Of a DNA stretch of 64,000 nt, positions 1 to 64,000 are shown one piece after another; the stretch's first letter is position 1; each line of letters starts with the position of its first letter. The notes beneath the pieces are model-generated. The model saw only the letters and a list, made by a program, of their open reading frames with translations, did not search any database and had not been told where the DNA came from. Origin of the DNA: Actinomyces sp. oral taxon 170 str. F0386 (GTDB lineage: Bacteria; Actinomycetota; Actinomycetes; Actinomycetales; Actinomycetaceae); assembly GCF_000195595.1 (NCBI RefSeq), contig NZ_GL882538.1:79267-143266 (forward strand), in the 5' to 3' direction. Both the position numbers and the translations under genes were made by a program.

Positions 1-690
1 CGCACGGTGGTCGAGGCGGGTGTGGACCTCATGGTCATTCGCGGCTCTTTCGTGTCGGCCGAGCACGTTTCCGGCGCGGTCGAGCCCCTCAACCTCAAGC
101 GCTTCATCTACGAGCTCGACGTGCCCGTCGTCGTGGGCGGGGTGACCACCTACACCGCTGCCCTTCATCTCATGCGCACCGGTGCAGCCGGGGTCCTCGT
201 GGGGCAGGGTGGCGGCGCTTCCTCCTCGGTGCGTCAGGTTCTGGGTCTGCACATGCCCATGGCCACGGCTGTGGCCGACGTCGCCGGGGCCCGGCGCGAC
301 TACCTCGACGAGTCCGGTGGCCGCTACGTCCACGTCATCGCAGACGGTTCGGTCGGCAACTCAGGCGACGTCGTCAAGGCCATCGCCTGCGGCGCCGACG
401 CCGTCATGCTCGGTGCCGCCCTCGCCCGCGCCCAGGAGGCCCCCGGCGGCGGCTACCACTGGGGAGCCGAGGCCCGCCACGAGCGCCTGCCGCGGGGCTT
501 CCGCAGCCACGTGGGCACGGTCGGCACCATGGCCGAGATCCTCAATGGTCCCTCCGACCGCGCCGACGGCACTCTCAACATCATGGGCGCCCTGCGCCGC
601 ACCCTGGCCACCACCGGCTACGCCGATGTCAAGGAGCTCCAGCGGGTCGAGGTCGTTCTGTCCCCGTATGCCGGCTCTGCCGGTTCCTGA
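1..690 (+). CDS. guaB3: GuaB3-family IMP dehydrogenase-related protein, C-terminal part (5' end outside window)
   Basis: About 229 residues of the TIM-barrel C-terminal half of an IMP dehydrogenase/GMP reductase family protein; the reading frame is open to the first base, so the start lies upstream. Recognisable segments are VPVVVGGVTTYTAAL, GRYVHVIADGSVGNSGD and KAIACGADAVMLG (phosphate- and nucleotide-binding loops), ending with the GGLRR-like and YADVKELQ segments typical of the actinobacterial GuaB3 paralogue. Where true IMPDH has the catalytic cysteine loop (GxGPGxxCxTR), this protein reads GQGGGASSSVR, with serine in place of cysteine. Classical IMPDH activity is therefore doubtful. From memory, mycobacterial GuaB3 also lacks this cysteine. 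guaA lies 47 kb away in the same window. The family is clear; the biochemical role of GuaB3 is not. Confidence 0.88.
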   Translation, partial: RTVVEAGVDLMVIRGSFVSAEHVSGAVEPLNLKRFIYELDVPVVVGGVTTYTAALHLMRTGAAGVLVGQGGGASSSVRQVLGLHMPMATAVADVAGARRDYLDESGGRYVHVIADGSVGNSGDVVKAIACGADAVMLGAALARAQEAPGGGYHWGAEARHERLPRGFRSHVGTVGTMAEILNGPSDRADGTLNIMGALRRTLATTGYADVKELQRVEVVLSPYAGSAGS

Positions 691-859
691 GTGGGCCCCA
701 CCACGCCAACCCGTGTTTTTGAGAGGTGGAACAGTGCAACAGAGCCGTGATCTCGGGTAGTCTCAGCCGGGACGGCAGCCGTAGAGCTGCTGAAACCGGT
801 GCGGGGGCATGATCCGGTTCCTGCACCGCTAGCCCCCACATGTCACAAGGAGCTTTCAC

Positions 860-1126
860 ATGGCCCAGGTCACCGCCACCATCGCTTCCAAGGTCGGTCT
901 GCACGCCCGTCCCGCCGCCACCTTCGTCAAGGCCGTCGCCGAGAAGGGCGTCCCGGTCACCATCGCCAAGGAGGGTGGCGCTGCGGTTGACGCCTCCTCC
1001 ATCCTCGGCGTCATGACACTGGGCGCCGGCTTCGGCGACGTCGTCACCCTGGCCTCCGACGCCGACGGCGCCGATGCCGCTCTCGAGGAGCTCAAGACTC
1101 TCCTGGAGACCGACCTGGACGCCTGA
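860..1126 (+). CDS. ptsH: Phosphocarrier protein HPr
   Basis: 88-residue cytoplasmic phosphocarrier of the PEP:sugar phosphotransferase system. It passes phosphate from enzyme I (PtsI) to sugar-specific EIIA domains. The active-site motif GLHARPAA places the phosphorylated histidine at residue 15. A serine at about residue 47, before ILGVM, corresponds to the regulatory serine-46 of low-GC HPr proteins, although actinobacteria generally lack HPr kinase. Length matches the family. The ATG is preceded by AAGGAG at about 7 bases spacing. No ptsI or EII gene is adjacent; the gene appears monocistronic and is followed by strong hairpins. Confidence 0.95.
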   Translation: MAQVTATIASKVGLHARPAATFVKAVAEKGVPVTIAKEGGAAVDASSILGVMTLGAGFGDVVTLASDADGADAALEELKTLLETDLDA

Positions 1127-1142
1127 GAACAGGTCCGACCGA

Positions 1143-1176
1143 ACGGGGCGCGCTCCACCTGTGGAGTGCGCCCCGT
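1143..1176 (+). terminator. Hairpin terminator after ptsH
   Basis: A 15-bp stem (1143-1157 with 1162-1176, one G-T pair) closes a 4-base loop 16 bases after the ptsH stop. There is no U-run after it, as is common for actinobacterial hairpin terminators. Confidence 0.65.
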
Positions 1177-1218
1177 CCGCGTTGGGGGTACTCGGAAGCG
1201 CCCGTTGCGGATCGCGCC

Positions 1219-1255
1219 ACGGCGTCGTCGCGGCCCCAGGCCGCGACGACGCCGT
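1219..1255. terminator. Second, perfect 17-bp hairpin between convergent genes
   Basis: Bases 1219-1235 pair perfectly with 1239-1255 around a 3-base loop. It lies between ptsH (+) and the convergent symporter operon (-), so it probably works as a bidirectional terminator. There is no T-run on either side. Confidence 0.6.
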
Positions 1256-1320
1256 TGATCAGATCGACTATGAACCGGGTGGGGCCGTCTCGTGTGGACT
1301 CAGCATGGCCCCGCCCAGTC

Positions 1321-1551
1321 TCAGTCCTGCTCGCCCCCAGAGGGGGTCGGCTTGATCCACCACCACAGGCCCATACCGGCGGCGATGGCGAGCAGGCCCA
1401 GGCCCGCCCACAGGTTGGCGTTGATGCCTCCGGTCTTGCTCATCTCGTCGGCGCTGTTGAACAGGACCGAGCACACCACCAGGTAGAGGCCGATGAGACC
1501 CAGTGCGCCGGTGATGACCGCCCGGATGTCCGTGAGTGAACGATTGCTCAT
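1321..1551 (-). CDS. Small two-helix membrane protein downstream of the symporter
   Basis: 76-residue protein with two predicted membrane helices (about residues 10-31 and 46-66) and a short charged tail. I do not recognise a named family. It follows the sodium:solute symporter after 30 bp on the same strand, with its own AAGGAG ribosome site, so the two are almost certainly one operon. Small membrane proteins encoded beside SSS-family transporters are sometimes accessory subunits; a helper or stabilising role for the 572-residue transporter is inference only. Confidence 0.75.
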   Translation of the reverse strand: MSNRSLTDIRAVITGALGLIGLYLVVCSVLFNSADEMSKTGGINANLWAGLGLLAIAAGMGLWWWIKPTPSGGEQD

Positions 1552-1581
1552 GAGTGTTCTCCTTCGTGTGTCCGGGCGGAT

Positions 1582-3300
1582 CTAGTGGAAGATGCTGTTG
1601 AGCGTGATGACCATGAGGCCGGCGATGATCCCCAGCGGGATCGGACGGCGGTACCAGGGCAGCTCGTGCAGGTACGGGTCGGTGCGCTCACTCTTGGGGG
1701 TCAGGGCGTAGACGAAGCCCTTGAGCTCGGAGTCGGGCTTGGGGCGGGTGACCATGGAGACCAGCACCGTGATGACGACGTCGACCGTGAAGGCCACGCC
1801 CGCCGCCAGGAAGGCGCCGCCCTGCCCCGGCATGACCAGGCGCTCAGTCCAGATGAGGATGTTGACCCCCAGCGCGCCCAGGGTGCCACCGACGAGCCCG
1901 GTCCAACCGGCCTGGGACGTGGCCCGCTTCCAGAACATTCCGATGATGAAGGTCGCGAACAGCGGCGCGTTGAACATCGAGAACAGCGTCTGAAGGTAGT
2001 CCATGAGGTTGGAGTAGTTCGACGCGATGATCGCGGTGAGGATCGCGACCACGGAGGCCGTCAGGGTCGAGAGCTTGCCGACCTTGAGGTAGTGGGCATC
2101 GTCGGCGTCCTTCTTGAGATAGTGCTGGTAGATGTCCACGCCCCACACGGTGTTGAAGGCGGAGATGTTCGCGGCCATCCCCGCCATGAAGGAGGCCAGC
2201 AGCCCTGTGATCGCCAGGCCCAGCAGCCCGTTGGGCAGCAGGTCGCGCATGAGGTAGAGAACCGCGTCGTTGTACTGGTAGCTCGTGTCGGCCCCGGACT
2301 TGAGCCGCTGGATCTCCGTGACCAGGACGCCGGCGACCATGCCTGGGATGATGACGAGGAAGGGAACGAACATCTTGACGAAGGTGCCGATGATCGGCGT
2401 CGACTGGGCCGAGGAGATCGAGTCCGAGGCCATGGCCCGCTGCACCTCGACGAAGTTCGTCGTCCAGTAGCCGAAGGACAGCACGAAGCCCAGACCGAAG
2501 ACCAGGCCGACGACGGACAGCAGGTTGGAGTCGAAGCCGGAGATCGAGTTGCCCGGCCAGGAGTGCAGCTGCTGGGACGGGTCGGTCCCGGCGAGCCTGG
2601 CTGCTTCGGTGATCTTGCCGGTCAGGCTCTGCCAGCCGCCCACGCGGTGCAGGCCGATGAGTGTCAGGGGAAGCAGGGCCGCCACGATGACGAAGAACTG
2701 GAGAACCTCGTTGTAGATCGCCGCGGAGAGCCCACCCATGGTGATGTAGGAGAAGACGATGACGGCGGCCACGATGAGCCCCACCCACAGGGGCCAACCC
2801 AGCAGCCAGTTCATGATCTTCCCCAGCAGGTACAGGTTGATACCGGCGATGAGCAGCTGGGCCAGTGCGAAGCTGAGCGCGTTGACCAGGTGGGCCGCCG
2901 TCCCATAGCGCCTGAGCATGAACTCGGGCACCGAGCGCACCTTGGAGCCGTAGTAGAAGGGCATCATGACCAGGCCCAGGAAGATCATGGCCGGAACCGC
3001 GCCGATCCAGAAGTAGTGGAAGGTCGGCATGCCGTACTGGGCGCCGTTGGCGGACATTCCCATGATCTCGACCGCGCCGAGGTTCGCCGAGACGAAGGCG
3101 ATACCGGTCACCCAGGCGGGCAGGGAACGGCCCGAGGTGAGAAAGCCGTCGGCCGTGGCCGCCTTGGACCGGGCGATGAGCCCGACGCCGATGACGAAGG
3201 CGAAGTAGATCGCGATGGGGATGTAGTCGTACCAGCGTGCGGCGATGAGCGTGCCGGACGAGGCCGACGAAGCTGACAGAACATGCAGCGTGGAGGACAT
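1582..3300 (-). CDS. Sodium:solute symporter (SSS/SGLT-like family)
   Basis: 572-residue integral membrane transporter with about 14 hydrophobic helices, which uses the sodium gradient to import an organic solute. The family pattern starts with a first helix near residue 25 (YIPIAIYFAFVIGVG) and the FLTSGRSLPAWVTGIAFVSANLGAVE segment at about 53-80, which matches the first core helix of the SGLT-like branch. The GYWTTNFVEVQRAMAS segment mid-protein resembles the sugar-transporting vSGLT group. The ATG is preceded by GAGAGG at good spacing. Substrate cannot be told from sequence; a sugar or polyol is plausible. A small membrane protein follows in the same operon. The gene is divergent from rnhA, with the promoters sharing the 3301-3528 gap. 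Confidence 0.88.
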   Translation of the reverse strand: MSSTLHVLSASSASSGTLIAARWYDYIPIAIYFAFVIGVGLIARSKAATADGFLTSGRSLPAWVTGIAFVSANLGAVEIMGMSANGAQYGMPTFHYFWIGAVPAMIFLGLVMMPFYYGSKVRSVPEFMLRRYGTAAHLVNALSFALAQLLIAGINLYLLGKIMNWLLGWPLWVGLIVAAVIVFSYITMGGLSAAIYNEVLQFFVIVAALLPLTLIGLHRVGGWQSLTGKITEAARLAGTDPSQQLHSWPGNSISGFDSNLLSVVGLVFGLGFVLSFGYWTTNFVEVQRAMASDSISSAQSTPIIGTFVKMFVPFLVIIPGMVAGVLVTEIQRLKSGADTSYQYNDAVLYLMRDLLPNGLLGLAITGLLASFMAGMAANISAFNTVWGVDIYQHYLKKDADDAHYLKVGKLSTLTASVVAILTAIIASNYSNLMDYLQTLFSMFNAPLFATFIIGMFWKRATSQAGWTGLVGGTLGALGVNILIWTERLVMPGQGGAFLAAGVAFTVDVVITVLVSMVTRPKPDSELKGFVYALTPKSERTDPYLHELPWYRRPIPLGIIAGLMVITLNSIFH

Positions 3301-3528
3301 CGGTGTACCTCTCAGGGGATAAGTGTCAAATGGGCAGGGTCATTCATGCCCGCGCGGCAGGCTAGCATAATCGGTCCTGAACAGGGATTTTGCGGGACGC
3401 TGTCCGCCAGGGAAGATCTTACGAGCTCGCTGAGTGGTACGTGTGCCCACGGTGGCCGTCTGTGGCGTGAGAAGACGGACGAGGATGGGTGGTCGGTCGG
3501 TGCGCTCGTGATGGGTAGAGTGCCCTCC

Positions 3529-4095
3529 ATGACGTTGATTGCAGCTGCAGACGGATCCTCCCTGGGCAACCCGGGACCGGCCGGCTGGGCCTGGTACGTG
3601 GACGATGACTGCTGGGCCGCCGGAGGGTGGGAGAGCTCGACCAACAACCGCGGCGAGCTCACCGCCGTCCTCGAGCTTCTGCGGGCCACGGAGGCCGCCG
3701 GGCTCGCCGGCGAGGAGCTCCTCATCCAGTGTGACTCCCAGTACGTCATCAACTCTCTGACCAAGTGGCGCCACGGCTGGAAGAAGCGTGGTTGGCGCAA
3801 GGCCGACGGCAAGCCCGTTCTCAACGCCGACCTCGTCAAGGACCTCGACGCCGCGCTCACGGGCCGCACGGTGCGTTTCGAGTGGGTGCGCGGGCACGTC
3901 GGCCACCCCATGAACGAGGCCGCCGACTCCCGGGCCCGCGGCGCCGCCACTGCCCACCAGCAGGGCTGCCCCGTGCCCTCCGGTCCGGGCTGGACCCGGG
4001 GCGGCCGCGCACAGGAAGCGGTACCCGACGTGGCCTCTGACGCAGCGCCGTCGAGCGGGCCGACCATCGTGCCGCAGACCGACGCCCTGTTCTGA
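3529..4095 (+). CDS. rnhA: Ribonuclease HI
   Basis: 188-residue RNase H that cuts the RNA strand of RNA-DNA hybrids. The catalytic DEDD set is visible: Asp8 in AAADGS, Glu43 in NRGEL, Asp69 in QCDSQYV and Asp133 in NEAADSRA, with RGHVGH supplying the histidine near 123. The frame is open back to 3283, but family alignment puts the start at ATG 3529 (MTLIAAADG); ATG 3511 is a six-residue-longer alternative. The catalytic domain ends near residue 140, and a roughly 45-residue tail rich in Gly, Ala and Pro follows, probably disordered. Confidence 0.9.
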   Translation: MTLIAAADGSSLGNPGPAGWAWYVDDDCWAAGGWESSTNNRGELTAVLELLRATEAAGLAGEELLIQCDSQYVINSLTKWRHGWKKRGWRKADGKPVLNADLVKDLDAALTGRTVRFEWVRGHVGHPMNEAADSRARGAATAHQQGCPVPSGPGWTRGGRAQEAVPDVASDAAPSSGPTIVPQTDALF

Positions 4096-4206
4096 GGGTG
4101 GGTGGATCGGGGCGGCACGTCCTCAGGATCCCGACGATCGTCTCTCACAGGAACGGCACAGGCGCATCAAACACGTGGCATAAGGCCTCAGATGAGGCTT
4201 GCAGCC

Positions 4207-4701
4207 ATGACGACGACGAGCCCCGCCCTCCCCACACCGGCCACCTCTGCCGCCTCCCGTCCCACCTCCTGGAGCCGGCTGGCTCCTCTGCGCCGCCACA
4301 TTCCGACGGTCGCCCTCTTCGCGGCCGTCTCCTTCTCCGGCTGGACCATCGACTACGCCCTGGTCCTCATCCTCAACTCACTGACCGGCTCGGTCCTCTA
4401 CCCGGTCACCGGGGCCCGGATCGTCTCCTGCGCCCTGGGCTTCCTGCTCAACCGGCGTCTGTTCCGGGCGGCTCCGGAGACCCTCTGGCGCTCGGCCGGT
4501 GGCTACGCGGCGGTCCAGGGCGGGATCGCGGCGACCTCGTACGCCGGCATCGCGGTCCTCACCGGGGCCGGAGCGCCTCTGTGGCTGGCCAAGGTGCTCG
4601 TGGACTCCACGCTCTTCATCGTCAACTACCTGGCCCAGTCCCGTCTCGTCTACCGGGCCCCGGCGGAGCAGCCCGTCCCGGCGCTGGCGACGGCGGCCTG
4701 A
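4207..4701 (+). CDS. GtrA-like family membrane protein
   Basis: 164-residue protein with four predicted membrane helices (LFAAVSFSGWTIDYALVLIL, an RIVSCALGFLLNRRLF segment and two later ones), matching the GtrA-like family. These proteins work with polyprenyl-linked sugars during cell-wall or surface polysaccharide decoration. The hallmark asparagine-arginine after the second helix (FLLNRRLFR) and again in VNYLAQSRLVYR are present. The frame is open upstream to 4102; ATG 4207 is chosen because GAGG lies 9 bases before it. No glycosyltransferase is adjacent, so the pathway is unknown. The stop is 15 bp from the convergent response regulator. Confidence 0.75.
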   Translation: MTTTSPALPTPATSAASRPTSWSRLAPLRRHIPTVALFAAVSFSGWTIDYALVLILNSLTGSVLYPVTGARIVSCALGFLLNRRLFRAAPETLWRSAGGYAAVQGGIAATSYAGIAVLTGAGAPLWLAKVLVDSTLFIVNYLAQSRLVYRAPAEQPVPALATAA

Positions 4702-4716
4702 GGACCCGGCTGCGGT

Positions 4717-5433
4717 TCAGGACTGGGCATCGCGCATAAGGATGACGAGCTGCACCCGGTCACGCAGGTCCAGCTTGGTCAGGATCCGCGTGACGTTCTT
4801 CTTAACCGAGTCCGGGGCCAGGACGAGTTGCTGGGCGATCTCCGCATTCGTCAGCCCCTCGGCCACCAGCTCGGCCACCTCGCGCTCACGCGGGCTGAGG
4901 CGGCCGAGGCGCCGTCGTGCCGTGCGCTGCTGAGGTGAGGCGATAGGGCTGAGTATGTGCCGGTTGAGCAGCTCTCGGGTGATGCGTGGGGTCAGAATGG
5001 CGTCCCCGGAGCTGACCGCCCGCAGCGCCTGGTGGAGCTGGGCCGTGCGGGTGTCCTTGAGCAGGAAGCCCGAGGCACCCGCGGACAGGGCCCCGAAGGC
5101 GAACTCGTCCTGGTCGTAGGTGGTGAGCACCAGCGTCCGGATCGAGGGGTAGAGCTGGGTGATGCGCGCTGTGGCATCGATTCCGTTGAGAACCGGCATG
5201 CGCACGTCCATGAGGATGACGTCGGGGAGCGGCCGGCGCTCCTGAATCCGTTCGGCGAGCCGGTCAAGAGCGTCCTGTCCGTGGGCGGCCTCGGCCACGA
5301 CCTTCAGATCGTCGGCCCGGTTGATGATGAGGGACAGTCCCATGCGGGTGGCCCTCTGGTCATCGACGATCATGACCGTGATCGGGGCCCGGCACTCCGG
5401 AGGCATCGGCGAGGAGAGGGACACGAAGGTCAT
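4717..5433 (-). CDS. NarL/FixJ-family response regulator
   Basis: 238-residue two-component regulator. The N-terminal receiver domain (about 17-140) has the acidic pocket VDD near residue 23, the phosphoacceptor aspartate in VILMDVRMP near 75, and the switch lysine in LLKDT. The C-terminal LuxR-type helix-turn-helix (about 175-235) carries LSPREREVAELVAEGLTNAE. Its start overlaps the end of the histidine kinase (ATGA, 5430-5433), so the pair is translationally coupled. It sits last in the ABC-permease-kinase-regulator operon and most likely controls that exporter in response to an envelope stress or peptide signal. Confidence 0.92.
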   Translation of the reverse strand: MTFVSLSSPMPPECRAPITVMIVDDQRATRMGLSLIINRADDLKVVAEAAHGQDALDRLAERIQERRPLPDVILMDVRMPVLNGIDATARITQLYPSIRTLVLTTYDQDEFAFGALSAGASGFLLKDTRTAQLHQALRAVSSGDAILTPRITRELLNRHILSPIASPQQRTARRRLGRLSPREREVAELVAEGLTNAEIAQQLVLAPDSVKKNVTRILTKLDLRDRVQLVILMRDAQS

Positions 5434-6803
5434 GCTTTCTCCAGATCGGGTATGTGGACCGGAACGACGGCGCGCAGCACCCAGCCTCCGGCTCCTGGGG
5501 CGATGCTGGGGCCGACGTCGAACGCACCGCCGCGCTCGCGGATCACGGAGGCCAGGTTGGTCAGTCCGTGACCGGTCGACGGCTCGTGGGAGTCCTGAGA
5601 GGAGTCGGCCTGTGCCGTCACCTGCCCGTCGTCGGACACGGTGATCCGAGTGGCTGAGCCGGTGTGGTCCAGGGCGATGACGACGCGCGTGGCACCCTCG
5701 GCATGCCGCATGACGTTGGTGAGGGCCTCCCGGACAACGATGTAGACGAGCTCCCCGAGTGCCCGTCCCATGGCGGTGTCGCTGGGACGCCGGCCGGTCT
5801 CGGTGAGGGCCGTACTGATGCCGGTCGCCCGTACGGTGGTCAGCAGGTCCTCCAGCTGATCCCAGCCGTGTGCGCCCGAGGCGATCATCGGGCGCGAATC
5901 GGCCAAGGTGCCAGAACCGACATCGTCAAGAATGGCGGGTGAGGACTGCAGCGAGGCGACTGCGCTCCGCGTGTCGGCCAGTCCGTCGCGGGCCAGGGAG
6001 TTGACCAGGTCGATGGCCTCGTCGACGTCCGGGTTGCCGCTGGCACCGTGGAGCCCCTCGGACAGGGCGATGATCGCGGTGAGGGAGTGGCCCACGGAGT
6101 CGTGGAGCTCGGCGGCCACCCGGGCCTGGTAGCGGGCGGCATCGCGTTGCACCACGAGCTGCTGCTCGGCCGCCTGGGAGGCGAGCTGGGCATCCCCGTG
6201 CTCCAGGGCCTCTCGACGCGACCGGGCGATCGATGCCACGGTGACCACGGCGACGAGGAGCGCGGCCTCTTGCATGAAGTCCGACAACGGTACTTTCTCC
6301 CGCATGAGGCCCGTGATCGGACCGTTGATCGACGCGAGATAGGGGATGAACATGCAGATCAGGGTGGTGGCAATGCCCAGGAGCCGGTCTCGGACGCTGG
6401 CGACGGCGATCAGAGCGTAGACCGCCACCAGTAACGGGATGAGGAACTCTGCGGAGTCGCTCTTGATCATCTTGATCATGAGGGCCACGTTGTTGATGAT
6501 GACGATCAACAGTGGCCAGCGTCGTCTCCAGATCAAGGACAAGCCGGTTACGACGGCGAGCACGTACTTGAGTACGAGGACGTGGGCGCCGAGAGAAAGG
6601 GCGAGCACGGTAAAGATGATCTGGACCAGGTTGGCGATGATGACGACACCCCACAGCCCCACAGGGCTGGCGCGGTACCACTCGGCGATGCGGTCCAGGC
6701 GTGTGCGCGGAACCCTGGGCCCGGCCTCGGAGACCCGTTCGATGGACGTGCCGCTCATGACTGGTGTCTCACTGTCGGTCGCAGTGGTCGGTCTCACTGT
6801 CAT
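5430..6803 (-). CDS. Sensor histidine kinase, HisKA_3 type
   Basis: 457-residue membrane sensor kinase. Several hydrophobic helices fill about residues 40-190, and there is no large extracellular domain, the usual intramembrane-sensing layout. The dimerisation/phosphoacceptor helix follows with ELHDSVGHSLTAI (phospho-histidine near 240), then the HATPase_c domain with VREALTNVMRHAEGATRV (N box) and the GHGLTNL ATP-lid glycines. The start was set at 6803: the upstream permease stop is one base away (TGA-G-ATG), with GGTG just before. Partner of the 4717-5433 regulator; both are probably co-expressed with the upstream ABC genes. Confidence 0.9.
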   Translation of the reverse strand: MTVRPTTATDSETPVMSGTSIERVSEAGPRVPRTRLDRIAEWYRASPVGLWGVVIIANLVQIIFTVLALSLGAHVLVLKYVLAVVTGLSLIWRRRWPLLIVIINNVALMIKMIKSDSAEFLIPLLVAVYALIAVASVRDRLLGIATTLICMFIPYLASINGPITGLMREKVPLSDFMQEAALLVAVVTVASIARSRREALEHGDAQLASQAAEQQLVVQRDAARYQARVAAELHDSVGHSLTAIIALSEGLHGASGNPDVDEAIDLVNSLARDGLADTRSAVASLQSSPAILDDVGSGTLADSRPMIASGAHGWDQLEDLLTTVRATGISTALTETGRRPSDTAMGRALGELVYIVVREALTNVMRHAEGATRVVIALDHTGSATRITVSDDGQVTAQADSSQDSHEPSTGHGLTNLASVIRERGGAFDVGPSIAPGAGGWVLRAVVPVHIPDLEKA

Positions 6804-6804
6804 C

Positions 6805-7683
6805 TCACCGCCGTCTGACCGTCTGGAGCAGAGCAAGGGCGAGGGCAGCCACCCACATCAGGCAGACGAGCCCATCGATGGCGGCTGATCCCGGCGAGGT
6901 CATGGCTCCAGGATCCAGGGGCGCGGTCGCTCGGGGCAGTGCGGTCATGGGAATGAGGACGCTCAGTGGGTGGGCCGCCAGAAGCATCGCCGTTCCCGCG
7001 ATCGTCCCCAGAACCGCAGTGATAATCGTGGTGGTGAAGGACCTCATGAGGACTCCCAGCCAGGTGATGAAGGTCAGGATGACCCACATCCCCAGCACGG
7101 TGGTGCCGAATCGAGGCAGGTAGGCGGCCAGGCCCAGCAGGCTGAAGCCGGCGAGGAGGCCTGTGATAGCCGTGGTCAGAACGAGGATCGCAGTGGTGGC
7201 GACCGCCACCTGCAGCCCGTGGAGAAGCTTGCCCACGATCATGATCGTCTCCAGGTGGCTGGCTCTCATCCGCCGCCAGCCGTCCCCTTGGCGCTCGCCA
7301 GCGGCGATCTGCGCCGCGAAGACGCTCAGGACAAGCGGCAGGAGCCACATGGAGAGCGGGAGGGTGGAGTGGGGCCAGAGGGCGTCCCAGGTGATGCCCT
7401 GAGGCTGGAGCTCGTTCTGGTAGGTCCGGTACTGCAGGTAGCCGGACAGTGACGACAGTGTGCACAAGGCCGTGACCGCGCCCCAGTACCACCGGTTGGG
7501 GGCCTTGCGGTTCTCCCAGTACCAGGCGGCGTGCACCGAGGCCCGAAGACGTGCAGCAGCCGGCGTCCAGGCCGTGCGGTCGGCTGGGCGCGTCGACGTC
7601 GGAAGGTTGGAAGTGGAGAGGGGTGTCGAAGACATGGCGCGACTCGGAGCTGGAGGTGTGGATGTAGCGACGGTGCTCATCAC
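6805..7683 (-). CDS. ABC-2-type exporter permease
   Basis: 292-residue permease with a long polar N-terminus (about 50 residues) followed by roughly six hydrophobic helices in the arrangement of lantibiotic-immunity or bacitracin-type ABC-2 permeases. The GERQGDGWRRMRAS segment between the second and third helices is the typical intracellular coupling region. It follows the ABC ATPase by 90 bp on the same strand and is coupled to the downstream kinase by a one-base gap. Likely substrate is a cationic antimicrobial peptide or other envelope toxin, by analogy with kinase-linked ABC-2 modules; the exact ligand is unknown. Confidence 0.8.
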   Translation of the reverse strand: MMSTVATSTPPAPSRAMSSTPLSTSNLPTSTRPADRTAWTPAAARLRASVHAAWYWENRKAPNRWYWGAVTALCTLSSLSGYLQYRTYQNELQPQGITWDALWPHSTLPLSMWLLPLVLSVFAAQIAAGERQGDGWRRMRASHLETIMIVGKLLHGLQVAVATTAILVLTTAITGLLAGFSLLGLAAYLPRFGTTVLGMWVILTFITWLGVLMRSFTTTIITAVLGTIAGTAMLLAAHPLSVLIPMTALPRATAPLDPGAMTSPGSAAIDGLVCLMWVAALALALLQTVRRR

Positions 7684-7773
7684 AAATCGTCCTTATGGAT
7701 AATAATGGCGCGGGTGACGAGGGTCCAGGCCCTGGGACCGCCGCGCCAACGTGGCCGTCCTTACCGGGCAGAA

Positions 7774-8934
7774 TCAGGGCGGCGGCGTGCTGTAGGCAGC
7801 TGTGAACGGCGGGGGAGTGCGGCCGGGGGTGATCAGCTCCAGGAAGGCCTGCTCCCGGGTCCTGCGCATGGTCTGGACCCTGTAGACGGTCGTGCCCGAG
7901 GTGACGATGCCGGTGACGAGGTCGCCGACGTCGTTGTCGGGCAGCATGGCGGTGCGCACCACGTTATCGCGCACCTCGTGGACCATTCCGAGGGAGGTCA
8001 GGAGGGTGGAGACAGCCGTGGGTGCGGAGACCACCATCTCAAGAACGCCGTCGCTGTCCAGCCCGGACAGAGGGCCCTGGTAGCGCAGGCTCCCGGCGCA
8101 GAGGATGCCAACAGTGTCGGCCATCTGCTCGATCTCTGACAGGGCGTGGGAGGAGACGACAACCGTCATGCCCCTCTGCCTGGCCAGGCTGACGATGAGC
8201 TGACGGATCTCTGCAGCAGTGTCAGGGTCGAGCCCGTTGGTGGGCTCGTCCAGCAGCATGAGAGGCGGGTCGGTCAGAAGCGCCATGGCCAGTCCAAGGC
8301 GCCGCTTCATCCCCATCGAGCAGCGGCGGACCTGCATGTTCTCCTGGCCGTGCATGCGAACGGCATCCAGGGCGCACTCGACACGGCTGCGCTCCAGACC
8401 CAGGTAGGAGGCCATCATGGCGAGGTTCTCCCTGCCGGACAGTCTCGGGTAGTAGGAGGCATCCTCGGTGAGAGAGCCGATGGATCCCGGAGGGAGGCGG
8501 CGGTGGACGCTGACGGGGTGGCCCAGAACGCTCATGTGGCCCGACGTCGGGCGGATCAGTCCCAGCAGGAGCCTCATCGTGGTGGACTTGCCGGCGCCGT
8601 TGGGGCCGAGGAGCCCGTAGACGCCTCCGGTGGGCACCCGCAGGTTCAACCCGTCGACGACGTTGATGCCCTCGTAGGAGCGGGTCAGGCCGTCGGTGGT
8701 CACCGCGAGCTCTCCGACCGGGGTAGGGAGGGCCTCAGGGGCGGTGGGGGCCACGAGACGTGGGCTGAGAGGTGATGAGGTGACCGGAGGTTGCGGGGAG
8801 GGGGAGATCGGGACGGTGTCCGTGGCAGGACTGCTAGTCGCTACCTCCTGCTCAGGGAAGGAGATGGTGGGCGGCGCGGGTGCAGTGGCCGTCGACGGGG
8901 AGCTCGGTGTCACAACCGAGGGTGCGATGCTCAT
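7774..8934 (-). CDS. ABC exporter ATP-binding protein with Pro/Ser/Thr-rich N-terminal extension
   Basis: 386 residues from ATG 8934. The ATPase core begins near residue 76 (LAVTTDGLTRSYEG), with Walker A LLGPNGAGKST, a Q-loop replaced by LTEDASYYPRL, signature CSMGMKRRLG in place of LSGGQ, Walker B LMLLDEPTNGLD and H-loop VVSSHALSE. The SMGM-type signature is typical of lantibiotic/bacitracin-resistance ABC proteins. The first 75 residues are a Pro/Ser/Thr/Ala stretch unlike the family. An alternative GTG start at 8703, with GGAGAG 6 bases before it, would remove the extension and give a normal 309-residue protein. First gene of the exporter-TCS operon. Confidence 0.88.
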   Translation of the reverse strand: MSIAPSVVTPSSPSTATAPAPPTISFPEQEVATSSPATDTVPISPSPQPPVTSSPLSPRLVAPTAPEALPTPVGELAVTTDGLTRSYEGINVVDGLNLRVPTGGVYGLLGPNGAGKSTTMRLLLGLIRPTSGHMSVLGHPVSVHRRLPPGSIGSLTEDASYYPRLSGRENLAMMASYLGLERSRVECALDAVRMHGQENMQVRRCSMGMKRRLGLAMALLTDPPLMLLDEPTNGLDPDTAAEIRQLIVSLARQRGMTVVVSSHALSEIEQMADTVGILCAGSLRYQGPLSGLDSDGVLEMVVSAPTAVSTLLTSLGMVHEVRDNVVRTAMLPDNDVGDLVTGIVTSGTTVYRVQTMRRTREQAFLELITPGRTPPPFTAAYSTPPP

Positions 8935-8986
8935 GAACCCATGTAACCGGTTGGAATCCTATGAGCGCACCACTCTTATCCTATTT

Positions 8987-9002
8987 GTCCCCCTCGGGGG
9001 AC
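8987..9002. promoter_or_regulatory. 7-bp perfect inverted repeat upstream of the ABC-TCS operon (operator candidate)
   Basis: GTCCCCC and GGGGGAC separated by two bases, 53-68 bp before the ATG at 8934. On the minus strand it is followed within a few bases by a TAGGAT -10-like element. The 2-base loop is too tight for a good RNA hairpin, so a protein-binding site (perhaps for the cognate regulator) is more likely. Confidence 0.45.
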
Positions 9003-9006
9003 GAAC

Positions 9007-9050
9007 GCGGTGCCGCTTCCAGCTCCTCGGAGGGGTGGATGCGGCACCGC
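9007..9050 (-). terminator. Hairpin terminator after ackA
   Basis: Perfect 10-bp stem (9007-9016 with 9041-9050) with a 24-base loop, located 60 bases downstream of the ackA stop on the minus strand. Confidence 0.5.
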
Positions 9051-9110
9051 GTCATGATGTGCGGGTCCGGGCGGGTCCGACGTCAGCCCCGCTCGGAGTC
9101 TGAGAGGCCC

Positions 9111-10295
9111 TCAGATGAGGGTGAGCGACTGGCGGGCGATGGCCAGCTCCTCGTTGGTGGGGACCACGAGCACCGTGACCTTCGAGTCCGGGGTGGAGAT
9201 GACGCGGGCGTCGTCGGAGCGGGCGGCGTTGAGCTCGGGGTCGATCTCCACGCCCATGAAGCCCAGGCGCTCGCCGAGCTCGCGGCGCAGGTTCGCGTCG
9301 TTCTCGCCGATACCTGCGGTGAAGGTCAGTGCGTCCAGGCCTCTCATGACGGCGGTGTAGGCGCCCACGTACTTCACAAGGCGGTGCAGGTAGATGTCCA
9401 TGGCCTCACGGGCCTCCTGCTCGCCGGCACCGATGCGCTTCCACACCTCGCGCATGTCGTTGTCCCCGGCCAGGCCCTTCATACCGGAGCCGCGGTTGAA
9501 CAGGTGATCGATCTCGTCGATCGACATACCCGCCACACGCGCCAGGTGGAAGACGGCGGCCGGGTCGATGTCGCCGGTGCGCCCGCCCATGACCAGCCCC
9601 TCCAGCGGCGTCAGCCCCATGGAGGTGTCCACGGCGTGCCCGGCCGCGACCGCCGAGGCCGAGGCGCCGTTGCCCAGGTGCAGGACGACCTGCTTGAGGT
9701 CGTCGCGGCCCAGAAGCTCCGAGACGGCCCCGGAGACGAACTGGTGGCTGGTGCCGTGAGCCCCGTAGCGGCGGATGGAGTAGGTGTCGGCGACCTCGCG
9801 GTCCAGCGCGTAGCGGGCGGCCTCCTCAGGCAGGTCCTGGAAGAAGGCGGTGTCGAAGACGGCCACGTGCGGCACGTCGGACAGGAGCCGGCGGCCCACC
9901 TCGATGCCCTTGAGGTGGGCGGGGTTGTGCAGCGGGCCCAGCGGCACGAGCTGCTCGATACGGGCCACGACGTCGTCGTCGATGAGGGCCGGACCGGAGA
10001 AGTAGCGCCCGCCCTGGACGACACGGTGGCCCACGGCCACGATGTGGGCGTCGGCCAGCGATGGGCCCTGCTCCTCGAACAGGCGCAGCACCTCGGACAG
10101 GCCGAAGCCGTGGTCGGGGACCGGCTCGGTGATCTCGATACGCTCCTCGCCGTGCTTGTGCGTGATGGCACCGGTCTCCTCTCCGATGCGCTCTACCAGG
10201 CCGGAGGCGAGCGAGGCGCCCGAGTCAGGGTCAACCAGCTGGTACTTGATGGAGGAGGAGCCGGAGTTGATAACGAGGACGGTGCGCTGAGTCAC
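9111..10295 (-). CDS. ackA: Acetate kinase
   Basis: 394-residue acetate kinase, which makes ATP and acetate from acetyl phosphate. ASKHA-fold signatures are present: VLVINSGSSSIKYQ at residues 5-18, GHRVVQGG, the catalytic-aspartate segment VFDTAFFQ, RRYGAHGTSHQFV, VLHLGNGASASA, GRTGDIDP and FTAGIGEN. GTG 10295 is chosen as the start because GAAAGG lies 7 bases upstream and the family begins here; the frame stays open upstream for another 41 codons. It follows pta after 137 bp on the same strand; together they form the acetate-producing overflow pathway of fermentation. Confidence 0.96.
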   Translation of the reverse strand: MTQRTVLVINSGSSSIKYQLVDPDSGASLASGLVERIGEETGAITHKHGEERIEITEPVPDHGFGLSEVLRLFEEQGPSLADAHIVAVGHRVVQGGRYFSGPALIDDDVVARIEQLVPLGPLHNPAHLKGIEVGRRLLSDVPHVAVFDTAFFQDLPEEAARYALDREVADTYSIRRYGAHGTSHQFVSGAVSELLGRDDLKQVVLHLGNGASASAVAAGHAVDTSMGLTPLEGLVMGGRTGDIDPAAVFHLARVAGMSIDEIDHLFNRGSGMKGLAGDNDMREVWKRIGAGEQEAREAMDIYLHRLVKYVGAYTAVMRGLDALTFTAGIGENDANLRRELGERLGFMGVEIDPELNAARSDDARVISTPDSKVTVLVVPTNEELAIARQSLTLI

Positions 10296-10375
10296 GGGGT
10301 GCCTTTCAAGAACGATATGGGATGAACGTGGGGATGACTGGATGACTGACGGGGATTCTGGCTGAGATCTGGTGC

Positions 10376-10419
10376 CGTGGGGCCGGGCCCACCCAGAGGC
10401 TGGACAGCCCGGCCCCACG
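10376..10419 (-). terminator. Hairpin between pta and ackA
   Basis: Perfect 12-bp GC stem (10376-10387 with 10408-10419), loop 20 bases, in the 137-bp gap. It could be a partial terminator, or an mRNA-processing or stabilising element that sets different pta and ackA levels. No T-run follows. Confidence 0.45.
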
Positions 10420-10432
10420 CCGCTCAGAGGTC

Positions 10433-12487
10433 TCAGCCCTGGGCCTGGACGGCGGTGATGGCGACGGTGTTGATGATGTCCTCCACCAGGGCGCCGCGCG
10501 AGAGGTCGTTGACCGGCTTGTTGAGGCCCTGGAGGACCGGGCCGATGGCGATGGCGCCCGAGGAGCGCTGGACCGCCTTGTAGCCGATGTTGCCGCTGGA
10601 CAGGTCCGGGAAGATGAAGACGTTGGCCCGCCCCGCCACGAGCGAGTCGGGGGCCTTCTTGGCGGCCACAGCCGGGTCGATGGCGGCGTCGTACTGGATG
10701 GGGCCCTCGACGGCGAGTTCAGGCTCCTTGGTCCGCACCAGCTCGGTGGCCTCACGGACCTTGTCCACGTCCGCGCCCTTGCCGGAGGTCCCGGTGGAGA
10801 AGGACAGCATCGCCACGCGCGGCTCGACGCCGAACTGACGGGCCGTGGCGGCTGAGGAGATGGCGATGTCGGCCAGCTCTGCGGCGTTGGGCTCGGGGTT
10901 GACGGCGCAGTCGCCGTAGACGAGTACCCGGTCCTGCAGGAGCATGAGGAAGACCGAGGAGACGATCGAGGTCCCCGGCTTGGTCTTGATGATCTGGAAG
11001 GACGGGACGATCGTGTGGGCGGTGGTGTGGGCGGCGCCCGAGACCATGCCGTCAGCATCGCCCATGTGGACCATCATCGTGCCGAAGTAGGACACGTCCT
11101 GGACCTTCTCGCGGGCCTGCTCCAGGGTGACGCCCTTCTTGGCACGCAGGCGGGCGAACTCCTCGGCGTACTTCTCCAGCAGCTCGGGGTCGTTGGTGGC
11201 AGTGACCCGGGCGGCGGCGATGTCCAGGCCCAGCTCGGTGGCGCGGGCACGCACAGTTGTCTCGTCCCCCAGCAGCACCAGGTCGGCGATGCCTCGGCGC
11301 AGGATGGCGTCGGCGGCTCGCAGGACCCGGTCGTCATCGGGCTCGGGCAGGACGATCGTCCTGCGGTTGGTGCGGGAGCGCTCCACCAGCTCGGCCTGGA
11401 ACATGATGGGGGTGACCACTTCGGAGGGCTCGACCTCCAGTGCGGACAGGAGGGCGTCGACGTCGGCCTCCTGCTCGAAGGTGGTCACGGCGACGTCGAT
11501 CTTGCGCTCGGAGCCGTGGGCGAGCAGGCCCTGGAGGGATCCTGCCGCCGAGGCGGCGGTGAAGGTGTCCAGCGGAGAGGTGATGACCGGGATGTTGACG
11601 TCCAGGCCTTCCAGGAGGCGCAGCGCGTGGGGTGCCACGTCGAAGCCGCCGTTGAGGATGAGGCCGGACAGGATCGGGAAGCTGGAGGAGGCCTGGGCCG
11701 CCATGAGCGAGATGAGCATGGCGGAGCGGTCTGCCGGCACGATGGCGAGCTGCCCCGCGGTCAGGCGCTCCAGGACGTGGGAGACGTCCATGGCGCACAC
11801 GAGGACGGACTCGGCCTCGCGGTCCAGCAGGGTCTCGTCGCCGGCGATAAGCGTGCCCTCGACGGCGCTCAGTACCTCGCGGACCGCCGGAGCGGCCAGG
11901 AGGGGCACCTCGGGCAGCGTGGTGGAGGTGATGCCCTCGATCGCGGCCAGGGCCTCGGTGACGCTTTGACGGGTCTCAGGGCGGCACTTATTGGCCACGA
12001 CCGCGACGGTGCGGGCGTGGTTGTCGGCGATCTCAGCCATGGAGACCTCGACGGACCCGACGACGTCCTCCACGTCGTGCTGGCCGGAGACCACCAGCAG
12101 GACCGGCACGCCGATGTTGGCGGCCACCTGGGCGTTGAGGGCCAGCTCGGGATTGCCTGCGACGTCGGTGAAGTCCGAGCCGTCGATGATGACGACGTCA
12201 TGCTCGCGCGCCAGGGCCCGGTAGGCGTCGACGATGCGGGCCAGTGCCTCCTCGGGGTCGGCGTGGAACTCGTCCCAGGTCGCGCCGACGCACTGCTCGG
12301 CCGGCGTGGTGGAGCCGGCACGGTTCAGCAGGAGGCTGAGAAAGGCATCACCCTTGCGGTCCTCCACAAAGGGGCGGAAGACGCCGACCTTGGCGACCAC
12401 CTTGGTCAGACAGGAGACCAGCCCGAGGGCCACCGTTGACTTCCCGGTTCCGGCGTTGGGTGAGGCGATGTAGATGCTGCGCGCCAC
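10433..12487 (-). CDS. pta: Phosphate acetyltransferase, long form
   Basis: 684-residue phosphotransacetylase (acetyl-CoA + phosphate to acetyl phosphate + CoA). It is the long, three-domain type: an N-terminal P-loop NTPase-like domain (IASPNAGTGKSTVALGL at residues 7-23), a central DRTGG domain (about 210-320), and the C-terminal catalytic PTA domain (from about 360; RRTIVLPEPDDDRVLRAA, MVHMGDADGMVSGAAHTTAHT, YGDCAVNPEP). Start is GTG 12487 with AAGGA 7 bases upstream. Upstream partner of ackA. The N-terminal domains are regulatory in enterobacterial homologues. Confidence 0.96.
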   Translation of the reverse strand: MARSIYIASPNAGTGKSTVALGLVSCLTKVVAKVGVFRPFVEDRKGDAFLSLLLNRAGSTTPAEQCVGATWDEFHADPEEALARIVDAYRALAREHDVVIIDGSDFTDVAGNPELALNAQVAANIGVPVLLVVSGQHDVEDVVGSVEVSMAEIADNHARTVAVVANKCRPETRQSVTEALAAIEGITSTTLPEVPLLAAPAVREVLSAVEGTLIAGDETLLDREAESVLVCAMDVSHVLERLTAGQLAIVPADRSAMLISLMAAQASSSFPILSGLILNGGFDVAPHALRLLEGLDVNIPVITSPLDTFTAASAAGSLQGLLAHGSERKIDVAVTTFEQEADVDALLSALEVEPSEVVTPIMFQAELVERSRTNRRTIVLPEPDDDRVLRAADAILRRGIADLVLLGDETTVRARATELGLDIAAARVTATNDPELLEKYAEEFARLRAKKGVTLEQAREKVQDVSYFGTMMVHMGDADGMVSGAAHTTAHTIVPSFQIIKTKPGTSIVSSVFLMLLQDRVLVYGDCAVNPEPNAAELADIAISSAATARQFGVEPRVAMLSFSTGTSGKGADVDKVREATELVRTKEPELAVEGPIQYDAAIDPAVAAKKAPDSLVAGRANVFIFPDLSSGNIGYKAVQRSSGAIAIGPVLQGLNKPVNDLSRGALVEDIINTVAITAVQAQG

Positions 12488-12677
12488 GTTGGTTCCTTCT
12501 CGCGTTGTCTTGGAGTCAGGGGCGCCGGCTCATTCCGGTGCCGTACGAGTCCGATTGTGCCCCTCCCTGCGGGTTGTCTGCGACCAAAGGCCCGGTCTCC
12601 GTCCGTCTTGTGATGTGGGAACGGGCACATAAGGGACTTGGGCTGGGCGTCGGGAGGGCCGAGAAGGTGCTGATCGG

Positions 12678-13700
12678 TCAGAGTGCCCGGCTCCCGGAGG
12701 GGGCAGGTGCGGTCTCGGTCCTCCCGGTGCTGGGATCGACATGCACTGCGACGTCGCCCCGTGCCTGGCCGTAGGGGCGCTGTGTTCCCTGGGAGAGCCA
12801 GACCGTGTAGGTCGACGACGGATCGTCCGGCTCGGGGAGGAGCAGGGCGACGGGCCAGCCCCCGCTCGCCTCCTGCGCCGCTGCGACGGCGCGACGTGGA
12901 CCGATGTCCTGGTCATGAGCGCTGCCGGTTTCGGCCACGTTCTCAGTCCGTGCCGCGGAGGCGAGGGAGTCAGGTCGGGTGGGATGGATGCTGAAGGCGC
13001 TTGCGTAGTAGCCCCACAGGAACAGCAGGGGGAGCAGGACCAGTCCGGCCGCCTTGAGCAGGTCGGTGTCCCTTGAAGGGCGCTTGAGGCGCCAGCGGGC
13101 GGACAGGGCGGTGCGTCGGTAGCGCTGCAGAGGCCACCACACCCTGAGTCCGCTGATAGTGAGAACCAGCAACACTATGCCAGAGGTGGCCACCAGGAGG
13201 CCGCCAATGGTCAGGCCTCGGTGCTCGCCCCACCAGTGGGTGTGGGGGATCTCCTGGGACATCCAGTCCACATGGCCGGGGCCCTGGCAGGACAGGAGGC
13301 AGCGGTGCAGGTTGTCCAGGGCGGCCACCCAGGACGGGGTGGTGGAGACCTGTCTGATCTCGCTGCTGTTGGAGGGGGCGACCGTGTAGGTGGCCTGCAC
13401 GGTCCTGACCTCGATGACATCGCCGACCCGGATGGCGGACAGGACGGACTCGTCGGGACGAGTGCTCTCCACCGTTGTGACTGCCTGGGGTAGCGAGGCC
13501 TGGTCGGGGCCGGCATCGCGGGCGTAGGCGGCCGGGTTCAGTGAGCGCATGATCTCGCTCTGATGCGGCAGGATCGCGCCGCTGAGAGTGATGACCAGCA
13601 GAACCAGTCCGGCTGACGCCGACAGCCAACGATGGGCGAGTGCCGTCGCCCGAGAGACTCGGGAGGGGTGGGAGGGGAAGGGAGAGGCTGTGGGGTTCAT
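12678..13700 (-). CDS. PepSY-associated membrane protein
   Basis: 340-residue protein with the layout of PepSY-associated TM-helix proteins: a first helix at about 25-45 (WLSASAGLVLLVITLSGAILPHQ), an extracellular PepSY-like segment to about 165, a pair of helices (GGLLVATSGIVLLVLTISGLRVWW and LLKAAGLVLLPLLFLWGYYASAF), and a second periplasmic domain. The HTHWWGEHRGLTIGG motif with several histidines is typical. Family members are often iron- or copper-linked (siderophore reductase-like) membrane proteins. The frame runs open upstream, but ATG 13700 matches the family N-terminus. It follows the 13724-14188 membrane gene after 23 bp, so they are co-transcribed. Confidence 0.72.
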   Translation of the reverse strand: MNPTASPFPSHPSRVSRATALAHRWLSASAGLVLLVITLSGAILPHQSEIMRSLNPAAYARDAGPDQASLPQAVTTVESTRPDESVLSAIRVGDVIEVRTVQATYTVAPSNSSEIRQVSTTPSWVAALDNLHRCLLSCQGPGHVDWMSQEIPHTHWWGEHRGLTIGGLLVATSGIVLLVLTISGLRVWWPLQRYRRTALSARWRLKRPSRDTDLLKAAGLVLLPLLFLWGYYASAFSIHPTRPDSLASAARTENVAETGSAHDQDIGPRRAVAAAQEASGGWPVALLLPEPDDPSSTYTVWLSQGTQRPYGQARGDVAVHVDPSTGRTETAPAPSGSRAL

Positions 13701-13723
13701 GGCAGGACTACATGAGAAGAGGG

Positions 13724-14188
13724 CTAGAACCCGGCGGGAGCCAGCAGCGCGGTCAGGGTGCACAGACAGGTGAGAGCTGCAATGAGGACGTAGGCGCGGC
13801 GCCCACGGTAACGGCGCACCCACAGTGAGTGGGCGCCGCTGAGGCACACGGCGGTGCCAGCGACCTGGATGACCAGGGCTGCGCCGACGGCCAGTGGGCC
13901 GACGGTGGCAAGAGTGGGGGCAAGGGCGTAGACGATGACGCACCTGAGGCCTGAGGCCCACAGTCCCAGCATGACGGCGTGGATGTCGGCACTGACTAAG
14001 ACGGGTGCCTCCGCGGACCTGGGGGCATCGGTGGTGTTAACAGGGGTGAGGTCCTCGGAAGGGTCGGTGTCGGCGGTATTGGAGACACCGGAGGGGCAGG
14101 GGGACGGGAGCGCGGGGGTGTCGACGTCGTCGTCGGCACCTCTGCCGGACGACACATCAACATAATCAATAACAGCCGTACTCTTCAT
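13724..14188 (-). CDS. Small membrane protein upstream of the PepSY gene
   Basis: 154 residues from ATG 14188 (a longer start at 14227 is possible). Residues 1-55 are acidic, Ser/Thr/Asp-rich and probably disordered; three hydrophobic helices follow (about 65-85, 90-115 and 125-150). Resembles the small integral membrane proteins that accompany PepSY-family iron-regulated membrane proteins, but no named domain is recognised. The ribosome site is weak. Codon use in the first 40 residues is less GC-rich than the neighbours. Confidence 0.6.
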   Translation of the reverse strand: MKSTAVIDYVDVSSGRGADDDVDTPALPSPCPSGVSNTADTDPSEDLTPVNTTDAPRSAEAPVLVSADIHAVMLGLWASGLRCVIVYALAPTLATVGPLAVGAALVIQVAGTAVCLSGAHSLWVRRYRGRRAYVLIAALTCLCTLTALLAPAGF

Positions 14189-14257
14189 ACTGATGAATAC
14201 GGTAACGGTCAGGATAAATCGCGTCAACGTTCCATCGAGAGATGGGGCTGTGATGTC

Positions 14258-14270
14258 AGACAGGCTGTCT
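14258..14270. promoter_or_regulatory. Perfect 6-bp inverted repeat upstream of the PepSY operon
   Basis: AGACAGGCTGTCT, 70 bp before the 14188 start: possible operator for an unknown regulator. It does not match the iron-box (DtxR/IdeR) consensus. Confidence 0.3.
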
Positions 14271-14351
14271 TGAGGGAAATAACCGCTGGTAGGAGCCTGT
14301 TTTGTAGGCCGGAGAAATAAGGGGTGATGCTCGGTTCGGCTGCGATCCGGT

Positions 14352-15125
14352 CTAGCGCAGCAGGGGGATCGCGGAGACGATCGTCAGTGCGACGATGATC
14401 GGCTCGAAGACCCTCTGGTCCATGCGCTCAGCGAGCCGGCGACCGGTCAGGGCTGAGACGATGACGACCGGCGCGGCCATGACTGTGAGCGACAGCGTTG
14501 TAGCGTTGACCAGGCCGGCCGAGACGGAGAATGGAAGCTTGACGAGATTGACCAGGAAGAAGAACCAGGCGGTGGTGCCCAGGAAGGCCTTGACCGGGTA
14601 GCGGCATGCCAGGAAGTACATGGAGGTCACGGGGCCGCCGGCGTTGGCAACCATCGTCGTGAAGCCGGCCAGACTGCCGTAGACCAGGCGGGCGAGGCGA
14701 TTGCTGGCCGGGGTTGGCGGCGCCGTCTCAGATCCGTCGTCGGGTCCGTTCCTGCTCGCCGAGCGTCGCTGAAGCAGAGTGACGCCGACCAGGATCAGCA
14801 GGATGACGCCGATGAGGCGACGGGTGGAGTCGTTGGAGGCCAGGTGCAGAAACAGGGCGCCGGCGCCGACTCCTGCAAGAACCGCTGGAACGAGCCTGCG
14901 CAGCATGCGGAAGTCGGCGTCGCGGCGGTAGCTCCACACGGCAAGCAGGTCGCCAGTCATGAGCATGAGCAGGATGGCCCCAGTGGACTCCTTGGCCGGC
15001 AGTACTGCGGTGGACAGGGCCACGGCGATCGTGGCCGCTCCGGGCAGCGTGGTCTTGGCGATACCGCACAGGGCCGCCACGACCATGAGCAGGATCCAGG
15101 AGGTCGCGGTCAGAGTGGGGAGCAC
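14352..15125 (-). CDS. TauE/SafE-family exporter
   Basis: 257-residue membrane protein of the sulfite exporter TauE/SafE (DUF81) family, with about eight hydrophobic helices in two repeats. The first repeat carries GIAKTTLPGAATIAVAL and the second FTTMVANAGGPVTSMYFL, the paired glycine/proline family signatures. Such proteins export small organosulfur or carboxylate anions. GTG start at 15125 with GAGAGG 6 bases upstream. Preceded at 15169-15182 by a degenerate copy of the inositol-regulon palindrome, so it may belong to that regulon. Substrate unknown. Confidence 0.82.
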   Translation of the reverse strand: MLPTLTATSWILLMVVAALCGIAKTTLPGAATIAVALSTAVLPAKESTGAILLMLMTGDLLAVWSYRRDADFRMLRRLVPAVLAGVGAGALFLHLASNDSTRRLIGVILLILVGVTLLQRRSASRNGPDDGSETAPPTPASNRLARLVYGSLAGFTTMVANAGGPVTSMYFLACRYPVKAFLGTTAWFFFLVNLVKLPFSVSAGLVNATTLSLTVMAAPVVIVSALTGRRLAERMDQRVFEPIIVALTIVSAIPLLR

Positions 15126-15168
15126 AGGGGCCTCTCAACGGTGAGAAGGGTCGGAGCGTGATATGGAG

Positions 15169-15182
15169 TTTGTCCAGACTAA
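15169..15182. promoter_or_regulatory. IolR-type operator, degenerate (TTTGTCCAGACTAA)
   Basis: One mismatch to TTTGTCNNGACAAA; 44 bp upstream of the TauE/SafE start, between that gene and the isomerase. Weakest of the eleven sites. Confidence 0.45.
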
Positions 15183-15254
15183 TGCACAGGCACCGACGGC
15201 GAGACCAGTGGGGAAAGGCCTCGCCGTCGGCGCAGTGGGGTGGTGGGAACCGGT

Positions 15255-16253
15255 TCAGAGTCGGGCAGCGGCCTCAAGGAGGTTGCGCGCTGAGATCTGA
15301 AGTCCTTCGACATTGCCGTACTCGGCGTCCTCGTGCTCGATGTTGACGTCCATCTCCGGGTCGATCTCGGCGATGGCGGTCAGGAACGTGGCCCAGTAGT
15401 CGGTGTCGTGCCCCAGGCCGAGGGCCACGAATCGCCAGGCTGGGTCCTGGGGCCAGGCGTTGCACCAGTAGCCGTATGCCACCGGGACCTTGCCCTTGGC
15501 CTCGGCCGGAACATGGCCGAAGTCGGTGTCCAGGACCCCGCGGTAGGCGGCGCCGGGGAGGATCCTGGTGTCCTTGGCGTGGACGTGTCCCACGAGGGAG
15601 CCCAGGCGCTTGGTGGCCGTGATCGGGTCCATCTGCTGCCAGAACAGGTGGGAGGGGTCCATATTGACCTTGATGTTGGTAGCCCCGGTCTCCTCGATGA
15701 GCCGCTCGAAGGAGGGGACGTTGAAGACCAGGTTGCGCGGGTGCAGCTCGAGGCAGACCTGGACGTCGTTGTCCCGGGCCAGGGCATCGATCTCCTTGAA
15801 GAAGGGCACGACGACGCTCCACTGGTAGTCCAGGATCTCCATGTCGATCCCGTTCCAAGGATTGACCACCCAGGTGGGGTACCTCGCGCTCGGGTCGGTG
15901 CCCGGGGTACCGGACATGGTGACGATCTCGCCCACCCCCAGCAGGCTCGCCAGGCGGATGGCCGCCCGGATGTCCTCGGCGTGCTTGAGACCCTCGTTGG
16001 GCAGGGGTGAGGTGGGGTTTCCCGAGGTGTTGAGGCCCGAGAGCCGCATTCCCCTGTCCTGGAAGAGGCCCAGGTACTCCTCGCGGGCGGTGGGAGAGGC
16101 CAGGAGCGCGTCGACAGGACAGTGCGGGGAGGGGATGAATCCTCCGACGTTGACCTCCGCCCCGGTGAGCCCTGCGTCCTTGAGGACGTCGAGGGCCTCA
16201 GGCAGGGAGCGGTCCTGGAGGCAGGCGGTGTAGGCGCCGTAGGTCAGTGGCAT
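15255..16253 (-). CDS. Sugar phosphate isomerase/epimerase (xylose-isomerase-like TIM barrel)
   Basis: 332-residue AP-endonuclease-2/xylose-isomerase-like barrel. Metal-binding positions are visible as Glu in VCLELHPRN (about 167), Asp in VNMDPSHLFW (about 197), His in GHVHAKDTR and Glu in VNIEHEDAEYG near the C-terminus. It lies 72 bp downstream of a Gfo/Idh/MocA oxidoreductase, with AAGGAG before its ATG, so the pair forms an operon that probably oxidises and isomerises a sugar or cyclitol. Local control by the upstream LacI protein is likely. The precise substrate is unknown; several Actinobacteria use such pairs for inositol or rare hexoses. Confidence 0.85.
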   Translation of the reverse strand: MPLTYGAYTACLQDRSLPEALDVLKDAGLTGAEVNVGGFIPSPHCPVDALLASPTAREEYLGLFQDRGMRLSGLNTSGNPTSPLPNEGLKHAEDIRAAIRLASLLGVGEIVTMSGTPGTDPSARYPTWVVNPWNGIDMEILDYQWSVVVPFFKEIDALARDNDVQVCLELHPRNLVFNVPSFERLIEETGATNIKVNMDPSHLFWQQMDPITATKRLGSLVGHVHAKDTRILPGAAYRGVLDTDFGHVPAEAKGKVPVAYGYWCNAWPQDPAWRFVALGLGHDTDYWATFLTAIAEIDPEMDVNIEHEDAEYGNVEGLQISARNLLEAAARL

Positions 16254-16325
16254 GAGTGGTCTCCTTGTACGTCTTTGTGCTGCTGTGTCTCTGAACGTGT
16301 CGCGGTGGGCTGGGCAGGGTGTGCC

Positions 16326-17552
16326 TCACAGGCTCCCGAGCTCGGGCAGGTCCGTGACGTCGACGGCGGTGCCCCCGGCCGCGGCTGAGCGGGCCACGGC
16401 GTCGGCCAGGAGCATCTCGCGGTAGCCGTCGGCGAAGCTGGCACAGGGTGGCAGGGCGCCCTGCTCGGGCGTCACGCCCGCGACCTGCTGGAGGAAGGCG
16501 TGGGCCTGGTAGGTGAACTGCTCGATCTGGGTCAGTCCGACCCCGCCGAAGGCCATGGAGGAGCCGCGGGCGAAGTAGGGGAAGTCGGGGTTCACCAGGA
16601 CACGGCGGGCCCCGCCCAGGCCGGCCGGCGAGTTGACGTCGTCGATCTTGATCTCACCGCAGCGGGCCAGGTCCCAGGAGGCACGGCCCTTGGTGCCCAG
16701 CACGTCGACCATGAGGGAATTGGGCAGTCCCCAGGCCACGCGCGAGCAGGAGAAGGTGCCCACGGCGCCGCTGGCGAAGTGCGCGGTGAAGGTGGCGACG
16801 TCGTCGTTCTCCACCGGCTCGTAGGTGACGTTGTCGGAGTCGCCGGTGTCGAGGGCGGTGCCGCGGGTGATGTGGCCGGTGGCCACGGGGCGCTCCTTGA
16901 TGGAGGTCATCATGGCAGCGCCCGAGACCGAGACGATGGGGCCGCAGATGACTTCGGCGGTGTCGATGAGGTGGCTGCCGACGTCGCCCAGAGCCCCCGA
17001 GCCCATGGGGCCCTGGTAGCGCCAGGCCATGGGCGTGGCCGGGTCGACCCCGTAGTCGCACCAGTAGCGGCCGTCGAAGTGGTTGACCTCGCCCAGGTGT
17101 CCCTCGGCGACGAGCTTGGCGAGCTCGGCCACGGCGGCGTTGCGGCGGTAGGTGAAGCCCACGCCGGTGACGACGCCGGCCTCCTTCTCCGCCTGGGCCA
17201 TGGCGCGGGCGCTGGCAAGGGTGTCCGCCAGGGGCTTCTCGCACAGGACGTGCTTGCCGGCTCTGATGAGGGCCTCGGCGATCTCGCGGTGCAGGGCGTT
17301 GCCCACCACGATGGAGACGATGTCGATGTCCGGGTCCTCGGCCACGACGCGCCAGTCGTCCACGGCTCGCTCGTAGCCGTAGCGCTGGGCGGCGTCCTCG
17401 GCGAAGGGGAGGTAGGCGTCGGCGATGGTGTGCAGACGGACCTGCGGCAGGCCCAGGTCGAAGACGGTGCCGACCTGACGCCAGGCGTTGGCGTGGGTGG
17501 TGCCGGCCATTCCGGCGCCGATGACGGCGACTGACAGGGGAGTGATGCTCAT
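16326..17552 (-). CDS. Gfo/Idh/MocA-family oxidoreductase
   Basis: 408-residue NAD(P)-dependent sugar dehydrogenase. The N-terminal Rossmann motif is VAVIGAGMAGTTHANAW (residues 8-24); HVLCEKPLADT near 103 supplies the catalytic lysine of the EKP motif; ALGDVGSHLIDTAEVI near 195 supplies the Asp and His of the active site. Slightly longer than simple inositol dehydrogenases. First gene of the operon with the 15255-16253 isomerase. Its promoter carries a 26-bp palindrome just upstream (LacI-type operator) and an IolR-type site further up. Substrate unknown, probably a cyclic polyol or aldose. Confidence 0.88.
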   Translation of the reverse strand: MSITPLSVAVIGAGMAGTTHANAWRQVGTVFDLGLPQVRLHTIADAYLPFAEDAAQRYGYERAVDDWRVVAEDPDIDIVSIVVGNALHREIAEALIRAGKHVLCEKPLADTLASARAMAQAEKEAGVVTGVGFTYRRNAAVAELAKLVAEGHLGEVNHFDGRYWCDYGVDPATPMAWRYQGPMGSGALGDVGSHLIDTAEVICGPIVSVSGAAMMTSIKERPVATGHITRGTALDTGDSDNVTYEPVENDDVATFTAHFASGAVGTFSCSRVAWGLPNSLMVDVLGTKGRASWDLARCGEIKIDDVNSPAGLGGARRVLVNPDFPYFARGSSMAFGGVGLTQIEQFTYQAHAFLQQVAGVTPEQGALPPCASFADGYREMLLADAVARSAAAGGTAVDVTDLPELGSL

Positions 17553-17607
17553 GGTTTGCCTCGGGTGTCCTCATTGACGGGTGGGTGACTCACGGAGCCT
17601 GCGCTGA

Positions 17608-17633
17608 CATGAGTTCACGCGCGTGAACTCATG
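17608..17633. promoter_or_regulatory. Perfect 26-bp palindrome: LacI-type operator
   Basis: The half-site CATGAGTTCACGC is followed directly by its exact reverse complement, with the central CG step typical of LacI-family operators. On the minus strand it sits immediately after a -35/-10 pair (TTGACA 17667-17662, CAGACT 17644-17639), so it would cover the transcription start of the oxidoreductase. The LacI gene ending at 17882 is the likely binder. Confidence 0.75.
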
Positions 17634-17638
17634 GCTTC

Positions 17639-17667
17639 AGTCTGCGTTCCGGTGGTGGTGATGTCAA
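17639..17667 (-). promoter_or_regulatory. Predicted promoter of the oxidoreductase-isomerase operon
   Basis: Minus-strand TTGACA (17667-17662), 17-base spacer, CAGACT (17644-17639). The -35 is perfect and the -10 weak. An AACCGGTT palindrome overlaps the -35 (17666-17673). Confidence 0.5.
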
Positions 17668-17681
17668 CCGGTTCTGAATGA

Positions 17682-17695
17682 TTCGTCAGGACAAA
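17682..17695. promoter_or_regulatory. IolR-type operator (TTCGTCAGGACAAA)
   Basis: One mismatch to TTTGTCNNGACAAA; 130 bp upstream of the 17552 start, just above the -35 of the oxidoreductase promoter. Confidence 0.6.
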
Positions 17696-17881
17696 GATGT
17701 TCAGTCTATGGGGCGGGTGCAGAGGCTGGGACCGTGGTCCCCGGTCGGGGAGACGGCTCATGGTGCCCTCGCTGTCCGACGTCGTGTGGCGCGGGAGCCG
17801 GTTCCGCGCTGGGTGGGGTGGTCGTCACCGATGAAACGTGCGGTGCCAGGCTCGCCGTCGGTTCCGCGCTGGGGGCGGTCG

Positions 17882-18901
17882 TCAGCGTCCCAAGGAGGAG
17901 GCTCGGGTGACCAGCTCGGGCTCCAGGACCACACTGCGGGCCTCGGTTCCGGTGTCCGGTCCGTCGTCGGGCGCGAGCCCGGCGCGGCGGCACACCAGGT
18001 CCACCGCACGCTCGCCCAGGAGGACCTCGGGCTGGTCGACGCTGGTCAGGGAGAACTCCTCGCGCAGGGACAGGTAGGTGTTGTCGTAGGAGACCAGGGC
18101 GGCGTCGGTCCCCACGGCGCGCCGGCTCTCGCGCAGGACGGGGACGGCGTCGATGGCCAGGACATCGTTATGAATGACCAGGCCGAGCGGTTCGGGGTGG
18201 TCCTGCAGCGCCGCCCGGGCGGCGGGGCCGGCGTCCTCGCCGCAGCTGCGCACCTCGAAAGCCATCCCGGCCGCCTCAGCGGCCCGGGCCAGCGAGAGCT
18301 CCCGGTCGTGACGGGAGGCCGCGTCGGTCAGGCGCGGGCCGATGTAGCAGATGGTGCGCATCTTCAAGGTCGCCAGGTGGTCGACGACGAGGTGCGCCGC
18401 GGCCTCCTCATCGACCCGCACAGAATCGACCCTTCCGCCGGGGCTGCGTCGCCCGACGACGCACACGGGTACCTCCTCGCCGATGGCCACCAGGTCCTCG
18501 CCGGGCAGCCAGGGCGAGACGAGGATGATGCCCGCGACCCGCACCCCCAGCAGGCTCTCGACGGCCTGGTGCAGGATCTCCGGCTGGTCGGAGCCGACCG
18601 TGACGAACAGGGTGAGGCCGCGCCGTGCGGCCGCCCGTCCCAGGCAGGCCGCGACCTGCTCGAAGAAGGCGTTACGCAGGTTGGGCAGGACCAGGCCGAT
18701 GATGCTCGAGCGCTTCCGGGCCAGTGAGGACGCTGAGACGTTGACCCGGTAGCCGAGAGACGCGGCCACCTCCTCGATGCGCTCGCGGGTGTCGGCGGCG
18801 ACCTTGGGGGAACCGCTCAGGGCCAGTGAGACCAGGCTGCGCGAGACCCCGGCGGCGCGGGCGACGTCGCTCTGGGTGGCGGCGCGGCCGTTGGTGCTCA
18901 C
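17882..18901 (-). CDS. LacI-family transcriptional regulator
   Basis: 339-residue repressor. N-terminal helix-turn-helix (residues about 7-55) reads TQSDVARAAGVSRSLVSLALSG and the hinge LGYRVNVSASSLARKRS; the C-terminal periplasmic-binding-protein-like domain (about 60-335) binds the inducer. GTG 18901 is chosen because AGGAG lies 4 bases before it; GTG 18913 would add four residues. It lies upstream of the oxidoreductase-isomerase operon, in the same direction, and the 26-bp palindrome in that promoter is its probable target. Confidence 0.9.
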   Translation of the reverse strand: MSTNGRAATQSDVARAAGVSRSLVSLALSGSPKVAADTRERIEEVAASLGYRVNVSASSLARKRSSIIGLVLPNLRNAFFEQVAACLGRAAARRGLTLFVTVGSDQPEILHQAVESLLGVRVAGIILVSPWLPGEDLVAIGEEVPVCVVGRRSPGGRVDSVRVDEEAAAHLVVDHLATLKMRTICYIGPRLTDAASRHDRELSLARAAEAAGMAFEVRSCGEDAGPAARAALQDHPEPLGLVIHNDVLAIDAVPVLRESRRAVGTDAALVSYDNTYLSLREEFSLTSVDQPEVLLGERAVDLVCRRAGLAPDDGPDTGTEARSVVLEPELVTRASSLGR

Positions 18902-19191
18902 CGATCTCCTCACCTCGTGTCTCCTGCCCGCGCGGGCACCTACGAGACCTCAGGTTACCTGTGGGAGGCGACTCCACGGGGTTCGGATGGTACTGGCCTG
19001 GGGACGTCCGTACTGCACGAGACCCCGGATTCCGTGGAGTGCATCCCCAGACCCGGCCAGTTGCTCCTTCTGACGCAGCCTCTCAGTGCGACGACGCCCC
19101 CGATCTGCGGCGGTCGGGGGCGTCGTCGTGAGGTACCTACTGACGGGGCGGAGCGGGAAGGAGCGGGGTCCCGGTCCGCTGTCGAAGCGTC

Positions 19192-20118
19192 TCAGGCCTT
19201 GAAGAGCGTGTCCTCAAGGTAGGCGCGCGCCTTGCGGGCGTACTCCAGGGGGTTGGCGATGGCCGGGTCCTGCTCGGCCTCCACCAGGATCCAGTCGCGG
19301 TAGCCGTGGTCCACCAGGAACTTGTAGGGCGCGATGAAGTCGATCGTGCCGTCACCGGGAACAGTGAACATACCGGCCAGGAAGGAGTCGAGGAAGGAGC
19401 GCTCGGCAGCCTTGGACTCCGCCATCTTCTCGGGGCGCACGTCCTTGAAGTGGACGTGCTTGACGCGGTCGATGGTGGCCTCCAGCAGGCCCATGACGTC
19501 GCCGTCGCCCACGTAGGCGTGACCGGTGTCGAACAGGAGCGAGACCTTGGTCGGGTCGGTCAGCTCCATGAGACGGATGGTCTCCTCCTTGGTCTGGATG
19601 ACCGTGCCCAGGTGGTGGTGGTAGACGAGCTCGAGGCCGTGGGCGTGGGCGACGTCGCCCAGGCGGTTCAGGCCCTCGGCCAGAAGCGGCCACTGCTCCT
19701 CGGTGAGCACCGGCTTGTTGGTGAAGATGCAGACGTCGCGGATGCCCTGGACCGAGCCGGTCTGCTCGGAGACGACGACGCGGGTGGCGCCCAGGTACTC
19801 CAGGTAGGCGCAGGTGGCCTCGAAGTCGGGGATAACGGCCTCGACGCCGTCGCGCAGGATGAAGGAGGAGAACCACTGGGCGACGATCTTGATGCCGCGG
19901 GCCTCGGCAGCGGCCTTGACCTCCTCCTTGGGAGGGAAGAAACCGGCGCACTCGGTGCCCGCGTAGCCGGTGTCGGCCAGGTCGAGGAGCATGTCCTCCA
20001 ATGTGTTGAAGGCGCCGACCTCGGGGATGTCGTCATTGCGCCAGGTGATCGGGTGCATGCCCCAGGAGATGCCGTGGGGGTCGGAGATGGCGGTTGCAGG
20101 GTCGAGGGTGAAGGACAT
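19192..20118 (-). CDS. iolE: Inosose dehydratase (2-keto-myo-inositol dehydratase)
   Basis: 308-residue TIM-barrel enzyme. IolE removes water from scyllo-inosose to give the diketone cleaved by IolD. The family N-terminus is clear: GISWGMHPITWRNDDIPEVG at residues 16-35, then GTECAGFFPPKEEV, with metal ligands in YHHHLGTVIQT, LLFDTGHAYVG, HVHFKDV and the final LVEAEQDP. ATG 20118 is preceded by GGAG at 6 bases; the frame is open further upstream without homology. It is separated from the iolT-like transporter by 230 bp that holds an IolR-type operator, so it has its own promoter. Best iolE candidate of the four isomerase-like genes here. Confidence 0.88.
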   Translation of the reverse strand: MSFTLDPATAISDPHGISWGMHPITWRNDDIPEVGAFNTLEDMLLDLADTGYAGTECAGFFPPKEEVKAAAEARGIKIVAQWFSSFILRDGVEAVIPDFEATCAYLEYLGATRVVVSEQTGSVQGIRDVCIFTNKPVLTEEQWPLLAEGLNRLGDVAHAHGLELVYHHHLGTVIQTKEETIRLMELTDPTKVSLLFDTGHAYVGDGDVMGLLEATIDRVKHVHFKDVRPEKMAESKAAERSFLDSFLAGMFTVPGDGTIDFIAPYKFLVDHGYRDWILVEAEQDPAIANPLEYARKARAYLEDTLFKA

Positions 20119-20293
20119 CGTTGCTCCGTGTTCTCGCTCGTGTGATGGTGGGCGGTGGTGAATGGATGGGTGGCGGTGATGCTCGGGTGACTGGTGCGCC
20201 ATCGGCTCGCGTCCGCCAATGGTGCGCTCCCGGGAGGAGGGGCCGGCGTCGGTGCCGGGCGGTGGGCCCGTGCAACGAACCTAGCAACAGGAC

Positions 20294-20307
20294 TTTGTCC
20301 TGACAAG
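20294..20307. promoter_or_regulatory. IolR-type operator (TTTGTCCTGACAAG)
   Basis: One mismatch to the palindrome; 176 bp upstream of iolE and downstream of the iolT-like gene. Confidence 0.65.
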
Positions 20308-20348
20308 CCCTTTTCGGGTCCTCCCGGGAGCGCGTGTGCTGGGGTGGG

Positions 20349-22004
20349 TCAGGAGTAGAGCTTCTCCATCTCGACCTCGATCTCCTCCAGGGACTTGTCC
20401 TTGGTCTCCGGCATGATCTTGAACAGGATGACGGCCACGACCAGGTTGAGCACACCGTAGATGGTGTAGGTGACGCCGCCGCCCAGGGTCTCCATCATGG
20501 GCGGGAAGGTCCAGGTGATGATGGCGTTGGCGGTCCACATGCAGAAGATCGCCGTGCCGTTCATGATGCCGCGGACGTTGGCCGGGAAGATCTCACCCAT
20601 CATCGTCCACACGATGGTGCCGTTGGAGGACTGCACGATGAGCATGAAGACGGACATGAGTCCCAGGATGAGGTAGGCGGCCCAGGCGGGCGGGGTGGTG
20701 TGGTTCGCCATGTGCGGGGCGATGAAGAACTGGAAGGTCGCGGCGATGCCCAGCAGGGTGACGCCCACGCCGATGACGTCGCCAATGAGCACCTGGCGAC
20801 GACGGAACTTCAGGATGAGCCAGATGCCGATGGCCGAGCCGACGACCGACATGACGCCGTTGGCCACCTGGGCGGTGATGGAGGCGGAGGTGGACATGCC
20901 GGCGTACTCCAGCACCTTGGGGGCGTAGTACATGACGGTGTTGACGCCGGTGGTCTGGTTGACCACGGCCAGGAAGATGCCGACCAGGAGCAGCTTGCGC
21001 AGCCAGGGTGTGGCCATGACGTGGCTGAAGCCCCTGCGCTGGGACTCCTCCTCCTTCTCGTGCTGACGAGCCTCGACCATCTCCATGATCTCGTCCTCGA
21101 TGGAGCCGTCCTTCTCCGGGACGCGCACGCGCTTGAGGGAGCCGATGGCGTCGTAGAGGCGCTCCTTAGCCAGGTACCAGCGCGAGGACTCGGGCATGAG
21201 GCGGATCCCGATCCACAGGGCCACGGCCGGGATGGAGCACAGGACGAGCATGTAGCGCCAGGCCTCGCCGTTACCGGCGCTGATGCTGAGTTGGTCGAGG
21301 AAGGCGTGGTACTCGGCTCCGCTCATCGAGCCGCCCTTGGAGGCCTGGAGCTTGGTGATCTCGTCGAAGACGTAGGTGCCCGGGGAGAAGTGCCCGCTGG
21401 GGTCGTTGGCGATGGTGATCTTCGGACCACCCTGGAGGGAGTTGATGATGGCGTTCATCGAGAAGGCGAGCAGCTGACCGGTGACGATCATGAGCTGGTC
21501 GATGGCCACGATGGAACCGCGGATGCGTTTGGGCGCCGTCTCCGCCAGGTAGACGGGGACGGTTGCGGAGGCGGCTCCGACGGCGAAGCCCAGGACGACG
21601 CGGAAGGGGTACATGACCCACACGTTGGGGGCGATGGTGGTTCCGATCGCGCCGACGAAGAACAGGACGGCCAGCACGGTGATGTTGTGTCGCCGGCCCC
21701 AGCGGTCCGACATGAGCCCGCCCAGCAGGGCGCCCAGTGCGGCGCCGACCAGCAGGGTGCCGCCGATGGCACCTTCCTCGAAGGAGGTCAACTGAAGGCC
21801 CCTGGCGTCAAAGGGCATGTACATGTACGGCAGGGCGCCGGAGATGACGCCGGTGTCGTAGCCGAAGAGCAGTGAGCCGAGCGTGGCAACGGCGGCGATG
21901 GCGACGACGCCGCGGTGCTTGCCCGAGGCCGGGGTCTTGGCGACTGCCTCATTGAGCTCTTCCCTGGTGAGTCCGCGCAGGGACGTCGTGACTCCCTGTG
22001 ACAT
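20349..22004 (-). CDS. MFS sugar-porter family transporter, IolT-like
   Basis: 551-residue 12-helix transporter of the major facilitator sugar-porter family. Hallmarks: GSLLFGYDTGVISGALPYM in helix 1, DRWGRRHN in the first loop, ETAPKRIRGS after helix 4, PESSRWYLAK before the central loop, QQ-like VNQTTGVNTVMYYAP in helix 7, and a PETKDKSLEEIE C-terminus. Helix 1 matches inositol permeases (IolT). A long extracellular insert (about 200-250) is unusual. It lies 108 bp after the 22113-23309 oxidoreductase and may be co-transcribed. Paralogous to the 39892-41508 transporter. myo-Inositol or a related polyol with protons is the probable substrate. Confidence 0.88.
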   Translation of the reverse strand: MSQGVTTSLRGLTREELNEAVAKTPASGKHRGVVAIAAVATLGSLLFGYDTGVISGALPYMYMPFDARGLQLTSFEEGAIGGTLLVGAALGALLGGLMSDRWGRRHNITVLAVLFFVGAIGTTIAPNVWVMYPFRVVLGFAVGAASATVPVYLAETAPKRIRGSIVAIDQLMIVTGQLLAFSMNAIINSLQGGPKITIANDPSGHFSPGTYVFDEITKLQASKGGSMSGAEYHAFLDQLSISAGNGEAWRYMLVLCSIPAVALWIGIRLMPESSRWYLAKERLYDAIGSLKRVRVPEKDGSIEDEIMEMVEARQHEKEEESQRRGFSHVMATPWLRKLLLVGIFLAVVNQTTGVNTVMYYAPKVLEYAGMSTSASITAQVANGVMSVVGSAIGIWLILKFRRRQVLIGDVIGVGVTLLGIAATFQFFIAPHMANHTTPPAWAAYLILGLMSVFMLIVQSSNGTIVWTMMGEIFPANVRGIMNGTAIFCMWTANAIITWTFPPMMETLGGGVTYTIYGVLNLVVAVILFKIMPETKDKSLEEIEVEMEKLYS

Positions 22005-22112
22005 AGGGGGTCTCCTCTCAGCCCTGCGGCGACAGTGCCGCAGGATTGTTGTGATGGTTGGTGATATGTGTACTGATATTGAGGGTGATGGTGGCGTGGA
22101 GGAATCGCGGCC

Positions 22113-23309
22113 TCAGACGTCGAAGGTGGTCCGGCCCTCGACGCGGGGGACCTCATGCCACTGACCGTCGGCGGCCGAGGCGACGACGGCCTCATCGACC
22201 TCAGCAGCGCACCAGGCGTCGGCAGCCGAGGGGGCGATCTGCTCGCCGGTGATGATCGACTCGATGAACTGCGCGGCCTCGATGGCCTTCATATCGTCGA
22301 AGCCCATGGAGGTGCCGATGGCCGGTTGGAAGCGCTGCCACTGGCCCCACTGGGGGCCGGCCATGGCGCGGGTGTAGCCGTGGGAGGCGCCGCCGTCGAG
22401 CACGGGGCAGATCTCCAGCTCGTTGAGACGCTCGAAGTTCCACCGGGCCGAGCCCTTCGTGCCGTAGACCTCGACGACGTACTCGGCGCGCGGGCCCACG
22501 CTGACGCGCGAGGACTCCATGGTGCCCACGGTGCCGTCCTCGAAGCGCACCAGCATGGAGACGTAGTCCTCGTTCTCCACCGGGCCAACCTCGTCGCCGA
22601 TCTCGAAGCCGGAGTGGCCGATGCCCATCTTGGTGGGAATGGGGCGCTCGGTGATGAAGGTGTCGGTGACTGCGGTGACCGAGGCGATGCGTCCCACGAT
22701 GTACTGGGCCAGGTCCGCGCCGTGGCTCATGAGATCGGGCACGACTCCGGCCCCGGCCTTCTCCTTCGACGCCCGCCAGGTCAGGGGGCCCAGAGGGGAG
22801 GAGTTGTAGTCGGCGATGAACCACACGCGCACGTTCGTGATGCGGCCGAGATCGCCACCGCGCACCAGGGAGCGCAGGTACTCAATCGCCGGGGTATGGC
22901 GGTAGTTGAAGCCGACGGCGGTGACGAGGTCCGCCTTCTCGGCGGCCTGGGCGATCTCGCGGGACTGTGCAGCACTGACCCCCATGGGCTTCTCGATCCA
23001 GAAGGGCTTGCCGGCCTCGACGGCCGCGAGGGCCATCTCATGGTGAAGGAAGTTGGGGGCGCAGATGGAGACGGCCTCCACCTCGGGGTCGGCCAGCAGA
23101 TCGTGGTAATCGGCGTAGGCGCGCTCGAAGCCCAGGTTGTCCACCGCATCCTGACGCACTTGGTCCACCGGGTCGGCGGCCGCAACTAGACGCGGGACCA
23201 CGCCCAGCTCGGGGAAGCGCTCGGCGATGGCGCGGTAGCTGCGGGCATGAAGCCGTCCCATCCATCCCAGGGAGATGACTCCGATGCCCAGTATTCTCTT
23301 GTCGGTCAT
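22113..23309 (-). CDS. Gfo/Idh/MocA-family oxidoreductase (inositol dehydrogenase-like)
   Basis: 398-residue Rossmann dehydrogenase. The cofactor motif is GVISLGWMGRLHARSYR near residue 10, a WIEKPMGV segment near 100 supplies the catalytic lysine, and VVPDLMSHGADLAQYI near 195 supplies the Asp/His pair. The NAD motif is altered (GWMG). ATG 23309 has AAGGA 6 bases upstream. The frame is open to 23663 without homology. Divergent from a LacI gene at 23711. An IolR-type operator lies 109 bp upstream. Probably oxidises an inositol isomer or derivative, paired with the downstream transporter. Confidence 0.86.
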   Translation of the reverse strand: MTDKRILGIGVISLGWMGRLHARSYRAIAERFPELGVVPRLVAAADPVDQVRQDAVDNLGFERAYADYHDLLADPEVEAVSICAPNFLHHEMALAAVEAGKPFWIEKPMGVSAAQSREIAQAAEKADLVTAVGFNYRHTPAIEYLRSLVRGGDLGRITNVRVWFIADYNSSPLGPLTWRASKEKAGAGVVPDLMSHGADLAQYIVGRIASVTAVTDTFITERPIPTKMGIGHSGFEIGDEVGPVENEDYVSMLVRFEDGTVGTMESSRVSVGPRAEYVVEVYGTKGSARWNFERLNELEICPVLDGGASHGYTRAMAGPQWGQWQRFQPAIGTSMGFDDMKAIEAAQFIESIITGEQIAPSAADAWCAAEVDEAVVASAADGQWHEVPRVEGRTTFDV

Positions 23310-23710
23310 AACGTTCCTTTCCGACAACACTGTCGGCTGCTGTGTGTGAGGAAGTACGTCCGGAAGCCCCGGGAAGCACCCGTCGTTAATGACGTCACAG
23401 GAACATATCAGAGTGACTTTGTCCTGACAAGATGAAAGTTGGATGAGAATTACACCAATGTGGCCCGGAATGTGGGTCGGACCTGCCCGAGCGACCTTCG
23501 TCGGCCTGCAGGTGCAGGGGGGCGTGCTGCTCGATCGGGTCGTAAGTGCGGTCGATGGGCGGACTGATTGTGAACCTATGAGTGGCCATCTACCTGCTGA
23601 AACGGCGTCGTCGGATAGGATGGGGCGAACGGTGTCCGAGGTCGGGTGCCGGGTCTCGCGCAACGCGCGGGATCGGTAGGCACAACGGTGTGAGAAGGGA
23701 GGCGTCTGCG
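23310..23710. other. 400-bp divergent intergenic region
   Basis: Lies between the oxidoreductase (-) and the LacI gene (+). It holds an IolR-type operator at 23418-23431 and, for the LacI gene, a TAGGAT -10-like element near 23614-23619 plus an AAGGGAGG ribosome site. I see no further gene. Confidence 0.5.
23418..23431. promoter_or_regulatory. IolR-type operator (TTTGTCCTGACAAG)
   Basis: Same sequence as the iolE site; 109 bp upstream of the oxidoreductase start at 23309. Confidence 0.68.
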
Positions 23711-24766
23711 GTGAAGGAACTTCGAGGACGCGGTGGCCGGGTCACGATCAGGACCGTGGCCGAGCACGCCGGCCGCTCCATCTCCACCGTCTCGGCGGCA
23801 CTCAACGGCTCCGACGGCGTCGCTGAGAAGACCCGTGGTGAGATCCTGCGCATCGCCGCCGAGCTCGGCTACCAGGCGGATCCGCGCGCCCAGTTCCTGC
23901 GCCGCAGCCACACCGGGCTCATCGGCGCCAGCTTCGCCATCGGGCAGGCCTACCAGGGACTCATCGTGGACGGGCTCTACCAGGCGGCGTCCCGGCTCGG
24001 TCACGGTCTGGTCCTGGCCACCTCCACCCCGCACCGCGACGTGGCCGACGGGCTGCGTTCCCTGCTGCTCGAGCGCTGCGAGGGCATCATCCTCATCAAC
24101 CCCGACATCCCCGTGGACGCCCTGGCCCGCATCGTGGACCGTACCCCGGCAGTGCTCATCGGCAGCAGCACCGAGCTGAACGATGTCGACGAGATCCACT
24201 CCCGCGACGATGTCGGCATCCAGCTGCTCGTCGACCACCTCGTAGACACGGGGCGTCGTCGAATCACCCATATCGACGGTGGGCGGGAGACCGCGGCGAA
24301 ACGGCGCACGACCCGGTTCGCTGAGGCCATGGATCTGAGAGGTCTGGGGCGGGATACGCGGGTGGTGCCCGGGGGAGGTGACGAGGACAGTGGTGCCAGG
24401 GCGGTCCGTCACCTCATCGAGTCCGGAGAGCTGCCCGAGGCGCTGCTGTGCTTCAACGACCACTGCGCTGTCGGGGCCCTCATGGAGCTGCGCCGACAGG
24501 GCGTGCGGGTCCCGCAGGACATGGCCGTCACCGGCTACGACGGCATCCCGGTGACGGCGGCCTCGGCCTTCTCTCTGACCACGGTTCGCCAGAACGCCGG
24601 CCTCATCGCCGAGGTGGCGGTGCGAGCACTGCTGGCCCGTATGCACCCGGACCAGGACGGTCGGATCCCGGCCGAGGTGGTCGGTGAGGACCGGCGTCTG
24701 GTAGGGCGCCTCTACCGGGTGGTGCCCGATCTGGTCATCCGAGAGACGACGGCCCGCGGTGCATGA
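23711..24766 (+). CDS. LacI-family transcriptional regulator
   Basis: 351-residue repressor. The helix-turn-helix (about residues 12-35) reads IRTVAEHAGRSISTVSAALNG, followed by an LGYQADPRAQFLRR hinge and a sugar-binding-type effector domain with LLCFNDHCAVGALMELRRQGV and MAVTGYDGIPV. GTG 23711 is chosen because AAGGGAGG lies about 8 bases upstream. Divergent from the 22113 oxidoreductase and followed 150 bp later by an aldose epimerase. No convincing operator palindrome was seen in its own promoter, so its target is uncertain. Confidence 0.9.
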   Translation: MKELRGRGGRVTIRTVAEHAGRSISTVSAALNGSDGVAEKTRGEILRIAAELGYQADPRAQFLRRSHTGLIGASFAIGQAYQGLIVDGLYQAASRLGHGLVLATSTPHRDVADGLRSLLLERCEGIILINPDIPVDALARIVDRTPAVLIGSSTELNDVDEIHSRDDVGIQLLVDHLVDTGRRRITHIDGGRETAAKRRTTRFAEAMDLRGLGRDTRVVPGGGDEDSGARAVRHLIESGELPEALLCFNDHCAVGALMELRRQGVRVPQDMAVTGYDGIPVTAASAFSLTTVRQNAGLIAEVAVRALLARMHPDQDGRIPAEVVGEDRRLVGRLYRVVPDLVIRETTARGA

Positions 24767-24916
24767 CCATCAGGAAGACCTGGGTGAGGCCCATGTTGCC
24801 AGTCGCACATGAGACCTTCTGCCGGGCCGGACGTGGCGTACGGTGACGCCGACTGTGATACCAACTGTGATGCCAACACCGTGGGGCGCAGGCCCCTGCA
24901 CACTGGGACAGGAACC

Positions 24917-25879
24917 ATGATCAACGGAGAACTCATCGACCTGGTTGCCGGCGACTACGAGGCGCGCATCGCCTCGTCGGGCGCCATGCTCGTCCACCTG
25001 CGCCGCCAGGGGCGCGACCTCATCATGCCCTTCGACGCCGAGGCCGAGCTGCCCGCCGGCTGGCAGGGCAAGACCCTGCTGCCGTGGGCCAACCGCATCG
25101 CCGGCGCCCGCTACGACTACTTCGGGACCGAGCTCCTCGTGGCCTGCAACGAGCCGGCCACCGGCTCGGCCCTTCACGGCCTGGCCGGCTGGATGGACTG
25201 GCAGGTCGCCGACGACGACCCCTCCGGCCCCGACGACGGCGCACCCCGTAGCCAGGTGGTCCTCGAGCTGAGCCTGCTCGCCTCCTACGGCTACCCGTGG
25301 AGTCTGGAGGCCAGCACCCGCTTCCGGCTCGACGCGGAGCAGGGCCTGAGTGTCACTGTGACGGCCACCAATGCCGGTGCGGCCCGCCCCGCCCCGCCGG
25401 TTCCCGGCGCCCCCCAGGCCGACGACGAGCTCGTCCCCGCCCCCTACGGTGTCTCCTGCCACCCCTACCTGACCCGCTCGGTTCCCCTGGACGACTGCGT
25501 CCTGACCATCCCGGCGGCCGAGGTCCTCGATGTCGACGAGCACATGGTGCCCACGTGCCGGCGCAGCGTGGAGGGCACCGACTGGGACTGGCGGGGCGGC
25601 CGGCTCGTCGGTGCCACTCGGACCGACAACGCCTACACCTCCCTTCCCGAGGGGGCCTGGCAGGTGAGCCTGCGCGGAGGGCAGGGGAACCGCGCCGTCG
25701 TCATGAGCTCGGATACCCCCTGGGTGCAGGCCTACACCGCCGATGAGCTCGGCCGCCCCGGCGTGGCCGTTGAACCCATGACCTGCCCGCCCAACGCCTT
25801 CAACAGCGGCGAGGACCTCATCGCCCTGGAGGTGGGGCAGTCACACTCCTTCACCTACCGCCTGCGCGAGGAGGACTGA
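24917..25879 (+). CDS. Aldose 1-epimerase family protein
   Basis: 320-residue galactose mutarotase-like beta-sandwich protein. The active-site histidines appear in GSALHGLAGWMDW (about 88) and PYGVSCHPYLT (about 184), with the catalytic-base region in VAVEPMTCPPNAFN near 290. The KTLLPWANRIAGARYDY segment at about 54-70 is a family hallmark (N and R contacting the sugar). ATG 24917 has AGGA 4 bases before it. It equilibrates alpha and beta anomers of a hexose. Its place behind a LacI regulator in the catabolic island suggests it prepares the sugar for one of the local dehydrogenases. Confidence 0.9.
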   Translation: MINGELIDLVAGDYEARIASSGAMLVHLRRQGRDLIMPFDAEAELPAGWQGKTLLPWANRIAGARYDYFGTELLVACNEPATGSALHGLAGWMDWQVADDDPSGPDDGAPRSQVVLELSLLASYGYPWSLEASTRFRLDAEQGLSVTVTATNAGAARPAPPVPGAPQADDELVPAPYGVSCHPYLTRSVPLDDCVLTIPAAEVLDVDEHMVPTCRRSVEGTDWDWRGGRLVGATRTDNAYTSLPEGAWQVSLRGGQGNRAVVMSSDTPWVQAYTADELGRPGVAVEPMTCPPNAFNSGEDLIALEVGQSHSFTYRLREED

Positions 25880-25993
25880 GCGCGCAAGCAGCCTGCTGAG
25901 CCTGGAAGCGCAGAGAATGCACGGTGGGCGCCGTCGAGATGGATCGCTCGACGACGCCCACCGGCGTCTACAGGGGCGTGCTTCGCCCGGGTG

Positions 25994-26983
25994 TCAGCTC
26001 AGGCGCACCGGCTGGCCGGAGTGGGCCGACTCCGTGGCGGCCTCGGCCAGGCGCAGGGCCGCGATGGCGTCCCCGATACTGGTGGGCGGCGTGGTGCCGG
26101 CCTCGACGGCCTCGATGAAGGCGCTCAGCTCGATGCGGTAGGCGTCGGCGTAGCGCTCCAGGAAGAAGTCGAGGTAGGGCTCCTGGGCGTCGGTGACCTC
26201 GCCATTGGACAGGCGCACCGTGGTGGCGCGGATGTTCTCGGCGAACAGGGCGCCCTCGCGTCCCGAGGCCTCCAGGCGCTGGTCGTAGCCGGAGGAGCAG
26301 TGGCGGTTGTTGATGATGGTGGCCACGGCGCCCGAGGCGGCCTTGAGGGTGACGACGGCGGCGTCGAAGTCGCCGGTGTCCTTCAGGGCCGGGTCGAGGT
26401 TCTGTCCGGCGGCGTAGACCTCCTCGATCTCACCCAGGAAGAAGCGGGCGGTGTCGAAGTCGTGGATCGTCATGTCCCGGAAGATGCCGCCGGAGACCTT
26501 GATGTACTCCGCCGGCGGGGCCGCCGGGTCGCGGCTGATGATGGTCAGCTGCTCGATGTCGCCGATCCTGCCGGCCTCGACCGCGGCGCGGGCGGCGGCG
26601 AAGCTGGGGTCGAAGCGGCGGTTGAAGCCGAACATGACGGGGACCTTGACGGAGTCGAGCTCGGCCTGGGCGGCCTCGACGTCCTTCATGTCCAGGGCGA
26701 TCGGCTTCTCGCACAGCACCGCCTTGCCCGCCTTGGCGGCTGCCAGCAGGTGGGGGATGTGCAGCGGTGTGGGGGAGCCGACGATGACGGCGTCGATCTC
26801 GGGGTCGGCGAAGACCTCCTCGGCGTCCTTGCAGGACCGAGCCCCGTAGGAGGCGGCGAGCTTCTCCGCGGCGTCCTCGAAGGGGTCGCAGACCAAGGCG
26901 AGCTTGGCCTGGGGGTGGGCAGCGATGGTCTTGGCGTGGACGTGGCCGATGCGGCCGGCGCCGATGACGGCGATGGAGAGCAT
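25994..26983 (-). CDS. Inositol 2-dehydrogenase-like Gfo/Idh/MocA oxidoreductase
   Basis: 329-residue dehydrogenase close to IolG. Rossmann motif IAVIGAGRIGHVHAKTI at residues 4-20, AVLCEKPIALD near 92 (catalytic Lys), GFNRRFDPSFAAAR near 124, and GGIFRDMTIHDFDTARFF near 168 (Asp and His of the active site). The NNRHCSSGYDQRLEASG segment is typical of inositol dehydrogenases. ATG 26983 has AAGGAG 5 bases upstream. It lies 186 bp downstream of the transaldolase on the same strand and probably shares its IolR-controlled promoter. It is the second of two strong iolG candidates; this one could handle another inositol isomer. Confidence 0.85.
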   Translation of the reverse strand: MLSIAVIGAGRIGHVHAKTIAAHPQAKLALVCDPFEDAAEKLAASYGARSCKDAEEVFADPEIDAVIVGSPTPLHIPHLLAAAKAGKAVLCEKPIALDMKDVEAAQAELDSVKVPVMFGFNRRFDPSFAAARAAVEAGRIGDIEQLTIISRDPAAPPAEYIKVSGGIFRDMTIHDFDTARFFLGEIEEVYAAGQNLDPALKDTGDFDAAVVTLKAASGAVATIINNRHCSSGYDQRLEASGREGALFAENIRATTVRLSNGEVTDAQEPYLDFFLERYADAYRIELSAFIEAVEAGTTPPTSIGDAIAALRLAEAATESAHSGQPVRLS

Positions 26984-27169
26984 CCTTGCTCCTTCTGCGT
27001 GTGAGTGCGTGTCTGAGTTGGTTCCTGAATGGCGGTCAGTGGTGAGTGGGAGGGCGGGGGACGACGCGGAACGTGTCTGGGCGCGTCGCCTCCCCACCCA
27101 GGTGCGGCGGATGCCGCCTGTAGCCGACCGGGCTCCCACCAAGGCCCGGGCGAGCCGGATCAGGGCTGC

Positions 27170-28246
27170 TCAGGGCTGGGGCATGATGACGTCGCGCACC
27201 AAGGCGTCCAGGTCGGCGTCGGCCTGGAGGAACCCGCGCAGGGTGCGGCGGGTGGCGCCGAAGGAGTCGAACTCCTCGGGTGTCATGCCGTCGGGCTCGT
27301 AGGCGCGTACGAACTCGGGGATCGATAGGAGCGTCTCCATGATCTCAGGGGCCACGGGCTCGTCGATGCGCTCGACGACCTTGTAGTCGGAGTCATTGAT
27401 GAGCTTCTGCCAGGCGAAGGGCGGGGAGACGACCAGGTCGCCACCGACCAGCTCGGACCACTGCAGCACGTTGCGGAAGGCGGCCGACAGGACGCGGGCG
27501 CGCAGGCCGCGGGCCTGGAACTCCTGGTAGGCGCGCTTGAGGGCGGCCACGCCGCCCCACTCCAGGTGGCCGGGGTCGATGAAGAGCTTGTCCCGCTTGG
27601 CCACGATCTTGAGCCAGTCGTCCAGGCGACCGCCCATGAGGGTGACGACCGGGCCCATGGTGGAGACATCCTTCCCCTCGGCCTCGCGGCGCTTGAGACC
27701 GCGCTCGATGGCCTCGCCGGTGGCCACGGCCTGGGGCACCGAGAAGGAGACCGTCACGTTGACCGACACGCCCCGGTAGGTGGCGTCCTCGATGGCCTTG
27801 ACGCCCACGGAGGTGGCGGGGATCTTGACGATGATGTTCTTGGCCAGGTTGGAGAACTCCTCGGCCTGGTCGGCCAGGGCCTTGGCGCTGCGGGCCAGGC
27901 GCGGGTCGGTCTGCATGGACAGGCGGCCGTTGCGTCCCTTGTGCTCCTCGAAGATGGGCTCGAGCAGCGTGGCGGCCTCGATGCTCATCTCGCGCACGAC
28001 CTGCCAGCCGATCTCGGACTCGGTGGCCTCGGGCATCTCCTCGGCGAGCTCGGCGATGCGGGGGAGCCACACGTCCTTGCGCTGGTTGATGCAGGTGTAG
28101 GCGATGGTGGGGTTGCAGGTGGCGCCGACGCCGCCGAAGGAGATGGACTGGCGCAGCTCGTCGGGGTCGGCCGAGTCGTTCCACAGTGCGGTGGGCGTGT
28201 TGCGAGCAGCGTCGAGAAGGGGGCCGGGAGTGTATTCGATGCTCAT
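27170..28246 (-). CDS. Transaldolase family protein
   Basis: 358-residue transaldolase-like barrel (start ATG 28246; ATG 28273 would add nine residues). The Schiff-base lysine lies in NIIVKIPAT near residue 138. The family start of the barrel is GVGATCNPTIAYTC near 40, with SVNVTVSFSVPQAVA near 160. Longer than the 220-residue fructose-6-phosphate aldolase type. It sits next to iolG- and iolR-like genes, with an IolR-type operator about 100 bp upstream, so it seems to be part of inositol catabolism rather than the pentose phosphate pathway. The exact three-carbon transfer it performs is unknown. Confidence 0.85.
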   Translation of the reverse strand: MSIEYTPGPLLDAARNTPTALWNDSADPDELRQSISFGGVGATCNPTIAYTCINQRKDVWLPRIAELAEEMPEATESEIGWQVVREMSIEAATLLEPIFEEHKGRNGRLSMQTDPRLARSAKALADQAEEFSNLAKNIIVKIPATSVGVKAIEDATYRGVSVNVTVSFSVPQAVATGEAIERGLKRREAEGKDVSTMGPVVTLMGGRLDDWLKIVAKRDKLFIDPGHLEWGGVAALKRAYQEFQARGLRARVLSAAFRNVLQWSELVGGDLVVSPPFAWQKLINDSDYKVVERIDEPVAPEIMETLLSIPEFVRAYEPDGMTPEEFDSFGATRRTLRGFLQADADLDALVRDVIMPQP

Positions 28247-28344
28247 CTGTTCTGTGCTCTCTTTCGGGTTCATCCGCGCAGGCGTCCTTGCAGCCGCGGT
28301 CCGGTAGCCCCTATTGAAGTGCGCTCAGCGTCATCTGTCAACAA

Positions 28345-28358
28345 ATTGTCAGGACAAA
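28345..28358. promoter_or_regulatory. IolR-type operator (ATTGTCAGGACAAA)
   Basis: One mismatch to TTTGTCNNGACAAA; 99 bp upstream of the transaldolase start at 28246. Confidence 0.68.
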
Positions 28359-28399
28359 GATTCCTGGGAGCGGCGGTGGTGCTCGTGCTGGCGCACGGG

Positions 28400-29152
28400 T
28401 TAGCTCGAGAACAGGGAGGTCTCGAAGGTGTAGCGCGAGGCGCGGTAGATGTGCTGGCCGTACTCGATGACGCGGCCCGACTGGTCGTAGGTGATGCGGG
28501 TGGCGGTCAGCAGGGCGGCGCGGCGGCGCTCGTGGAGCAGCTCGGCCTCGCGGGTAGTGGCGTTGCGGGCGCCGATGACCTGCTTGGCGGTGGTGGGGAT
28601 GATGTCCTGGGCGCGCAGGAGGTCGTAGAGCCCGCCATCCTCCAGATCCTCGAGCGTGGGGGCCATGGAGGCCGGCATGAGGTTGGAGAGCACCGCGATC
28701 GGCTCGCCGTCGGCGCAGCGGATGCGGGCGCAGGACACGACGGCGGTGCCCTCCTCGACCTCGAGGTGCTCGGCGTCCTCCGCATCGGCCTCGTGCTTGG
28801 TGTAGTCCAGCACGGTGGTGGAGGTGGTGTGGCCGGCGGCGGACAGATCCGACAGCAGACTGGTCAGCTGCATCGGCCGGTGGACGTGCATGGGGGAGAC
28901 GATCGTGCCCACGCCTCGACGGCGCTTGACCAGGCCGCGGTCCACCAGGTGCTGGAGGGCCTGGCGTGCCGTGGGGCGAGAGACCTCCAGGCGCTTGGCC
29001 ATGGAGAGCTCGTCCTCGAGGCGGGTGCCGGCCGGCAGCGTGCCGTCGAGGATGAGCGAGGCCAATGGCTCGGAAATTTGCGAGTGCAGCGGCGTCTTGG
29101 AGGCGCGGTCGATCGTGATGTCGAGGGCGAAAGGGGATGCTGAATCGGACAT
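28400..29152 (-). CDS. iolR: GntR-family regulator with UTRA domain, probable inositol-regulon repressor
   Basis: 250-residue regulator. The N-terminal winged helix (about residues 18-85) contains LEDELSMAKRLEVSRPTARQ and LVDRGLVKRRRGVGTIV; the C-terminal HutC/FarR-type UTRA ligand-binding domain (about 95-245) includes EEGTAVVSCARIRCADGEPIAV and a final YDQSGRVIEYGQHIYRASRYTFE. ATG 29152 matches the family N-terminus. It is divergent from iolC, and the shared gap carries an IolR-type palindrome. Its central place and the spread of the same palindrome before nearly all catabolic units make it the best candidate for the master repressor, as IolR is in Corynebacterium. The gene symbol rests on that inference. 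Confidence 0.82.
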   Translation of the reverse strand: MSDSASPFALDITIDRASKTPLHSQISEPLASLILDGTLPAGTRLEDELSMAKRLEVSRPTARQALQHLVDRGLVKRRRGVGTIVSPMHVHRPMQLTSLLSDLSAAGHTTSTTVLDYTKHEADAEDAEHLEVEEGTAVVSCARIRCADGEPIAVLSNLMPASMAPTLEDLEDGGLYDLLRAQDIIPTTAKQVIGARNATTREAELLHERRRAALLTATRITYDQSGRVIEYGQHIYRASRYTFETSLFSS

Positions 29153-29344
29153 GAGATAAGCCTGTGCGTCAGACGTGACAATGCCTTGAGCATACGGACG
29201 GTGTGCGCTGATGTCACGCACTGTCGTTATCGTGGGCGTCGTGATGACGGGGGTCGCCGTGGCCGCTGTGTCTGTTGGCGTGAGGCGAGTGCGGGTGTCG
29301 TCCTGCGTGGACGTCCCGGCCCGTCTCGCGATTGCCTGACGTCA

Positions 29345-29358
29345 AATGTTCTGACAAA
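29345..29358. promoter_or_regulatory. IolR-type operator (AATGTTCTGACAAA)
   Basis: Three mismatches, but a fully conserved right half. Between gntR (193 bp to its start) and iolC (106 bp to its start), allowing autoregulation and control of iolC. Confidence 0.55.
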
Positions 29359-29463
29359 TGCTTGACCTGGAGGCGTGCCGTGAGGCAGGCTTCGCAGTGA
29401 CGCCCGGCGCAGGCCTTATTCCTCGAGACCTGCGGGCCCCAAGGATGTGGAGACGCGATCACC

Positions 29464-30507
29464 GTGACGACAGCAACGACGGCAACGACCAAGGTGACCG
29501 AGGCGGTCGCGCCCGAGAGACTGCCCGGAGGCACCGATCGGCTCGACGTGCTCACCATCGGGCGCTGCGGCATTGACATCTACCCCCTCCAGATCGGTGT
29601 CGGGCTGGAGGACGTGGAGAGCTTCGGCAAGTTCCTGGGCGGAAGCCCCACCAACGTGGCGGTGGCCGCAGCCCGCTACGGGCACCGCGCCGCCGTCGTC
29701 ACCGGCGTGGGCAACGACCCCTTCGGGCGCTTCGTGCACACCGAGATGCGTCGCCTGGGAGTCGACGACCGCCACGTCGTCACCAAGGCCGCCTACAATA
29801 CCCCGGTCACCTTCTGCGAGATCTTCCCGCCGGACGACTTCCCCCTCTACTTCTACCGCGAGCCCTCGGCGCCCGACCTGGAGCTGACCTGGGACGACCT
29901 GCCGCTGGAGGCCGTTAGCGACGCCTCCATCTTCTGGATCTCGGTGACCGGACTGAGCAAGGAGCCCTCGCGCTCGGCCCACCACGCGGCCCTGGGCACC
30001 CGTGACCGGAGGCGCTTCACGATCGCCGACCTCGACTACCGCCCCATGTTCTGGAAGGACAAGGAGACGGCCCACCGGGAGGTCTCCAGGATCCTGCCCA
30101 AGGTCACCGTCGCCATCGGCAACCGGGAGGAGTGCGAGGTCGCCGTGGGCGAGCGCGACCCCGAGCGCGCAGCCGATGCCCTCCTCGAGGCCGGCGTTGA
30201 GCTGGCCATCGTGAAGCAGGGCCTGGAGGGGACGCTGGCCAAGACCCGCACCGAGCGCGTGGAGATGCCCGTGACCTCGGTGACCACGAAGAACGGCCTG
30301 GGGGCCGGTGACGCCTTCGGCGGGGCCATCTGCCACGGCCTGCTGTCGGGATGGTCCCTGGAGAAGACCATCTTCGCCGCCTCCACCGCCGGGGCCATCG
30401 TCTCCTCGCGCCTGGAGTGCTCCACCGCCATGCCCACCGAGCCCGAGCTGCTCGAGCTCATGCGCGCCCGCCGCGACGAGGTCGCCCCGAGCCTGACGGA
30501 CCTGTGA
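29464..30507 (+). CDS. iolC: 5-dehydro-2-deoxygluconokinase
   Basis: 347-residue PfkB-family kinase that phosphorylates 5-dehydro-2-deoxygluconate with ATP. The N-terminal GRCGIDIYPLQIGVGLEDV at about 33-51 and GGSPTNVAVAAARYG near 60 are IolC hallmarks; the C-terminal NGLGAGDAFGGAICHG near 280 holds the catalytic aspartate and the ATP-binding glycines. GTG start at 29464. The first 25 residues are a Thr/Ala-rich extension. First gene of the rightward iol series, 10 bp before the aldolase gene. Confidence 0.93.
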   Translation: MTTATTATTKVTEAVAPERLPGGTDRLDVLTIGRCGIDIYPLQIGVGLEDVESFGKFLGGSPTNVAVAAARYGHRAAVVTGVGNDPFGRFVHTEMRRLGVDDRHVVTKAAYNTPVTFCEIFPPDDFPLYFYREPSAPDLELTWDDLPLEAVSDASIFWISVTGLSKEPSRSAHHAALGTRDRRRFTIADLDYRPMFWKDKETAHREVSRILPKVTVAIGNREECEVAVGERDPERAADALLEAGVELAIVKQGLEGTLAKTRTERVEMPVTSVTTKNGLGAGDAFGGAICHGLLSGWSLEKTIFAASTAGAIVSSRLECSTAMPTEPELLELMRARRDEVAPSLTDL

Positions 30508-30517
30508 GGAGACCCCG

Positions 30518-31447
30518 ATGAGCGCGATCCCCACTCCCGCTGCAGCCACCAGTACCGCCTCCGGCGGCGGTTCCAGGCCACTGACGCACACCGTCACCGA
30601 GATCCGGGCCACCGACCCCGGTCGTATCGGCCGGGCCCTGGCCCAGCGCCCCCGCGCCGAACTGGCCAGGGCCGGGCGCCTCATGGTCATCGCCTGCGAT
30701 CACCCGGCCCGCGGGGCCCTGGGAGCCGGCGAGCGGCCCCTGGCGATGGCCGACCGAGAGGACCTCCTCCAGCGCTGCGTGGCGGCGCTGTCCCGCCCCG
30801 GCGTCAACGGGTTCCTGGGAACCGCCGAGATCATCGAGGACCTGGCGCTCCTGGGCGCTCTGGACGGCAAGCTCGTGTGGGGCTCCATGAACCGGGTCGG
30901 CCTCCAGGGGGCCTCCTTCGAGATGGACGACCGCTTCGGCGCCTACGACGCCGAGGGCATCGAGGCCTCCCACCTCGATGGCGGCAAGATGCTCACCCGC
31001 ATCAACTACGCAGACCCGGCCAGTGCCGCGACCCTGAAGGCCAGCGCCCAGGCCATCGACTCCCTGTCCGAGCGCGGGCTGAACGCGATGATCGAGCCCT
31101 TCATCTCCCGGTGGGAGGGCGGACGGATCGTCAACGACCTCAGCGAGGAGGCCGTCATCCGCTCGATCTGCATCGCTCAGGCGCTGGGGTGCAGCTCGGC
31201 GCACACCTGGCTCAAGCTGCCCTGCGTCAGCGGGCCCGCCTCAATGCGGCACGTCATGGCCTCCACCTCCCTGCCCAGCCTCATTCTGGGCGGCGAGGTC
31301 TCGACCGACCCCGAGGCCACCCGGGCCTCCTGGGCGGCGGCCCTCGAGCTGCCCAATGTCAGGGGACTGGTCGTGGGTCGCTCCCTGCTCTACCCGGGCA
31401 ATGACGACGTCGAGGCCGCCGTCGACGCCGCCGTCGCCCTGCTGTAA
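30518..31447 (+). CDS. Cgl0159-like (beta/alpha)8 aldolase, probable DKG-6-phosphate aldolase
   Basis: 309-residue TIM-barrel protein resembling the Cgl0159-type family found beside iolC in actinobacterial inositol clusters (as remembered). LMVIACDHPARGALG near residue 55 is the DhnA/LacD-like substrate loop, GGKMLTRINYADPAS near 155 carries the expected Schiff-base lysine region, and the C-terminal SLILGGEVSTDPEATR and VRGLVVGRSLLYP are phosphate-binding loops. It most likely replaces IolJ and cleaves 2-deoxy-5-keto-gluconate 6-phosphate to dihydroxyacetone phosphate and malonate semialdehyde. Ten bases after iolC, hence one operon. Confidence 0.82.
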   Translation: MSAIPTPAAATSTASGGGSRPLTHTVTEIRATDPGRIGRALAQRPRAELARAGRLMVIACDHPARGALGAGERPLAMADREDLLQRCVAALSRPGVNGFLGTAEIIEDLALLGALDGKLVWGSMNRVGLQGASFEMDDRFGAYDAEGIEASHLDGGKMLTRINYADPASAATLKASAQAIDSLSERGLNAMIEPFISRWEGGRIVNDLSEEAVIRSICIAQALGCSSAHTWLKLPCVSGPASMRHVMASTSLPSLILGGEVSTDPEATRASWAAALELPNVRGLVVGRSLLYPGNDDVEAAVDAAVALL

Positions 31448-31582
31448 GCACCTGATGCACCCGCAAGCGGGCTGACCGCCCCGGCCCGCAGCCACCGCAA
31501 CCGCCGTCAATCGGCCCCCGGTCGGGCCCCCAATACGAGACAATCCGCACAAGTACCACCCAGGAGCTGAAGGAGCACCACC

Positions 31583-32500
31583 ATGGGCCACACCGACCGC
31601 ATCGCCCAGCCCGAGACGTCGGGCCAGTCCCGCTACGTCATCCGCGCCGGCGAGCTCGCCCACGACAGCTACGAGCTGGACCTCACCCCGGAGCGGGCCG
31701 GCTGGGAGTGGTCCTCCCTGCGAGTGGTGGCGCTCGACCCCGGCGGGAGCCTGACCGTGCCCGCCGGTGAGCACGAGTACCTCGTTCTGCCCCTGTCGGG
31801 GGGCTGCAGCGTCCAGGCCGGCAGCGAGCGCTTCGAGGTCGCCGGACGCGAGTCGGTCTTCACCGACATCACCGACTACGTCTACGTCCCCCGCCGCACC
31901 GAGGTGACCCTCACCAGTGCCAGTGGTGCCCGTATCGCCCTGCCCGGTTCCAAGGCGACCACCGACAAGCCGCTGCGCTACTGCCCGCGCTCCGAGGTCG
32001 GCACCGGCCTGCGCGGCGCCGGTCCCTCCTCTCGTCAGGTCAACAACTACGCCCTGGGCAACGACGTGGAGACCTCCCACCTGCTGGCCTGCGAGGTCCT
32101 CACCCCCGGGGGCAACTGGTCCTCCTACCCGCCCCACAAGCACGACGAGCACTCCGAGGTCGAGCGGGTCCTGGAGGAGATCTACTACTACGAGGTCCGC
32201 TCCGGCGACGACGGCGACGCAGAGGGATTCGCGCTCCAGCGCATCTACCCCTCTCCCGGTCACGACATCGACGTGTGCACCGAGGTGCGCGGCGGCGACG
32301 TCGTCGTCATGCCCTACGGTTACCACGGCCCCTCCGTGGCCGCCCCCGGCTACGACCTCTACTACCTCAACGTCATGGCCGGCCCCGCCGAGGACTCCGT
32401 GTGGCTCATGACCGACGACCCCCACCACACCTGGGTGCGCCAGACCTGGGAGGGGCAGGAGGTCGACCCGCGCCTGCCCATGACCCCCATGAACGACTAG
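31583..32500 (+). CDS. iolB: 5-deoxy-glucuronate isomerase
   Basis: 305-residue bicupin isomerase that turns 5-deoxy-D-glucuronate into 5-dehydro-2-deoxy-D-gluconate. The C-terminal cupin metal site is PPHKHDEHSEVERVLEE at about 177-193 (His, His, Glu), with GGDVVVMPYGYHGPSVAAPGYDLYY near 240. Length is that of the family. ATG preceded by GAAGGAG at good spacing. 135 bp after the aldolase and 54 bp before iolD on the same strand. Confidence 0.93.
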   Translation: MGHTDRIAQPETSGQSRYVIRAGELAHDSYELDLTPERAGWEWSSLRVVALDPGGSLTVPAGEHEYLVLPLSGGCSVQAGSERFEVAGRESVFTDITDYVYVPRRTEVTLTSASGARIALPGSKATTDKPLRYCPRSEVGTGLRGAGPSSRQVNNYALGNDVETSHLLACEVLTPGGNWSSYPPHKHDEHSEVERVLEEIYYYEVRSGDDGDAEGFALQRIYPSPGHDIDVCTEVRGGDVVVMPYGYHGPSVAAPGYDLYYLNVMAGPAEDSVWLMTDDPHHTWVRQTWEGQEVDPRLPMTPMND

Positions 32501-32554
32501 CCGATCCTCCCTTCGACCGCCCCCACCACCTGAGAAGAGCAGAGAAGAACCACG

Positions 32555-34462
32555 ATGAGCAACGAAGCCTACGCCGGCACGATCCGTCTGACGGTCGCCC
32601 AGGCCACCATCCGTTTCCTGTCCAACCAGTACTCCGAGCGCGACGGCGTCGAGCAGCGCCTCATCGCCGGCGCCTTCGGGATCTTCGGCCACGGCAACGT
32701 GGCCGGCATCGGCCAGGCCCTCCTGCAGAACGAGATCGCCCGCGCCGACGGCGAGCAGGAGATGCCCTACATCATGCCCCGCAACGAGCAGGGGCAGGTG
32801 CACGCGGCGGCCGCCTTCGCCAAGACCACCAACCGCCTCCAGACCTACATGTGCACGGCCTCCATCGGCCCGGGCTCCCTCAACATGGTCACCGGCGCCG
32901 CCCTGGCCACCACCAACCGCCTGCCGGTGCTGCTCTTCCCCTCCGACCAGTTCGCCACCCGCGTCCCCGACCCCGTGCTCCAGCAGCTCGAGGACCCCAC
33001 CAGCCTGGACGTCTCGGTCAATGACGCCTTCCGTCCCGTCTCGCGATTCTTCGACCGCATCAACCGTCCCGAGCAGCTCATCCCCTCGCTGCTGAACGCC
33101 ATGCGCGTGCTCACCGACCCCGCCGAGACCGGCGCGGTCACCATCGCCATGCCCCAGGACGTCCAGGCCGAGGCCTTCGACTGGCCCGTGGAGCTCTTCC
33201 GCAAGCGCGTGTGGCACGTGCGCCGCCCGGTGCCCGAGCCCGCCGCCCTGGAGCGCGCCGTCGCCCTCATCAAGGCTGCCAAGCGCCCCCTCATCATCGC
33301 CGGCGGAGGCACCGTCTACGCCGGTGCCAGCGAGGAGCTGCGCGCCCTGGCTACCGCCACCGGCATCCCGGTGGGCGACACCCAGGCCGGTAAGGGCGCC
33401 ATCAACTTCGACCACCCCAGCGCCGTGGGCGGCGTGGGCTCCACCGGCTGCGACTCCGGCAACCACATCGCCGACAAGGCCGACCTCATCATCGGCGTGG
33501 GCACCCGCTACTCCGACTTCACCACGGCCTCCAAGACCCAGTTCAAGAACCCCGACGTGAAATTCGTGAACATCAACGTCACCCCCTTCGACGCCGCCAA
33601 GGAGAGCGCCGAGATGGTGGTGGCCGACGCCCGCGAGGCCCTGTCGGCCCTCACCGAGGCGCTCGCGGACTACCGCGTGGAGGCGGCCTACTCCGATGAG
33701 ATCACCCAGGAGAAGGAGGCCTGGCTCAGGGCCACCGAACGCTGCTACCACCTGGACCACGGGCCCCTGCCCGCCCAGACCGAGGTCTTCGGCGCCCTCA
33801 ACGAGCTCATGGGGGAGGAGGACGTGGTCATCAACGCCGCCGGCTCCATGCCCGGTGACCTCCAGGCCCTGTGGCAGGCCCGCAGTCCGCTGCAGTACCA
33901 CGTGGAGTACGCCTTCTCCTGCATGGGCTACGAGGTGCCCGCCGCCATGGGTGTCAAGCTCGCCCGGCCGGACGCCGAGGTGGTCTCCATCGTGGGTGAC
34001 GGCACCTACCAGATGCTCCCCATGGAGCTGGCCACCGTGGTCCAGGAGAACATCAAGGTCATCTACGTCCTGCTGCAGAACTACGGCTTCTGCTCCATCG
34101 GTGCCCTCTCGGAGTCCCGCGGCTCCCAGCGCTTCGGCACCAAGTACCGCCAGCGTGGCGAGGGCAGCCACCTGGCCGACGAGCAGGTCATCGACGGCGT
34201 CGACATCGCCGCCAACGCCCGCTCCTGGGGACTGGACGTCCTCGAGGTCCACACCATCGAGGAGTTCAAGGAGGCCTACCGCAAGGCCGAGGCCTCCAAC
34301 CGTCCCACGATGATCCACATCGAGACCGACCTCTACGGCCCCAACCCGCCCGGGTCGAGCTGGTGGGACGTCCCGGTCTCGGGCGTCTCCGAGCTGGAGT
34401 CCACTCAGCGCGCCTACGAGGAGTACCTGCGTGACCGCAAGCCTCAGCGTCACTACCTGTAA
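32555..34462 (+). CDS. iolD: 3D-(3,5/4)-trihydroxycyclohexane-1,2-dione hydrolase
   Basis: 635-residue thiamine-diphosphate enzyme that opens the ring of the diketo-inositol made by IolE. The three-domain layout is visible: PYR domain (residues 1-200, with YIMPRNEQGQVHAAAAFAKTT), central domain (about 205-360, LIIAGGGTVYAGA), and PP domain with the ThDP/Mg signature VVSIVGDGTYQMLPMELATV near 470, continuing NYGFCSIGALS. Length matches IolD (about 640). Directly downstream of iolB; a strong hairpin follows the stop. Confidence 0.95.
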   Translation: MSNEAYAGTIRLTVAQATIRFLSNQYSERDGVEQRLIAGAFGIFGHGNVAGIGQALLQNEIARADGEQEMPYIMPRNEQGQVHAAAAFAKTTNRLQTYMCTASIGPGSLNMVTGAALATTNRLPVLLFPSDQFATRVPDPVLQQLEDPTSLDVSVNDAFRPVSRFFDRINRPEQLIPSLLNAMRVLTDPAETGAVTIAMPQDVQAEAFDWPVELFRKRVWHVRRPVPEPAALERAVALIKAAKRPLIIAGGGTVYAGASEELRALATATGIPVGDTQAGKGAINFDHPSAVGGVGSTGCDSGNHIADKADLIIGVGTRYSDFTTASKTQFKNPDVKFVNINVTPFDAAKESAEMVVADAREALSALTEALADYRVEAAYSDEITQEKEAWLRATERCYHLDHGPLPAQTEVFGALNELMGEEDVVINAAGSMPGDLQALWQARSPLQYHVEYAFSCMGYEVPAAMGVKLARPDAEVVSIVGDGTYQMLPMELATVVQENIKVIYVLLQNYGFCSIGALSESRGSQRFGTKYRQRGEGSHLADEQVIDGVDIAANARSWGLDVLEVHTIEEFKEAYRKAEASNRPTMIHIETDLYGPNPPGSSWWDVPVSGVSELESTQRAYEEYLRDRKPQRHYL

Positions 34463-34523
34463 GGCCACTACCTGGAGGGATCACAGGTAGGACGCGGAAG
34501 TGGTGCGTTTCCGCGCCATCCGC

Positions 34524-34566
34524 GACGGCGGGGCCCACGGCGGACAGTGCTGTGGGCCCCGCCGTC
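34524..34566 (+). terminator. Hairpin terminator after iolD
   Basis: Perfect 15-bp stem (34524-34538 with 34552-34566), loop 13 bases, about 60 bases after the iolD stop. No U-tract. Confidence 0.6.
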
Positions 34567-34667
34567 TGCCTCGGCCCGTGTACGTGAGCCTCTGACATGG
34601 GCTCTCGGGGCGTCGTCGGGAGCCCGAGGGCGACCCGGGAAGATCACGATGTGGTCAACGCCCCCAT

Positions 34668-34681
34668 TTTGTTCTGACAAA
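34668..34681. promoter_or_regulatory. IolR-type operator (TTTGTTCTGACAAA)
   Basis: One mismatch to the palindrome; 157 bp upstream of iolA. Confidence 0.68.
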
Positions 34682-34837
34682 ATGACGTCATCCGCTGCCT
34701 AGGACGTTAGGCTTGGGGCACACGCAAGGCGCTGGGCGCCCGGCCGGTCCGCCACTGAGACCTTGGTCGGAGTCCTGTCAGGCCCACCCCACAGGCGGGG
34801 ACGGGCCCGCGAAACCGACAATCAGGAGTCGATAACG

Positions 34838-36331
<1,494 letters not shown>

Positions 36332-36353
36332 GCGCGGCCGCCCGCCACATCAC

Positions 36354-36424
36354 CGCGGACGCACCTTGGGCCTTCAGAGACTGATCCCGCAGGATCAGTC
36401 CGCGAGCCCTAAGGTGCGTCCGCG
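36354..36424 (+). terminator. Two-stem structured terminator after iolA
   Basis: Outer 14-bp stem (36354-36367 with 36411-36424) encloses an inner 9-bp stem (36379-36387 with 36392-36400, loop of four). About 22 bases after the iolA stop. Confidence 0.6.
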
Positions 36425-36454
36425 CATTGTTGGGACCGCTGGAGATCAGACATA

Positions 36455-36468
36455 TTTGTTAGTACAAA
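36455..36468. promoter_or_regulatory. IolR-type operator (TTTGTTAGTACAAA)
   Basis: Keeps the outer TTTGT and ACAAA arms; 84 bp upstream of the isomerase-iolG operon. Confidence 0.62.
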
Positions 36469-36551
36469 GACCTAGGTTTCTGACTGGAGAAGGAGTACAG
36501 TGGACGCCAAGTCCGAAACGATTCGGAAATCGCCTCGCGAAGGAGACAACG

Positions 36552-37481
36552 ATGTCCAAAGCCGTCAACACCAACGACCCCAAGTACTCCAGGCTCACCA
36601 TCGGCGTCTGCCCCGACCAGTGGGGCGTCTGGTTCCCCGAGGACCCCAAGCAGATGGACCCCCGTCAGGCCTGGGAGGAGATGGCCGAGGCCGGCTTCGA
36701 GGTCATCGAGACCGGCCCCTTCGGCTACTTCCCGACCGACCCCAAGGAGCTCCAGAAGTGGTGCGACGAGTTCGGCATGAGGGTGGTCGCCGGTACCGGC
36801 TGGGGCATCCTGCACAAGCAGGAGGCCTGGGAGACCACGCTCAAGACCTTCCGCGCCATCGCCGAGACCCACGCCGCCGTCGGCGCCGAGTACATCGTCC
36901 ACCTGCCCCCGCTCTACCGCGACGACAAGACCTGGGAGTGGACCGACGACCGCGTCCTGTCCGACGACGCCTGGAAGCTCTACGTCGAGCACGCCAACGC
37001 CCTGGGGCAGATGCTCCTGGACGAGTACGGCCTCAAGATGGTCCTCCATCCCCACGGCGACTCCCACATCGAGACCCCCGAGGAGATCGCCCGCATCTTC
37101 GACGCCACTGACCCGACCTACGTCAACCTGTGCCTGGACTCCGGGCACGTCGTCTACGGCGGTGGCGACCCAGTCGAGCTGTGCCGGAAGTACCCCGAGC
37201 GCATCACCTACGTCCACATCAAGGCCTTCGACGAGGACATCACTCGCGAAGCCCACGAGAAGGACTGGCCCTTCGGCGAGGCCGTCACCAAGGGCGCCTC
37301 GGTCTGCCCGCCCGCCGGCCTGCCCGAGATGCACGAGTTCGTCGACGCCCTGGCGGCCCTGGACAAGCCGATCTACGCGATCTGCGAGCAGGACTGCTAC
37401 CCCTGCGAGCCCTCCTTCCCCAAGCAGAACGCCATCAACATGCGCACGTACCTGGCCGAGTGCGGCCTGGGACTGGCCTGA
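36552..37481 (+). CDS. Sugar phosphate isomerase/epimerase, inosose isomerase/dehydratase-like
   Basis: 309-residue xylose-isomerase-like barrel. Metal ligands appear as His-Pro-His in MVLHPHGDSHIETPEE near 160, Asp in LCLDSGHVVYGGGDP near 194, His in YVHIKAFDED and Glu in YAICEQDCYP near the end. The IGVCPDQWGVWFPED start resembles the IolE/IolI group but lacks the WRNDD motif of the 19192 protein. The frame is open far upstream through iolA, but ATG 36552 has AAGGAG 6 bases before it and starts the homologous part. Sixty-two bp before iolG, thus one operon. An isomerase of keto-inositols (IolI-like) is the leading guess. Confidence 0.83.
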   Translation: MSKAVNTNDPKYSRLTIGVCPDQWGVWFPEDPKQMDPRQAWEEMAEAGFEVIETGPFGYFPTDPKELQKWCDEFGMRVVAGTGWGILHKQEAWETTLKTFRAIAETHAAVGAEYIVHLPPLYRDDKTWEWTDDRVLSDDAWKLYVEHANALGQMLLDEYGLKMVLHPHGDSHIETPEEIARIFDATDPTYVNLCLDSGHVVYGGGDPVELCRKYPERITYVHIKAFDEDITREAHEKDWPFGEAVTKGASVCPPAGLPEMHEFVDALAALDKPIYAICEQDCYPCEPSFPKQNAINMRTYLAECGLGLA

Positions 37482-37543
37482 GGCCTCTTGCCACCCGACT
37501 TGGCCGACCTATCACTGACACCACCTCAACGAGGAGACACATC

Positions 37544-38554
37544 ATGACTGTACGCATCGGACTCATCGGCGCCGGCGGCATGGGCCGCGCCCACCTGGCC
37601 CGCATTGCCAATGATCTGTCCGGCGGCGAGATCGTCGCCGTGGCCGACATCAACCACGACGCCGCGGTCTCGGCCGCGGAGCCTTATGGCGCCAAGGCCT
37701 ACGACAGCGCCGATGAGCTCATCAACGACCCGAACGTCGACGCCGTCCTCATCGCCACCTTCGGCAAGGTCCACGCCCCCGACGTCATCAAGGCCATCGA
37801 GGCCGGCAAGTACGTCCTGTGCGAGAAGCCCCTGGCCACCACCGCCGAGGACTGCATCGCCATCATGGGGGCTGAGCAGAAGGCCGGCAAGAAGCTCGTC
37901 ACCGTGGGCTTCATGCGCCGCTTCGACGCCGCCTACAACGAGATGAAGAAGGTCCTCGACGACGGCGAGAACGGCCAGGCCCTCCTGGTCCACAACCGTC
38001 ACCGCAACCCCACCGTGCCGGAGTCCTACACCTCGCGCATGGCTATCGACGACACGGCGATCCACGAGATCGACACGATGCGCTGGCTCCTGGGCGAGGA
38101 GATCGTCAAGGTGCGCGTGGAGCGCCCCAAGTCGACCACTCACCGCTTCGACCACCTCATCGACCCGGTCGTCGTCGTCATGTATACCGAGTCCGGCGTG
38201 CGCATCGATGACGAGGTCAACGTCAATCTGCAGTACGCCTACTCCATTGAGTGCGAGCTCGTGCTGGAGGCCGCCGCGGTGAGGCTGGGCGACCAGGAGA
38301 GGATCCACATCCGCGACGTCCACGGCAACCGCAACGCCATGTGCCAGTCGCACATCGACCGCTTCGAGGCCGCCTTCAACCGCGAGGTGCAGGAGTGGAT
38401 CAACGCCGTGGCCCGCGATGAGCACACCGGTTCGACCTCCTGGGACGGCTACGCGGCCACCTCCGTGGTCGACGCGGCGGTCGCCTCGCTGGAGGACGAG
38501 TCCTCACCGATGGTCGACGTCACGCTCATCGCCAAGCCCGCCTTCTACGCCTGA
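37544..38554 (+). CDS. iolG: Inositol 2-dehydrogenase
   Basis: 336-residue NAD-dependent enzyme that oxidises myo-inositol to scyllo-inosose, the first step of the pathway. Rossmann motif IGLIGAGGMGRAHLARI at 5-21; YVLCEKPLATT near 93 holds the catalytic lysine; FMRRFDAAYNEMKK near 125; DDTAIHEIDTMRWLLGEE near 167 supplies Asp and His. The C-terminal HGNRNAMCQSHIDRFEAAFNRE region is typical of IolG. ATG 37544 has GAGGAG upstream. Ends with a U-tract terminator. Confidence 0.92.
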   Translation: MTVRIGLIGAGGMGRAHLARIANDLSGGEIVAVADINHDAAVSAAEPYGAKAYDSADELINDPNVDAVLIATFGKVHAPDVIKAIEAGKYVLCEKPLATTAEDCIAIMGAEQKAGKKLVTVGFMRRFDAAYNEMKKVLDDGENGQALLVHNRHRNPTVPESYTSRMAIDDTAIHEIDTMRWLLGEEIVKVRVERPKSTTHRFDHLIDPVVVVMYTESGVRIDDEVNVNLQYAYSIECELVLEAAAVRLGDQERIHIRDVHGNRNAMCQSHIDRFEAAFNREVQEWINAVARDEHTGSTSWDGYAATSVVDAAVASLEDESSPMVDVTLIAKPAFYA

Positions 38555-38678
38555 CAAGCCTCCCCGTCGTCGTCCGCCACGGCGCACGGCTGCTGCCGGG
38601 GCGCTCGCGATTGCTGCGTGTTCGTCAGCGCTCCGGCAAGCTCACCGGGCAGACGGCGACGGGGTCCGCCTACCACGT

Positions 38679-38716
38679 TCGTCCCGGGAGGTGTCCGTCC
38701 CCGTCTCCCGGGACGA
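38679..38716 (+). terminator. Rho-independent terminator after iolG
   Basis: 12-bp stem (38679-38690 with 38705-38716), loop 14, followed four bases later by TTTT (38721-38724). One of the few hairpins in this window with a T-run. Confidence 0.65.
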
Positions 38717-38800
38717 CGACTTTTCGGCGGCGGGACGGCGTGAGTCCGTGACACCGCCGAAGGATTAAAAATGTCGGCCTCAACTACTTCCCCCGACGCT

Positions 38801-38814
38801 ATTGTCATGACATT
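38801..38814. promoter_or_regulatory. IolR-type operator (ATTGTCATGACATT)
   Basis: Core TTGTCATGACA intact; 46 bp upstream of iolH, so it probably overlaps the promoter core. Confidence 0.62.
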
Positions 38815-38859
38815 ATGGGTGTTGTCGACATGGCCGTCGGCCCCTGAGAGGAGACCTCC

Positions 38860-39729
38860 TTGGTAGACATCGCCCTTGACCCGAACATGTACTACCGCAC
38901 CATGTCCACGGTGCGTACGCTCTACAAGGCCGCAGAGCTGGGCTTCGAGCACGTCGAGCTCTCGCCCAACGCGGACTTCCACTTCTGGCACCACCGCCCC
39001 GCCGCCGACGATGCTTTTGTCGCCGAGCTCAACAAGGCCCAGAAGGAGACGGGCGTCAAGGTGCGCACCCTCAACCCCGTCTTCAACTGGTCCTCGCCCG
39101 ACGAGGAGGAACGGCGTGCCCAGGTGTCCAACTGGCGTCGCCTGCTCGAGCTCGCCGACCAGATCGACGTCCGCGAGATCACCTCGGAGTTCTCCGGGGA
39201 CCGCAACCAGGCCCGCCGCAGCGAGGAGCAGTGGTTCCGCTCCATCGAGGAGCTCATCCCCGACTTCGAGCGCTATGGCATCCGCCTCAACATGGAGGCC
39301 CACCCCTACGACTTCGTCGAGCTGCACGACCCGGCCCTGGGGCTGGTGCGTGCCGTCAACAAGGACTGGATCGGCTACGAGTTCTGCTGCCCGCACGTCT
39401 TCCACCTCTCCGACGGCGCCGGTGACGTCGAGCGCATGATCCGCACCGCCCACGAGGTCGGCAAGCTGCGCGAGGTGCACATCGCCGACGGCTTCAACCA
39501 CCGCGCCAACGACGGCAACCGCTACATCATCAACCCGCCCGGCGCCGACGTCACCGTCCACCAGCACAACGAGGTCGGCAACGGCGAGATCGACTGGGAC
39601 GCCGTCTTTGCCACGCTGCGCGACATCGGTTTCGATGGCGTGCTGTCCGTCTGCGTCTTCGGCTGGCACGAGCACGCCGATGACATCAACCGCCGAGTGC
39701 TGGCCCGGCTCCACAAAGAGCTCGGCTGA
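38860..39729 (+). CDS. iolH: IolH-like sugar isomerase of inositol catabolism
   Basis: 289-residue TIM-barrel protein of the IolH type. Recognisable segments are LSPNADFHFWHHRPAADD near 38, TEFSGDR-like ITSEFSGDRNQAR near 108, MEAHPYDFVELHDP near 145 and IADGFNHRANDGNRYIINPP near 208 followed by VHQHNEVGNGEIDWD. The start is TTG 38860, the only codon well placed behind GAGAGGAG. Its exact reaction is unresolved in the literature; deletion phenotypes elsewhere suggest an accessory step. 162 bp before iolT2, same strand and probably same operon. Confidence 0.87.
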   Translation: MVDIALDPNMYYRTMSTVRTLYKAAELGFEHVELSPNADFHFWHHRPAADDAFVAELNKAQKETGVKVRTLNPVFNWSSPDEEERRAQVSNWRRLLELADQIDVREITSEFSGDRNQARRSEEQWFRSIEELIPDFERYGIRLNMEAHPYDFVELHDPALGLVRAVNKDWIGYEFCCPHVFHLSDGAGDVERMIRTAHEVGKLREVHIADGFNHRANDGNRYIINPPGADVTVHQHNEVGNGEIDWDAVFATLRDIGFDGVLSVCVFGWHEHADDINRRVLARLHKELG

Positions 39730-39891
39730 CCCTCATCGGTCCTCTCCGTCCACTGTGAGGACCGCTTACCTTGCCGGCTCCCGCTCGTGCACTGCGGGGC
39801 GGTGGCCGGCGGACCGGGCCTCCCGGTTCATCCAGCAGCGCCCTTTTTCGCCCCCGCCAATGACGGCGGACGACCCAAGGAGTTCCGTCCA

Positions 39892-41508
39892 ATGTCCACA
39901 CCATCGAATTCTGCGGCGCAGTACACGCCGGAGAAGATCCGGGAGCTGGTCGATCAGACCCCCGCCTCGGGTCCGAAGCGCTCGCTCGGACTCATCGCCC
40001 TGGTCGCCACCCTCGGCTCGCTGCTCTTCGGCTACGACACCGGAGTGATCTCGGCCGCGCTGCCGTATATGTACCTGCCTCACGACGCCAACGGCCTTCA
40101 GATCAACTCGGTGGAGGAAGGCCTCGTGGGGACCTTCCTGTGCCTGGGCGCCGCGTTGGGCGCCTCGGTCGGCGGCAAGCTTTCCGACAAGTACGGGCGT
40201 CGCCACAACATCACGCTCCTGGCCGCCGTCTTCTTCTTCGGCGCACTGGGATGCACCTTCTCGCCGAACATCTGGGTCCTCTACTTCTTCCGGATCGTCC
40301 TGGGCTTCGCCGTCGGTGGCGCCTCGGCGACGGTCCCGGTCTTCCTCGGTGAGACGGCCCCCAAGCGCATCCGCGGAACGCTCGTGGCCGTGGACCAGAT
40401 GATGATCGTCTTCGGTCAGTTCCTCGCCTTCTCGATGAACGCGGTCCTGACCCAGATCCACGGTGGTCCGGAGGTCACCGTCGCCAAAGACGTCGTCAAC
40501 AGCTCCGGTGAGGTTGTCGCCAAGGCGGGCGAGACCGTTTCCTGGGAGTCGGTCCAGCACCTGGCCAACGTCGCCGTCGAGTCCGGTAACGGTACGACCT
40601 GGCGCTACATGCTCGTGCTGGCCTCGCTGCCGGCCATCGCGCTGTGGATCGGGATCCGTCTCATGCCGGAGTCCTCGCGCTGGTACGTCGCCAACCTGCG
40701 TATCGCCGAGGCCATCGGAGCCCTCAAGCGTGTACGTGACGAGTCCAAGGACGGCCCCATCTCCGACGAGATCGACGAGATGCTCGAGGTCCAGCGCAGG
40801 GAGGCCAGTCAGGAGAAATGGGGCCTGGCCCAGATCCTCGGCGTCAAATGGACCCGGCACCTGCTCATCATCGGCATCATCCTGGGCCTGGCCGACCAGC
40901 TCACCGGTATCAACACGGCCATGTACTACACGCCCAAGGTTCTCTCCGCGGCCGGTCTGCCCATGAGTGACGCGATCTCCCTCAACGTCGTCTCCGGATT
41001 CATCTCCTTCGTGGGATCGGCGGTCGGTCTGTGGCTGGTCACCAAATTCGCCCGCCGGCACGTGGGCATCTACCAGGAGGCCAGCATCGTGGTCTCACTG
41101 GGGCTCCTGGCCGCGGTCTTCTTCTTCCTCATCCAGCCCTATCAGGACGCCGACGGCAACATCAAGGGCGCTCCCGCCTTCGCCCCCTACCTGGTGCTGC
41201 TCATCGTCTCCCTGTTCGTCTTCGCCAAGCAGTCCGGAACGGTCACCTGGGTCCTCGTGGCGGAGATCTTCCCCGCCAAGGTCCGCGGCACGGCCATGGG
41301 GCTGGCGGTCGGCGCCCTGTGGATCGCCAACGCGATCGTCGCCCTGGTCTTCCCCATCATGATGGAGGGGCTCGGGGGAGCGGGCACCTACCTCATCTTC
41401 TGCCTCATCAACGTGCTCTCCCTCATCTTCTACATGAAGTACGTGCCCGAGACGAAGTACCACTCCCTGGAGGAGCTCGAGGAGCGCTTCGAGAAGGAGT
41501 TCAGCTGA
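39892..41508 (+). CDS. iolT: MFS myo-inositol transporter, IolT-like
   Basis: 538-residue sugar-porter MFS protein with 12 helices. GSLLFGYDTGVISAALPYM in helix 1, KYGRRHN, ETAPKRIRGTL, PESSRWYVAN, LADQLTGINTAMYYTP in helix 7, and a C-terminal VPETKYHSLEELEE. Highly similar in layout to the 20349-22004 transporter, but with a shorter extracellular insert. ATG 39892 follows AAGGAG at 10 bases; the frame is open upstream to 39787 without homology. Downstream of iolH; the probable main inositol importer. Confidence 0.9.
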   Translation: MSTPSNSAAQYTPEKIRELVDQTPASGPKRSLGLIALVATLGSLLFGYDTGVISAALPYMYLPHDANGLQINSVEEGLVGTFLCLGAALGASVGGKLSDKYGRRHNITLLAAVFFFGALGCTFSPNIWVLYFFRIVLGFAVGGASATVPVFLGETAPKRIRGTLVAVDQMMIVFGQFLAFSMNAVLTQIHGGPEVTVAKDVVNSSGEVVAKAGETVSWESVQHLANVAVESGNGTTWRYMLVLASLPAIALWIGIRLMPESSRWYVANLRIAEAIGALKRVRDESKDGPISDEIDEMLEVQRREASQEKWGLAQILGVKWTRHLLIIGIILGLADQLTGINTAMYYTPKVLSAAGLPMSDAISLNVVSGFISFVGSAVGLWLVTKFARRHVGIYQEASIVVSLGLLAAVFFFLIQPYQDADGNIKGAPAFAPYLVLLIVSLFVFAKQSGTVTWVLVAEIFPAKVRGTAMGLAVGALWIANAIVALVFPIMMEGLGGAGTYLIFCLINVLSLIFYMKYVPETKYHSLEELEERFEKEFS

Positions 41509-41703
41509 CGCGTTGGGGTACGGGGCTGCTGCAGTGCTGCGCCACTGACATGCCGGCGGATCTGAACGGATCGGATTGAAGCCGACCTCCCGGTTCTGAC
41601 ACACTGTCGCAGTCCCCGCCCGACGTCGTCAGCGTCAGCTGATGCCACATCTGAACAGACATCTACACACAATGCCGCCCATGACGTACACGGTGACCGG
41701 TCC

Positions 41704-42984
41704 ATGAACCCGCATCCGCCGCGCAGCGCACCGCCCGCCCCGGTTCGCCTCAGGCTGTACGCATGGGCGGCAGGTCTGTTCCTCGGAGCCCTCGAAGGGG
41801 CGCTGGCCGTCGTCGTCGCGGACATCCGCAGCGGTGCACTGGCGTTGGTCTGCGTCGTCGGTGTGGCCATGGTTCTGGGGACCGTCGCCAGCAGGCCCCT
41901 CGCCCGGCACCTGGGCCGCAGGAGAACCGGCCTGGTCGTGGCCGTGCTGGCCGCAGTGGGGGCGGGGCTCGCAGCGGGGCTCGACGGTGTCCCCGCCCTC
42001 ATCGGTGCCGGGCTCGCAGGATCGGCCGCCGGTGGGATGCTCGTCGTGGCGCCACTGGTCTGCCACGAGCTCTCCCTGAGGGGGCACAAGCGTCTCATGC
42101 CGCAGGCCATGGCCCTCGGTCCTGCTGGGGCGGGCGTCGCGACCCTGGCGGCCTGGTGGAGTCCGGCGCGCACCCCCACCGCCTGGGTGGTGGTCGCAGT
42201 GGCCGCGCTGGTCCACTTGTTCTGCGCCCTGCGCCTGCCCGAGAGCCCGGCCTGGCTGGTGCGGCAGAGCCGTGACGTCGAGGCCTTCGAGGCGCTGCGC
42301 CGCCTGCACGGGACCCTGGAGGCCTCTGTGGCCATCGACTGGACCCGACTGGATGCCGAGATGATGGCCGAGCAGCAGGCTCTGACCCCTGCGGACCTGC
42401 GGGTGCCCCAGGTGCGTACCGCCGTGCTGACCGGCGCCGTCCTCATCCTTGCCCAGGAGGCGCCGCTGGGTGCGGCGGCTCTGGTCCTGGCCCCGCTGGT
42501 CGCGGTCGACCTCGGGCTCGGAGCCGGTGCGATCGCCACCAGCGCCGCGGTCTGGGTCGGGTTGGCCCTTCTTGCCCTGGTGCTGGTGACCCGGATCGAG
42601 CAGCTGCGCTTCCTGCGCGTGGTCCTGGGCACTGTTGTGGCCGTCCTGGGGGCGACCTTCCTGATCACCGGCCTGACCCTTGGGGGAGTGGGCGGTGCCT
42701 GGACGATCGTCATCTCACTGGCGATCCTCGTGGCCAGCCAGTCGGTACTCGTCCTGCCGGCCTGTCAGGGTGCGATCGACCCGAGGATCCCGCCGTGGCT
42801 GGTCGAGGCTCAGCGGCGAGCCTCCGCGACGGGTGGGGCCCTGGCGCGCGCCGGCGTCCTCATCGCGGCGCTGCTCGTCGTGGCTCATCTCGGGGCATCT
42901 GTCCTGTATTGGGCGGCCTTCGCGCTGTCGCTGGTCAGCGTCGTCGTCGTGCTCCTGCGGCTGCCGCGCGAGCTGAAGGTCTGA
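41704..42984 (+). CDS. MFS transporter, divergent sugar-porter-like
   Basis: 426-residue protein, almost entirely hydrophobic, with 11-12 helices. Faint sugar-porter signatures remain: RHLGRRRTG after helix 2, and LPESPAWLVRQSRDVEAFEALRRLHG before the central loop (compare PESPRWL). Helix-1 and loop-4 motifs of the IolT-type proteins are missing. No IolR-type site lies before it and codon use is like its neighbours. It could be a degenerate or functionally changed permease, perhaps an exporter. Located between iolT and the zinc dehydrogenase, same strand. Confidence 0.72.
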   Translation: MNPHPPRSAPPAPVRLRLYAWAAGLFLGALEGALAVVVADIRSGALALVCVVGVAMVLGTVASRPLARHLGRRRTGLVVAVLAAVGAGLAAGLDGVPALIGAGLAGSAAGGMLVVAPLVCHELSLRGHKRLMPQAMALGPAGAGVATLAAWWSPARTPTAWVVVAVAALVHLFCALRLPESPAWLVRQSRDVEAFEALRRLHGTLEASVAIDWTRLDAEMMAEQQALTPADLRVPQVRTAVLTGAVLILAQEAPLGAAALVLAPLVAVDLGLGAGAIATSAAVWVGLALLALVLVTRIEQLRFLRVVLGTVVAVLGATFLITGLTLGGVGGAWTIVISLAILVASQSVLVLPACQGAIDPRIPPWLVEAQRRASATGGALARAGVLIAALLVVAHLGASVLYWAAFALSLVSVVVVLLRLPRELKV

Positions 42985-43044
42985 GGGGGTAAGTGCAGAG
43001 CGGGTCTGAGGGCAGGGTCCGCGCATCCGACTTCGGACCTATGG

Positions 43045-43058
43045 TTTGTCAGGACAAA
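43045..43058. promoter_or_regulatory. IolR-type operator, perfect (TTTGTCAGGACAAA)
   Basis: Exact palindrome arms with AG centre; 81 bp upstream of the alcohol dehydrogenase. The best match of the set. Confidence 0.75.
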
Positions 43059-43138
43059 TGTCGTATGGTGGGAGTACGGCCGGAGAAGGCCGCCCGACGG
43101 TCTGACGTCGTCGACACCTGACAGAGAGGCACCTGAGC

Positions 43139-44305
43139 ATGACGAGCAACGAGGCAGTCCAGGCCTCAGAGACAACCGAGTCCATTCCCGAAACCATGAA
43201 GGCCGCGGTCCTGCGTGACCACGAGGTCGGCCTGGAGATCGAGACCCTGCGCACCCCCCGGCCCAAGAGTGGTGAGGTCCTCATCAAGGTGGCCGCCTGC
43301 GGGCTGTGCCACTCCGACCTCCACGTCATCGGTGGCGCCATCGCCTTCCCTCTGCCGGCGGTGCTCGGCCACGAGGTCTCCGGCACCATCGTGGAGCTCG
43401 GCCCCGGCAACGACCACACCGGTCTGAAGGTCGGGCAGAAGGTGGCCGGGGGCTTCCTCATGCCCTGCGGTCAGTGCGACGCCTGCGCCTCGGGACGCGA
43501 CGAGCTGTGCGGTCCCTTCTTCGACCTCAACCGTCTTAAGGGCGTCCTCTACGACGGCACCACCCGCCTGGCCACCCCCGACGGCGAACCGGTGGCGATG
43601 TACTCCATGGGCGGCCTGGCCGAGTACGCCGTCGTGCCCTCCACCGCCGTCGCCCCCGTGCCCGACTCCATCGACATGGTGCCGGCGGCCATCCTGGGCT
43701 GCGCCGCCATGACCGGCTACGGGGCTGTACGCCGCGGCGCCGACCTGCGCTACGGGGAGACCGTCGCCGTGGTCGCTACCGGCGGCGTGGGCACCAACAT
43801 CGTCCAGATCGCCCGGGCCTTCGGTGCCAGCCAGGTCATCGCCATCGACGTCGATGACGACAAGCTCGCCCCAATGCTCGGCTACGGGGCCACCGCCGTG
43901 GTCAACTCGGTCACCCAGGATGCCCGCGAGGAGGTCTTCCGACTCACCGGCGGTAAGGGCGTCGATGTCTCCTTCGAGGCTCTGGGCATCCCCGCCACCT
44001 GGACCACCGCTCTGGACGTCCTGGCCGATGGTGGTCGAATGGTTCCGATCGGCCTGGGCGCCGGTGTGCAGACGGCCGGTGTGGAGATCAACCGCACCGT
44101 GCGCCGCTCGCAGTCGATCCTCGGCTCCTACGGGGCACGCACCCGCCAGGACCTGCCGGCCGTCGTCGACCTGGCCGACAAGGGCGTCATCAACTACCGT
44201 GACGTCGTCTCGCGCCGCCTGCCGCTTGATGAGGCCGGTGCCGGCTACACCGCGCTGCGCAACCGCGAGATCCAGGGGCGCGCCGTCGTCGACATGTCGC
44301 TGTAG
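43139..44305 (+). CDS. Zinc-dependent alcohol dehydrogenase family protein
   Basis: 388-residue medium-chain dehydrogenase. Catalytic zinc ligands lie in CGLCHSDLHV near residue 57 and GHEVSGTIVEL near 80; the structural-zinc four-cysteine loop is CGQCDACASGRDELC near 115; the NAD-binding turn is VVATGGVGTNIVQIARAFGA near 215. Family length is 340-390. Preceded by the best IolR-type operator, which argues for a role in inositol or polyol oxidation, comparable to the extra oxidoreductases of the Corynebacterium inositol regulon. Followed by a perfect hairpin. Confidence 0.88.
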   Translation: MTSNEAVQASETTESIPETMKAAVLRDHEVGLEIETLRTPRPKSGEVLIKVAACGLCHSDLHVIGGAIAFPLPAVLGHEVSGTIVELGPGNDHTGLKVGQKVAGGFLMPCGQCDACASGRDELCGPFFDLNRLKGVLYDGTTRLATPDGEPVAMYSMGGLAEYAVVPSTAVAPVPDSIDMVPAAILGCAAMTGYGAVRRGADLRYGETVAVVATGGVGTNIVQIARAFGASQVIAIDVDDDKLAPMLGYGATAVVNSVTQDAREEVFRLTGGKGVDVSFEALGIPATWTTALDVLADGGRMVPIGLGAGVQTAGVEINRTVRRSQSILGSYGARTRQDLPAVVDLADKGVINYRDVVSRRLPLDEAGAGYTALRNREIQGRAVVDMSL

Positions 44306-44638
44306 GTCCAGGCGGTGAGCCCCGGTCGTCGGAGCTTTCCGCGCTTGTCCTTGCGCCTCCTGCTCGGGCCCTGTCGGCTTGAGCAGGAGGCGCAATGTGT
44401 GATCCGAAACTGAGGCGGAGGGCGCGTCGTGTCCAGATCGGTGACAAAGGAGCCCGTGGCCCGATCAGGCCGTCAACGGAACCGCGGAATCACGCGGTTT
44501 CTTATCGGTGGTGTGAGCCTGGATTCCGCCTTTGTATCCGATTTGGACATCTCGGGTGTCGTTGCGGTGCGCCGTCAACCGTGGAGGGCGTCTGACTGAC
44601 TAGTGTGACCACCGCAAGGAGCGAAGGAGGAGCCCCGT
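44306..44638. other. 333-bp intergenic region after the alcohol dehydrogenase
   Basis: Contains the 44351-44395 terminator and a second 8-bp hairpin at 44479-44501 (G-T at its end, followed by TTCTTA). The rest shows no coding frame with the local codon bias. Confidence 0.45.
44351..44395 (+). terminator. Hairpin terminator after the alcohol dehydrogenase
   Basis: Perfect 15-bp stem (44351-44365 with 44381-44395), loop 15 bases, 45 bases after the stop. Confidence 0.6.
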
Positions 44639-45037
44639 ATGTCCACTGAACTGGAGCGCACCTTGGAGCGCAACAAGGAGAACGTCAAGGCCTTCTACGA
44701 CCTCATGTTCAATCAGTGTCGGCCGAGGGAGGCGCTGGAGCGCTACGCCGGTGACGAGTACCGGCAGCACAACACTCACGTGGCCGACGGCAAGGAGGCC
44801 TTCGTCGAGTACTTCGAGCGGATGGCTCGTGACTACCCCGGAAAGAGCGTGGAGTTCGTGCGTGCCTTCGCCGAGGGGGACTACGTCATCCTGCACTGCC
44901 ACCAGCGGTGGCCGGGGTCGGACGACTACGCGGGCATCGACATCTTCCGTCTCGATGAGCGTGGCCGGATCGTGGAGCACTGGGACGTGCTCCAGGTGAT
45001 CCCGGAGACCTCTGCCAACGACAACGGCATGTTCTGA
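44639..45037 (+). CDS. NTF2-like/SnoaL-type protein
   Basis: 132-residue protein of the nuclear-transport-factor-2-like superfamily. Pattern: [34 protein letters not shown], then [12 protein letters not shown] and [21 protein letters not shown], the standard SnoaL-like cone-barrel ending. Family members bind small hydrophobic ligands or isomerise ketones; a specific substrate cannot be assigned. ATG follows GAAGGAGGAG at about 7 bases. Convergent with the SirTM gene, 22 bp away. Confidence 0.82.
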
Positions 45038-45059
45038 CTCCGGCGCGGGCGCCGGCACG

Positions 45060-45971
45060 TCAGCTCTGCGCCAGCGCCTTCCAGGCCTCAATGCTGGCGG
45101 CGATGTCCCCGGGGACGGCGATGGAGCGCTGCTCGATCTGCTGAGGGACCTCCGGTTCCTGGTTGAGGGTGGCGAAGGTGGCCGAGGAATTGGCGTAGGT
45201 CCGCTGCCAGAAGGGGAACTTGATGAGTGAGGGCGTGTTCCACCCCACCCCGATCTCCAGGTAGAGGACCCGATCCGACTCGTGTTCGGACAGGAACCTG
45301 TGGTATCGCTCGGCCGCGGTGTGCCAGCGATCGTCTTCCACGAAGGTGCTATCCACTCGCAGATTCATTGCCGCGGGCTCCCCGCACCGGGGGCATGTGG
45401 GCAGCGAGGATGAGGGGATGCGCAGGTCCTGCTGGTGGGCCACCATCTTGTGCACGGCCGACTCGTTGGACCACGTGCCGGCGTGGCAGGGAACGGAGCA
45501 CTGCCACAACCCGTAGTCGCCCTGAGTGGCGAAGAGGAGCGACTCGTCGAAGCCATTGCGGGCGAAGGCGTGGTCGACGTTCGTGGTGATGACGAAGTAG
45601 TCCGTGTCCACCAAACCATTCAGGATGGCCCTTAGGTCCTGGTAGAGGGGGAGGATGGGGTTGTCGTAGCGGTTGGCCATGATGTGTCGCGACCAGTACG
45701 CCCACCGGTGCTCCGGCGTTGGGAAAGGATAGAACCCGGAGGAGTACATGTCGCTCAGGCCGAACTCCTCGATGAAGTCCGGGAAGAGACGCGCGAAGCG
45801 GGGGCCTGAGTAGGACAGACCCGCCGCAGCCGACAACCCCGAACCGGCCCCGAGAACGACGGCGTCGGCCCGGGAGGCTGCGTCGGCCAGGTGCCGGATC
45901 GCCTCTGAGCTCTCAGCGGTCAGGGCCGAGGAGACCGCGGTAGATCGATTCGTCGATCGGGTCGAAGACAT
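45060..45971 (-). CDS. SirTM-type sirtuin (protein ADP-ribosyltransferase)
   Basis: 303-residue NAD-dependent sirtuin of the macrodomain-linked SirTM class. NAD-binding GAGSGLSAAAGLSYSG near residue 36; TTNVDHAF replaces the TQNxD of deacetylases; QGDYGLWQC takes the place of the catalytic His-Gly; and the zinc ribbon has CSVPC and CPRC. These changes mark mono-ADP-ribosyl transferases rather than deacetylases. ATG 45971 (AGGTGG 7 bases upstream) overlaps the end of the macrodomain gene by 59 bp, so the two are translationally coupled. In staphylococci and streptococci the partner substrates are GcvH-L and LplA2; neither is seen in this window. Confidence 0.86.
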   Translation of the reverse strand: MSSTRSTNRSTAVSSALTAESSEAIRHLADAASRADAVVLGAGSGLSAAAGLSYSGPRFARLFPDFIEEFGLSDMYSSGFYPFPTPEHRWAYWSRHIMANRYDNPILPLYQDLRAILNGLVDTDYFVITTNVDHAFARNGFDESLLFATQGDYGLWQCSVPCHAGTWSNESAVHKMVAHQQDLRIPSSSLPTCPRCGEPAAMNLRVDSTFVEDDRWHTAAERYHRFLSEHESDRVLYLEIGVGWNTPSLIKFPFWQRTYANSSATFATLNQEPEVPQQIEQRSIAVPGDIAASIEAWKALAQS

Positions 45972-46734
45972 TGAAGACCACCTTCGTGAGTGACTGGCAG
46001 TGGGGGAGGACTTCGCGGACGGTACGGACCGCGATAACGGCGGCCTCGGTCTTGGGGTAGCCGAAGACACCGGTGGAGATGCAGCACAGCGCGATGCTGG
46101 AGGCCCCCAGCTCCTCGGCGGTGAGCAGGCAGGATCGGTAGGAGGAGGCCAGGAGCACCTCATGCTCTGGGGTCGGCTCACCGTGCACGATCGGTCCGAC
46201 GGTGTGGATGACCTGGGTGGCCGGCAGGTGGTAGCCCCTGGTCACCGTTGCTGTGCCGGTAGGTTCGGGGCGGTCCCGAGAGGCCATGATGTCCGCGCAC
46301 TCCTGGCGCAGCCAGGGGCCTGCGGCCGAGTGGATGGCGTTGTCGATGCAGGCGTGCAGCGGCTGGAAGCATCCGAGGAGAGCGGAGTTCGCCGCGTTGA
46401 CGATCGCGTCGGCCCGGATCGTTGTGATGTCGCCGCGCCACAGAGACAGGCGCGGGTCCACCTCCGTTCCCGGCAGGCTGAGGGCGTCGACGGTTTCTCG
46501 CTCGGCCGCCTCGGCGGCCAGGAGCCGCTCCAGTGAGACGTTTAGCTCTGCGGGCAGCGGGATCGCGGGTCGCATGGCGAGCAGGGCCTGCAGTGCCAGC
46601 CGGCGCCGACCAGGATCGCCGGCCGAGACGGTGTCCAGGAGCTGCTGGCCGTTGGGCTGCTCCTGAAGCAGGAGGGCCAGCGATGTATCAACGAGGGCGC
46701 TGCGCTGAGGCTGAGTCAGTGGAAGCGATGTCAT
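45913..46734 (-). CDS. Zinc-macrodomain protein (ADP-ribose hydrolase) of the SirTM operon
   Basis: 273-residue protein with a helical N-terminal region (about 1-90) and a macrodomain (about 95-270). ADP-ribose-binding signatures: ADAIVNAANSALLGC near 110 and CISTGVFGYPKTEAA near 218. The GCFQPLHACIDNAIHSAAG loop with its Cys, His and Cys positions is the zinc-binding signature of Zn-macrodomains found with SirTM. Predicted to remove mono-ADP-ribose put on by the partner sirtuin. First gene of the two-gene operon. Confidence 0.86.
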   Translation of the reverse strand: MTSLPLTQPQRSALVDTSLALLLQEQPNGQQLLDTVSAGDPGRRRLALQALLAMRPAIPLPAELNVSLERLLAAEAAERETVDALSLPGTEVDPRLSLWRGDITTIRADAIVNAANSALLGCFQPLHACIDNAIHSAAGPWLRQECADIMASRDRPEPTGTATVTRGYHLPATQVIHTVGPIVHGEPTPEHEVLLASSYRSCLLTAEELGASSIALCCISTGVFGYPKTEAAVIAVRTVREVLPHCQSLTKVVFNVFDPIDESIYRGLLGPDR

Positions 46735-47088
46735 GCAGGTCCTCTCAGCTGATGACGGAAAAGACGCTTAGTTACTAGTACATATTAAGTATCATGAAGA
46801 GAGTATTAGGGATAGGGTGAGTTCTGCGTCGTCTGTCATAGGGTGCTCGACCGTTGTGGTCCTGGCTCTCGGTGAGGCCTGCATGGAGCGGTGGTGCAGC
46901 CGCGGGCATGAGAAAAGGGGCGCCGCCTGTGCGGTGCCCCTCGGGTTGCCATGGCTGCGCGGGCTTCCTTGGCCGCGCAGCCTCGTTGTCCTGTGCCCTG
47001 CCGGGCTGGGTCCGGGTCCTGCGTTGCTCGTGATGCGTGGCCCGGATCCGGTGGTGAGCTTCAGTGAGCTCGTTGGAGTCGTCTACGC
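46735..47088. other. 354-bp intergenic region
   Basis: AT-richer than average near 46770-46810 (a probable promoter for the macrodomain operon). Holds the 46916-46941 terminator and a further perfect 10-bp hairpin at 46953-46982. No coding frame with local bias. Confidence 0.45.
46916..46941 (-). terminator. Rho-independent terminator of the small membrane gene
   Basis: 11-bp stem (one G-T pair, loop CTGT) followed on the minus strand by a T-run (complement of the AAAA at 46913-46916). Downstream of the 47089-47349 gene. Confidence 0.6.
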
Positions 47089-47349
47089 TCAGCGGGCCTC
47101 GAGGAGGTTCACGCCGGTGTAGATGCCCACGCCCATGGTGATCGCGGCCAGGACGGAGGAGGCGAACATGAGGGTCGGGATGCCGGTGACGGCGCCGACG
47201 ACGGCCATGACCATGACGGCGAACATGACGGCGATCATGGCGACTGCGAAGGTGAGGCGGTTGGCCTCGGTCTGCGTGTCGGTAGTGGTTGCCTGAGTGG
47301 CGGTGGTCTCGACGGTCTGGGTGGGGCGCTCGGTGGTGGTGGCGGTCAT
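47089..47349 (-). CDS. Small two-helix membrane protein with IolR-type site upstream
   Basis: 86 residues: a Thr-rich polar N-terminus (about 1-30), then two hydrophobic helices (about 32-53 and 57-80) and a short NLLEAR tail. No named family recognised. ATG 47349 has AGGA 8 bases upstream. The roughly 130-base leader carries two stem-loops, and an IolR-type palindrome lies 134 bp above the start, suggesting it responds to inositol with the main cluster 3 kb away. Confidence 0.65.
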   Translation of the reverse strand: MTATTTERPTQTVETTATQATTTDTQTEANRLTFAVAMIAVMFAVMVMAVVGAVTGIPTLMFASSVLAAITMGVGIYTGVNLLEAR

Positions 47350-47482
47350 GTGAGTGTTCCTCTCGGTGTGCGTCGAGCAGGTCCGCCTGACCATGAGTCG
47401 TGCGTCCCTGCACGACTGTGTGCAGCCCGTGGGCCGGACGGAGGTTTCTCCGTCACGTAGAACTCTAGGAACGCTCCATCCG

Positions 47483-47496
47483 ATTGTCTAGACAAA
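47483..47496. promoter_or_regulatory. IolR-type operator outside the island (ATTGTCTAGACAAA)
   Basis: One mismatch to TTTGTCNNGACAAA; its inner ten bases (TGTCTAGACA) are fully palindromic. 134 bp upstream of the small membrane gene, 303 bp upstream of guaA. Confidence 0.6.
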
Positions 47497-47786
47497 GGAT
47501 CGTGACGTGTGTTGCGTCGATGGTTCGTGTGTCACATGGAATCACTGGGAGGAGTGCGGTTCGGTTGCGAAGGTGCGTGGCGAGTATGGCGTCATTGAGG
47601 GCATTCCTGGCACCGGTGGGAGCTTGGGAGGGGTGGTGTTGTGGTGGTTTTGATCTGGAGACGTGACCTGTGCTGCAGGAGCGCGACATCAACCACTGGT
47701 CTAGTCATCCTGTGGTGGCGGGCAACGCCGAGAGGCGGCGACGCCGTCGGCCGGCAGGGCGGAAGGCGATCGGTTACCGCCCCGGC

Positions 47787-47792
47787 TATCCT
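47787..47792 (+). promoter_or_regulatory. Predicted -10 element of a leaderless guaA transcript
   Basis: TATCCT ending 6 bases before the GTG start, where no ribosome site is visible. No convincing -35. Confidence 0.4.
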
Positions 47793-47798
47793 GTTCCG

Positions 47799-49385
<1,587 letters not shown>

Positions 49386-49419
49386 CGGGCGGGCCTGAGT
49401 GTGGCCGCTGCCGTTGCGC

Positions 49420-49453
49420 GGGCCCCGCTGGCGCTGAAGCGCTGGTGGGGCCC
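49420..49453 (+). terminator. Hairpin terminator after guaA
   Basis: 15-bp stem with three G-T pairs (49420-49434 with 49439-49453), loop of four, 35 bases after the stop. Confidence 0.5.
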
Positions 49454-49509
49454 ACTTCGTTTGCCTGGATACCGGTAAGAACGGTGCGCCGGATTCGCAG
49501 GCATGATGA

Positions 49510-49758
49510 CTTGTTGGTTCTCAATTCTGCTGGCGAGCATTTAAAATCACTGGTGGGTATTCGCTTGGTGTCACCATTGATGGAACCGATTCTCTTGTCG
49601 TCGCTCCAGATGCCATCGACTCTCTGACGACGCTGTACAACGGTGCCAGTGTCACCGGAAGTGTTGTTCGGGCGGTTCCCGTCGACGGCGCGCAGGACGG
49701 AGTCCTCGCGGTTCGTCCCGGCCTGCTTGCGGACAAGGTCTTCGTTGCCGTGAAGTAG
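49510..49758 (+). pseudogene. Remnant: C-terminal coding fragment without a start
   Basis: An 82-codon frame ending TAG 49758 has a protein-like C-terminus (TGGYSLGVTIDGTDSLVV and LYNGASVTGSVVRAVPVDG), with alternating hydrophobic beta-like segments and many GTC/GGC codons. It has no ATG, GTG or TTG start and is stopped upstream by two TGA codons (49504-49509). A neighbouring frame (RHDDLLVLNSAGEHLKSL) may continue it after a frameshift. The upstream part is richer in A/T than its neighbours. Family unknown. Confidence 0.4.
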
Positions 49759-49999
49759 CGTTTGCGCCTCAGTCTTCAATGTCGGGGTCGGTCGTCGAGG
49801 CGGCGGTCGGTCCCGACGATGCTTGCTCTGGGGCCTCGGGAGTAGGGCGGCCAGGTTGTGAGGATGCTCGGGTCGGCCGTCCCACACGAAGGGAACGGAG
49901 AATCTGGGGCAGTATGAGCCCAGTGCTTCTTGTGCCACCGGATCGACCGGTGCGGTGGCGCTCTTCAGCCTGACACCGACTGCAGACCGAGGATCAGCC

Positions 50000-51484
50000 G
50001 TGACCGATCACCCCACTGAGCCCACCACCACCGACCCCGAGGCGGAGGCCGTCCACTGGACCACTCCGCCCACCGACGGCGGTGAGCGCCTCGATGGGCG
50101 CTCGGCCGCTTTGGTGAGTGCCGACCGCGTCCTCACCGGTCGGCGCGGCCAGGTGGAGGGCAGCCTCGAGACCATTGGAATCCGGCCCAGTAGCCCGAGC
50201 GAGGCCGAGGTCGTCCAAGCGCGCACGGCCGGCCAGGGTGGTGCTGTCCTCCTGAGGGGACGGGACATCGTCGCCGTCGGAACGACCGCAGATCTCGAGG
50301 GACGCCTGGCCGAGCTCCTTCCCGACGTTGACCCCAACGACGTCGTACGCGTGGACCTGCCCGGTACCACTCTCATGCCCGGGCTCATTGAGACCCACGA
50401 CCACCTGCCCACCTCCGGGACCGACGTCGAGTACCCCGACTACGGGCCCCATGAGGTCGCCCGCCTCACTCTCAACGCCGTCCGCGCCGCCCGCGAGCTG
50501 CTCAGCGAGGGCGTCACCAGCGTCCAGTCCCTCGGAGCGCGCCACTACGTCGACGTCGCCCTGCGCGACGCCGTCGATGTCGGAGACCTGCGCGGGCCCC
50601 GGATCATCGCCTCCGGGCCGCAGATCACCACGACCGGCGGGCACGCCCACCACGCCGGAGGCGCCGCGGACTCCTTGGACGAGATCCGCCACCAGGTTCG
50701 CCACCACCACCTCATGGGCGCCGACACGATCAAGGTGATGGCCACCGGTGGCTTCATGACCGATGGTTCTGCTCCTTGGTTCGCCCAGTTCACGACCGAG
50801 GAGCTGTGAGTCCTGTTCGACGAGGCCCACCGCCTGGGGAGGTGGACGGCCGCCCACGCTCACGGCACCCAGGGCATCGAGCGGGCCGTGCGTGCCGGGG
50901 TCGACTACATCGCCCACGCCTCCTTCGTCTCGGCGGCCGGGCGCAGCGAGTTCGACCCATACCTGGCCGATGAGATGTCGCGGGCCGGCGTGTACGTCGA
51001 CTGCACGATCGTGGCCGATCTTCCCGGCATCATCGCGGCTGACCCGGCCTTCGCCCCACCCGCCCGCCAGCTGTGGGAGCACGGGGTGAGAATCGTCGCC
51101 GGCCACGACGCCGGGATCCCCGCCTCCCCGCAGCGTGCCTACGTCGGTGGGCTCCAGGCCCTGGAGTCCGTGGGTCTGCCCCGTACCGAGGTGCTGCTGG
51201 CCGCCACCTCCAGGGCCGCCGCCGCGATCGGGTGTGCCGGCGTCACCGGGGTACTCACCCCCGGCTTCGAGGCCGACCTCATCGCGGTCGCCGGGGACCC
51301 GCGCCAGGGCCTGGCCGCCCTGCATGACCTGCGCCTCGTGGTGGTTCGCGGCCGCGAGTTCCGCCCCGATCGGGTCGAGGGCCTGGCCGCCTCCGAGACT
51401 CCTGCCGAGGCAGTCGGTCCGTCGGCGACCCTGGCCGAGTGGCGAGAGCGCAGCGCCCGAGCAGCTCGCCACCCGGAGGTCTGA
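50000..51484 (+). pseudogene. Amidohydrolase family gene split by one in-frame TGA
   Basis: An imidazolonepropionase-like metal-dependent amidohydrolase from GTG 50000 (AGGA upstream) to TGA 51484, interrupted at 50807-50809. All catalytic elements stay in one frame: the HxH in GLIETHDHLPT, the metal-bridging lysine in TIKVMATGGF, the third histidine in HAHGTQG and the final aspartate in VAGHDAGIPAS. The sequence runs FTTEEL-stop-VLFDEAHRLGRW, and many relatives have arginine there, so CGA to TGA is the simplest history. A GTG at 50888 could restart the second half. Everything else looks intact, implying a very recent mutation or a sequencing error. Confidence 0.78.
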
Positions 51485-51643
51485 GCGTGCAGGATCAGGC
51501 ACCAGGCAGGCGGAGAGGCAGTCGGAAAGACTCCTGGGGACCGGCTCGCGCCCGGCTGACCGACCTGGCCGAGGACTACGCCCGACTCCTGGCCTCACAG
51601 GACGCTGGAAGACCAGCTGGCCCACGGTGACGTCACCCGCGCT

Positions 51644-52828
51644 TTACAGCGATGACCGCGCACGGGTGCGGCCCACGGCCATGGCCACCGAGAAGATCGC
51701 GATGGCGAACAGGGCGCAGATCCCGCCGTCCACGAGCAAGGGGCGAATGATGCTGGCGGACATCGAGGTCGCATCGTAGGCCCCGGAGATCGCCTGGTCC
51801 GCCCAGTAGCCGGGCGTGAGCCTGGCAGCCCGGGCGACGGCGTCGGGTAGCCACTCGATCGGTACCCAGGCTCCGGCCAGGAAGGACATGGCCAAGCCTC
51901 CGATATTGGCGACGGCGTTGGCCGCGTTCTGGCTCAGGCCGAGCTGTCCCATGAGGAATCCTATCGAGACCGCCACGAGCATGTAGGCGCCCAGGGCCGC
52001 TGCGACCACGCCCAGGAGCGGGGCTGATGTGGTCACGGTGCCGGCCTCGAAGGCAGTGATCCCCAGCCCGAGGACCCACACCCACCCGACGGCCCCGACG
52101 ACGAGGCCCGCGCCCAGCAGCCCGAGGTTGCGGGACCTGCTGCTCACCGGGGCGGAGTCAAGACGGGAACGGATTGCCCGGCGCCCCAGCGCTGTCATGA
52201 GCGTGGAGATCGTGACGATCGCGAAGGTCATGAGCGGGTATAAGGAGAAGCGGGCGTAGACGAGGAAGCTGTGCGACAGGGATGTGGTATCCGGGGTGAT
52301 CCGCTCGGCCGGGGCGGAGCGGTTCATCGTCTCCTTGGCCAGGGCGACGGCCTGAGCCGGATCGTCGGTGAGTGTTGACAGGTAGTCGGCGACCTGTCCC
52401 GTGTAGGAGTCGGTACGCACTTTCATGAGTGCGCCGGAGGCGGACTCGTACCCGATGACCGTGTCCATCTGAGGTGGCTCAGCACCCTCATGAGCCGTCT
52501 GCTGGAGCTGTTTCCCGTATCCGGCGGGGATGATGAGGATGTAGCTGATGCGGTCCTGCGCGGTGGCGTCCTGGATGGCCTGCCTGGAGTCCTCGAGCGG
52601 CTGAACCTTGCCGACGGACTCGACATAGTCCTTGACCCCGCGGGAGATCGTGGAGTCGTCGCGGTCGACAACGGCCACGTTCGCCGTGGCGGTCGTGACC
52701 TGACTGGAGTAGTCCTCGGACCTGGCCATGCCGGTGAACAGACCGAACGTGGATAGCAGCACCAGGTAGATGAGGATGTACAGCCGGTGAGCGGCCACAA
52801 TTCTCACACACGTCTTAAAGGTGCTCAT
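51644..52828 (-). CDS. ABC-2-type exporter permease (second subunit)
   Basis: 394-residue protein with the YhgE/Pip or ABC-2 layout: a first helix at about 13-33, a large extracellular domain (about 40-215), then five helices in a C-terminal block (from SLYPLMTFAIVTISTLM), ending with TPGYWADQAI and a last helix. Overlaps the first permease by 14 bp, so the two are translationally coupled and probably form a heterodimeric channel. Energised by the 53959 ATPase. Confidence 0.85.
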   Translation of the reverse strand: MSTFKTCVRIVAAHRLYILIYLVLLSTFGLFTGMARSEDYSSQVTTATANVAVVDRDDSTISRGVKDYVESVGKVQPLEDSRQAIQDATAQDRISYILIIPAGYGKQLQQTAHEGAEPPQMDTVIGYESASGALMKVRTDSYTGQVADYLSTLTDDPAQAVALAKETMNRSAPAERITPDTTSLSHSFLVYARFSLYPLMTFAIVTISTLMTALGRRAIRSRLDSAPVSSRSRNLGLLGAGLVVGAVGWVWVLGLGITAFEAGTVTTSAPLLGVVAAALGAYMLVAVSIGFLMGQLGLSQNAANAVANIGGLAMSFLAGAWVPIEWLPDAVARAARLTPGYWADQAISGAYDATSMSASIIRPLLVDGGICALFAIAIFSVAMAVGRTRARSSL

Positions 52829-53957
52829 GGGTCATCCTCCTGGCACGGATCAGGGCGATAGTCAGGAACAGGCATGTCATGCCCAGCAGGACTGCGCAGC
52901 TGCGGGTGAAGGGCTCCAGGGAGTCGTAGTACAGGAGCCCGTAGAAGCAGCGGGCGGTCTGCCACAGGGGATTGGCCTGCACCAGCAGCGGGACATGACT
53001 CTCGACGGAAATGGCCAGGGACTGGGCCGCGGGACCGTACAGGCCGGTGAACAACGACAGCAGGGAGGTGATCCCGGAGATCATCCCGACCTCCAGACGT
53101 CCGAGCGTCCCCAACATGGCACCTGCTGCGCTCGACATGAGGCTGCAGACCCCGATCGCTACGAGGCACAGGAGCGTGTGGGGCCCGAAGTCCACGCCCA
53201 CGACCGAGGCCATGAAGGCGAAGGCGATGAGCAGACAGGCAAGGACGCACACCCAGGAGGCCGCGAGCGTGGCCGTGAGGACCTTCCAGCGGGACAGGCC
53301 CGCCAGGGTCTGCCGGGCGCCCACCGGTGAGACGGCCATGATTCCCTTCACGGCCACCAAGGCCACGGTCGTCCCCATGCCGCAGGCGAAGGCCAGCAGC
53401 GCGAAGTAGTAGTGGGTTTCGGGCTTGACGGGAGATGGCGTTACTGAGAGCGAGTGGGTGAAGGACTGGTCGGTCTCAAGGGCGGCCAGCCGCTCGGGCG
53501 CCGTCCCCTCCTTGATCAAGGACTTGTACTCGGCCCGTCTCTGGGTGTAGGAGTCCATGACCACCCGCAGCACCCGAGTCGTCTCGGCCCCATTGCCCTT
53601 CTGAGTCACGTGCAGCACCGGTTCGCCGTTCTCGACGGCGAGGTAGCCGTTGGTCTCTCCCCGTTTCGCGGCGGCCTCAGCCTCCGAGGCGGTGGAGTGG
53701 GTGACCTTGGTGATGAGGTGGGGGTCGGCGTCGTCGGCGGAGATCCGCTTGACGACGGCGTCCAGTCCCGGATCCGCCCGGTAGGCCTTGTCCTGGACGA
53801 CGCCGAAGCTCATGGGGTTGGCCTCGTAGGCCTCGTTCAGGTTGGAGAACTGCGCCATGAAGATGAGGGACAGGACGATCGGGAAGCCGAGTGTCCATAC
53901 GAGCAGGATGCGGTCGCGCAGGAGCCTGAGCACCTGGTAGGAGAAGACGGTCAGCAT
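52815..53957 (-). CDS. ABC-2-type exporter permease (first subunit)
   Basis: 380-residue permease with the same plan as its partner: helix 1 (LVWTLGFPIVLSLIFMAQF), extracellular domain (about 40-190), five C-terminal helices including FALLAFACGMGTTVALVAVKG. Starts one base after the ATPase stop. Divergent kinase and regulator genes next to the operon suggest it is induced by the compound it removes. Confidence 0.85.
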   Translation of the reverse strand: MLTVFSYQVLRLLRDRILLVWTLGFPIVLSLIFMAQFSNLNEAYEANPMSFGVVQDKAYRADPGLDAVVKRISADDADPHLITKVTHSTASEAEAAAKRGETNGYLAVENGEPVLHVTQKGNGAETTRVLRVVMDSYTQRRAEYKSLIKEGTAPERLAALETDQSFTHSLSVTPSPVKPETHYYFALLAFACGMGTTVALVAVKGIMAVSPVGARQTLAGLSRWKVLTATLAASWVCVLACLLIAFAFMASVVGVDFGPHTLLCLVAIGVCSLMSSAAGAMLGTLGRLEVGMISGITSLLSLFTGLYGPAAQSLAISVESHVPLLVQANPLWQTARCFYGLLYYDSLEPFTRSCAVLLGMTCLFLTIALIRARRMTHEHL

Positions 53958-53958
53958 C

Positions 53959-54942
53959 TCAGGCCGCCTCGTCGCGCAGGGCCCGCCCGGTGATCTCCAG
54001 GAAGACGTCGTTGAGGGTCGGGGGTTCGGAGGTCACCCGGCCGCAGGTCGCCCCCGCTTCTTCCAACGCCTTCATGACGTCGGAGAGGTTATGGGCCCCG
54101 GGAGAGCACTCGATGAGCACCTCGCCGTCCTGGTGGGTGGCCGTGCGCACATGCTCCAGCCGACGAAGTCCCTCCAGTGCCTCCTCGCCCAGGGGAACTG
54201 GATCGACGACCTCCAGGCGGATGCGCTCAGCGGTACCGATCATGGCCTTGAGCTCGTTGGAGGTTCCGGAGGCCACCTGCCGGCCGCGGTCCATGATGGC
54301 GATTCGGTGGCACAGCTGCTCCACCTCCTCCATATAGTGGCTCGTGTAGATGATGGTGGCGCCGCGTTCGTTGAGACGCTTGATGCCGTCCAGGATCGCG
54401 TTGCGGCTCTGCGGGTCGACGGCGACCGTGGGCTCATCGAGGATGATGAGGTCGGGGCCGTGGGCGATGCCACAGGCGATGTTGAGACGGCGCAGCAGGC
54501 CGCCGGAGAGCTTCTTGGGCTTGAACTTCACGAACTTCTCCAGGCCGACGAAGGCGATCGCCTCGGCCACCAGGCGGCGCCGCTCGGCGCGATCGCGAAC
54601 GTAGAGAGCGCAGAAGGCGTTGACGTTCTCCGCCACCGTGAGCTCGTCGAAGACGGCAACGTCCTGAGGCACCACGCCGATGCGGCGCTTGAGTCCGTAG
54701 GCGGTGGGCGTCATCGGCTCGCCGAAGACGCGGATCGAGCCCTTGTCGTAGGCGAGTAGCTGAAGGATGCAGCTGATCGTCGTCGTCTTGCCCGAGCCGT
54801 TGGGGCCGAGCAGCCCCAGCACCTGACCGCGCGGGATCTTGAGGGACAGGCCGTCGACCGCGACCAGCTCCCCGTAGCGCTTGATCAGGGAGCCGACCTC
54901 CACCGCCGGGCCGACATCCCTGGTCCCGTCTTTGACTTCCAT
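53959..54942 (-). CDS. ABC exporter ATP-binding protein (DrrA-type)
   Basis: 327-residue ATPase. Walker A LLGPNGSGKTTTISC near 47, Q-loop VVPQDVAVFDEL, signature LSGGLLRRLNIA near 145, Walker B LIILDEPTVAVDP near 165, H-loop IYTSHYMEE near 200, and a C-terminal DrrA-like regulatory region ending TLNDVFLEITGRALRDE. ATG 54942 has AAAGGA 7 bases upstream. First gene of the three-gene exporter operon, whose promoter region is shared with the divergent kinase. Confidence 0.92.
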   Translation of the reverse strand: MEVKDGTRDVGPAVEVGSLIKRYGELVAVDGLSLKIPRGQVLGLLGPNGSGKTTTISCILQLLAYDKGSIRVFGEPMTPTAYGLKRRIGVVPQDVAVFDELTVAENVNAFCALYVRDRAERRRLVAEAIAFVGLEKFVKFKPKKLSGGLLRRLNIACGIAHGPDLIILDEPTVAVDPQSRNAILDGIKRLNERGATIIYTSHYMEEVEQLCHRIAIMDRGRQVASGTSNELKAMIGTAERIRLEVVDPVPLGEEALEGLRRLEHVRTATHQDGEVLIECSPGAHNLSDVMKALEEAGATCGRVTSEPPTLNDVFLEITGRALRDEAA

Positions 54943-55048
54943 CTCGGTTCCTTTCTTCCCACCGGTGTCCCCCCGGCTCATGACCCCCATGTTCCTGCGG
55001 GGGCGGTGACGGCCAGAAGTGCCTGCCGTCATGATCCGGGTGGGCAGC

Positions 55049-55064
55049 CATGACTTCTGTCATG
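55049..55064. promoter_or_regulatory. Inverted repeat in the divergent exporter-TCS promoter region
   Basis: CATGAC-TTCT-GTCATG, with a further GTCATGA copy at 55028-55034. Between the ABC operon (107 bp to its start) and the kinase (72 bp); a candidate site for the cognate response regulator. Confidence 0.5.
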
Positions 55065-55102
55065 AGATTCGTCAACAGGGTCGCCAGATCGGTCTGACGG
55101 GC

Positions 55103-55129
55103 TTGAAAGCGCCGGCGATCGTCGATAAT
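55103..55129 (+). promoter_or_regulatory. Predicted promoter of the kinase gene
   Basis: TTGAAA (55103-55108), 15-base spacer, GATAAT (55124-55129). The predicted start falls on or beside the GTG at 55136, consistent with a leaderless mRNA. Confidence 0.5.
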
Positions 55130-55135
55130 CGAGGC

Positions 55136-56272
55136 GTGAAGGTACTGGTCGACAAGATCGTGCTGCTGTGCGGCTGTGTCCTGCTGGCCCTGCTCACCAT
55201 GGAGACGGACGCGGTCGCCATGGTCTGGCTGCTCGGTGCCGTGGCTGTCAGCGGGATGGGCACGTTTGCCGACCGGAGCCGCTGGGTGATCGTGATGCCC
55301 GTCGCCTACCTCCTGCTCGGAACCCTCACGACGGCCTCCGTGGTCGGGGCTCCGCTGGCCGCCTACGATCTGGCCCGCTTCGCCGCGTCCGGGAATCGTC
55401 GCGAGCGGGTGGCGGCTGCAACCGGTGGCCTTCCGCTCGCGGCCGTTGTGGCCAGACAAGTGTCGAGGACACCGGTACTGGCTCTCGCCCTGGCGATCTG
55501 CGCGCTCGCGGCCCTCCTTGCGCTGCGCACCACCCAGGAGGAAGCGGTGCGGATGAGCCTGCATGTGGTGCGAGACGACCTGCGCGAAAAGGTCCTCACC
55601 CTGCAGGACACCAACGCCCGGCTGCTCCGGGCTCAGGACTACGAGCTGCGCGCCGCCGCCCTGGCCGAGCGCACCAGGATCGCCCGCGAGATCCACGATG
55701 GCGTCGGCCATCTTCTCACCCGCCTCCTGCTGCAGGTCAAGGCCCTCCAGGTCGTTCACCGGGACGAGCCGGGCGTCGTCTCCGACCTCGCCACCCTGGA
55801 TACGGGCCTCGACGAGGCTCTGGACTCCATGCGCCGCTCCGTCCACGCCCTGTCCGATGAGGGCGAGGAACTGGCCACCTCCCTCAACCTCCTGGGCTCG
55901 CGCTGCGGCATCGACTCCGTGAGCGTCGACTGCTCCACCGACGTCGAGCCCCCGGCGGCGGTAGCGCGCTGCATCGGTGCCGTCGTGCGCGAGGCCCTGA
56001 CCAACGCCGCCCGCCATGGTAGGGCCCACTCGGCCCGAGTTGTGGTCACCGACTACCCTGCGTTCTGGCAGGTCACGGTCGACAATGACGGCGTCGTGCC
56101 CGTCGAGGACGAGCCGGCCGTGGACGGCCATGGGAGCGCGGGCCTGGGGCTGCGCTCCATGACTGAGCGGGTCGAGGCCCTGGGCGGCCGGGTACGGATC
56201 ACCCCGCGACCGCGGTTCACGGTCTTCGCCACGATCCCCAAGAACGGACAGGGGAAAGAAGGAGCATTATGA
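55136..56272 (+). CDS. Sensor histidine kinase, HisKA_3 type
   Basis: 378-residue membrane kinase with four to five N-terminal helices (about residues 5-130), a coiled segment, then the phosphoacceptor motif AREIHDGVGHLLTRLL (His near 188) and a HATPase_c domain with VREALTNAARHGRAHSARV and GLGLRSMTERVEALGG. GTG 55136 is chosen; the frame is open upstream but without a membrane start. The stop overlaps the regulator start (ATGA). Likely detects the substrate of the divergent ABC exporter. Confidence 0.88.
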   Translation: MKVLVDKIVLLCGCVLLALLTMETDAVAMVWLLGAVAVSGMGTFADRSRWVIVMPVAYLLLGTLTTASVVGAPLAAYDLARFAASGNRRERVAAATGGLPLAAVVARQVSRTPVLALALAICALAALLALRTTQEEAVRMSLHVVRDDLREKVLTLQDTNARLLRAQDYELRAAALAERTRIAREIHDGVGHLLTRLLLQVKALQVVHRDEPGVVSDLATLDTGLDEALDSMRRSVHALSDEGEELATSLNLLGSRCGIDSVSVDCSTDVEPPAAVARCIGAVVREALTNAARHGRAHSARVVVTDYPAFWQVTVDNDGVVPVEDEPAVDGHGSAGLGLRSMTERVEALGGRVRITPRPRFTVFATIPKNGQGKEGAL

Positions 56273-56940
56273 GAGTCCTCATCGTCGACGACGACGCGCT
56301 CGTCGCCCAGTCCCTGTCCACGATCCTGTCGGTCGAGGACGACGTCGACGTCGTCGGCCTGGGCAGCTCGGGTCCCGAGGCCATCGAGCGCTACCGGGAG
56401 CTGGCTCCGGACATCCTCCTCATGGACATCCAGATGCCGGGCGGTGACGGGCTCAGCGCTGCCGAGCAGATCCTGGCCGAGGACGCAGGAGCGCGCATCG
56501 TCTTCCTGACCACCTTCTCCGACGACGAGTACATCGTGCGGGCCCTCAAGATGGGCTCGCGCGGCTACCTCATCAAGCAGGACGTCGCCCAGGTCGCCCC
56601 GGCGCTGCGGTCCGTCATGGCCGGGGTGTGCGTCCTGGAGGGGGAGGTGCTCGAGCGCAGCGCCACCATGGGGCTCAGCGCCCGGCCGCAGGCGAGTGGG
56701 ACGGACCGGGGCCGGGAGCATCAGGACCCTCGGAGCACGGCCTTCGCGGCCCTGACCGACCGCGAGTACGAAGTAGTCGAGGCCGTGGCCGAGGGACTGG
56801 ACAACGGCGAGGTGGCGGCGCGGCTGTTCATGAGCGAGGGCACGGTGCGCAACCACATCAGCGCGATCCTGGCCAAGCTGGGCCTGCGCAACCGCACCCA
56901 GGTCGCCGTCATGTACTACCGCGCCGCGCAGACTGGCTGA
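56269..56940 (+). CDS. NarL/FixJ-family response regulator
   Basis: 223-residue regulator. Receiver domain (1-120) with acidic pocket VDDD at residues 6-9, phosphoacceptor Asp in ILLMDIQMPGGDG near 51 and lysine in YLIKQDV near 102; a Gly/Ser/Arg-rich linker (about 128-155); LuxR-type helix-turn-helix LTDREYEVVEAVAEGLDNGEVAARL to the end. Overlaps the kinase by four bases. The inverted repeat at 55049-55064 is its probable binding site. Confidence 0.92.
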   Translation: MRVLIVDDDALVAQSLSTILSVEDDVDVVGLGSSGPEAIERYRELAPDILLMDIQMPGGDGLSAAEQILAEDAGARIVFLTTFSDDEYIVRALKMGSRGYLIKQDVAQVAPALRSVMAGVCVLEGEVLERSATMGLSARPQASGTDRGREHQDPRSTAFAALTDREYEVVEAVAEGLDNGEVAARLFMSEGTVRNHISAILAKLGLRNRTQVAVMYYRAAQTG

Positions 56941-57013
56941 CCCCAGCTCGTCCGTGCCGACGCAGATGGGCCTCTTGCTGCTCATGCCGATGGGGTACTA
57001 GGCGGATCGCCTG

Positions 57014-57295
57014 TCAGCTCAGAGCGTCGTAGTCGGCGTCGGACACCGGCTCGCACCACTCGGTGGAGCTGCGCTCGCCAGGAACCTCCAGGGTGATGTG
57101 CTGGAAGGCCGTATCGGCGGCCGTCCCGTGCCAGTGCTTGAGGCCGGCCGGGATGTTGACGACGTCGCCGGGCCTGAGCTCACGAGCGGGCTTGCCCCAG
57201 GCCTGGTACCAACCCCGGCCGCCGATGACGATGAGCACCTGCCCGCCGCCGCTGGCGGCGTGGTGGATGTGCCAGTTGTTGCGGCAGCCGGGCTC
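57014..57295 (-). pseudogene. Cupin-family gene lacking its 5' half
   Basis: C-terminal part of a cupin-domain protein. Metal-binding NNWHIHHAASGGGQVLIV, then the GRGWYQAWGKPARELRPGDVV and IPAGLKHWHGTAADTAFQH strands. In-frame homology begins at about 57295 and is cut by a TGA just upstream (57305-57307), so the first 40 or so residues, start and promoter are missing. Adjoins a LysR fragment on the other strand, implying a deletion that removed the facing 5' ends of a divergent pair. Confidence 0.75.
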
Positions 57296-57297
57296 GC

Positions 57298-57464
57298 CCC
57301 TGCCTCACTTCATCACCGACGCTCCCTCCTTCTCGGCCCCAGTGCCCGGCCGGGTCATCGTGCCCATCCGGGACGCGGCGGCGCACGCGACCTTCTACCT
57401 GCTGGTCCGCACCGACTGCCGCCAGGAGGCCGAGAACCTCTTCGACTGGGTGAGCCGGCAGTGA
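57298..57464 (+). pseudogene. LysR-family regulator fragment (C-terminal end only)
   Basis: About 55 codons (from LPHFITDAPSFSAPVPGRVIV to ENLFDWVSRQ and TGA 57464) matching the last part of a LysR effector-binding domain. No helix-turn-helix remains. Its left edge meets the truncated cupin at about 57293-57300. Cupin/LysR divergent pairs are common, so this is best read as the surviving tail of the cupin's own regulator. Confidence 0.6.
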
Positions 57465-57546
57465 CCAGCAGTGACCAGCGTGGCCTGACGGGAGCGACGT
57501 GCGCCGTCGGCGACAGGCGTCCCGCCGGGATTCAGGAACTCTCCAT

Positions 57547-57638
57547 ATGGTCGATAAACGCCACATGCCGGATCGAAATTGCGCCACATACCGTACTGGA
57601 TAGACGCCACATGAGGGGTTAGAATGGCGCCAACATCC
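57547..57638. repeat. Four repeats phased at 23 bp upstream of/at the AAA ATPase start
   Basis: CGCCACAT occurs at 57559, 57582 and 57605, and CGCCAACAT at 57628: exactly 23 bp apart each time (about two helix turns). Three of the four have GAT or GAA 3-6 bases before the core. The last overlaps the ATG at 57624. Such phasing suggests cooperative protein binding on one face of DNA. Confidence 0.7.
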
Positions 57639-58940
57639 GGATCGAGGCCGGATCCTGCAAGAGAGGCTGAAGAACCAGTGGGTCAGAACGGCTATCTGCC
57701 GCGGGTTGTCGACCAAGTCGTCCAGGACTCGCTCGGCTACTCGGGAGGCGTCCTCCTCGAAGGAGTGCGGGCCTGTGGCAAGACCATAACCGGCCGCCGG
57801 CATGCCTCCTCCGAGGTGGCCCTCGACTCAGGGCTGCCGCAGCTGCGCGCGGCCCTGGAGGTCGACCCGTCCCTGATTCTGGCCGGGGAGGTTCCACGTC
57901 TTATCGATGAGTGGCAGATCGAGCCCTCCCTGTGGAATCTGGTGCGTCGAGAGATCGACTCGCGTCAGCGTCCGGGACAGTTCCTCCTGACCGGATCCTC
58001 CGTCCCGGTTGAGGACGCTGCCCGCCACTCAGGTGCACATCGGGTATCGCGAATCCGCATGCGTCCGATGACCCTGTTCGAGCGCGGTCTCGGCGATGGA
58101 GGCGTCTCACTTGCCGGGCTGTTCGATGGTCAGGCTCCCGAACCTGTGCTGGGCTCGGGAACGAGCATGGCCGAGGTCCTTGACGAGCTGGTCCACGGAG
58201 GGTGGCCCGGGGATCGTGATCTGACGACTTCTCAGGCACAACGTCATCTGCAGGACTATGTCGATGACATCATCAATATTGACATCGGCCGTCTCGATGG
58301 TGAGCCGCGCCGGGACCCCTTGAGGATGCGTGCCCTCATACGGTCTCTCGCCCGGCATATATCGACGGAGGCCTCTTTCGCCGCCATCGCGAAGCATGTC
58401 TCCGGACAATCGTTGTCCGGAGAGACGGCGATCGCTTACGTGAACGCCCTCAAGCGCCTGTTCGTCGTCGAGGAGCAGCCGGCCTGGGCTCCTCATTTGA
58501 GGTCTCGCTATGCGGTGCGGACGTCGTCGAAACTGCACTTCGTTGATCCCGCGCTGGCTGCGGCAGTGACCGCGACTTCGCCGGGGCGTTTGATGCAGGA
58601 CCTGGGGACTGCCGGGTTCTGGTTCGAGTCGCTGGTCGTGCAGCACCTGAGGGTCTTCGCTGAGGTGCTGGGTGGTCGCATCTATCATTTCCGGGACAAG
58701 TCGGGCAGAGAGGCGGACGTTATTGTCGAGCTCGATGACGGACGGTGGGCTGCCTTCGAGGTCAAGCTAGGACAGAGACAGATTCCTGCGGCTCAGTCCT
58801 CGCTGGCGGCGTTCGTGGGAGATATCGACACGGCGCGGACGCCTCTCCCACAGTTCAGGGCTGTTGTTACTGCGGACGGTCCCACGATGATGCTTCCCGA
58901 TGGCGCTGTGACCTTCCCTCTGAAGGCTTTGAGTCCCTGA
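57624..58940 (+). CDS. AAA ATPase with DUF4143 domain
   Basis: 438-residue ATPase of the AAA_14/DUF4143 type. Walker A GVLLEGVRACGKTITG near residue 42, Walker B-like PRLIDEWQIEPSLWN near 90, sensor region GQFLLTGSSVPV near 120, then the C-terminal DUF4143 region (about 205-400) with the restriction-endonuclease-like FRDKSGREADVIVEL and AFEVKLG. The D-ExK pattern (EADVI, FEVKLG) recalls a nuclease fold. ATG 57624 has GAGGGG 5 bases upstream; GTG 57678 (VGQNGYLPRVVD) is an alternative that matches the usual family start. Its role is unknown in any bacterium. Four phased repeats cover its promoter. Confidence 0.85.
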   Translation: MAPTSGSRPDPAREAEEPVGQNGYLPRVVDQVVQDSLGYSGGVLLEGVRACGKTITGRRHASSEVALDSGLPQLRAALEVDPSLILAGEVPRLIDEWQIEPSLWNLVRREIDSRQRPGQFLLTGSSVPVEDAARHSGAHRVSRIRMRPMTLFERGLGDGGVSLAGLFDGQAPEPVLGSGTSMAEVLDELVHGGWPGDRDLTTSQAQRHLQDYVDDIINIDIGRLDGEPRRDPLRMRALIRSLARHISTEASFAAIAKHVSGQSLSGETAIAYVNALKRLFVVEEQPAWAPHLRSRYAVRTSSKLHFVDPALAAAVTATSPGRLMQDLGTAGFWFESLVVQHLRVFAEVLGGRIYHFRDKSGREADVIVELDDGRWAAFEVKLGQRQIPAAQSSLAAFVGDIDTARTPLPQFRAVVTADGPTMMLPDGAVTFPLKALSP

Positions 58941-58964
58941 TCGTCGCACTGTCATGTGATGACG

Positions 58965-58998
58965 ATTGCCGCCCCACTTGACCGCCAGTGGCGGTAAT
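58965..58998. terminator. Hairpin between convergent ATPase and hydrolase genes
   Basis: 9-bp stem (58965-58973 with 58990-58998, one G-T pair), loop 16. An alternative smaller stem lies in its right half. Probably bidirectional. Confidence 0.4.
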
Positions 58999-59015
58999 AG
59001 GGGGGCGTGGTTGGG

Positions 59016-60020
59016 CTAGGCGAGCTCCCCGGTGACGATGCGGACCAGATCTCGGCGCGCCCGGCGCCCCTCCGGGGTAGGGAACATCGGGTAGACGTGG
59101 TTGAGCCCCTCGCCGACGTGCAGCGTCGAGTCGACCCCGGCCTCCAGGAGCTTGGCGTGGAAGAGCGTGTTGTCCGGAAGGAAGATCTCCCGGCTCCCCA
59201 CGAAGGTCGTCACCTTCTTCAGACCCGAGAGATCGCCGTAGATGGGGGAGAGGTGCCAGTCGGTTGGCGGCGTGCCGCCGGCCCAGGAACGGCCGATCTC
59301 GGCGAGGGGTTCAGGAGTCATGAGCGGGTCGGCGTCGATGTAGTCGGCGATATCCGGGTTGGTATTGGTGATGTCGACCCATGGCGAGATGAGAGCGAGC
59401 TCGTCGGGCTGAGCGTCGCCGGCCTCGGCCAGGGACAGGGCGATGACCGCTGCCAGGCCCCCGCCCGCACTGTCCCCCATGAGGATGATCCGTTTGCCCG
59501 GGTTCTCCTCGACCGTGCGCCGATAGAGAGCCAATACCAGCCGGTGCGCCTCCTCCCAGGTGTGGTGGGGTGTCAGTGGGTAGAGCGGCATGACGATGTC
59601 GGCCCCCGTCCTGCGGGCAAGGTGGTCGATCAGCCAGGCGTGCGCGGAGGCAGCCGTCGAGATGTAGCCGCCGCCGTGGAGATAGACGATGACGGTCTTC
59701 GACGGCGTCTGTGGGCGGACGTAGTAGACGGGCATGCCGGAGTCCTCGCGCCGCTCCAGGTCGTAGAAGAAGCGACCCCAGGTCGGGAATGTGACGGCGC
59801 GGCGAGGCTCGGGACGACTGGCCAGTCGAGCAATCCGTTCGGTGATCGGAATGCAGGCTGCCAGCGCCTTGATCGGCCGGGTGCTGTACTCCGCCAGGCT
59901 CGCTGCGGCCGAGCGCCTGTAGCGTTTGCGGGAGTAGAGGCTGAAGGCACCCACCGTCAGGCCGACACTGGCCACGCCGACGGCGATCCTGCTTCCGCTG
60001 ACTGCCCTGAACATCCTCAT
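59016..60020 (-). CDS. Alpha/beta hydrolase (HSL-type esterase/lipase)
   Basis: 334-residue hydrolase. Oxyanion motif YLHGGGYIS near 114, nucleophile GDSAGGGLA near 183, the aspartate region DITNTNPDIADYIDADPL, and the catalytic His in GLNHVYPMFP near 310. This set defines the hormone-sensitive-lipase group. A hydrophobic N-terminal helix (about 8-28, no signal peptidase site obvious) suggests membrane anchoring. Divergent from the GH3 gene, 180 bp apart. Substrate: short-chain esters, unspecified. Confidence 0.88.
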   Translation of the reverse strand: MRMFRAVSGSRIAVGVASVGLTVGAFSLYSRKRYRRSAAASLAEYSTRPIKALAACIPITERIARLASRPEPRRAVTFPTWGRFFYDLERREDSGMPVYYVRPQTPSKTVIVYLHGGGYISTAASAHAWLIDHLARRTGADIVMPLYPLTPHHTWEEAHRLVLALYRRTVEENPGKRIILMGDSAGGGLAAVIALSLAEAGDAQPDELALISPWVDITNTNPDIADYIDADPLMTPEPLAEIGRSWAGGTPPTDWHLSPIYGDLSGLKKVTTFVGSREIFLPDNTLFHAKLLEAGVDSTLHVGEGLNHVYPMFPTPEGRRARRDLVRIVTGELA

Positions 60021-60200
60021 GATTCCTCCGCTCCGCAGGGCGCCGAATGCTGTCCGAAGACATCTCCGGATCCGGTACCTGCCCCGTCTATCGTAGGATC
60101 AGAGCGCTGCGATGATGGGGTGAATCCAGCTCGTTCACTCAGTGCGGAGAAATGTATGGCGCCACCGTGGACTCCGGTACCGACGAGGAGAGAAAACCAC

Positions 60201-62771
60201 ATGGAAACCTACGAGACCGAGCACCTCAACGCCGTCCGCGCCCTGGCCCCCGAGTGCATGGTGCTGCTGCGCTCCGACGGTGCCTTCCCCCTGGCGGAAC
60301 CGGGCGAGATCGCCCTGTTCGGATCCGGCGCCCGCGACACCATCAAGGGCGGCACCGGCAGCGGTGACGTCAACTCCCGCCACGTCACCACCATCGAGGA
60401 AGGACTGGAAGCGGCCGGCTTCACCGTCGTCACCAGGCCCTGGCTGGATGCCTACGACCGCGTCCGCGACCAGGCCCACCAGGACTTCATCGCCGATATC
60501 AGGGCCGAGGCGGCCGAGCGCGGCGTCCCCGCCATCATGATCGGCATGGGCTCGGTCATGCCTGAGCCAGAACACACGATCCCACTCGACGTCCAGACCG
60601 ACGCCGACCCCGAGACGGCCGTCTACGTCCTGGCCCGCACCTCCGGGGAGGGCAGCGACCGCACTCCTGAGGCCGGGGACCTCAGGCTCACCGACACCGA
60701 GGTCCGTGACATCCTCGCCCTGAGCGAGCGCTTCGAGAGGTTCCTCCTCGTCCTCAACGTGGGCGGCGTCGTCGACCTCAGCCCGCTGGGCGACGTCAGC
60801 AACATCCTCCTGCTCTCCCAGCTCGGCGCGACCATCGGTGACGCCTTCGCCGACGTCCTCCTGGGGCGGGCCTACCCCTCCGGCAAGCTCGCCACCACCT
60901 GGGCCGCCTGGGACGAGGATGACCAGATCGGTGACTTCGGTGACCCGGATGACACCCACTACCGTGAGGGAGTCTACGTCGGCTACCGCTTCTACGACTC
61001 GGTCGGCAAGGAACCCCTCTTCCCCTTCGGATTCGGACTGGGCTACACGACCTTCGACGTCGAAATCCACCAGGCGAGCCTTGATGGGGCTCGCGTGAGC
61101 ATCGGCGTTGACGTCACCAACACCGGCGAGTACCTGGGCAAGGAGACTGTCCAGGTCTACGTAGGTGTCCCGGCCGGTCGCCTCGACCAGCCGTTCCAGG
61201 CGCTCGCCGGCTTCACCAAGACCGACGAGATCGCCCCCGGCGCCACGGCGCACGTCACCATCGACATCGACCTGACCGATCTGGCCTCCTACGACGAGGC
61301 ACTCCACGCCACGGTCCTGGAAGCCGGCCGCTACCTGCTGCGGGTGGGAGCTTCCAGCCGGCACCTGAGCCCCGTCGCCGTCGTCGAGCTCGCCCGGGAT
61401 GCGACCGTGCGACGCCTGACCGGCGACCTGGGCGAGCCTGGCTTCACCGACTGGAAGCCCGAGGCTCCGATCCTCCTCGACATCCCGGCCGGCCTACCGG
61501 TACTCGCCGTCGATCCGGCCCACCTGCGCCTGTCGGATCACGCCGAGCCCGTTGAGCAGTCCGCGCCGGAGGGCTTCGACGAGGCGCTCGCCCTGGCCCG
61601 GGACCTGTCCGACGACGAGCTCATCTACACCGTTCTGGGCGACTACCGCAGCGGTGAGGAATCGGGCTCCATCATCGGGGCCGCCTCCACCACCGTCATC
61701 GGCGTGGCGGGACAGACCACCACCCGGATCCCCGGCCTGCCCAGCATCATCATGGCCGACGGTCCCGCCGGACTGCGCCTGGCCCCCACCTACGGCGTTG
61801 ACGCCGAGGGCCCCTTCTCCCTGGCCGACTCCAGCCTGCCCGCCACCTTCCTCGAGCTCATGGACGACGCCGGACGTGAGGCTCTCGGCATCGCCGATGC
61901 CCCCGAACCTCGAGAGCCTGCCGAGATCCGCGAGCAGTACACCACCGCCATCCCCATCGGCACCGCGCTCGCCCAATCCTGGAACCCGGGCCTGGCGCAG
62001 CGGCTCGGCAACGTCGTCGGGGCCGAGATGGAGCGCTTCGGTATCCACCTCTGGCTCGCCCCCGCCTTCAACCTGCACCGCTCCGTCCTGTGCGGACGAA
62101 ACTTCGAGTACCTCTCCGAGGACCCGCTGCTGGCCGGGTGCATCGCCGCCGCCATCACCCGTGGCGTCCAGTCCCACCCAGGGCGGGGCGTGACCATCAA
62201 GCACCTGGTCTGCAACAACCAGGAGACCAACCGCCTCAACTCCAACAGCCGGGTCAGCCCGCGTGCCCTGCGCGACCTCTACCTGCGGGCCTTTGAGATC
62301 TGCGTGCGCCAGGCCCGGCCCGACGCGATCATGACCTCCTACAACCTCATCAACGGCGTCCACACCTCGGAGTCGGCCGAGCTGCTCGAGGTCATCCTGC
62401 GCCAGGAATGGGGCTTCGACGGCTTGGTCATGACCGACTGGGTCGTCGACGGCATGACCCGTAGCGACACGAAGCACCCGCGCGCCACCGCGGCCGCCAC
62501 CGTCAAGGCCGGCAACGAGCTCTTCATGCCCGGAGGCGAGTCGGATCGGGAGGACCTCCTGGCCGCGCTCAGGCGGGGGCGCGACGGTCGGCTGCCCGAT
62601 GGGCAGACCGAGCCGGACGACGACGGCGCGGACCTGATGCGCGCCGAGCTCGAGAGGCAGGCCGCCCGCGTCATTCGCATGGCCCGGAGGCTTGCCGGCC
62701 CTGGAGCCGGATATGTGAAGAAATTGAGGCCGGACGCCTCGTGGACCAGGAGCAGGGGTGGATCGGCGTAG
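60201..62771 (+). CDS. GH3 beta-glucosidase with permuted domain order
   Basis: 856-residue glycosidase of family GH3, but its parts are in reverse order. The C-terminal alpha/beta sandwich comes first (about 1-280, with LVLNVGGVVDLSPLG and YPSGKLATTWAAW), then a fibronectin-III-like domain (about 290-395, FGFGLGYTTFDVEI and NTGEYLGKETVQVYV), and last the TIM barrel (about 470-850) with the MADGPAGLRL loop, KHLVCNNQETNR and the nucleophile aspartate in GLVMTDWVVDG. ATG 60201 has GAGGAGAG upstream. No signal peptide, so intracellular. Known permuted members exist among bacterial beta-glucosidases. Confidence 0.9.
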   Translation: METYETEHLNAVRALAPECMVLLRSDGAFPLAEPGEIALFGSGARDTIKGGTGSGDVNSRHVTTIEEGLEAAGFTVVTRPWLDAYDRVRDQAHQDFIADIRAEAAERGVPAIMIGMGSVMPEPEHTIPLDVQTDADPETAVYVLARTSGEGSDRTPEAGDLRLTDTEVRDILALSERFERFLLVLNVGGVVDLSPLGDVSNILLLSQLGATIGDAFADVLLGRAYPSGKLATTWAAWDEDDQIGDFGDPDDTHYREGVYVGYRFYDSVGKEPLFPFGFGLGYTTFDVEIHQASLDGARVSIGVDVTNTGEYLGKETVQVYVGVPAGRLDQPFQALAGFTKTDEIAPGATAHVTIDIDLTDLASYDEALHATVLEAGRYLLRVGASSRHLSPVAVVELARDATVRRLTGDLGEPGFTDWKPEAPILLDIPAGLPVLAVDPAHLRLSDHAEPVEQSAPEGFDEALALARDLSDDELIYTVLGDYRSGEESGSIIGAASTTVIGVAGQTTTRIPGLPSIIMADGPAGLRLAPTYGVDAEGPFSLADSSLPATFLELMDDAGREALGIADAPEPREPAEIREQYTTAIPIGTALAQSWNPGLAQRLGNVVGAEMERFGIHLWLAPAFNLHRSVLCGRNFEYLSEDPLLAGCIAAAITRGVQSHPGRGVTIKHLVCNNQETNRLNSNSRVSPRALRDLYLRAFEICVRQARPDAIMTSYNLINGVHTSESAELLEVILRQEWGFDGLVMTDWVVDGMTRSDTKHPRATAAATVKAGNELFMPGGESDREDLLAALRRGRDGRLPDGQTEPDDDGADLMRAELERQAARVIRMARRLAGPGAGYVKKLRPDASWTRSRGGSA

Positions 62772-62827
62772 CCGACGCATGTGCTCACTTCGCGCGGAAA
62801 GCCGCCGGCGGGATGTGAGATAACCTG

Positions 62828-62839
62828 CCGCCCGGGCGG
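62828..62839. promoter_or_regulatory. 12-bp perfect palindrome before the CMD-family gene
   Basis: CCGCCCGGGCGG, 52 bp upstream of the 62891 start. Possible operator, though GC palindromes arise easily at this composition. Confidence 0.2.
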
Positions 62840-62890
62840 TGGACGTGACATGCTCAGGTCGAGCCGCCCGCACATCGTAAGGAGCCCTCC

Positions 62891-63677
62891 ATGGCGCTGA
62901 CACCCCAGGCACGCGAGACCTTCACCAGGCTGTTCGGGGTGGAGCCCCAACCCCATCCCACGGATCCTGAGCTCTTCGACATCCTCCAGAACGGGATCTT
63001 CGACGAGGCCTTCTCCACGGGTGTCCTCACCGACGTTGAGCGCGAGCTGCTCACCATCACCGTCCTGACCGCCATGCAGACCCTCCCACAGCTCAGGGCC
63101 CATGTGGGCGCCGCCCTCAACATCGGCGCCAGCCCGCTCCAGCTGCGCGAGGCCATCTACCAGTGCGCCCCCTACATCGGCTTCCCCAAGACGCTCAACG
63201 CCATCGACATCGCCAACGGGGTCTTCGAGGCTCACGGCATCTCCCTGCCCCTGGAGAACGCCGGCACCGTTGACGCCACCGACCCCAACGCCCGTGAGCA
63301 GGCCGGCGCCGCCATCCAGACCCCGCTGTACGGCAATGAGGTCAAGGAGGTCTTCTCCGCCCTGCCCGAGCCCTTCGATGAGTTCGTGCCCCACCTGCTG
63401 ACCTCCTCGGCCTTCGGCGACTTCGCCACCCGCGGCGGGCTCGACGTCGCCCAGCGCCCAGCGCGAGCTCATCAGCCTCGTGGCCATCGCCGCCATCGGC
63501 GCCTCCACCCAGCTGCGCCCGCACGTGGCCGGAGCGCTCAAGGCCGGCTCCTCCCGTCAGAAGGTTGCGGCCGCACTGGTCCAGGTCATGCCCTACATCG
63601 GCGGTCCCTATGCCCTGTCCGGTCTGGTCCTCGTGGCCCGGTACGACGAGAACGCCTCCTCGGAGGCCTACCGCTGA
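62891..63677 (+). pseudogene. Carboxymuconolactone-decarboxylase-family gene, frameshifted by a 7-bp duplication
   Basis: Two-domain CMD/AhpD-like protein. Frame 1 encodes MALTPQARETFTRLFG to FGDFATRGGLDVAQR (ERELLTITVLTAMQTLPQLRAH and QCAPYIGFPKTLNA are the first-domain signatures). Then the sequence GCCCAGC is repeated in tandem (63449-63455, 63456-63462). This shifts the frame; the second domain continues as RELISLVAIAAIGAS to ENASSEAYR (TGA 63677). Removing one copy restores VAQRELISLVAI. AAGGAG precedes ATG 62891. Confidence 0.85.
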
Positions 63678-63766
63678 CGCTGCACGTCGTCACCCGCCCT
63701 GCAGGCCCGTTTACGATGGCCGCCGGGCCGGACTCCCGTTCCGGCCCCGCACAGCAAGGAGAGCAC

Positions 63767-64000
63767 GTGACGACGACGCAGCCCTACCTGTCCCGGCAGG
63801 TCACCTTCACCGCCCAGGGGCAGAGGATCGGGGGACTGGCCTACGTCCCGCGCATTGCGTCCTCGGCCCCCGCACCCCTGGTCATCTGCTGTCACGGCGT
63901 GGAGGGCTCCCACACCCGCGTCGCCCCCATGGCCAGGCGCTTCGCCGCCGCCGGGGCAGTGGCCGTCTGCTTCGACTTCCGCGGGGGAGGAGGCAGCGCC
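63767..64000 (+). CDS. Alpha/beta hydrolase, N-terminal part (3' end outside window)
   Basis: The first 78 codons of an alpha/beta hydrolase: GTG 63767 behind AAGGAG, then a beta-strand region (VTFTAQGQRIGGLAYVP), the oxyanion-side VICCHGVEGSHTRVAPMARRFA and VAVCFDFRGGGGSA. The nucleophile elbow lies beyond the window. It follows the broken CMD gene by 89 bp. Confidence 0.8.
   Translation, partial: MTTTQPYLSRQVTFTAQGQRIGGLAYVPRIASSAPAPLVICCHGVEGSHTRVAPMARRFAAAGAVAVCFDFRGGGGSA

Follow-up and report, generated by a model that had tools for sequence, protein, structure and literature searches.

Eleven palindromic operators and a GntR-type IolR probably form an inositol regulon in an oral Actinomyces, with a small membrane protein gene as a likely member

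Introduction

Within 32 kb of an Actinomyces genome the same 14-bp palindrome recurs beside genes for inositol use, which raises the question of which protein reads it and what is thereby controlled. The window, i.e. the whole stretch of DNA that was analysed (64,000 nucleotides), comes from an Actinomyces of the oris/naeslundii group and carries a complete inositol-catabolic cluster with the following genes (in gene maps of relatives, matches covering less than 35% of the query were dropped).

14352..15125, minus strand: TauE/SafE family permease (Pfam PF01925)
15255..16253, minus: sugar isomerase/epimerase-like TIM barrel (Pfam PF01261; weak IolE match)
16326..17552, minus: Gfo/Idh/MocA-type dehydrogenase A (NCBIfam matches under cut-offs)
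17882-18913: LacI-family regulator LacI1, within the cluster
19192..20118, minus: iolE1, inosose dehydratase (TIGR04379 over cut-off; longer ORF 19192-20202 searched)
20349..22004, minus: sugar porter MFS transporter 1 (TIGR00879 over cut-off)
22113..23300, minus: Gfo/Idh/MocA-type dehydrogenase B (start uncertain)
about 23582-24766, plus: LacI-family regulator LacI2, within the cluster
25994..27142, minus: iolG1, inositol 2-dehydrogenase (TIGR04380 over cut-off)
27170..28273, minus: transaldolase/FSA-family protein, tal (Pfam PF00923)
28400..29152, minus: IolR, GntR/UTRA (HutC-type) regulator of 250 aa, proposed binder of all sites
29464..30507, plus: iolC, 5-dehydro-2-deoxygluconokinase (TIGR04382 over cut-off)
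30518..31447, plus: Cgl0159-like, presumed IolJ-type aldolase by inferred role (Pfam PF22649)
31583..32500, plus: iolB (TIGR04378 over cut-off)
32555..34462, plus: iolD (TIGR04377 over cut-off)
34838..36331, plus: iolA, methylmalonate-semialdehyde dehydrogenase type (TIGR01722 over cut-off; start inferred)
36552..37481, plus: iolE2-like TIM barrel (TIGR04379 at 143 bits, under cut-off; Pfam PF01261; start inferred)
37546..38554, plus: iolG2, Gfo/Idh/MocA dehydrogenase (NF052679 at 362.6 bits, under cut-off; start approximate)
38860..39729, plus: IolH/IolI-like sugar isomerase (Pfam PF01261)
39787..41508, plus: sugar porter MFS transporter, iolT-like (TIGR00879 over cut-off)
43139..44305, plus: zinc-dependent alcohol dehydrogenase (Pfam search)
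47089..47349, minus: 86-aa membrane protein ORF, proposed regulon member (without Pfam match)

Results

The palindromes precede the inositol transcription units

An earlier note on this DNA had listed eleven intergenic sites, and all were found there, between genes according to the gene map; ORFs drawn across some of them, e.g. 17678-18727, are mechanical.

Operator 1, 15169..15182: before the TauE/SafE permease gene; score of at least 15 here in 8 of 8 close relatives
Operator 2, 17682..17695: before the Gfo/Idh-sugar isomerase unit (17552 to 15255); window scan and matrix
Operator 3, 20294..20307: before iolE1; overlaps -35-like TTGTCA, 17-bp spacer to TAGGTT
Operator 4, 23418..23431: between Gfo/Idh B (minus) and the LacI2 gene (plus); overlaps -35-like TTGTCA, 17-bp spacer to TATGTT
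Operator 5, 28345..28358: precedes and serves the transaldolase-family/iolG1 unit, with TTGACA following after 3 bp; sits beyond the 3' end of the regulator gene, whose own copy is operator 6
Operator 6, 29345..29358: between iolR (minus) and iolC (plus), common to both
Operator 7, 34668..34681: before iolA; window scan, matrix, relatives
Operator 8, 36455..36468: before the iolE2-iolG2 unit; window scan, matrix, relatives
Operator 9, 38801..38814: before the sugar isomerase-transporter unit; window scan, matrix, relatives
Operator 10, 43045..43058: before the zinc alcohol dehydrogenase gene; exact palindrome; may sit between promoter elements of that gene, as assigned by eye
Operator 11, 47483..47496: 133 bp before the small membrane protein gene

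Compared with TTTGTCNNGACAAA, one site has no mismatch, seven have one, 36455 has two, and 29345 and 38801 have three. At up to three mismatches the window holds 17 matches, vs. 5.5 on average and at most 13 when it was shuffled 100 times; the six that the earlier list lacked differ at three positions each and look like background. When every site was scored with a matrix built from the other ten, the eleven reached 16.8-25.3 bits, and the best non-site place in the window under the full 11-site matrix scored 10.7. Nor is the palindrome frequent at random places in the genome, which by the earlier note would have spoken against a regulon: on scanning the 3.1 Mb at up to one mismatch we found 10 places, 8 of them within 15169-47496, and none for the reversed pattern. 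The two places outside would predict 0.02 in that interval (Poisson P ~1e-18). The palindromes are thus real and far beyond chance: a chance or compositional origin, to which the six background-level matches in the window might have pointed, is already excluded by the clustering, the leave-one-out separation and the conservation across genera, and we regard it as practically impossible. Against KGWCHTRACA, the presumed Corynebacterium IolR operator consensus, five sites are exact, five have one mismatch and one has two.

At up to two mismatches 9 places fall in the cluster and 16 elsewhere in the genome, 25 in all, vs. 15 for the reversed control; the weaker outside places therefore stand at background level, and distant regulon members in this genome were rejected. 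One place with at most one mismatch, C3:66768, is directly followed by an ORF that by eye resembles a serine recombinase gene, and a place in G006 has the same 14 letters; for both reasons it is probably part of a mobile element and was discarded as a distant member. The letters of C37:84445 had no such place in the complete match lists of G002, G005, G009 and G025. One extra place in G006, unplaced, falls outside that comparison.

That the sites precede nearly every catabolic transcription unit, as had been proposed, holds for at least ten units of one inositol regulon, the distance to the predicted start codon being 43-192 bp in 12 site-gene pairs (some starts are uncertain). In tal promoters TTGAC begins 2-3 bp past the operator in 30 of 31 regions, the remaining region being without a site, and in iolC promoters after 2-4 bp in 33 of the 36 regions with an iolC match (31 and 36 of 39 regions were used, those with matches below 250 bits or none being dropped). 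The -35-like elements at iolE1, Gfo/Idh B and the alcohol dehydrogenase gene were assigned by eye. Operators that overlap or abut -35-like elements fit repression by occlusion.

Conservation of the sites among relatives

Orthologous positions retain sites in most of the Actinomyces regions compared. Among 5-8 close relatives, 10 of the 11 sites exceed the rest of their intergenic region by at least 0.13 in fraction identical; at 17682, 28345 and 36455, 31-42% of the 14-mers in the same intergenic stretch are equally conserved, and in this comparison operator 8 was not conserved above its surroundings. Operator 2 was not found in G009, G006 and G002, where the Gfo/Idh-sugar isomerase module is missing. 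G005 and some relatives further away retain the module, and there too the site scored below 14. No site scoring at least 14 was seen upstream of iolE1 in 6 of the 22 regions shown; in G008 the site reported before iolE1 belongs to another gene.

The GntR/UTRA protein as the candidate binder

The product of 28400..29152 combines GntR (PF00392) and UTRA (PF07702) domains, both over Pfam cut-offs, and its gene has, as the earlier note remarked, a copy of the palindrome in its own promoter region (29345). With a matrix from the eleven window sites only, a site was found within 400 bp upstream of the IolR homologue at 71 of the 79 actinobacterial loci, the figure for loci outside Actinomyces being 56 of 61. 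Control tiles, among which are other true operators, gave a site in 59 of 2067 cases; the other 8 loci had none within that distance, and L162, with 80 bp of upstream sequence, was dropped from the count. Inositol genes (iolC/J/B/D/E homologues) lie within the stretch examined at 61 of 80 IolR loci. Alignment A1 left out L015 (unreadable in frame), the homologues of G048, G055, G046 and G039 (which span sequence pieces) and other relatives' loci.

Of 49 Actinomyces genomes, 46 have an IolR homologue; the three lacking it have no site at up to one mismatch and no iolD over cut-off, and all 42 iolD-positive genomes have IolR and at least two sites. At the same threshold G013 has IolR and no site, and in G061 the sole place and IolR are 64 kb apart. 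Whole-genome counts equalled the reversed control in G001 (3 vs. 3) and exceeded it little in G012 (3 vs. 2), G059 (11 vs. 7) and G033 (2 vs. 1). Since the presence of sites and of IolR is confounded with that of the inositol genes, the weight is carried by the absences of LacI proteins and by IolR genes without iolD: G014 and G021 have no iolD and nevertheless carry sites to either side of iolR.

Two LacI-family regulators (17882-18913 and about 23582-24766) are encoded within the cluster, and an excerpt of PMC4052901 tabulates seven LacI-family groups for inositol under the name IolR, so that either might be considered the common binder. The gene of such a binder should accompany the operator wherever the latter is conserved, yet the 40-kb stretches of G012 and G001, which hold 7 and 9 sites (score at least 14), match neither protein. 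In G009, G006 and G002 the match to LacI1 reaches only 30%, and in G028, G008 and G033 matches to either protein reach only 29-33%; these six genomes, like G012 and G001, retain 7-9 sites. Neither protein was matched in 40 kb of G012, G001, G014 or G021 (tblastn, E ≤1e-10), where sites are present, and the sites follow IolR across genera. With LacI homologues missing around the site-bearing clusters of several relatives in the stretches fetched, we rejected a LacI binder as extremely unlikely. The GntR/UTRA protein, to the earlier note the obvious binder, is on sequence evidence the best-supported one, the upstream sites in 71 of 79 loci and the LacI absences speaking for it.

A small membrane protein gene behind operator 11

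The 86-aa ORF has a hydrophilic, Thr-rich N-terminus followed by two hydrophobic stretches, and no Pfam family matched it. Of 49 Actinomyces genomes, 36 encode the protein; all 36 are among the 42 with iolD, and none is among the 7 without. When 31 of these genes were examined, 28 had an operator upstream, or 30 once the threshold was relaxed (this examination left out 6 of the 36). Among 11 close relatives, codon positions 1, 2 and 3 took 36, 1 and 45 changes.

Alternatively, site 47483 might serve guaA and so tie purine synthesis to inositol, with the small ORF being no gene. The site stands about 300 bp before the likely guaA start, the ORF belongs to no Pfam family, and in 15 comparisons its changed codons were nonsynonymous in 141 cases vs. 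61 synonymous. Against this, the protein is recognisable in 36 genomes and codon position 2 takes only 1 of 82 base changes in the close relatives, while in G001, whose 40 kb contain no guaA match, the small gene is turned round and still has the site 128 bp in front of it. Given the G001 arrangement, guaA is an unlikely target. Since the protein occurs only in pathway-bearing species and the operator stays with its gene when that gene is turned from guaA, we consider it likely that IolR also controls this lineage-restricted two-helix microprotein of the inositol system, whose target may be an inositol transporter or the membrane. It seems to be a new, lineage-restricted member of the IolR regulon in Actinomyces.

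Discussion

Cumulatively, the findings suggest that one repressor probably controls about a dozen transcription units for inositol use. Very likely, a dimer of the GntR-type IolR (28400-29152) would bind the 14-bp palindrome near WWTGTYNNRACAWW at 11 places in 32 kb and repress about 11-12 units that serve to import and degrade myo-inositol, and probably other inositols too, iolR itself and the small membrane protein gene among them. By covering or abutting the -35 region, IolR would block RNA polymerase until inositol or a breakdown intermediate on the UTRA domain releases it. The sites, their conservation, their link to IolR and the -35-like adjacency at several promoters are direct observations, beside which we infer that the protein physically binds as a dimer, and likewise which sign its regulation has and what its effector is. 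The gap of 2-4 bp between operator and TTGAC at tal and iolC, just upstream of the -35 element, would also suit an activator. At iolE1 and Gfo/Idh B of the window, however, palindrome and -35-like element share bases, at the alcohol dehydrogenase gene the palindrome may lie between promoter elements, and the characterised relatives are repressors (excerpts of PMC9603128 and PMC5948850; title of Yu 2015); we thus consider activation by IolR very unlikely.

DasR and YvoA serve amino sugar metabolism and use another operator. These HutC-type GntR/UTRA proteins are related to the Actinomyces IolR over nearly the whole protein (PDB 4zs8, 4u0v).

The C. glutamicum IolR, which we take to be Cg0196, reportedly has targets beyond inositol, pck being named in the title of a 2013 paper on it. 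In contrast, targets outside inositol were not seen here, where 2 of 10 places (up to one mismatch) lie outside the cluster. As described in part of PMC9603128, that GntR-type protein represses inositol uptake and breakdown genes, like the one here, for which repression is our reading. It controls 22 genes (excerpt of PMC6475665, citing Klaffl 2013), and the mutation by which iolT1 escapes it alters an A and a C standing side by side in the operator (table in PMC6475665), which would fit a GACA half-site. SCO6974 of S. coelicolor, a GntR-type repressor of myo-inositol catabolism by a reference title in PMC6608401, is alike in kind; 15 Streptomyces-labelled loci have IolR relatives 46-55% identical, and 13 of them have the palindrome within 400 bp upstream. 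The RpiR-type IolR of Sinorhizobium (reference title in PMC9603128) and the LacI-type IolR (table in PMC4052901) share the name and role and belong to other protein families.

The Actinomyces system shows the traits of a GntR-type IolR regulon, namely GntR and UTRA domains, adjacency to iol genes across genera and an operator shared by regulator and targets; on the evidence for binder, operator and promoter position we regard it as one of the kind known from C. glutamicum and S. coelicolor. The earlier suggestion that such a regulon is undescribed for this group is not supported as to kind; this instance may be new, as no paper on an Actinomyces inositol regulon was among the matches listed.

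These data provide a defined operator and a candidate regulator for inositol use in common mouth bacteria, and this regulator has kept one operator type from Actinomyces to Streptomyces and Amycolatopsis. The small membrane protein was found via its operator and not through a known family, and its function is directly testable. The operator/regulator pair would allow the regulon to be predicted across the phylum.

Eleven probable operators in the inositol cluster

Eleven 14-bp palindromes had been placed by the earlier note in the window at 15169, 17682, 20294, 23418, 28345, 29345, 34668, 36455, 38801, 43045 and 47483, and all 11 coordinates were confirmed. When scored with a symmetric matrix, each site being left out in turn, they reached 16.8–25.3 bits, the runner-up place in the 64 kb that is not a site having 10.7 bits with the full matrix. 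At one mismatch or fewer the palindrome occurs at 10 places in the 3.135-Mb genome, 8 of them inside the inositol cluster, where the density outside predicts 0.02. Among 5–8 close relatives, which are not independent of one another, 10 of the 11 sites exceeded the remaining intergenic region in conservation by 0.13 or more, site 36455 being level with its surroundings (0.62 vs. 0.61). The rank-based view is mixed: for eight sites 1–19% of the 14-mers in the same intergenic stretch were equally conserved, and for sites 17682, 28345 and 36455 this fraction was 31–42%.

Outside the cluster, a one-mismatch copy (L117:6769–6782, at G000:C3:66768 of the window's own genome) lies directly before an ORF that by eye resembles a serine recombinase, and a place with identical letters occurs in another genome, G006. 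This copy is probably part of a mobile element.

The genes referred to below are:
14352–15125 (−), TauE/SafE family permease behind the first operator
16326–17552 (−), Gfo/Idh A dehydrogenase
17882–18913, LacI-family regulator LacI1
22113–23300 (−), Gfo/Idh B dehydrogenase
about 23582–24766, LacI-family regulator LacI2
27170–28273 (−), transaldolase/FSA-family gene
28400–29152 (−), GntR/UTRA protein IolR, proposed binder of the sites
45913–46734 (−), macrodomain ADP-ribose hydrolase (NCBIfam NF003163 over cut-off)
47089–47349 (−), 86-residue small membrane protein

Families over the cut-off comprise iolE, iolG, iolC, iolB, iolD, an iolA-type methylmalonate-semialdehyde dehydrogenase and sugar porters, accompanied by a Cgl0159-like protein, extra Gfo/Idh dehydrogenases and sugar isomerases, the transaldolase-family protein, a zinc alcohol dehydrogenase and the permease. 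With transcription units taken from gene order and several start codons uncertain, sites precede the permease, Gfo/Idh A, iolE1, Gfo/Idh B, the transaldolase-iolG1 pair, the divergent iolR and iolC (one shared site), iolA, iolE2-iolG2, an isomerase-transporter pair, the alcohol dehydrogenase and the small membrane protein; on the site map of the window LacI1 has none of its own. Relatives of the permease occur in regions of other families (G046, G039). In many relatives, Sanguibacter, Cutibacterium and Cellulomonas records included, the transaldolase/FSA-family gene comes after iolR and frequently stands ahead of iolG1. The macrodomain gene was found in the regions of just two relatives (G002, G015), and the ORF overlapping it (45060–46181) has no Pfam or NCBIfam match.

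The transaldolase promoter has TTGAC 2–3 bp past the operator in 30 of the 31 regions with a match, and the iolC promoter has it 2–4 bp past the operator in 33/36. Upstream of iolE1 and Gfo/Idh B in the window, the palindrome itself supplies TTGTCA, 17 bp from TAGGTT or TATGTT. These −35 and −10 elements, assigned by eye, are putative, and the placing of the operators fits repression through blocking of the polymerase. For iolE1, 6 of the 22 regions shown carry no site, and G008 shows just the site of another gene.

Regulator and sites within Actinomyces

The IolR of the window is 90–95% identical to that of A. oris, A. naeslundii and Actinomyces sp. ZJ308 records. Across 39 regions of relatives (33 of 40 kb, the rest of 10–29 kb), sites recur at many orthologous positions; G009, G006 and G002 lack the Gfo/Idh A module together with its site. 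Either LacI gene can be missing from a region that still carries sites, and in G012 and G001 neither has a match within 40 kb. Of the 49 genus genomes, 46 encode IolR and 42 have iolD over the cut-off (31/37 plus 11/12). The three genomes without IolR have no site at one mismatch or fewer. Four carry IolR without iolD: G013 has IolR, yet no site at this stringency; in G061 the sole such place is 64 kb away from IolR; and in G014 and G021 sites flank iolR on both sides.

In these last two genomes (L090–L093) the site behind iolR faces a short, seemingly truncated ORF whose start resembles, by eye, the transaldolase-family protein, and a sugar porter lies ~0.8 kb beyond. This arrangement fits an apparently decayed inositol pathway that has retained regulator, operators and porter. 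Since these porters, and that of the named record L137, are 92–94% identical over the full length to the porter of the window, while IolR of the same porter-bearing, iolD-less genomes is only 65% identical and porters of four other relatives 76–80%, the data suggest recent porter transfer between Actinomyces.

A small membrane protein behind the last site

At first impression site 47483 stood ahead of guaA; on the opposite strand, 133 bp from the site, lies the 86-residue ORF, whose product has a hydrophilic, Thr-rich start, two hydrophobic stretches and no Pfam family. It is present in 36 of the 49 genus genomes, in 36/42 with iolD and 0/7 without; treating the genomes as independent, although they are not, puts the chance of this association at 2e-5. 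Of 297 genomes sampled from the order, 16 gave matches: five belong to the genus, G234 (E 6e-10) represents a different genus of the same family, and the other ten matches have E values of 3e-5 or weaker.

Upstream regions of 31 genes (30 of the 36 in the genus and that of G234) were inspected with a matrix that contains the window's own site, close relatives not being independent: in 28/31 a site with a score of 14 or higher lies no more than 260 bp away, in two others the score is 12.1–12.6, and that of G031 has none. The site in G234 is 149 bp away. In G001, where no guaA match was found in 40 kb, the gene is inverted and the site still lies 128 bp upstream of it. Base changes among 11 close relatives fall 36/1/45 on codon positions 1/2/3, the pattern expected of a constrained hydrophobic protein. 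Because nonsynonymous codon changes (141 in 15 comparisons) are not rarer than synonymous ones (61), the protein changes fast. We infer that it is a true member of the regulon.

Conservation across the phylum

Searching with an alignment of 13 IolR relatives yielded at least 540 encoding stretches, the best 80 of which were kept; inositol genes lie nearby in 61 of these 80. With a matrix from the window's sites only, a site lay no more than 400 bp upstream of the regulator in 71 of 79 of these best loci and in 56/61 outside Actinomyces. Among control tiles of the same length, the figure was 59/2067, and this includes tiles with other true operators. The eight without such a site are L132, L133, L144, L178, L182, L192, L195 and L201, although the gene map of L132 has one between iolC and iolR. 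The 56 best sites outside Actinomyces all share G4, T5, C11 and A12 of the 14-mer.

In L142, labelled Sanguibacter keddieii, operators stand on both sides of iolR, adjoined by transaldolase-family, Gfo/Idh, alcohol dehydrogenase and porter genes, with no iolC/J/B/D/E match within 12.7 kb.

Relation to known systems

GntR-type IolR has been described in C. glutamicum (PMC9603128, PMC6475665, PMC5948850) and S. coelicolor (PMC6608401, PMC6295645). A figure legend draws myo-inositol itself as the inducer in C. glutamicum (PMC8634428), and for IolR proteins in general intermediates are named in connection with the effector (PMC9603128). Actinomyces has been counted among inositol users, and the passage concerned names an A. 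ruminicola IolR, with no regulon there (PMC9430895). The suggestion that such a regulon is undescribed is not supported for its kind and may hold for Actinomyces, for which titles and abstract openings, subscription journals falling mostly outside the search, revealed none. The regulon type itself was already known; what our sequence-based analysis adds is the small membrane protein and the conservation of the operator across the phylum.
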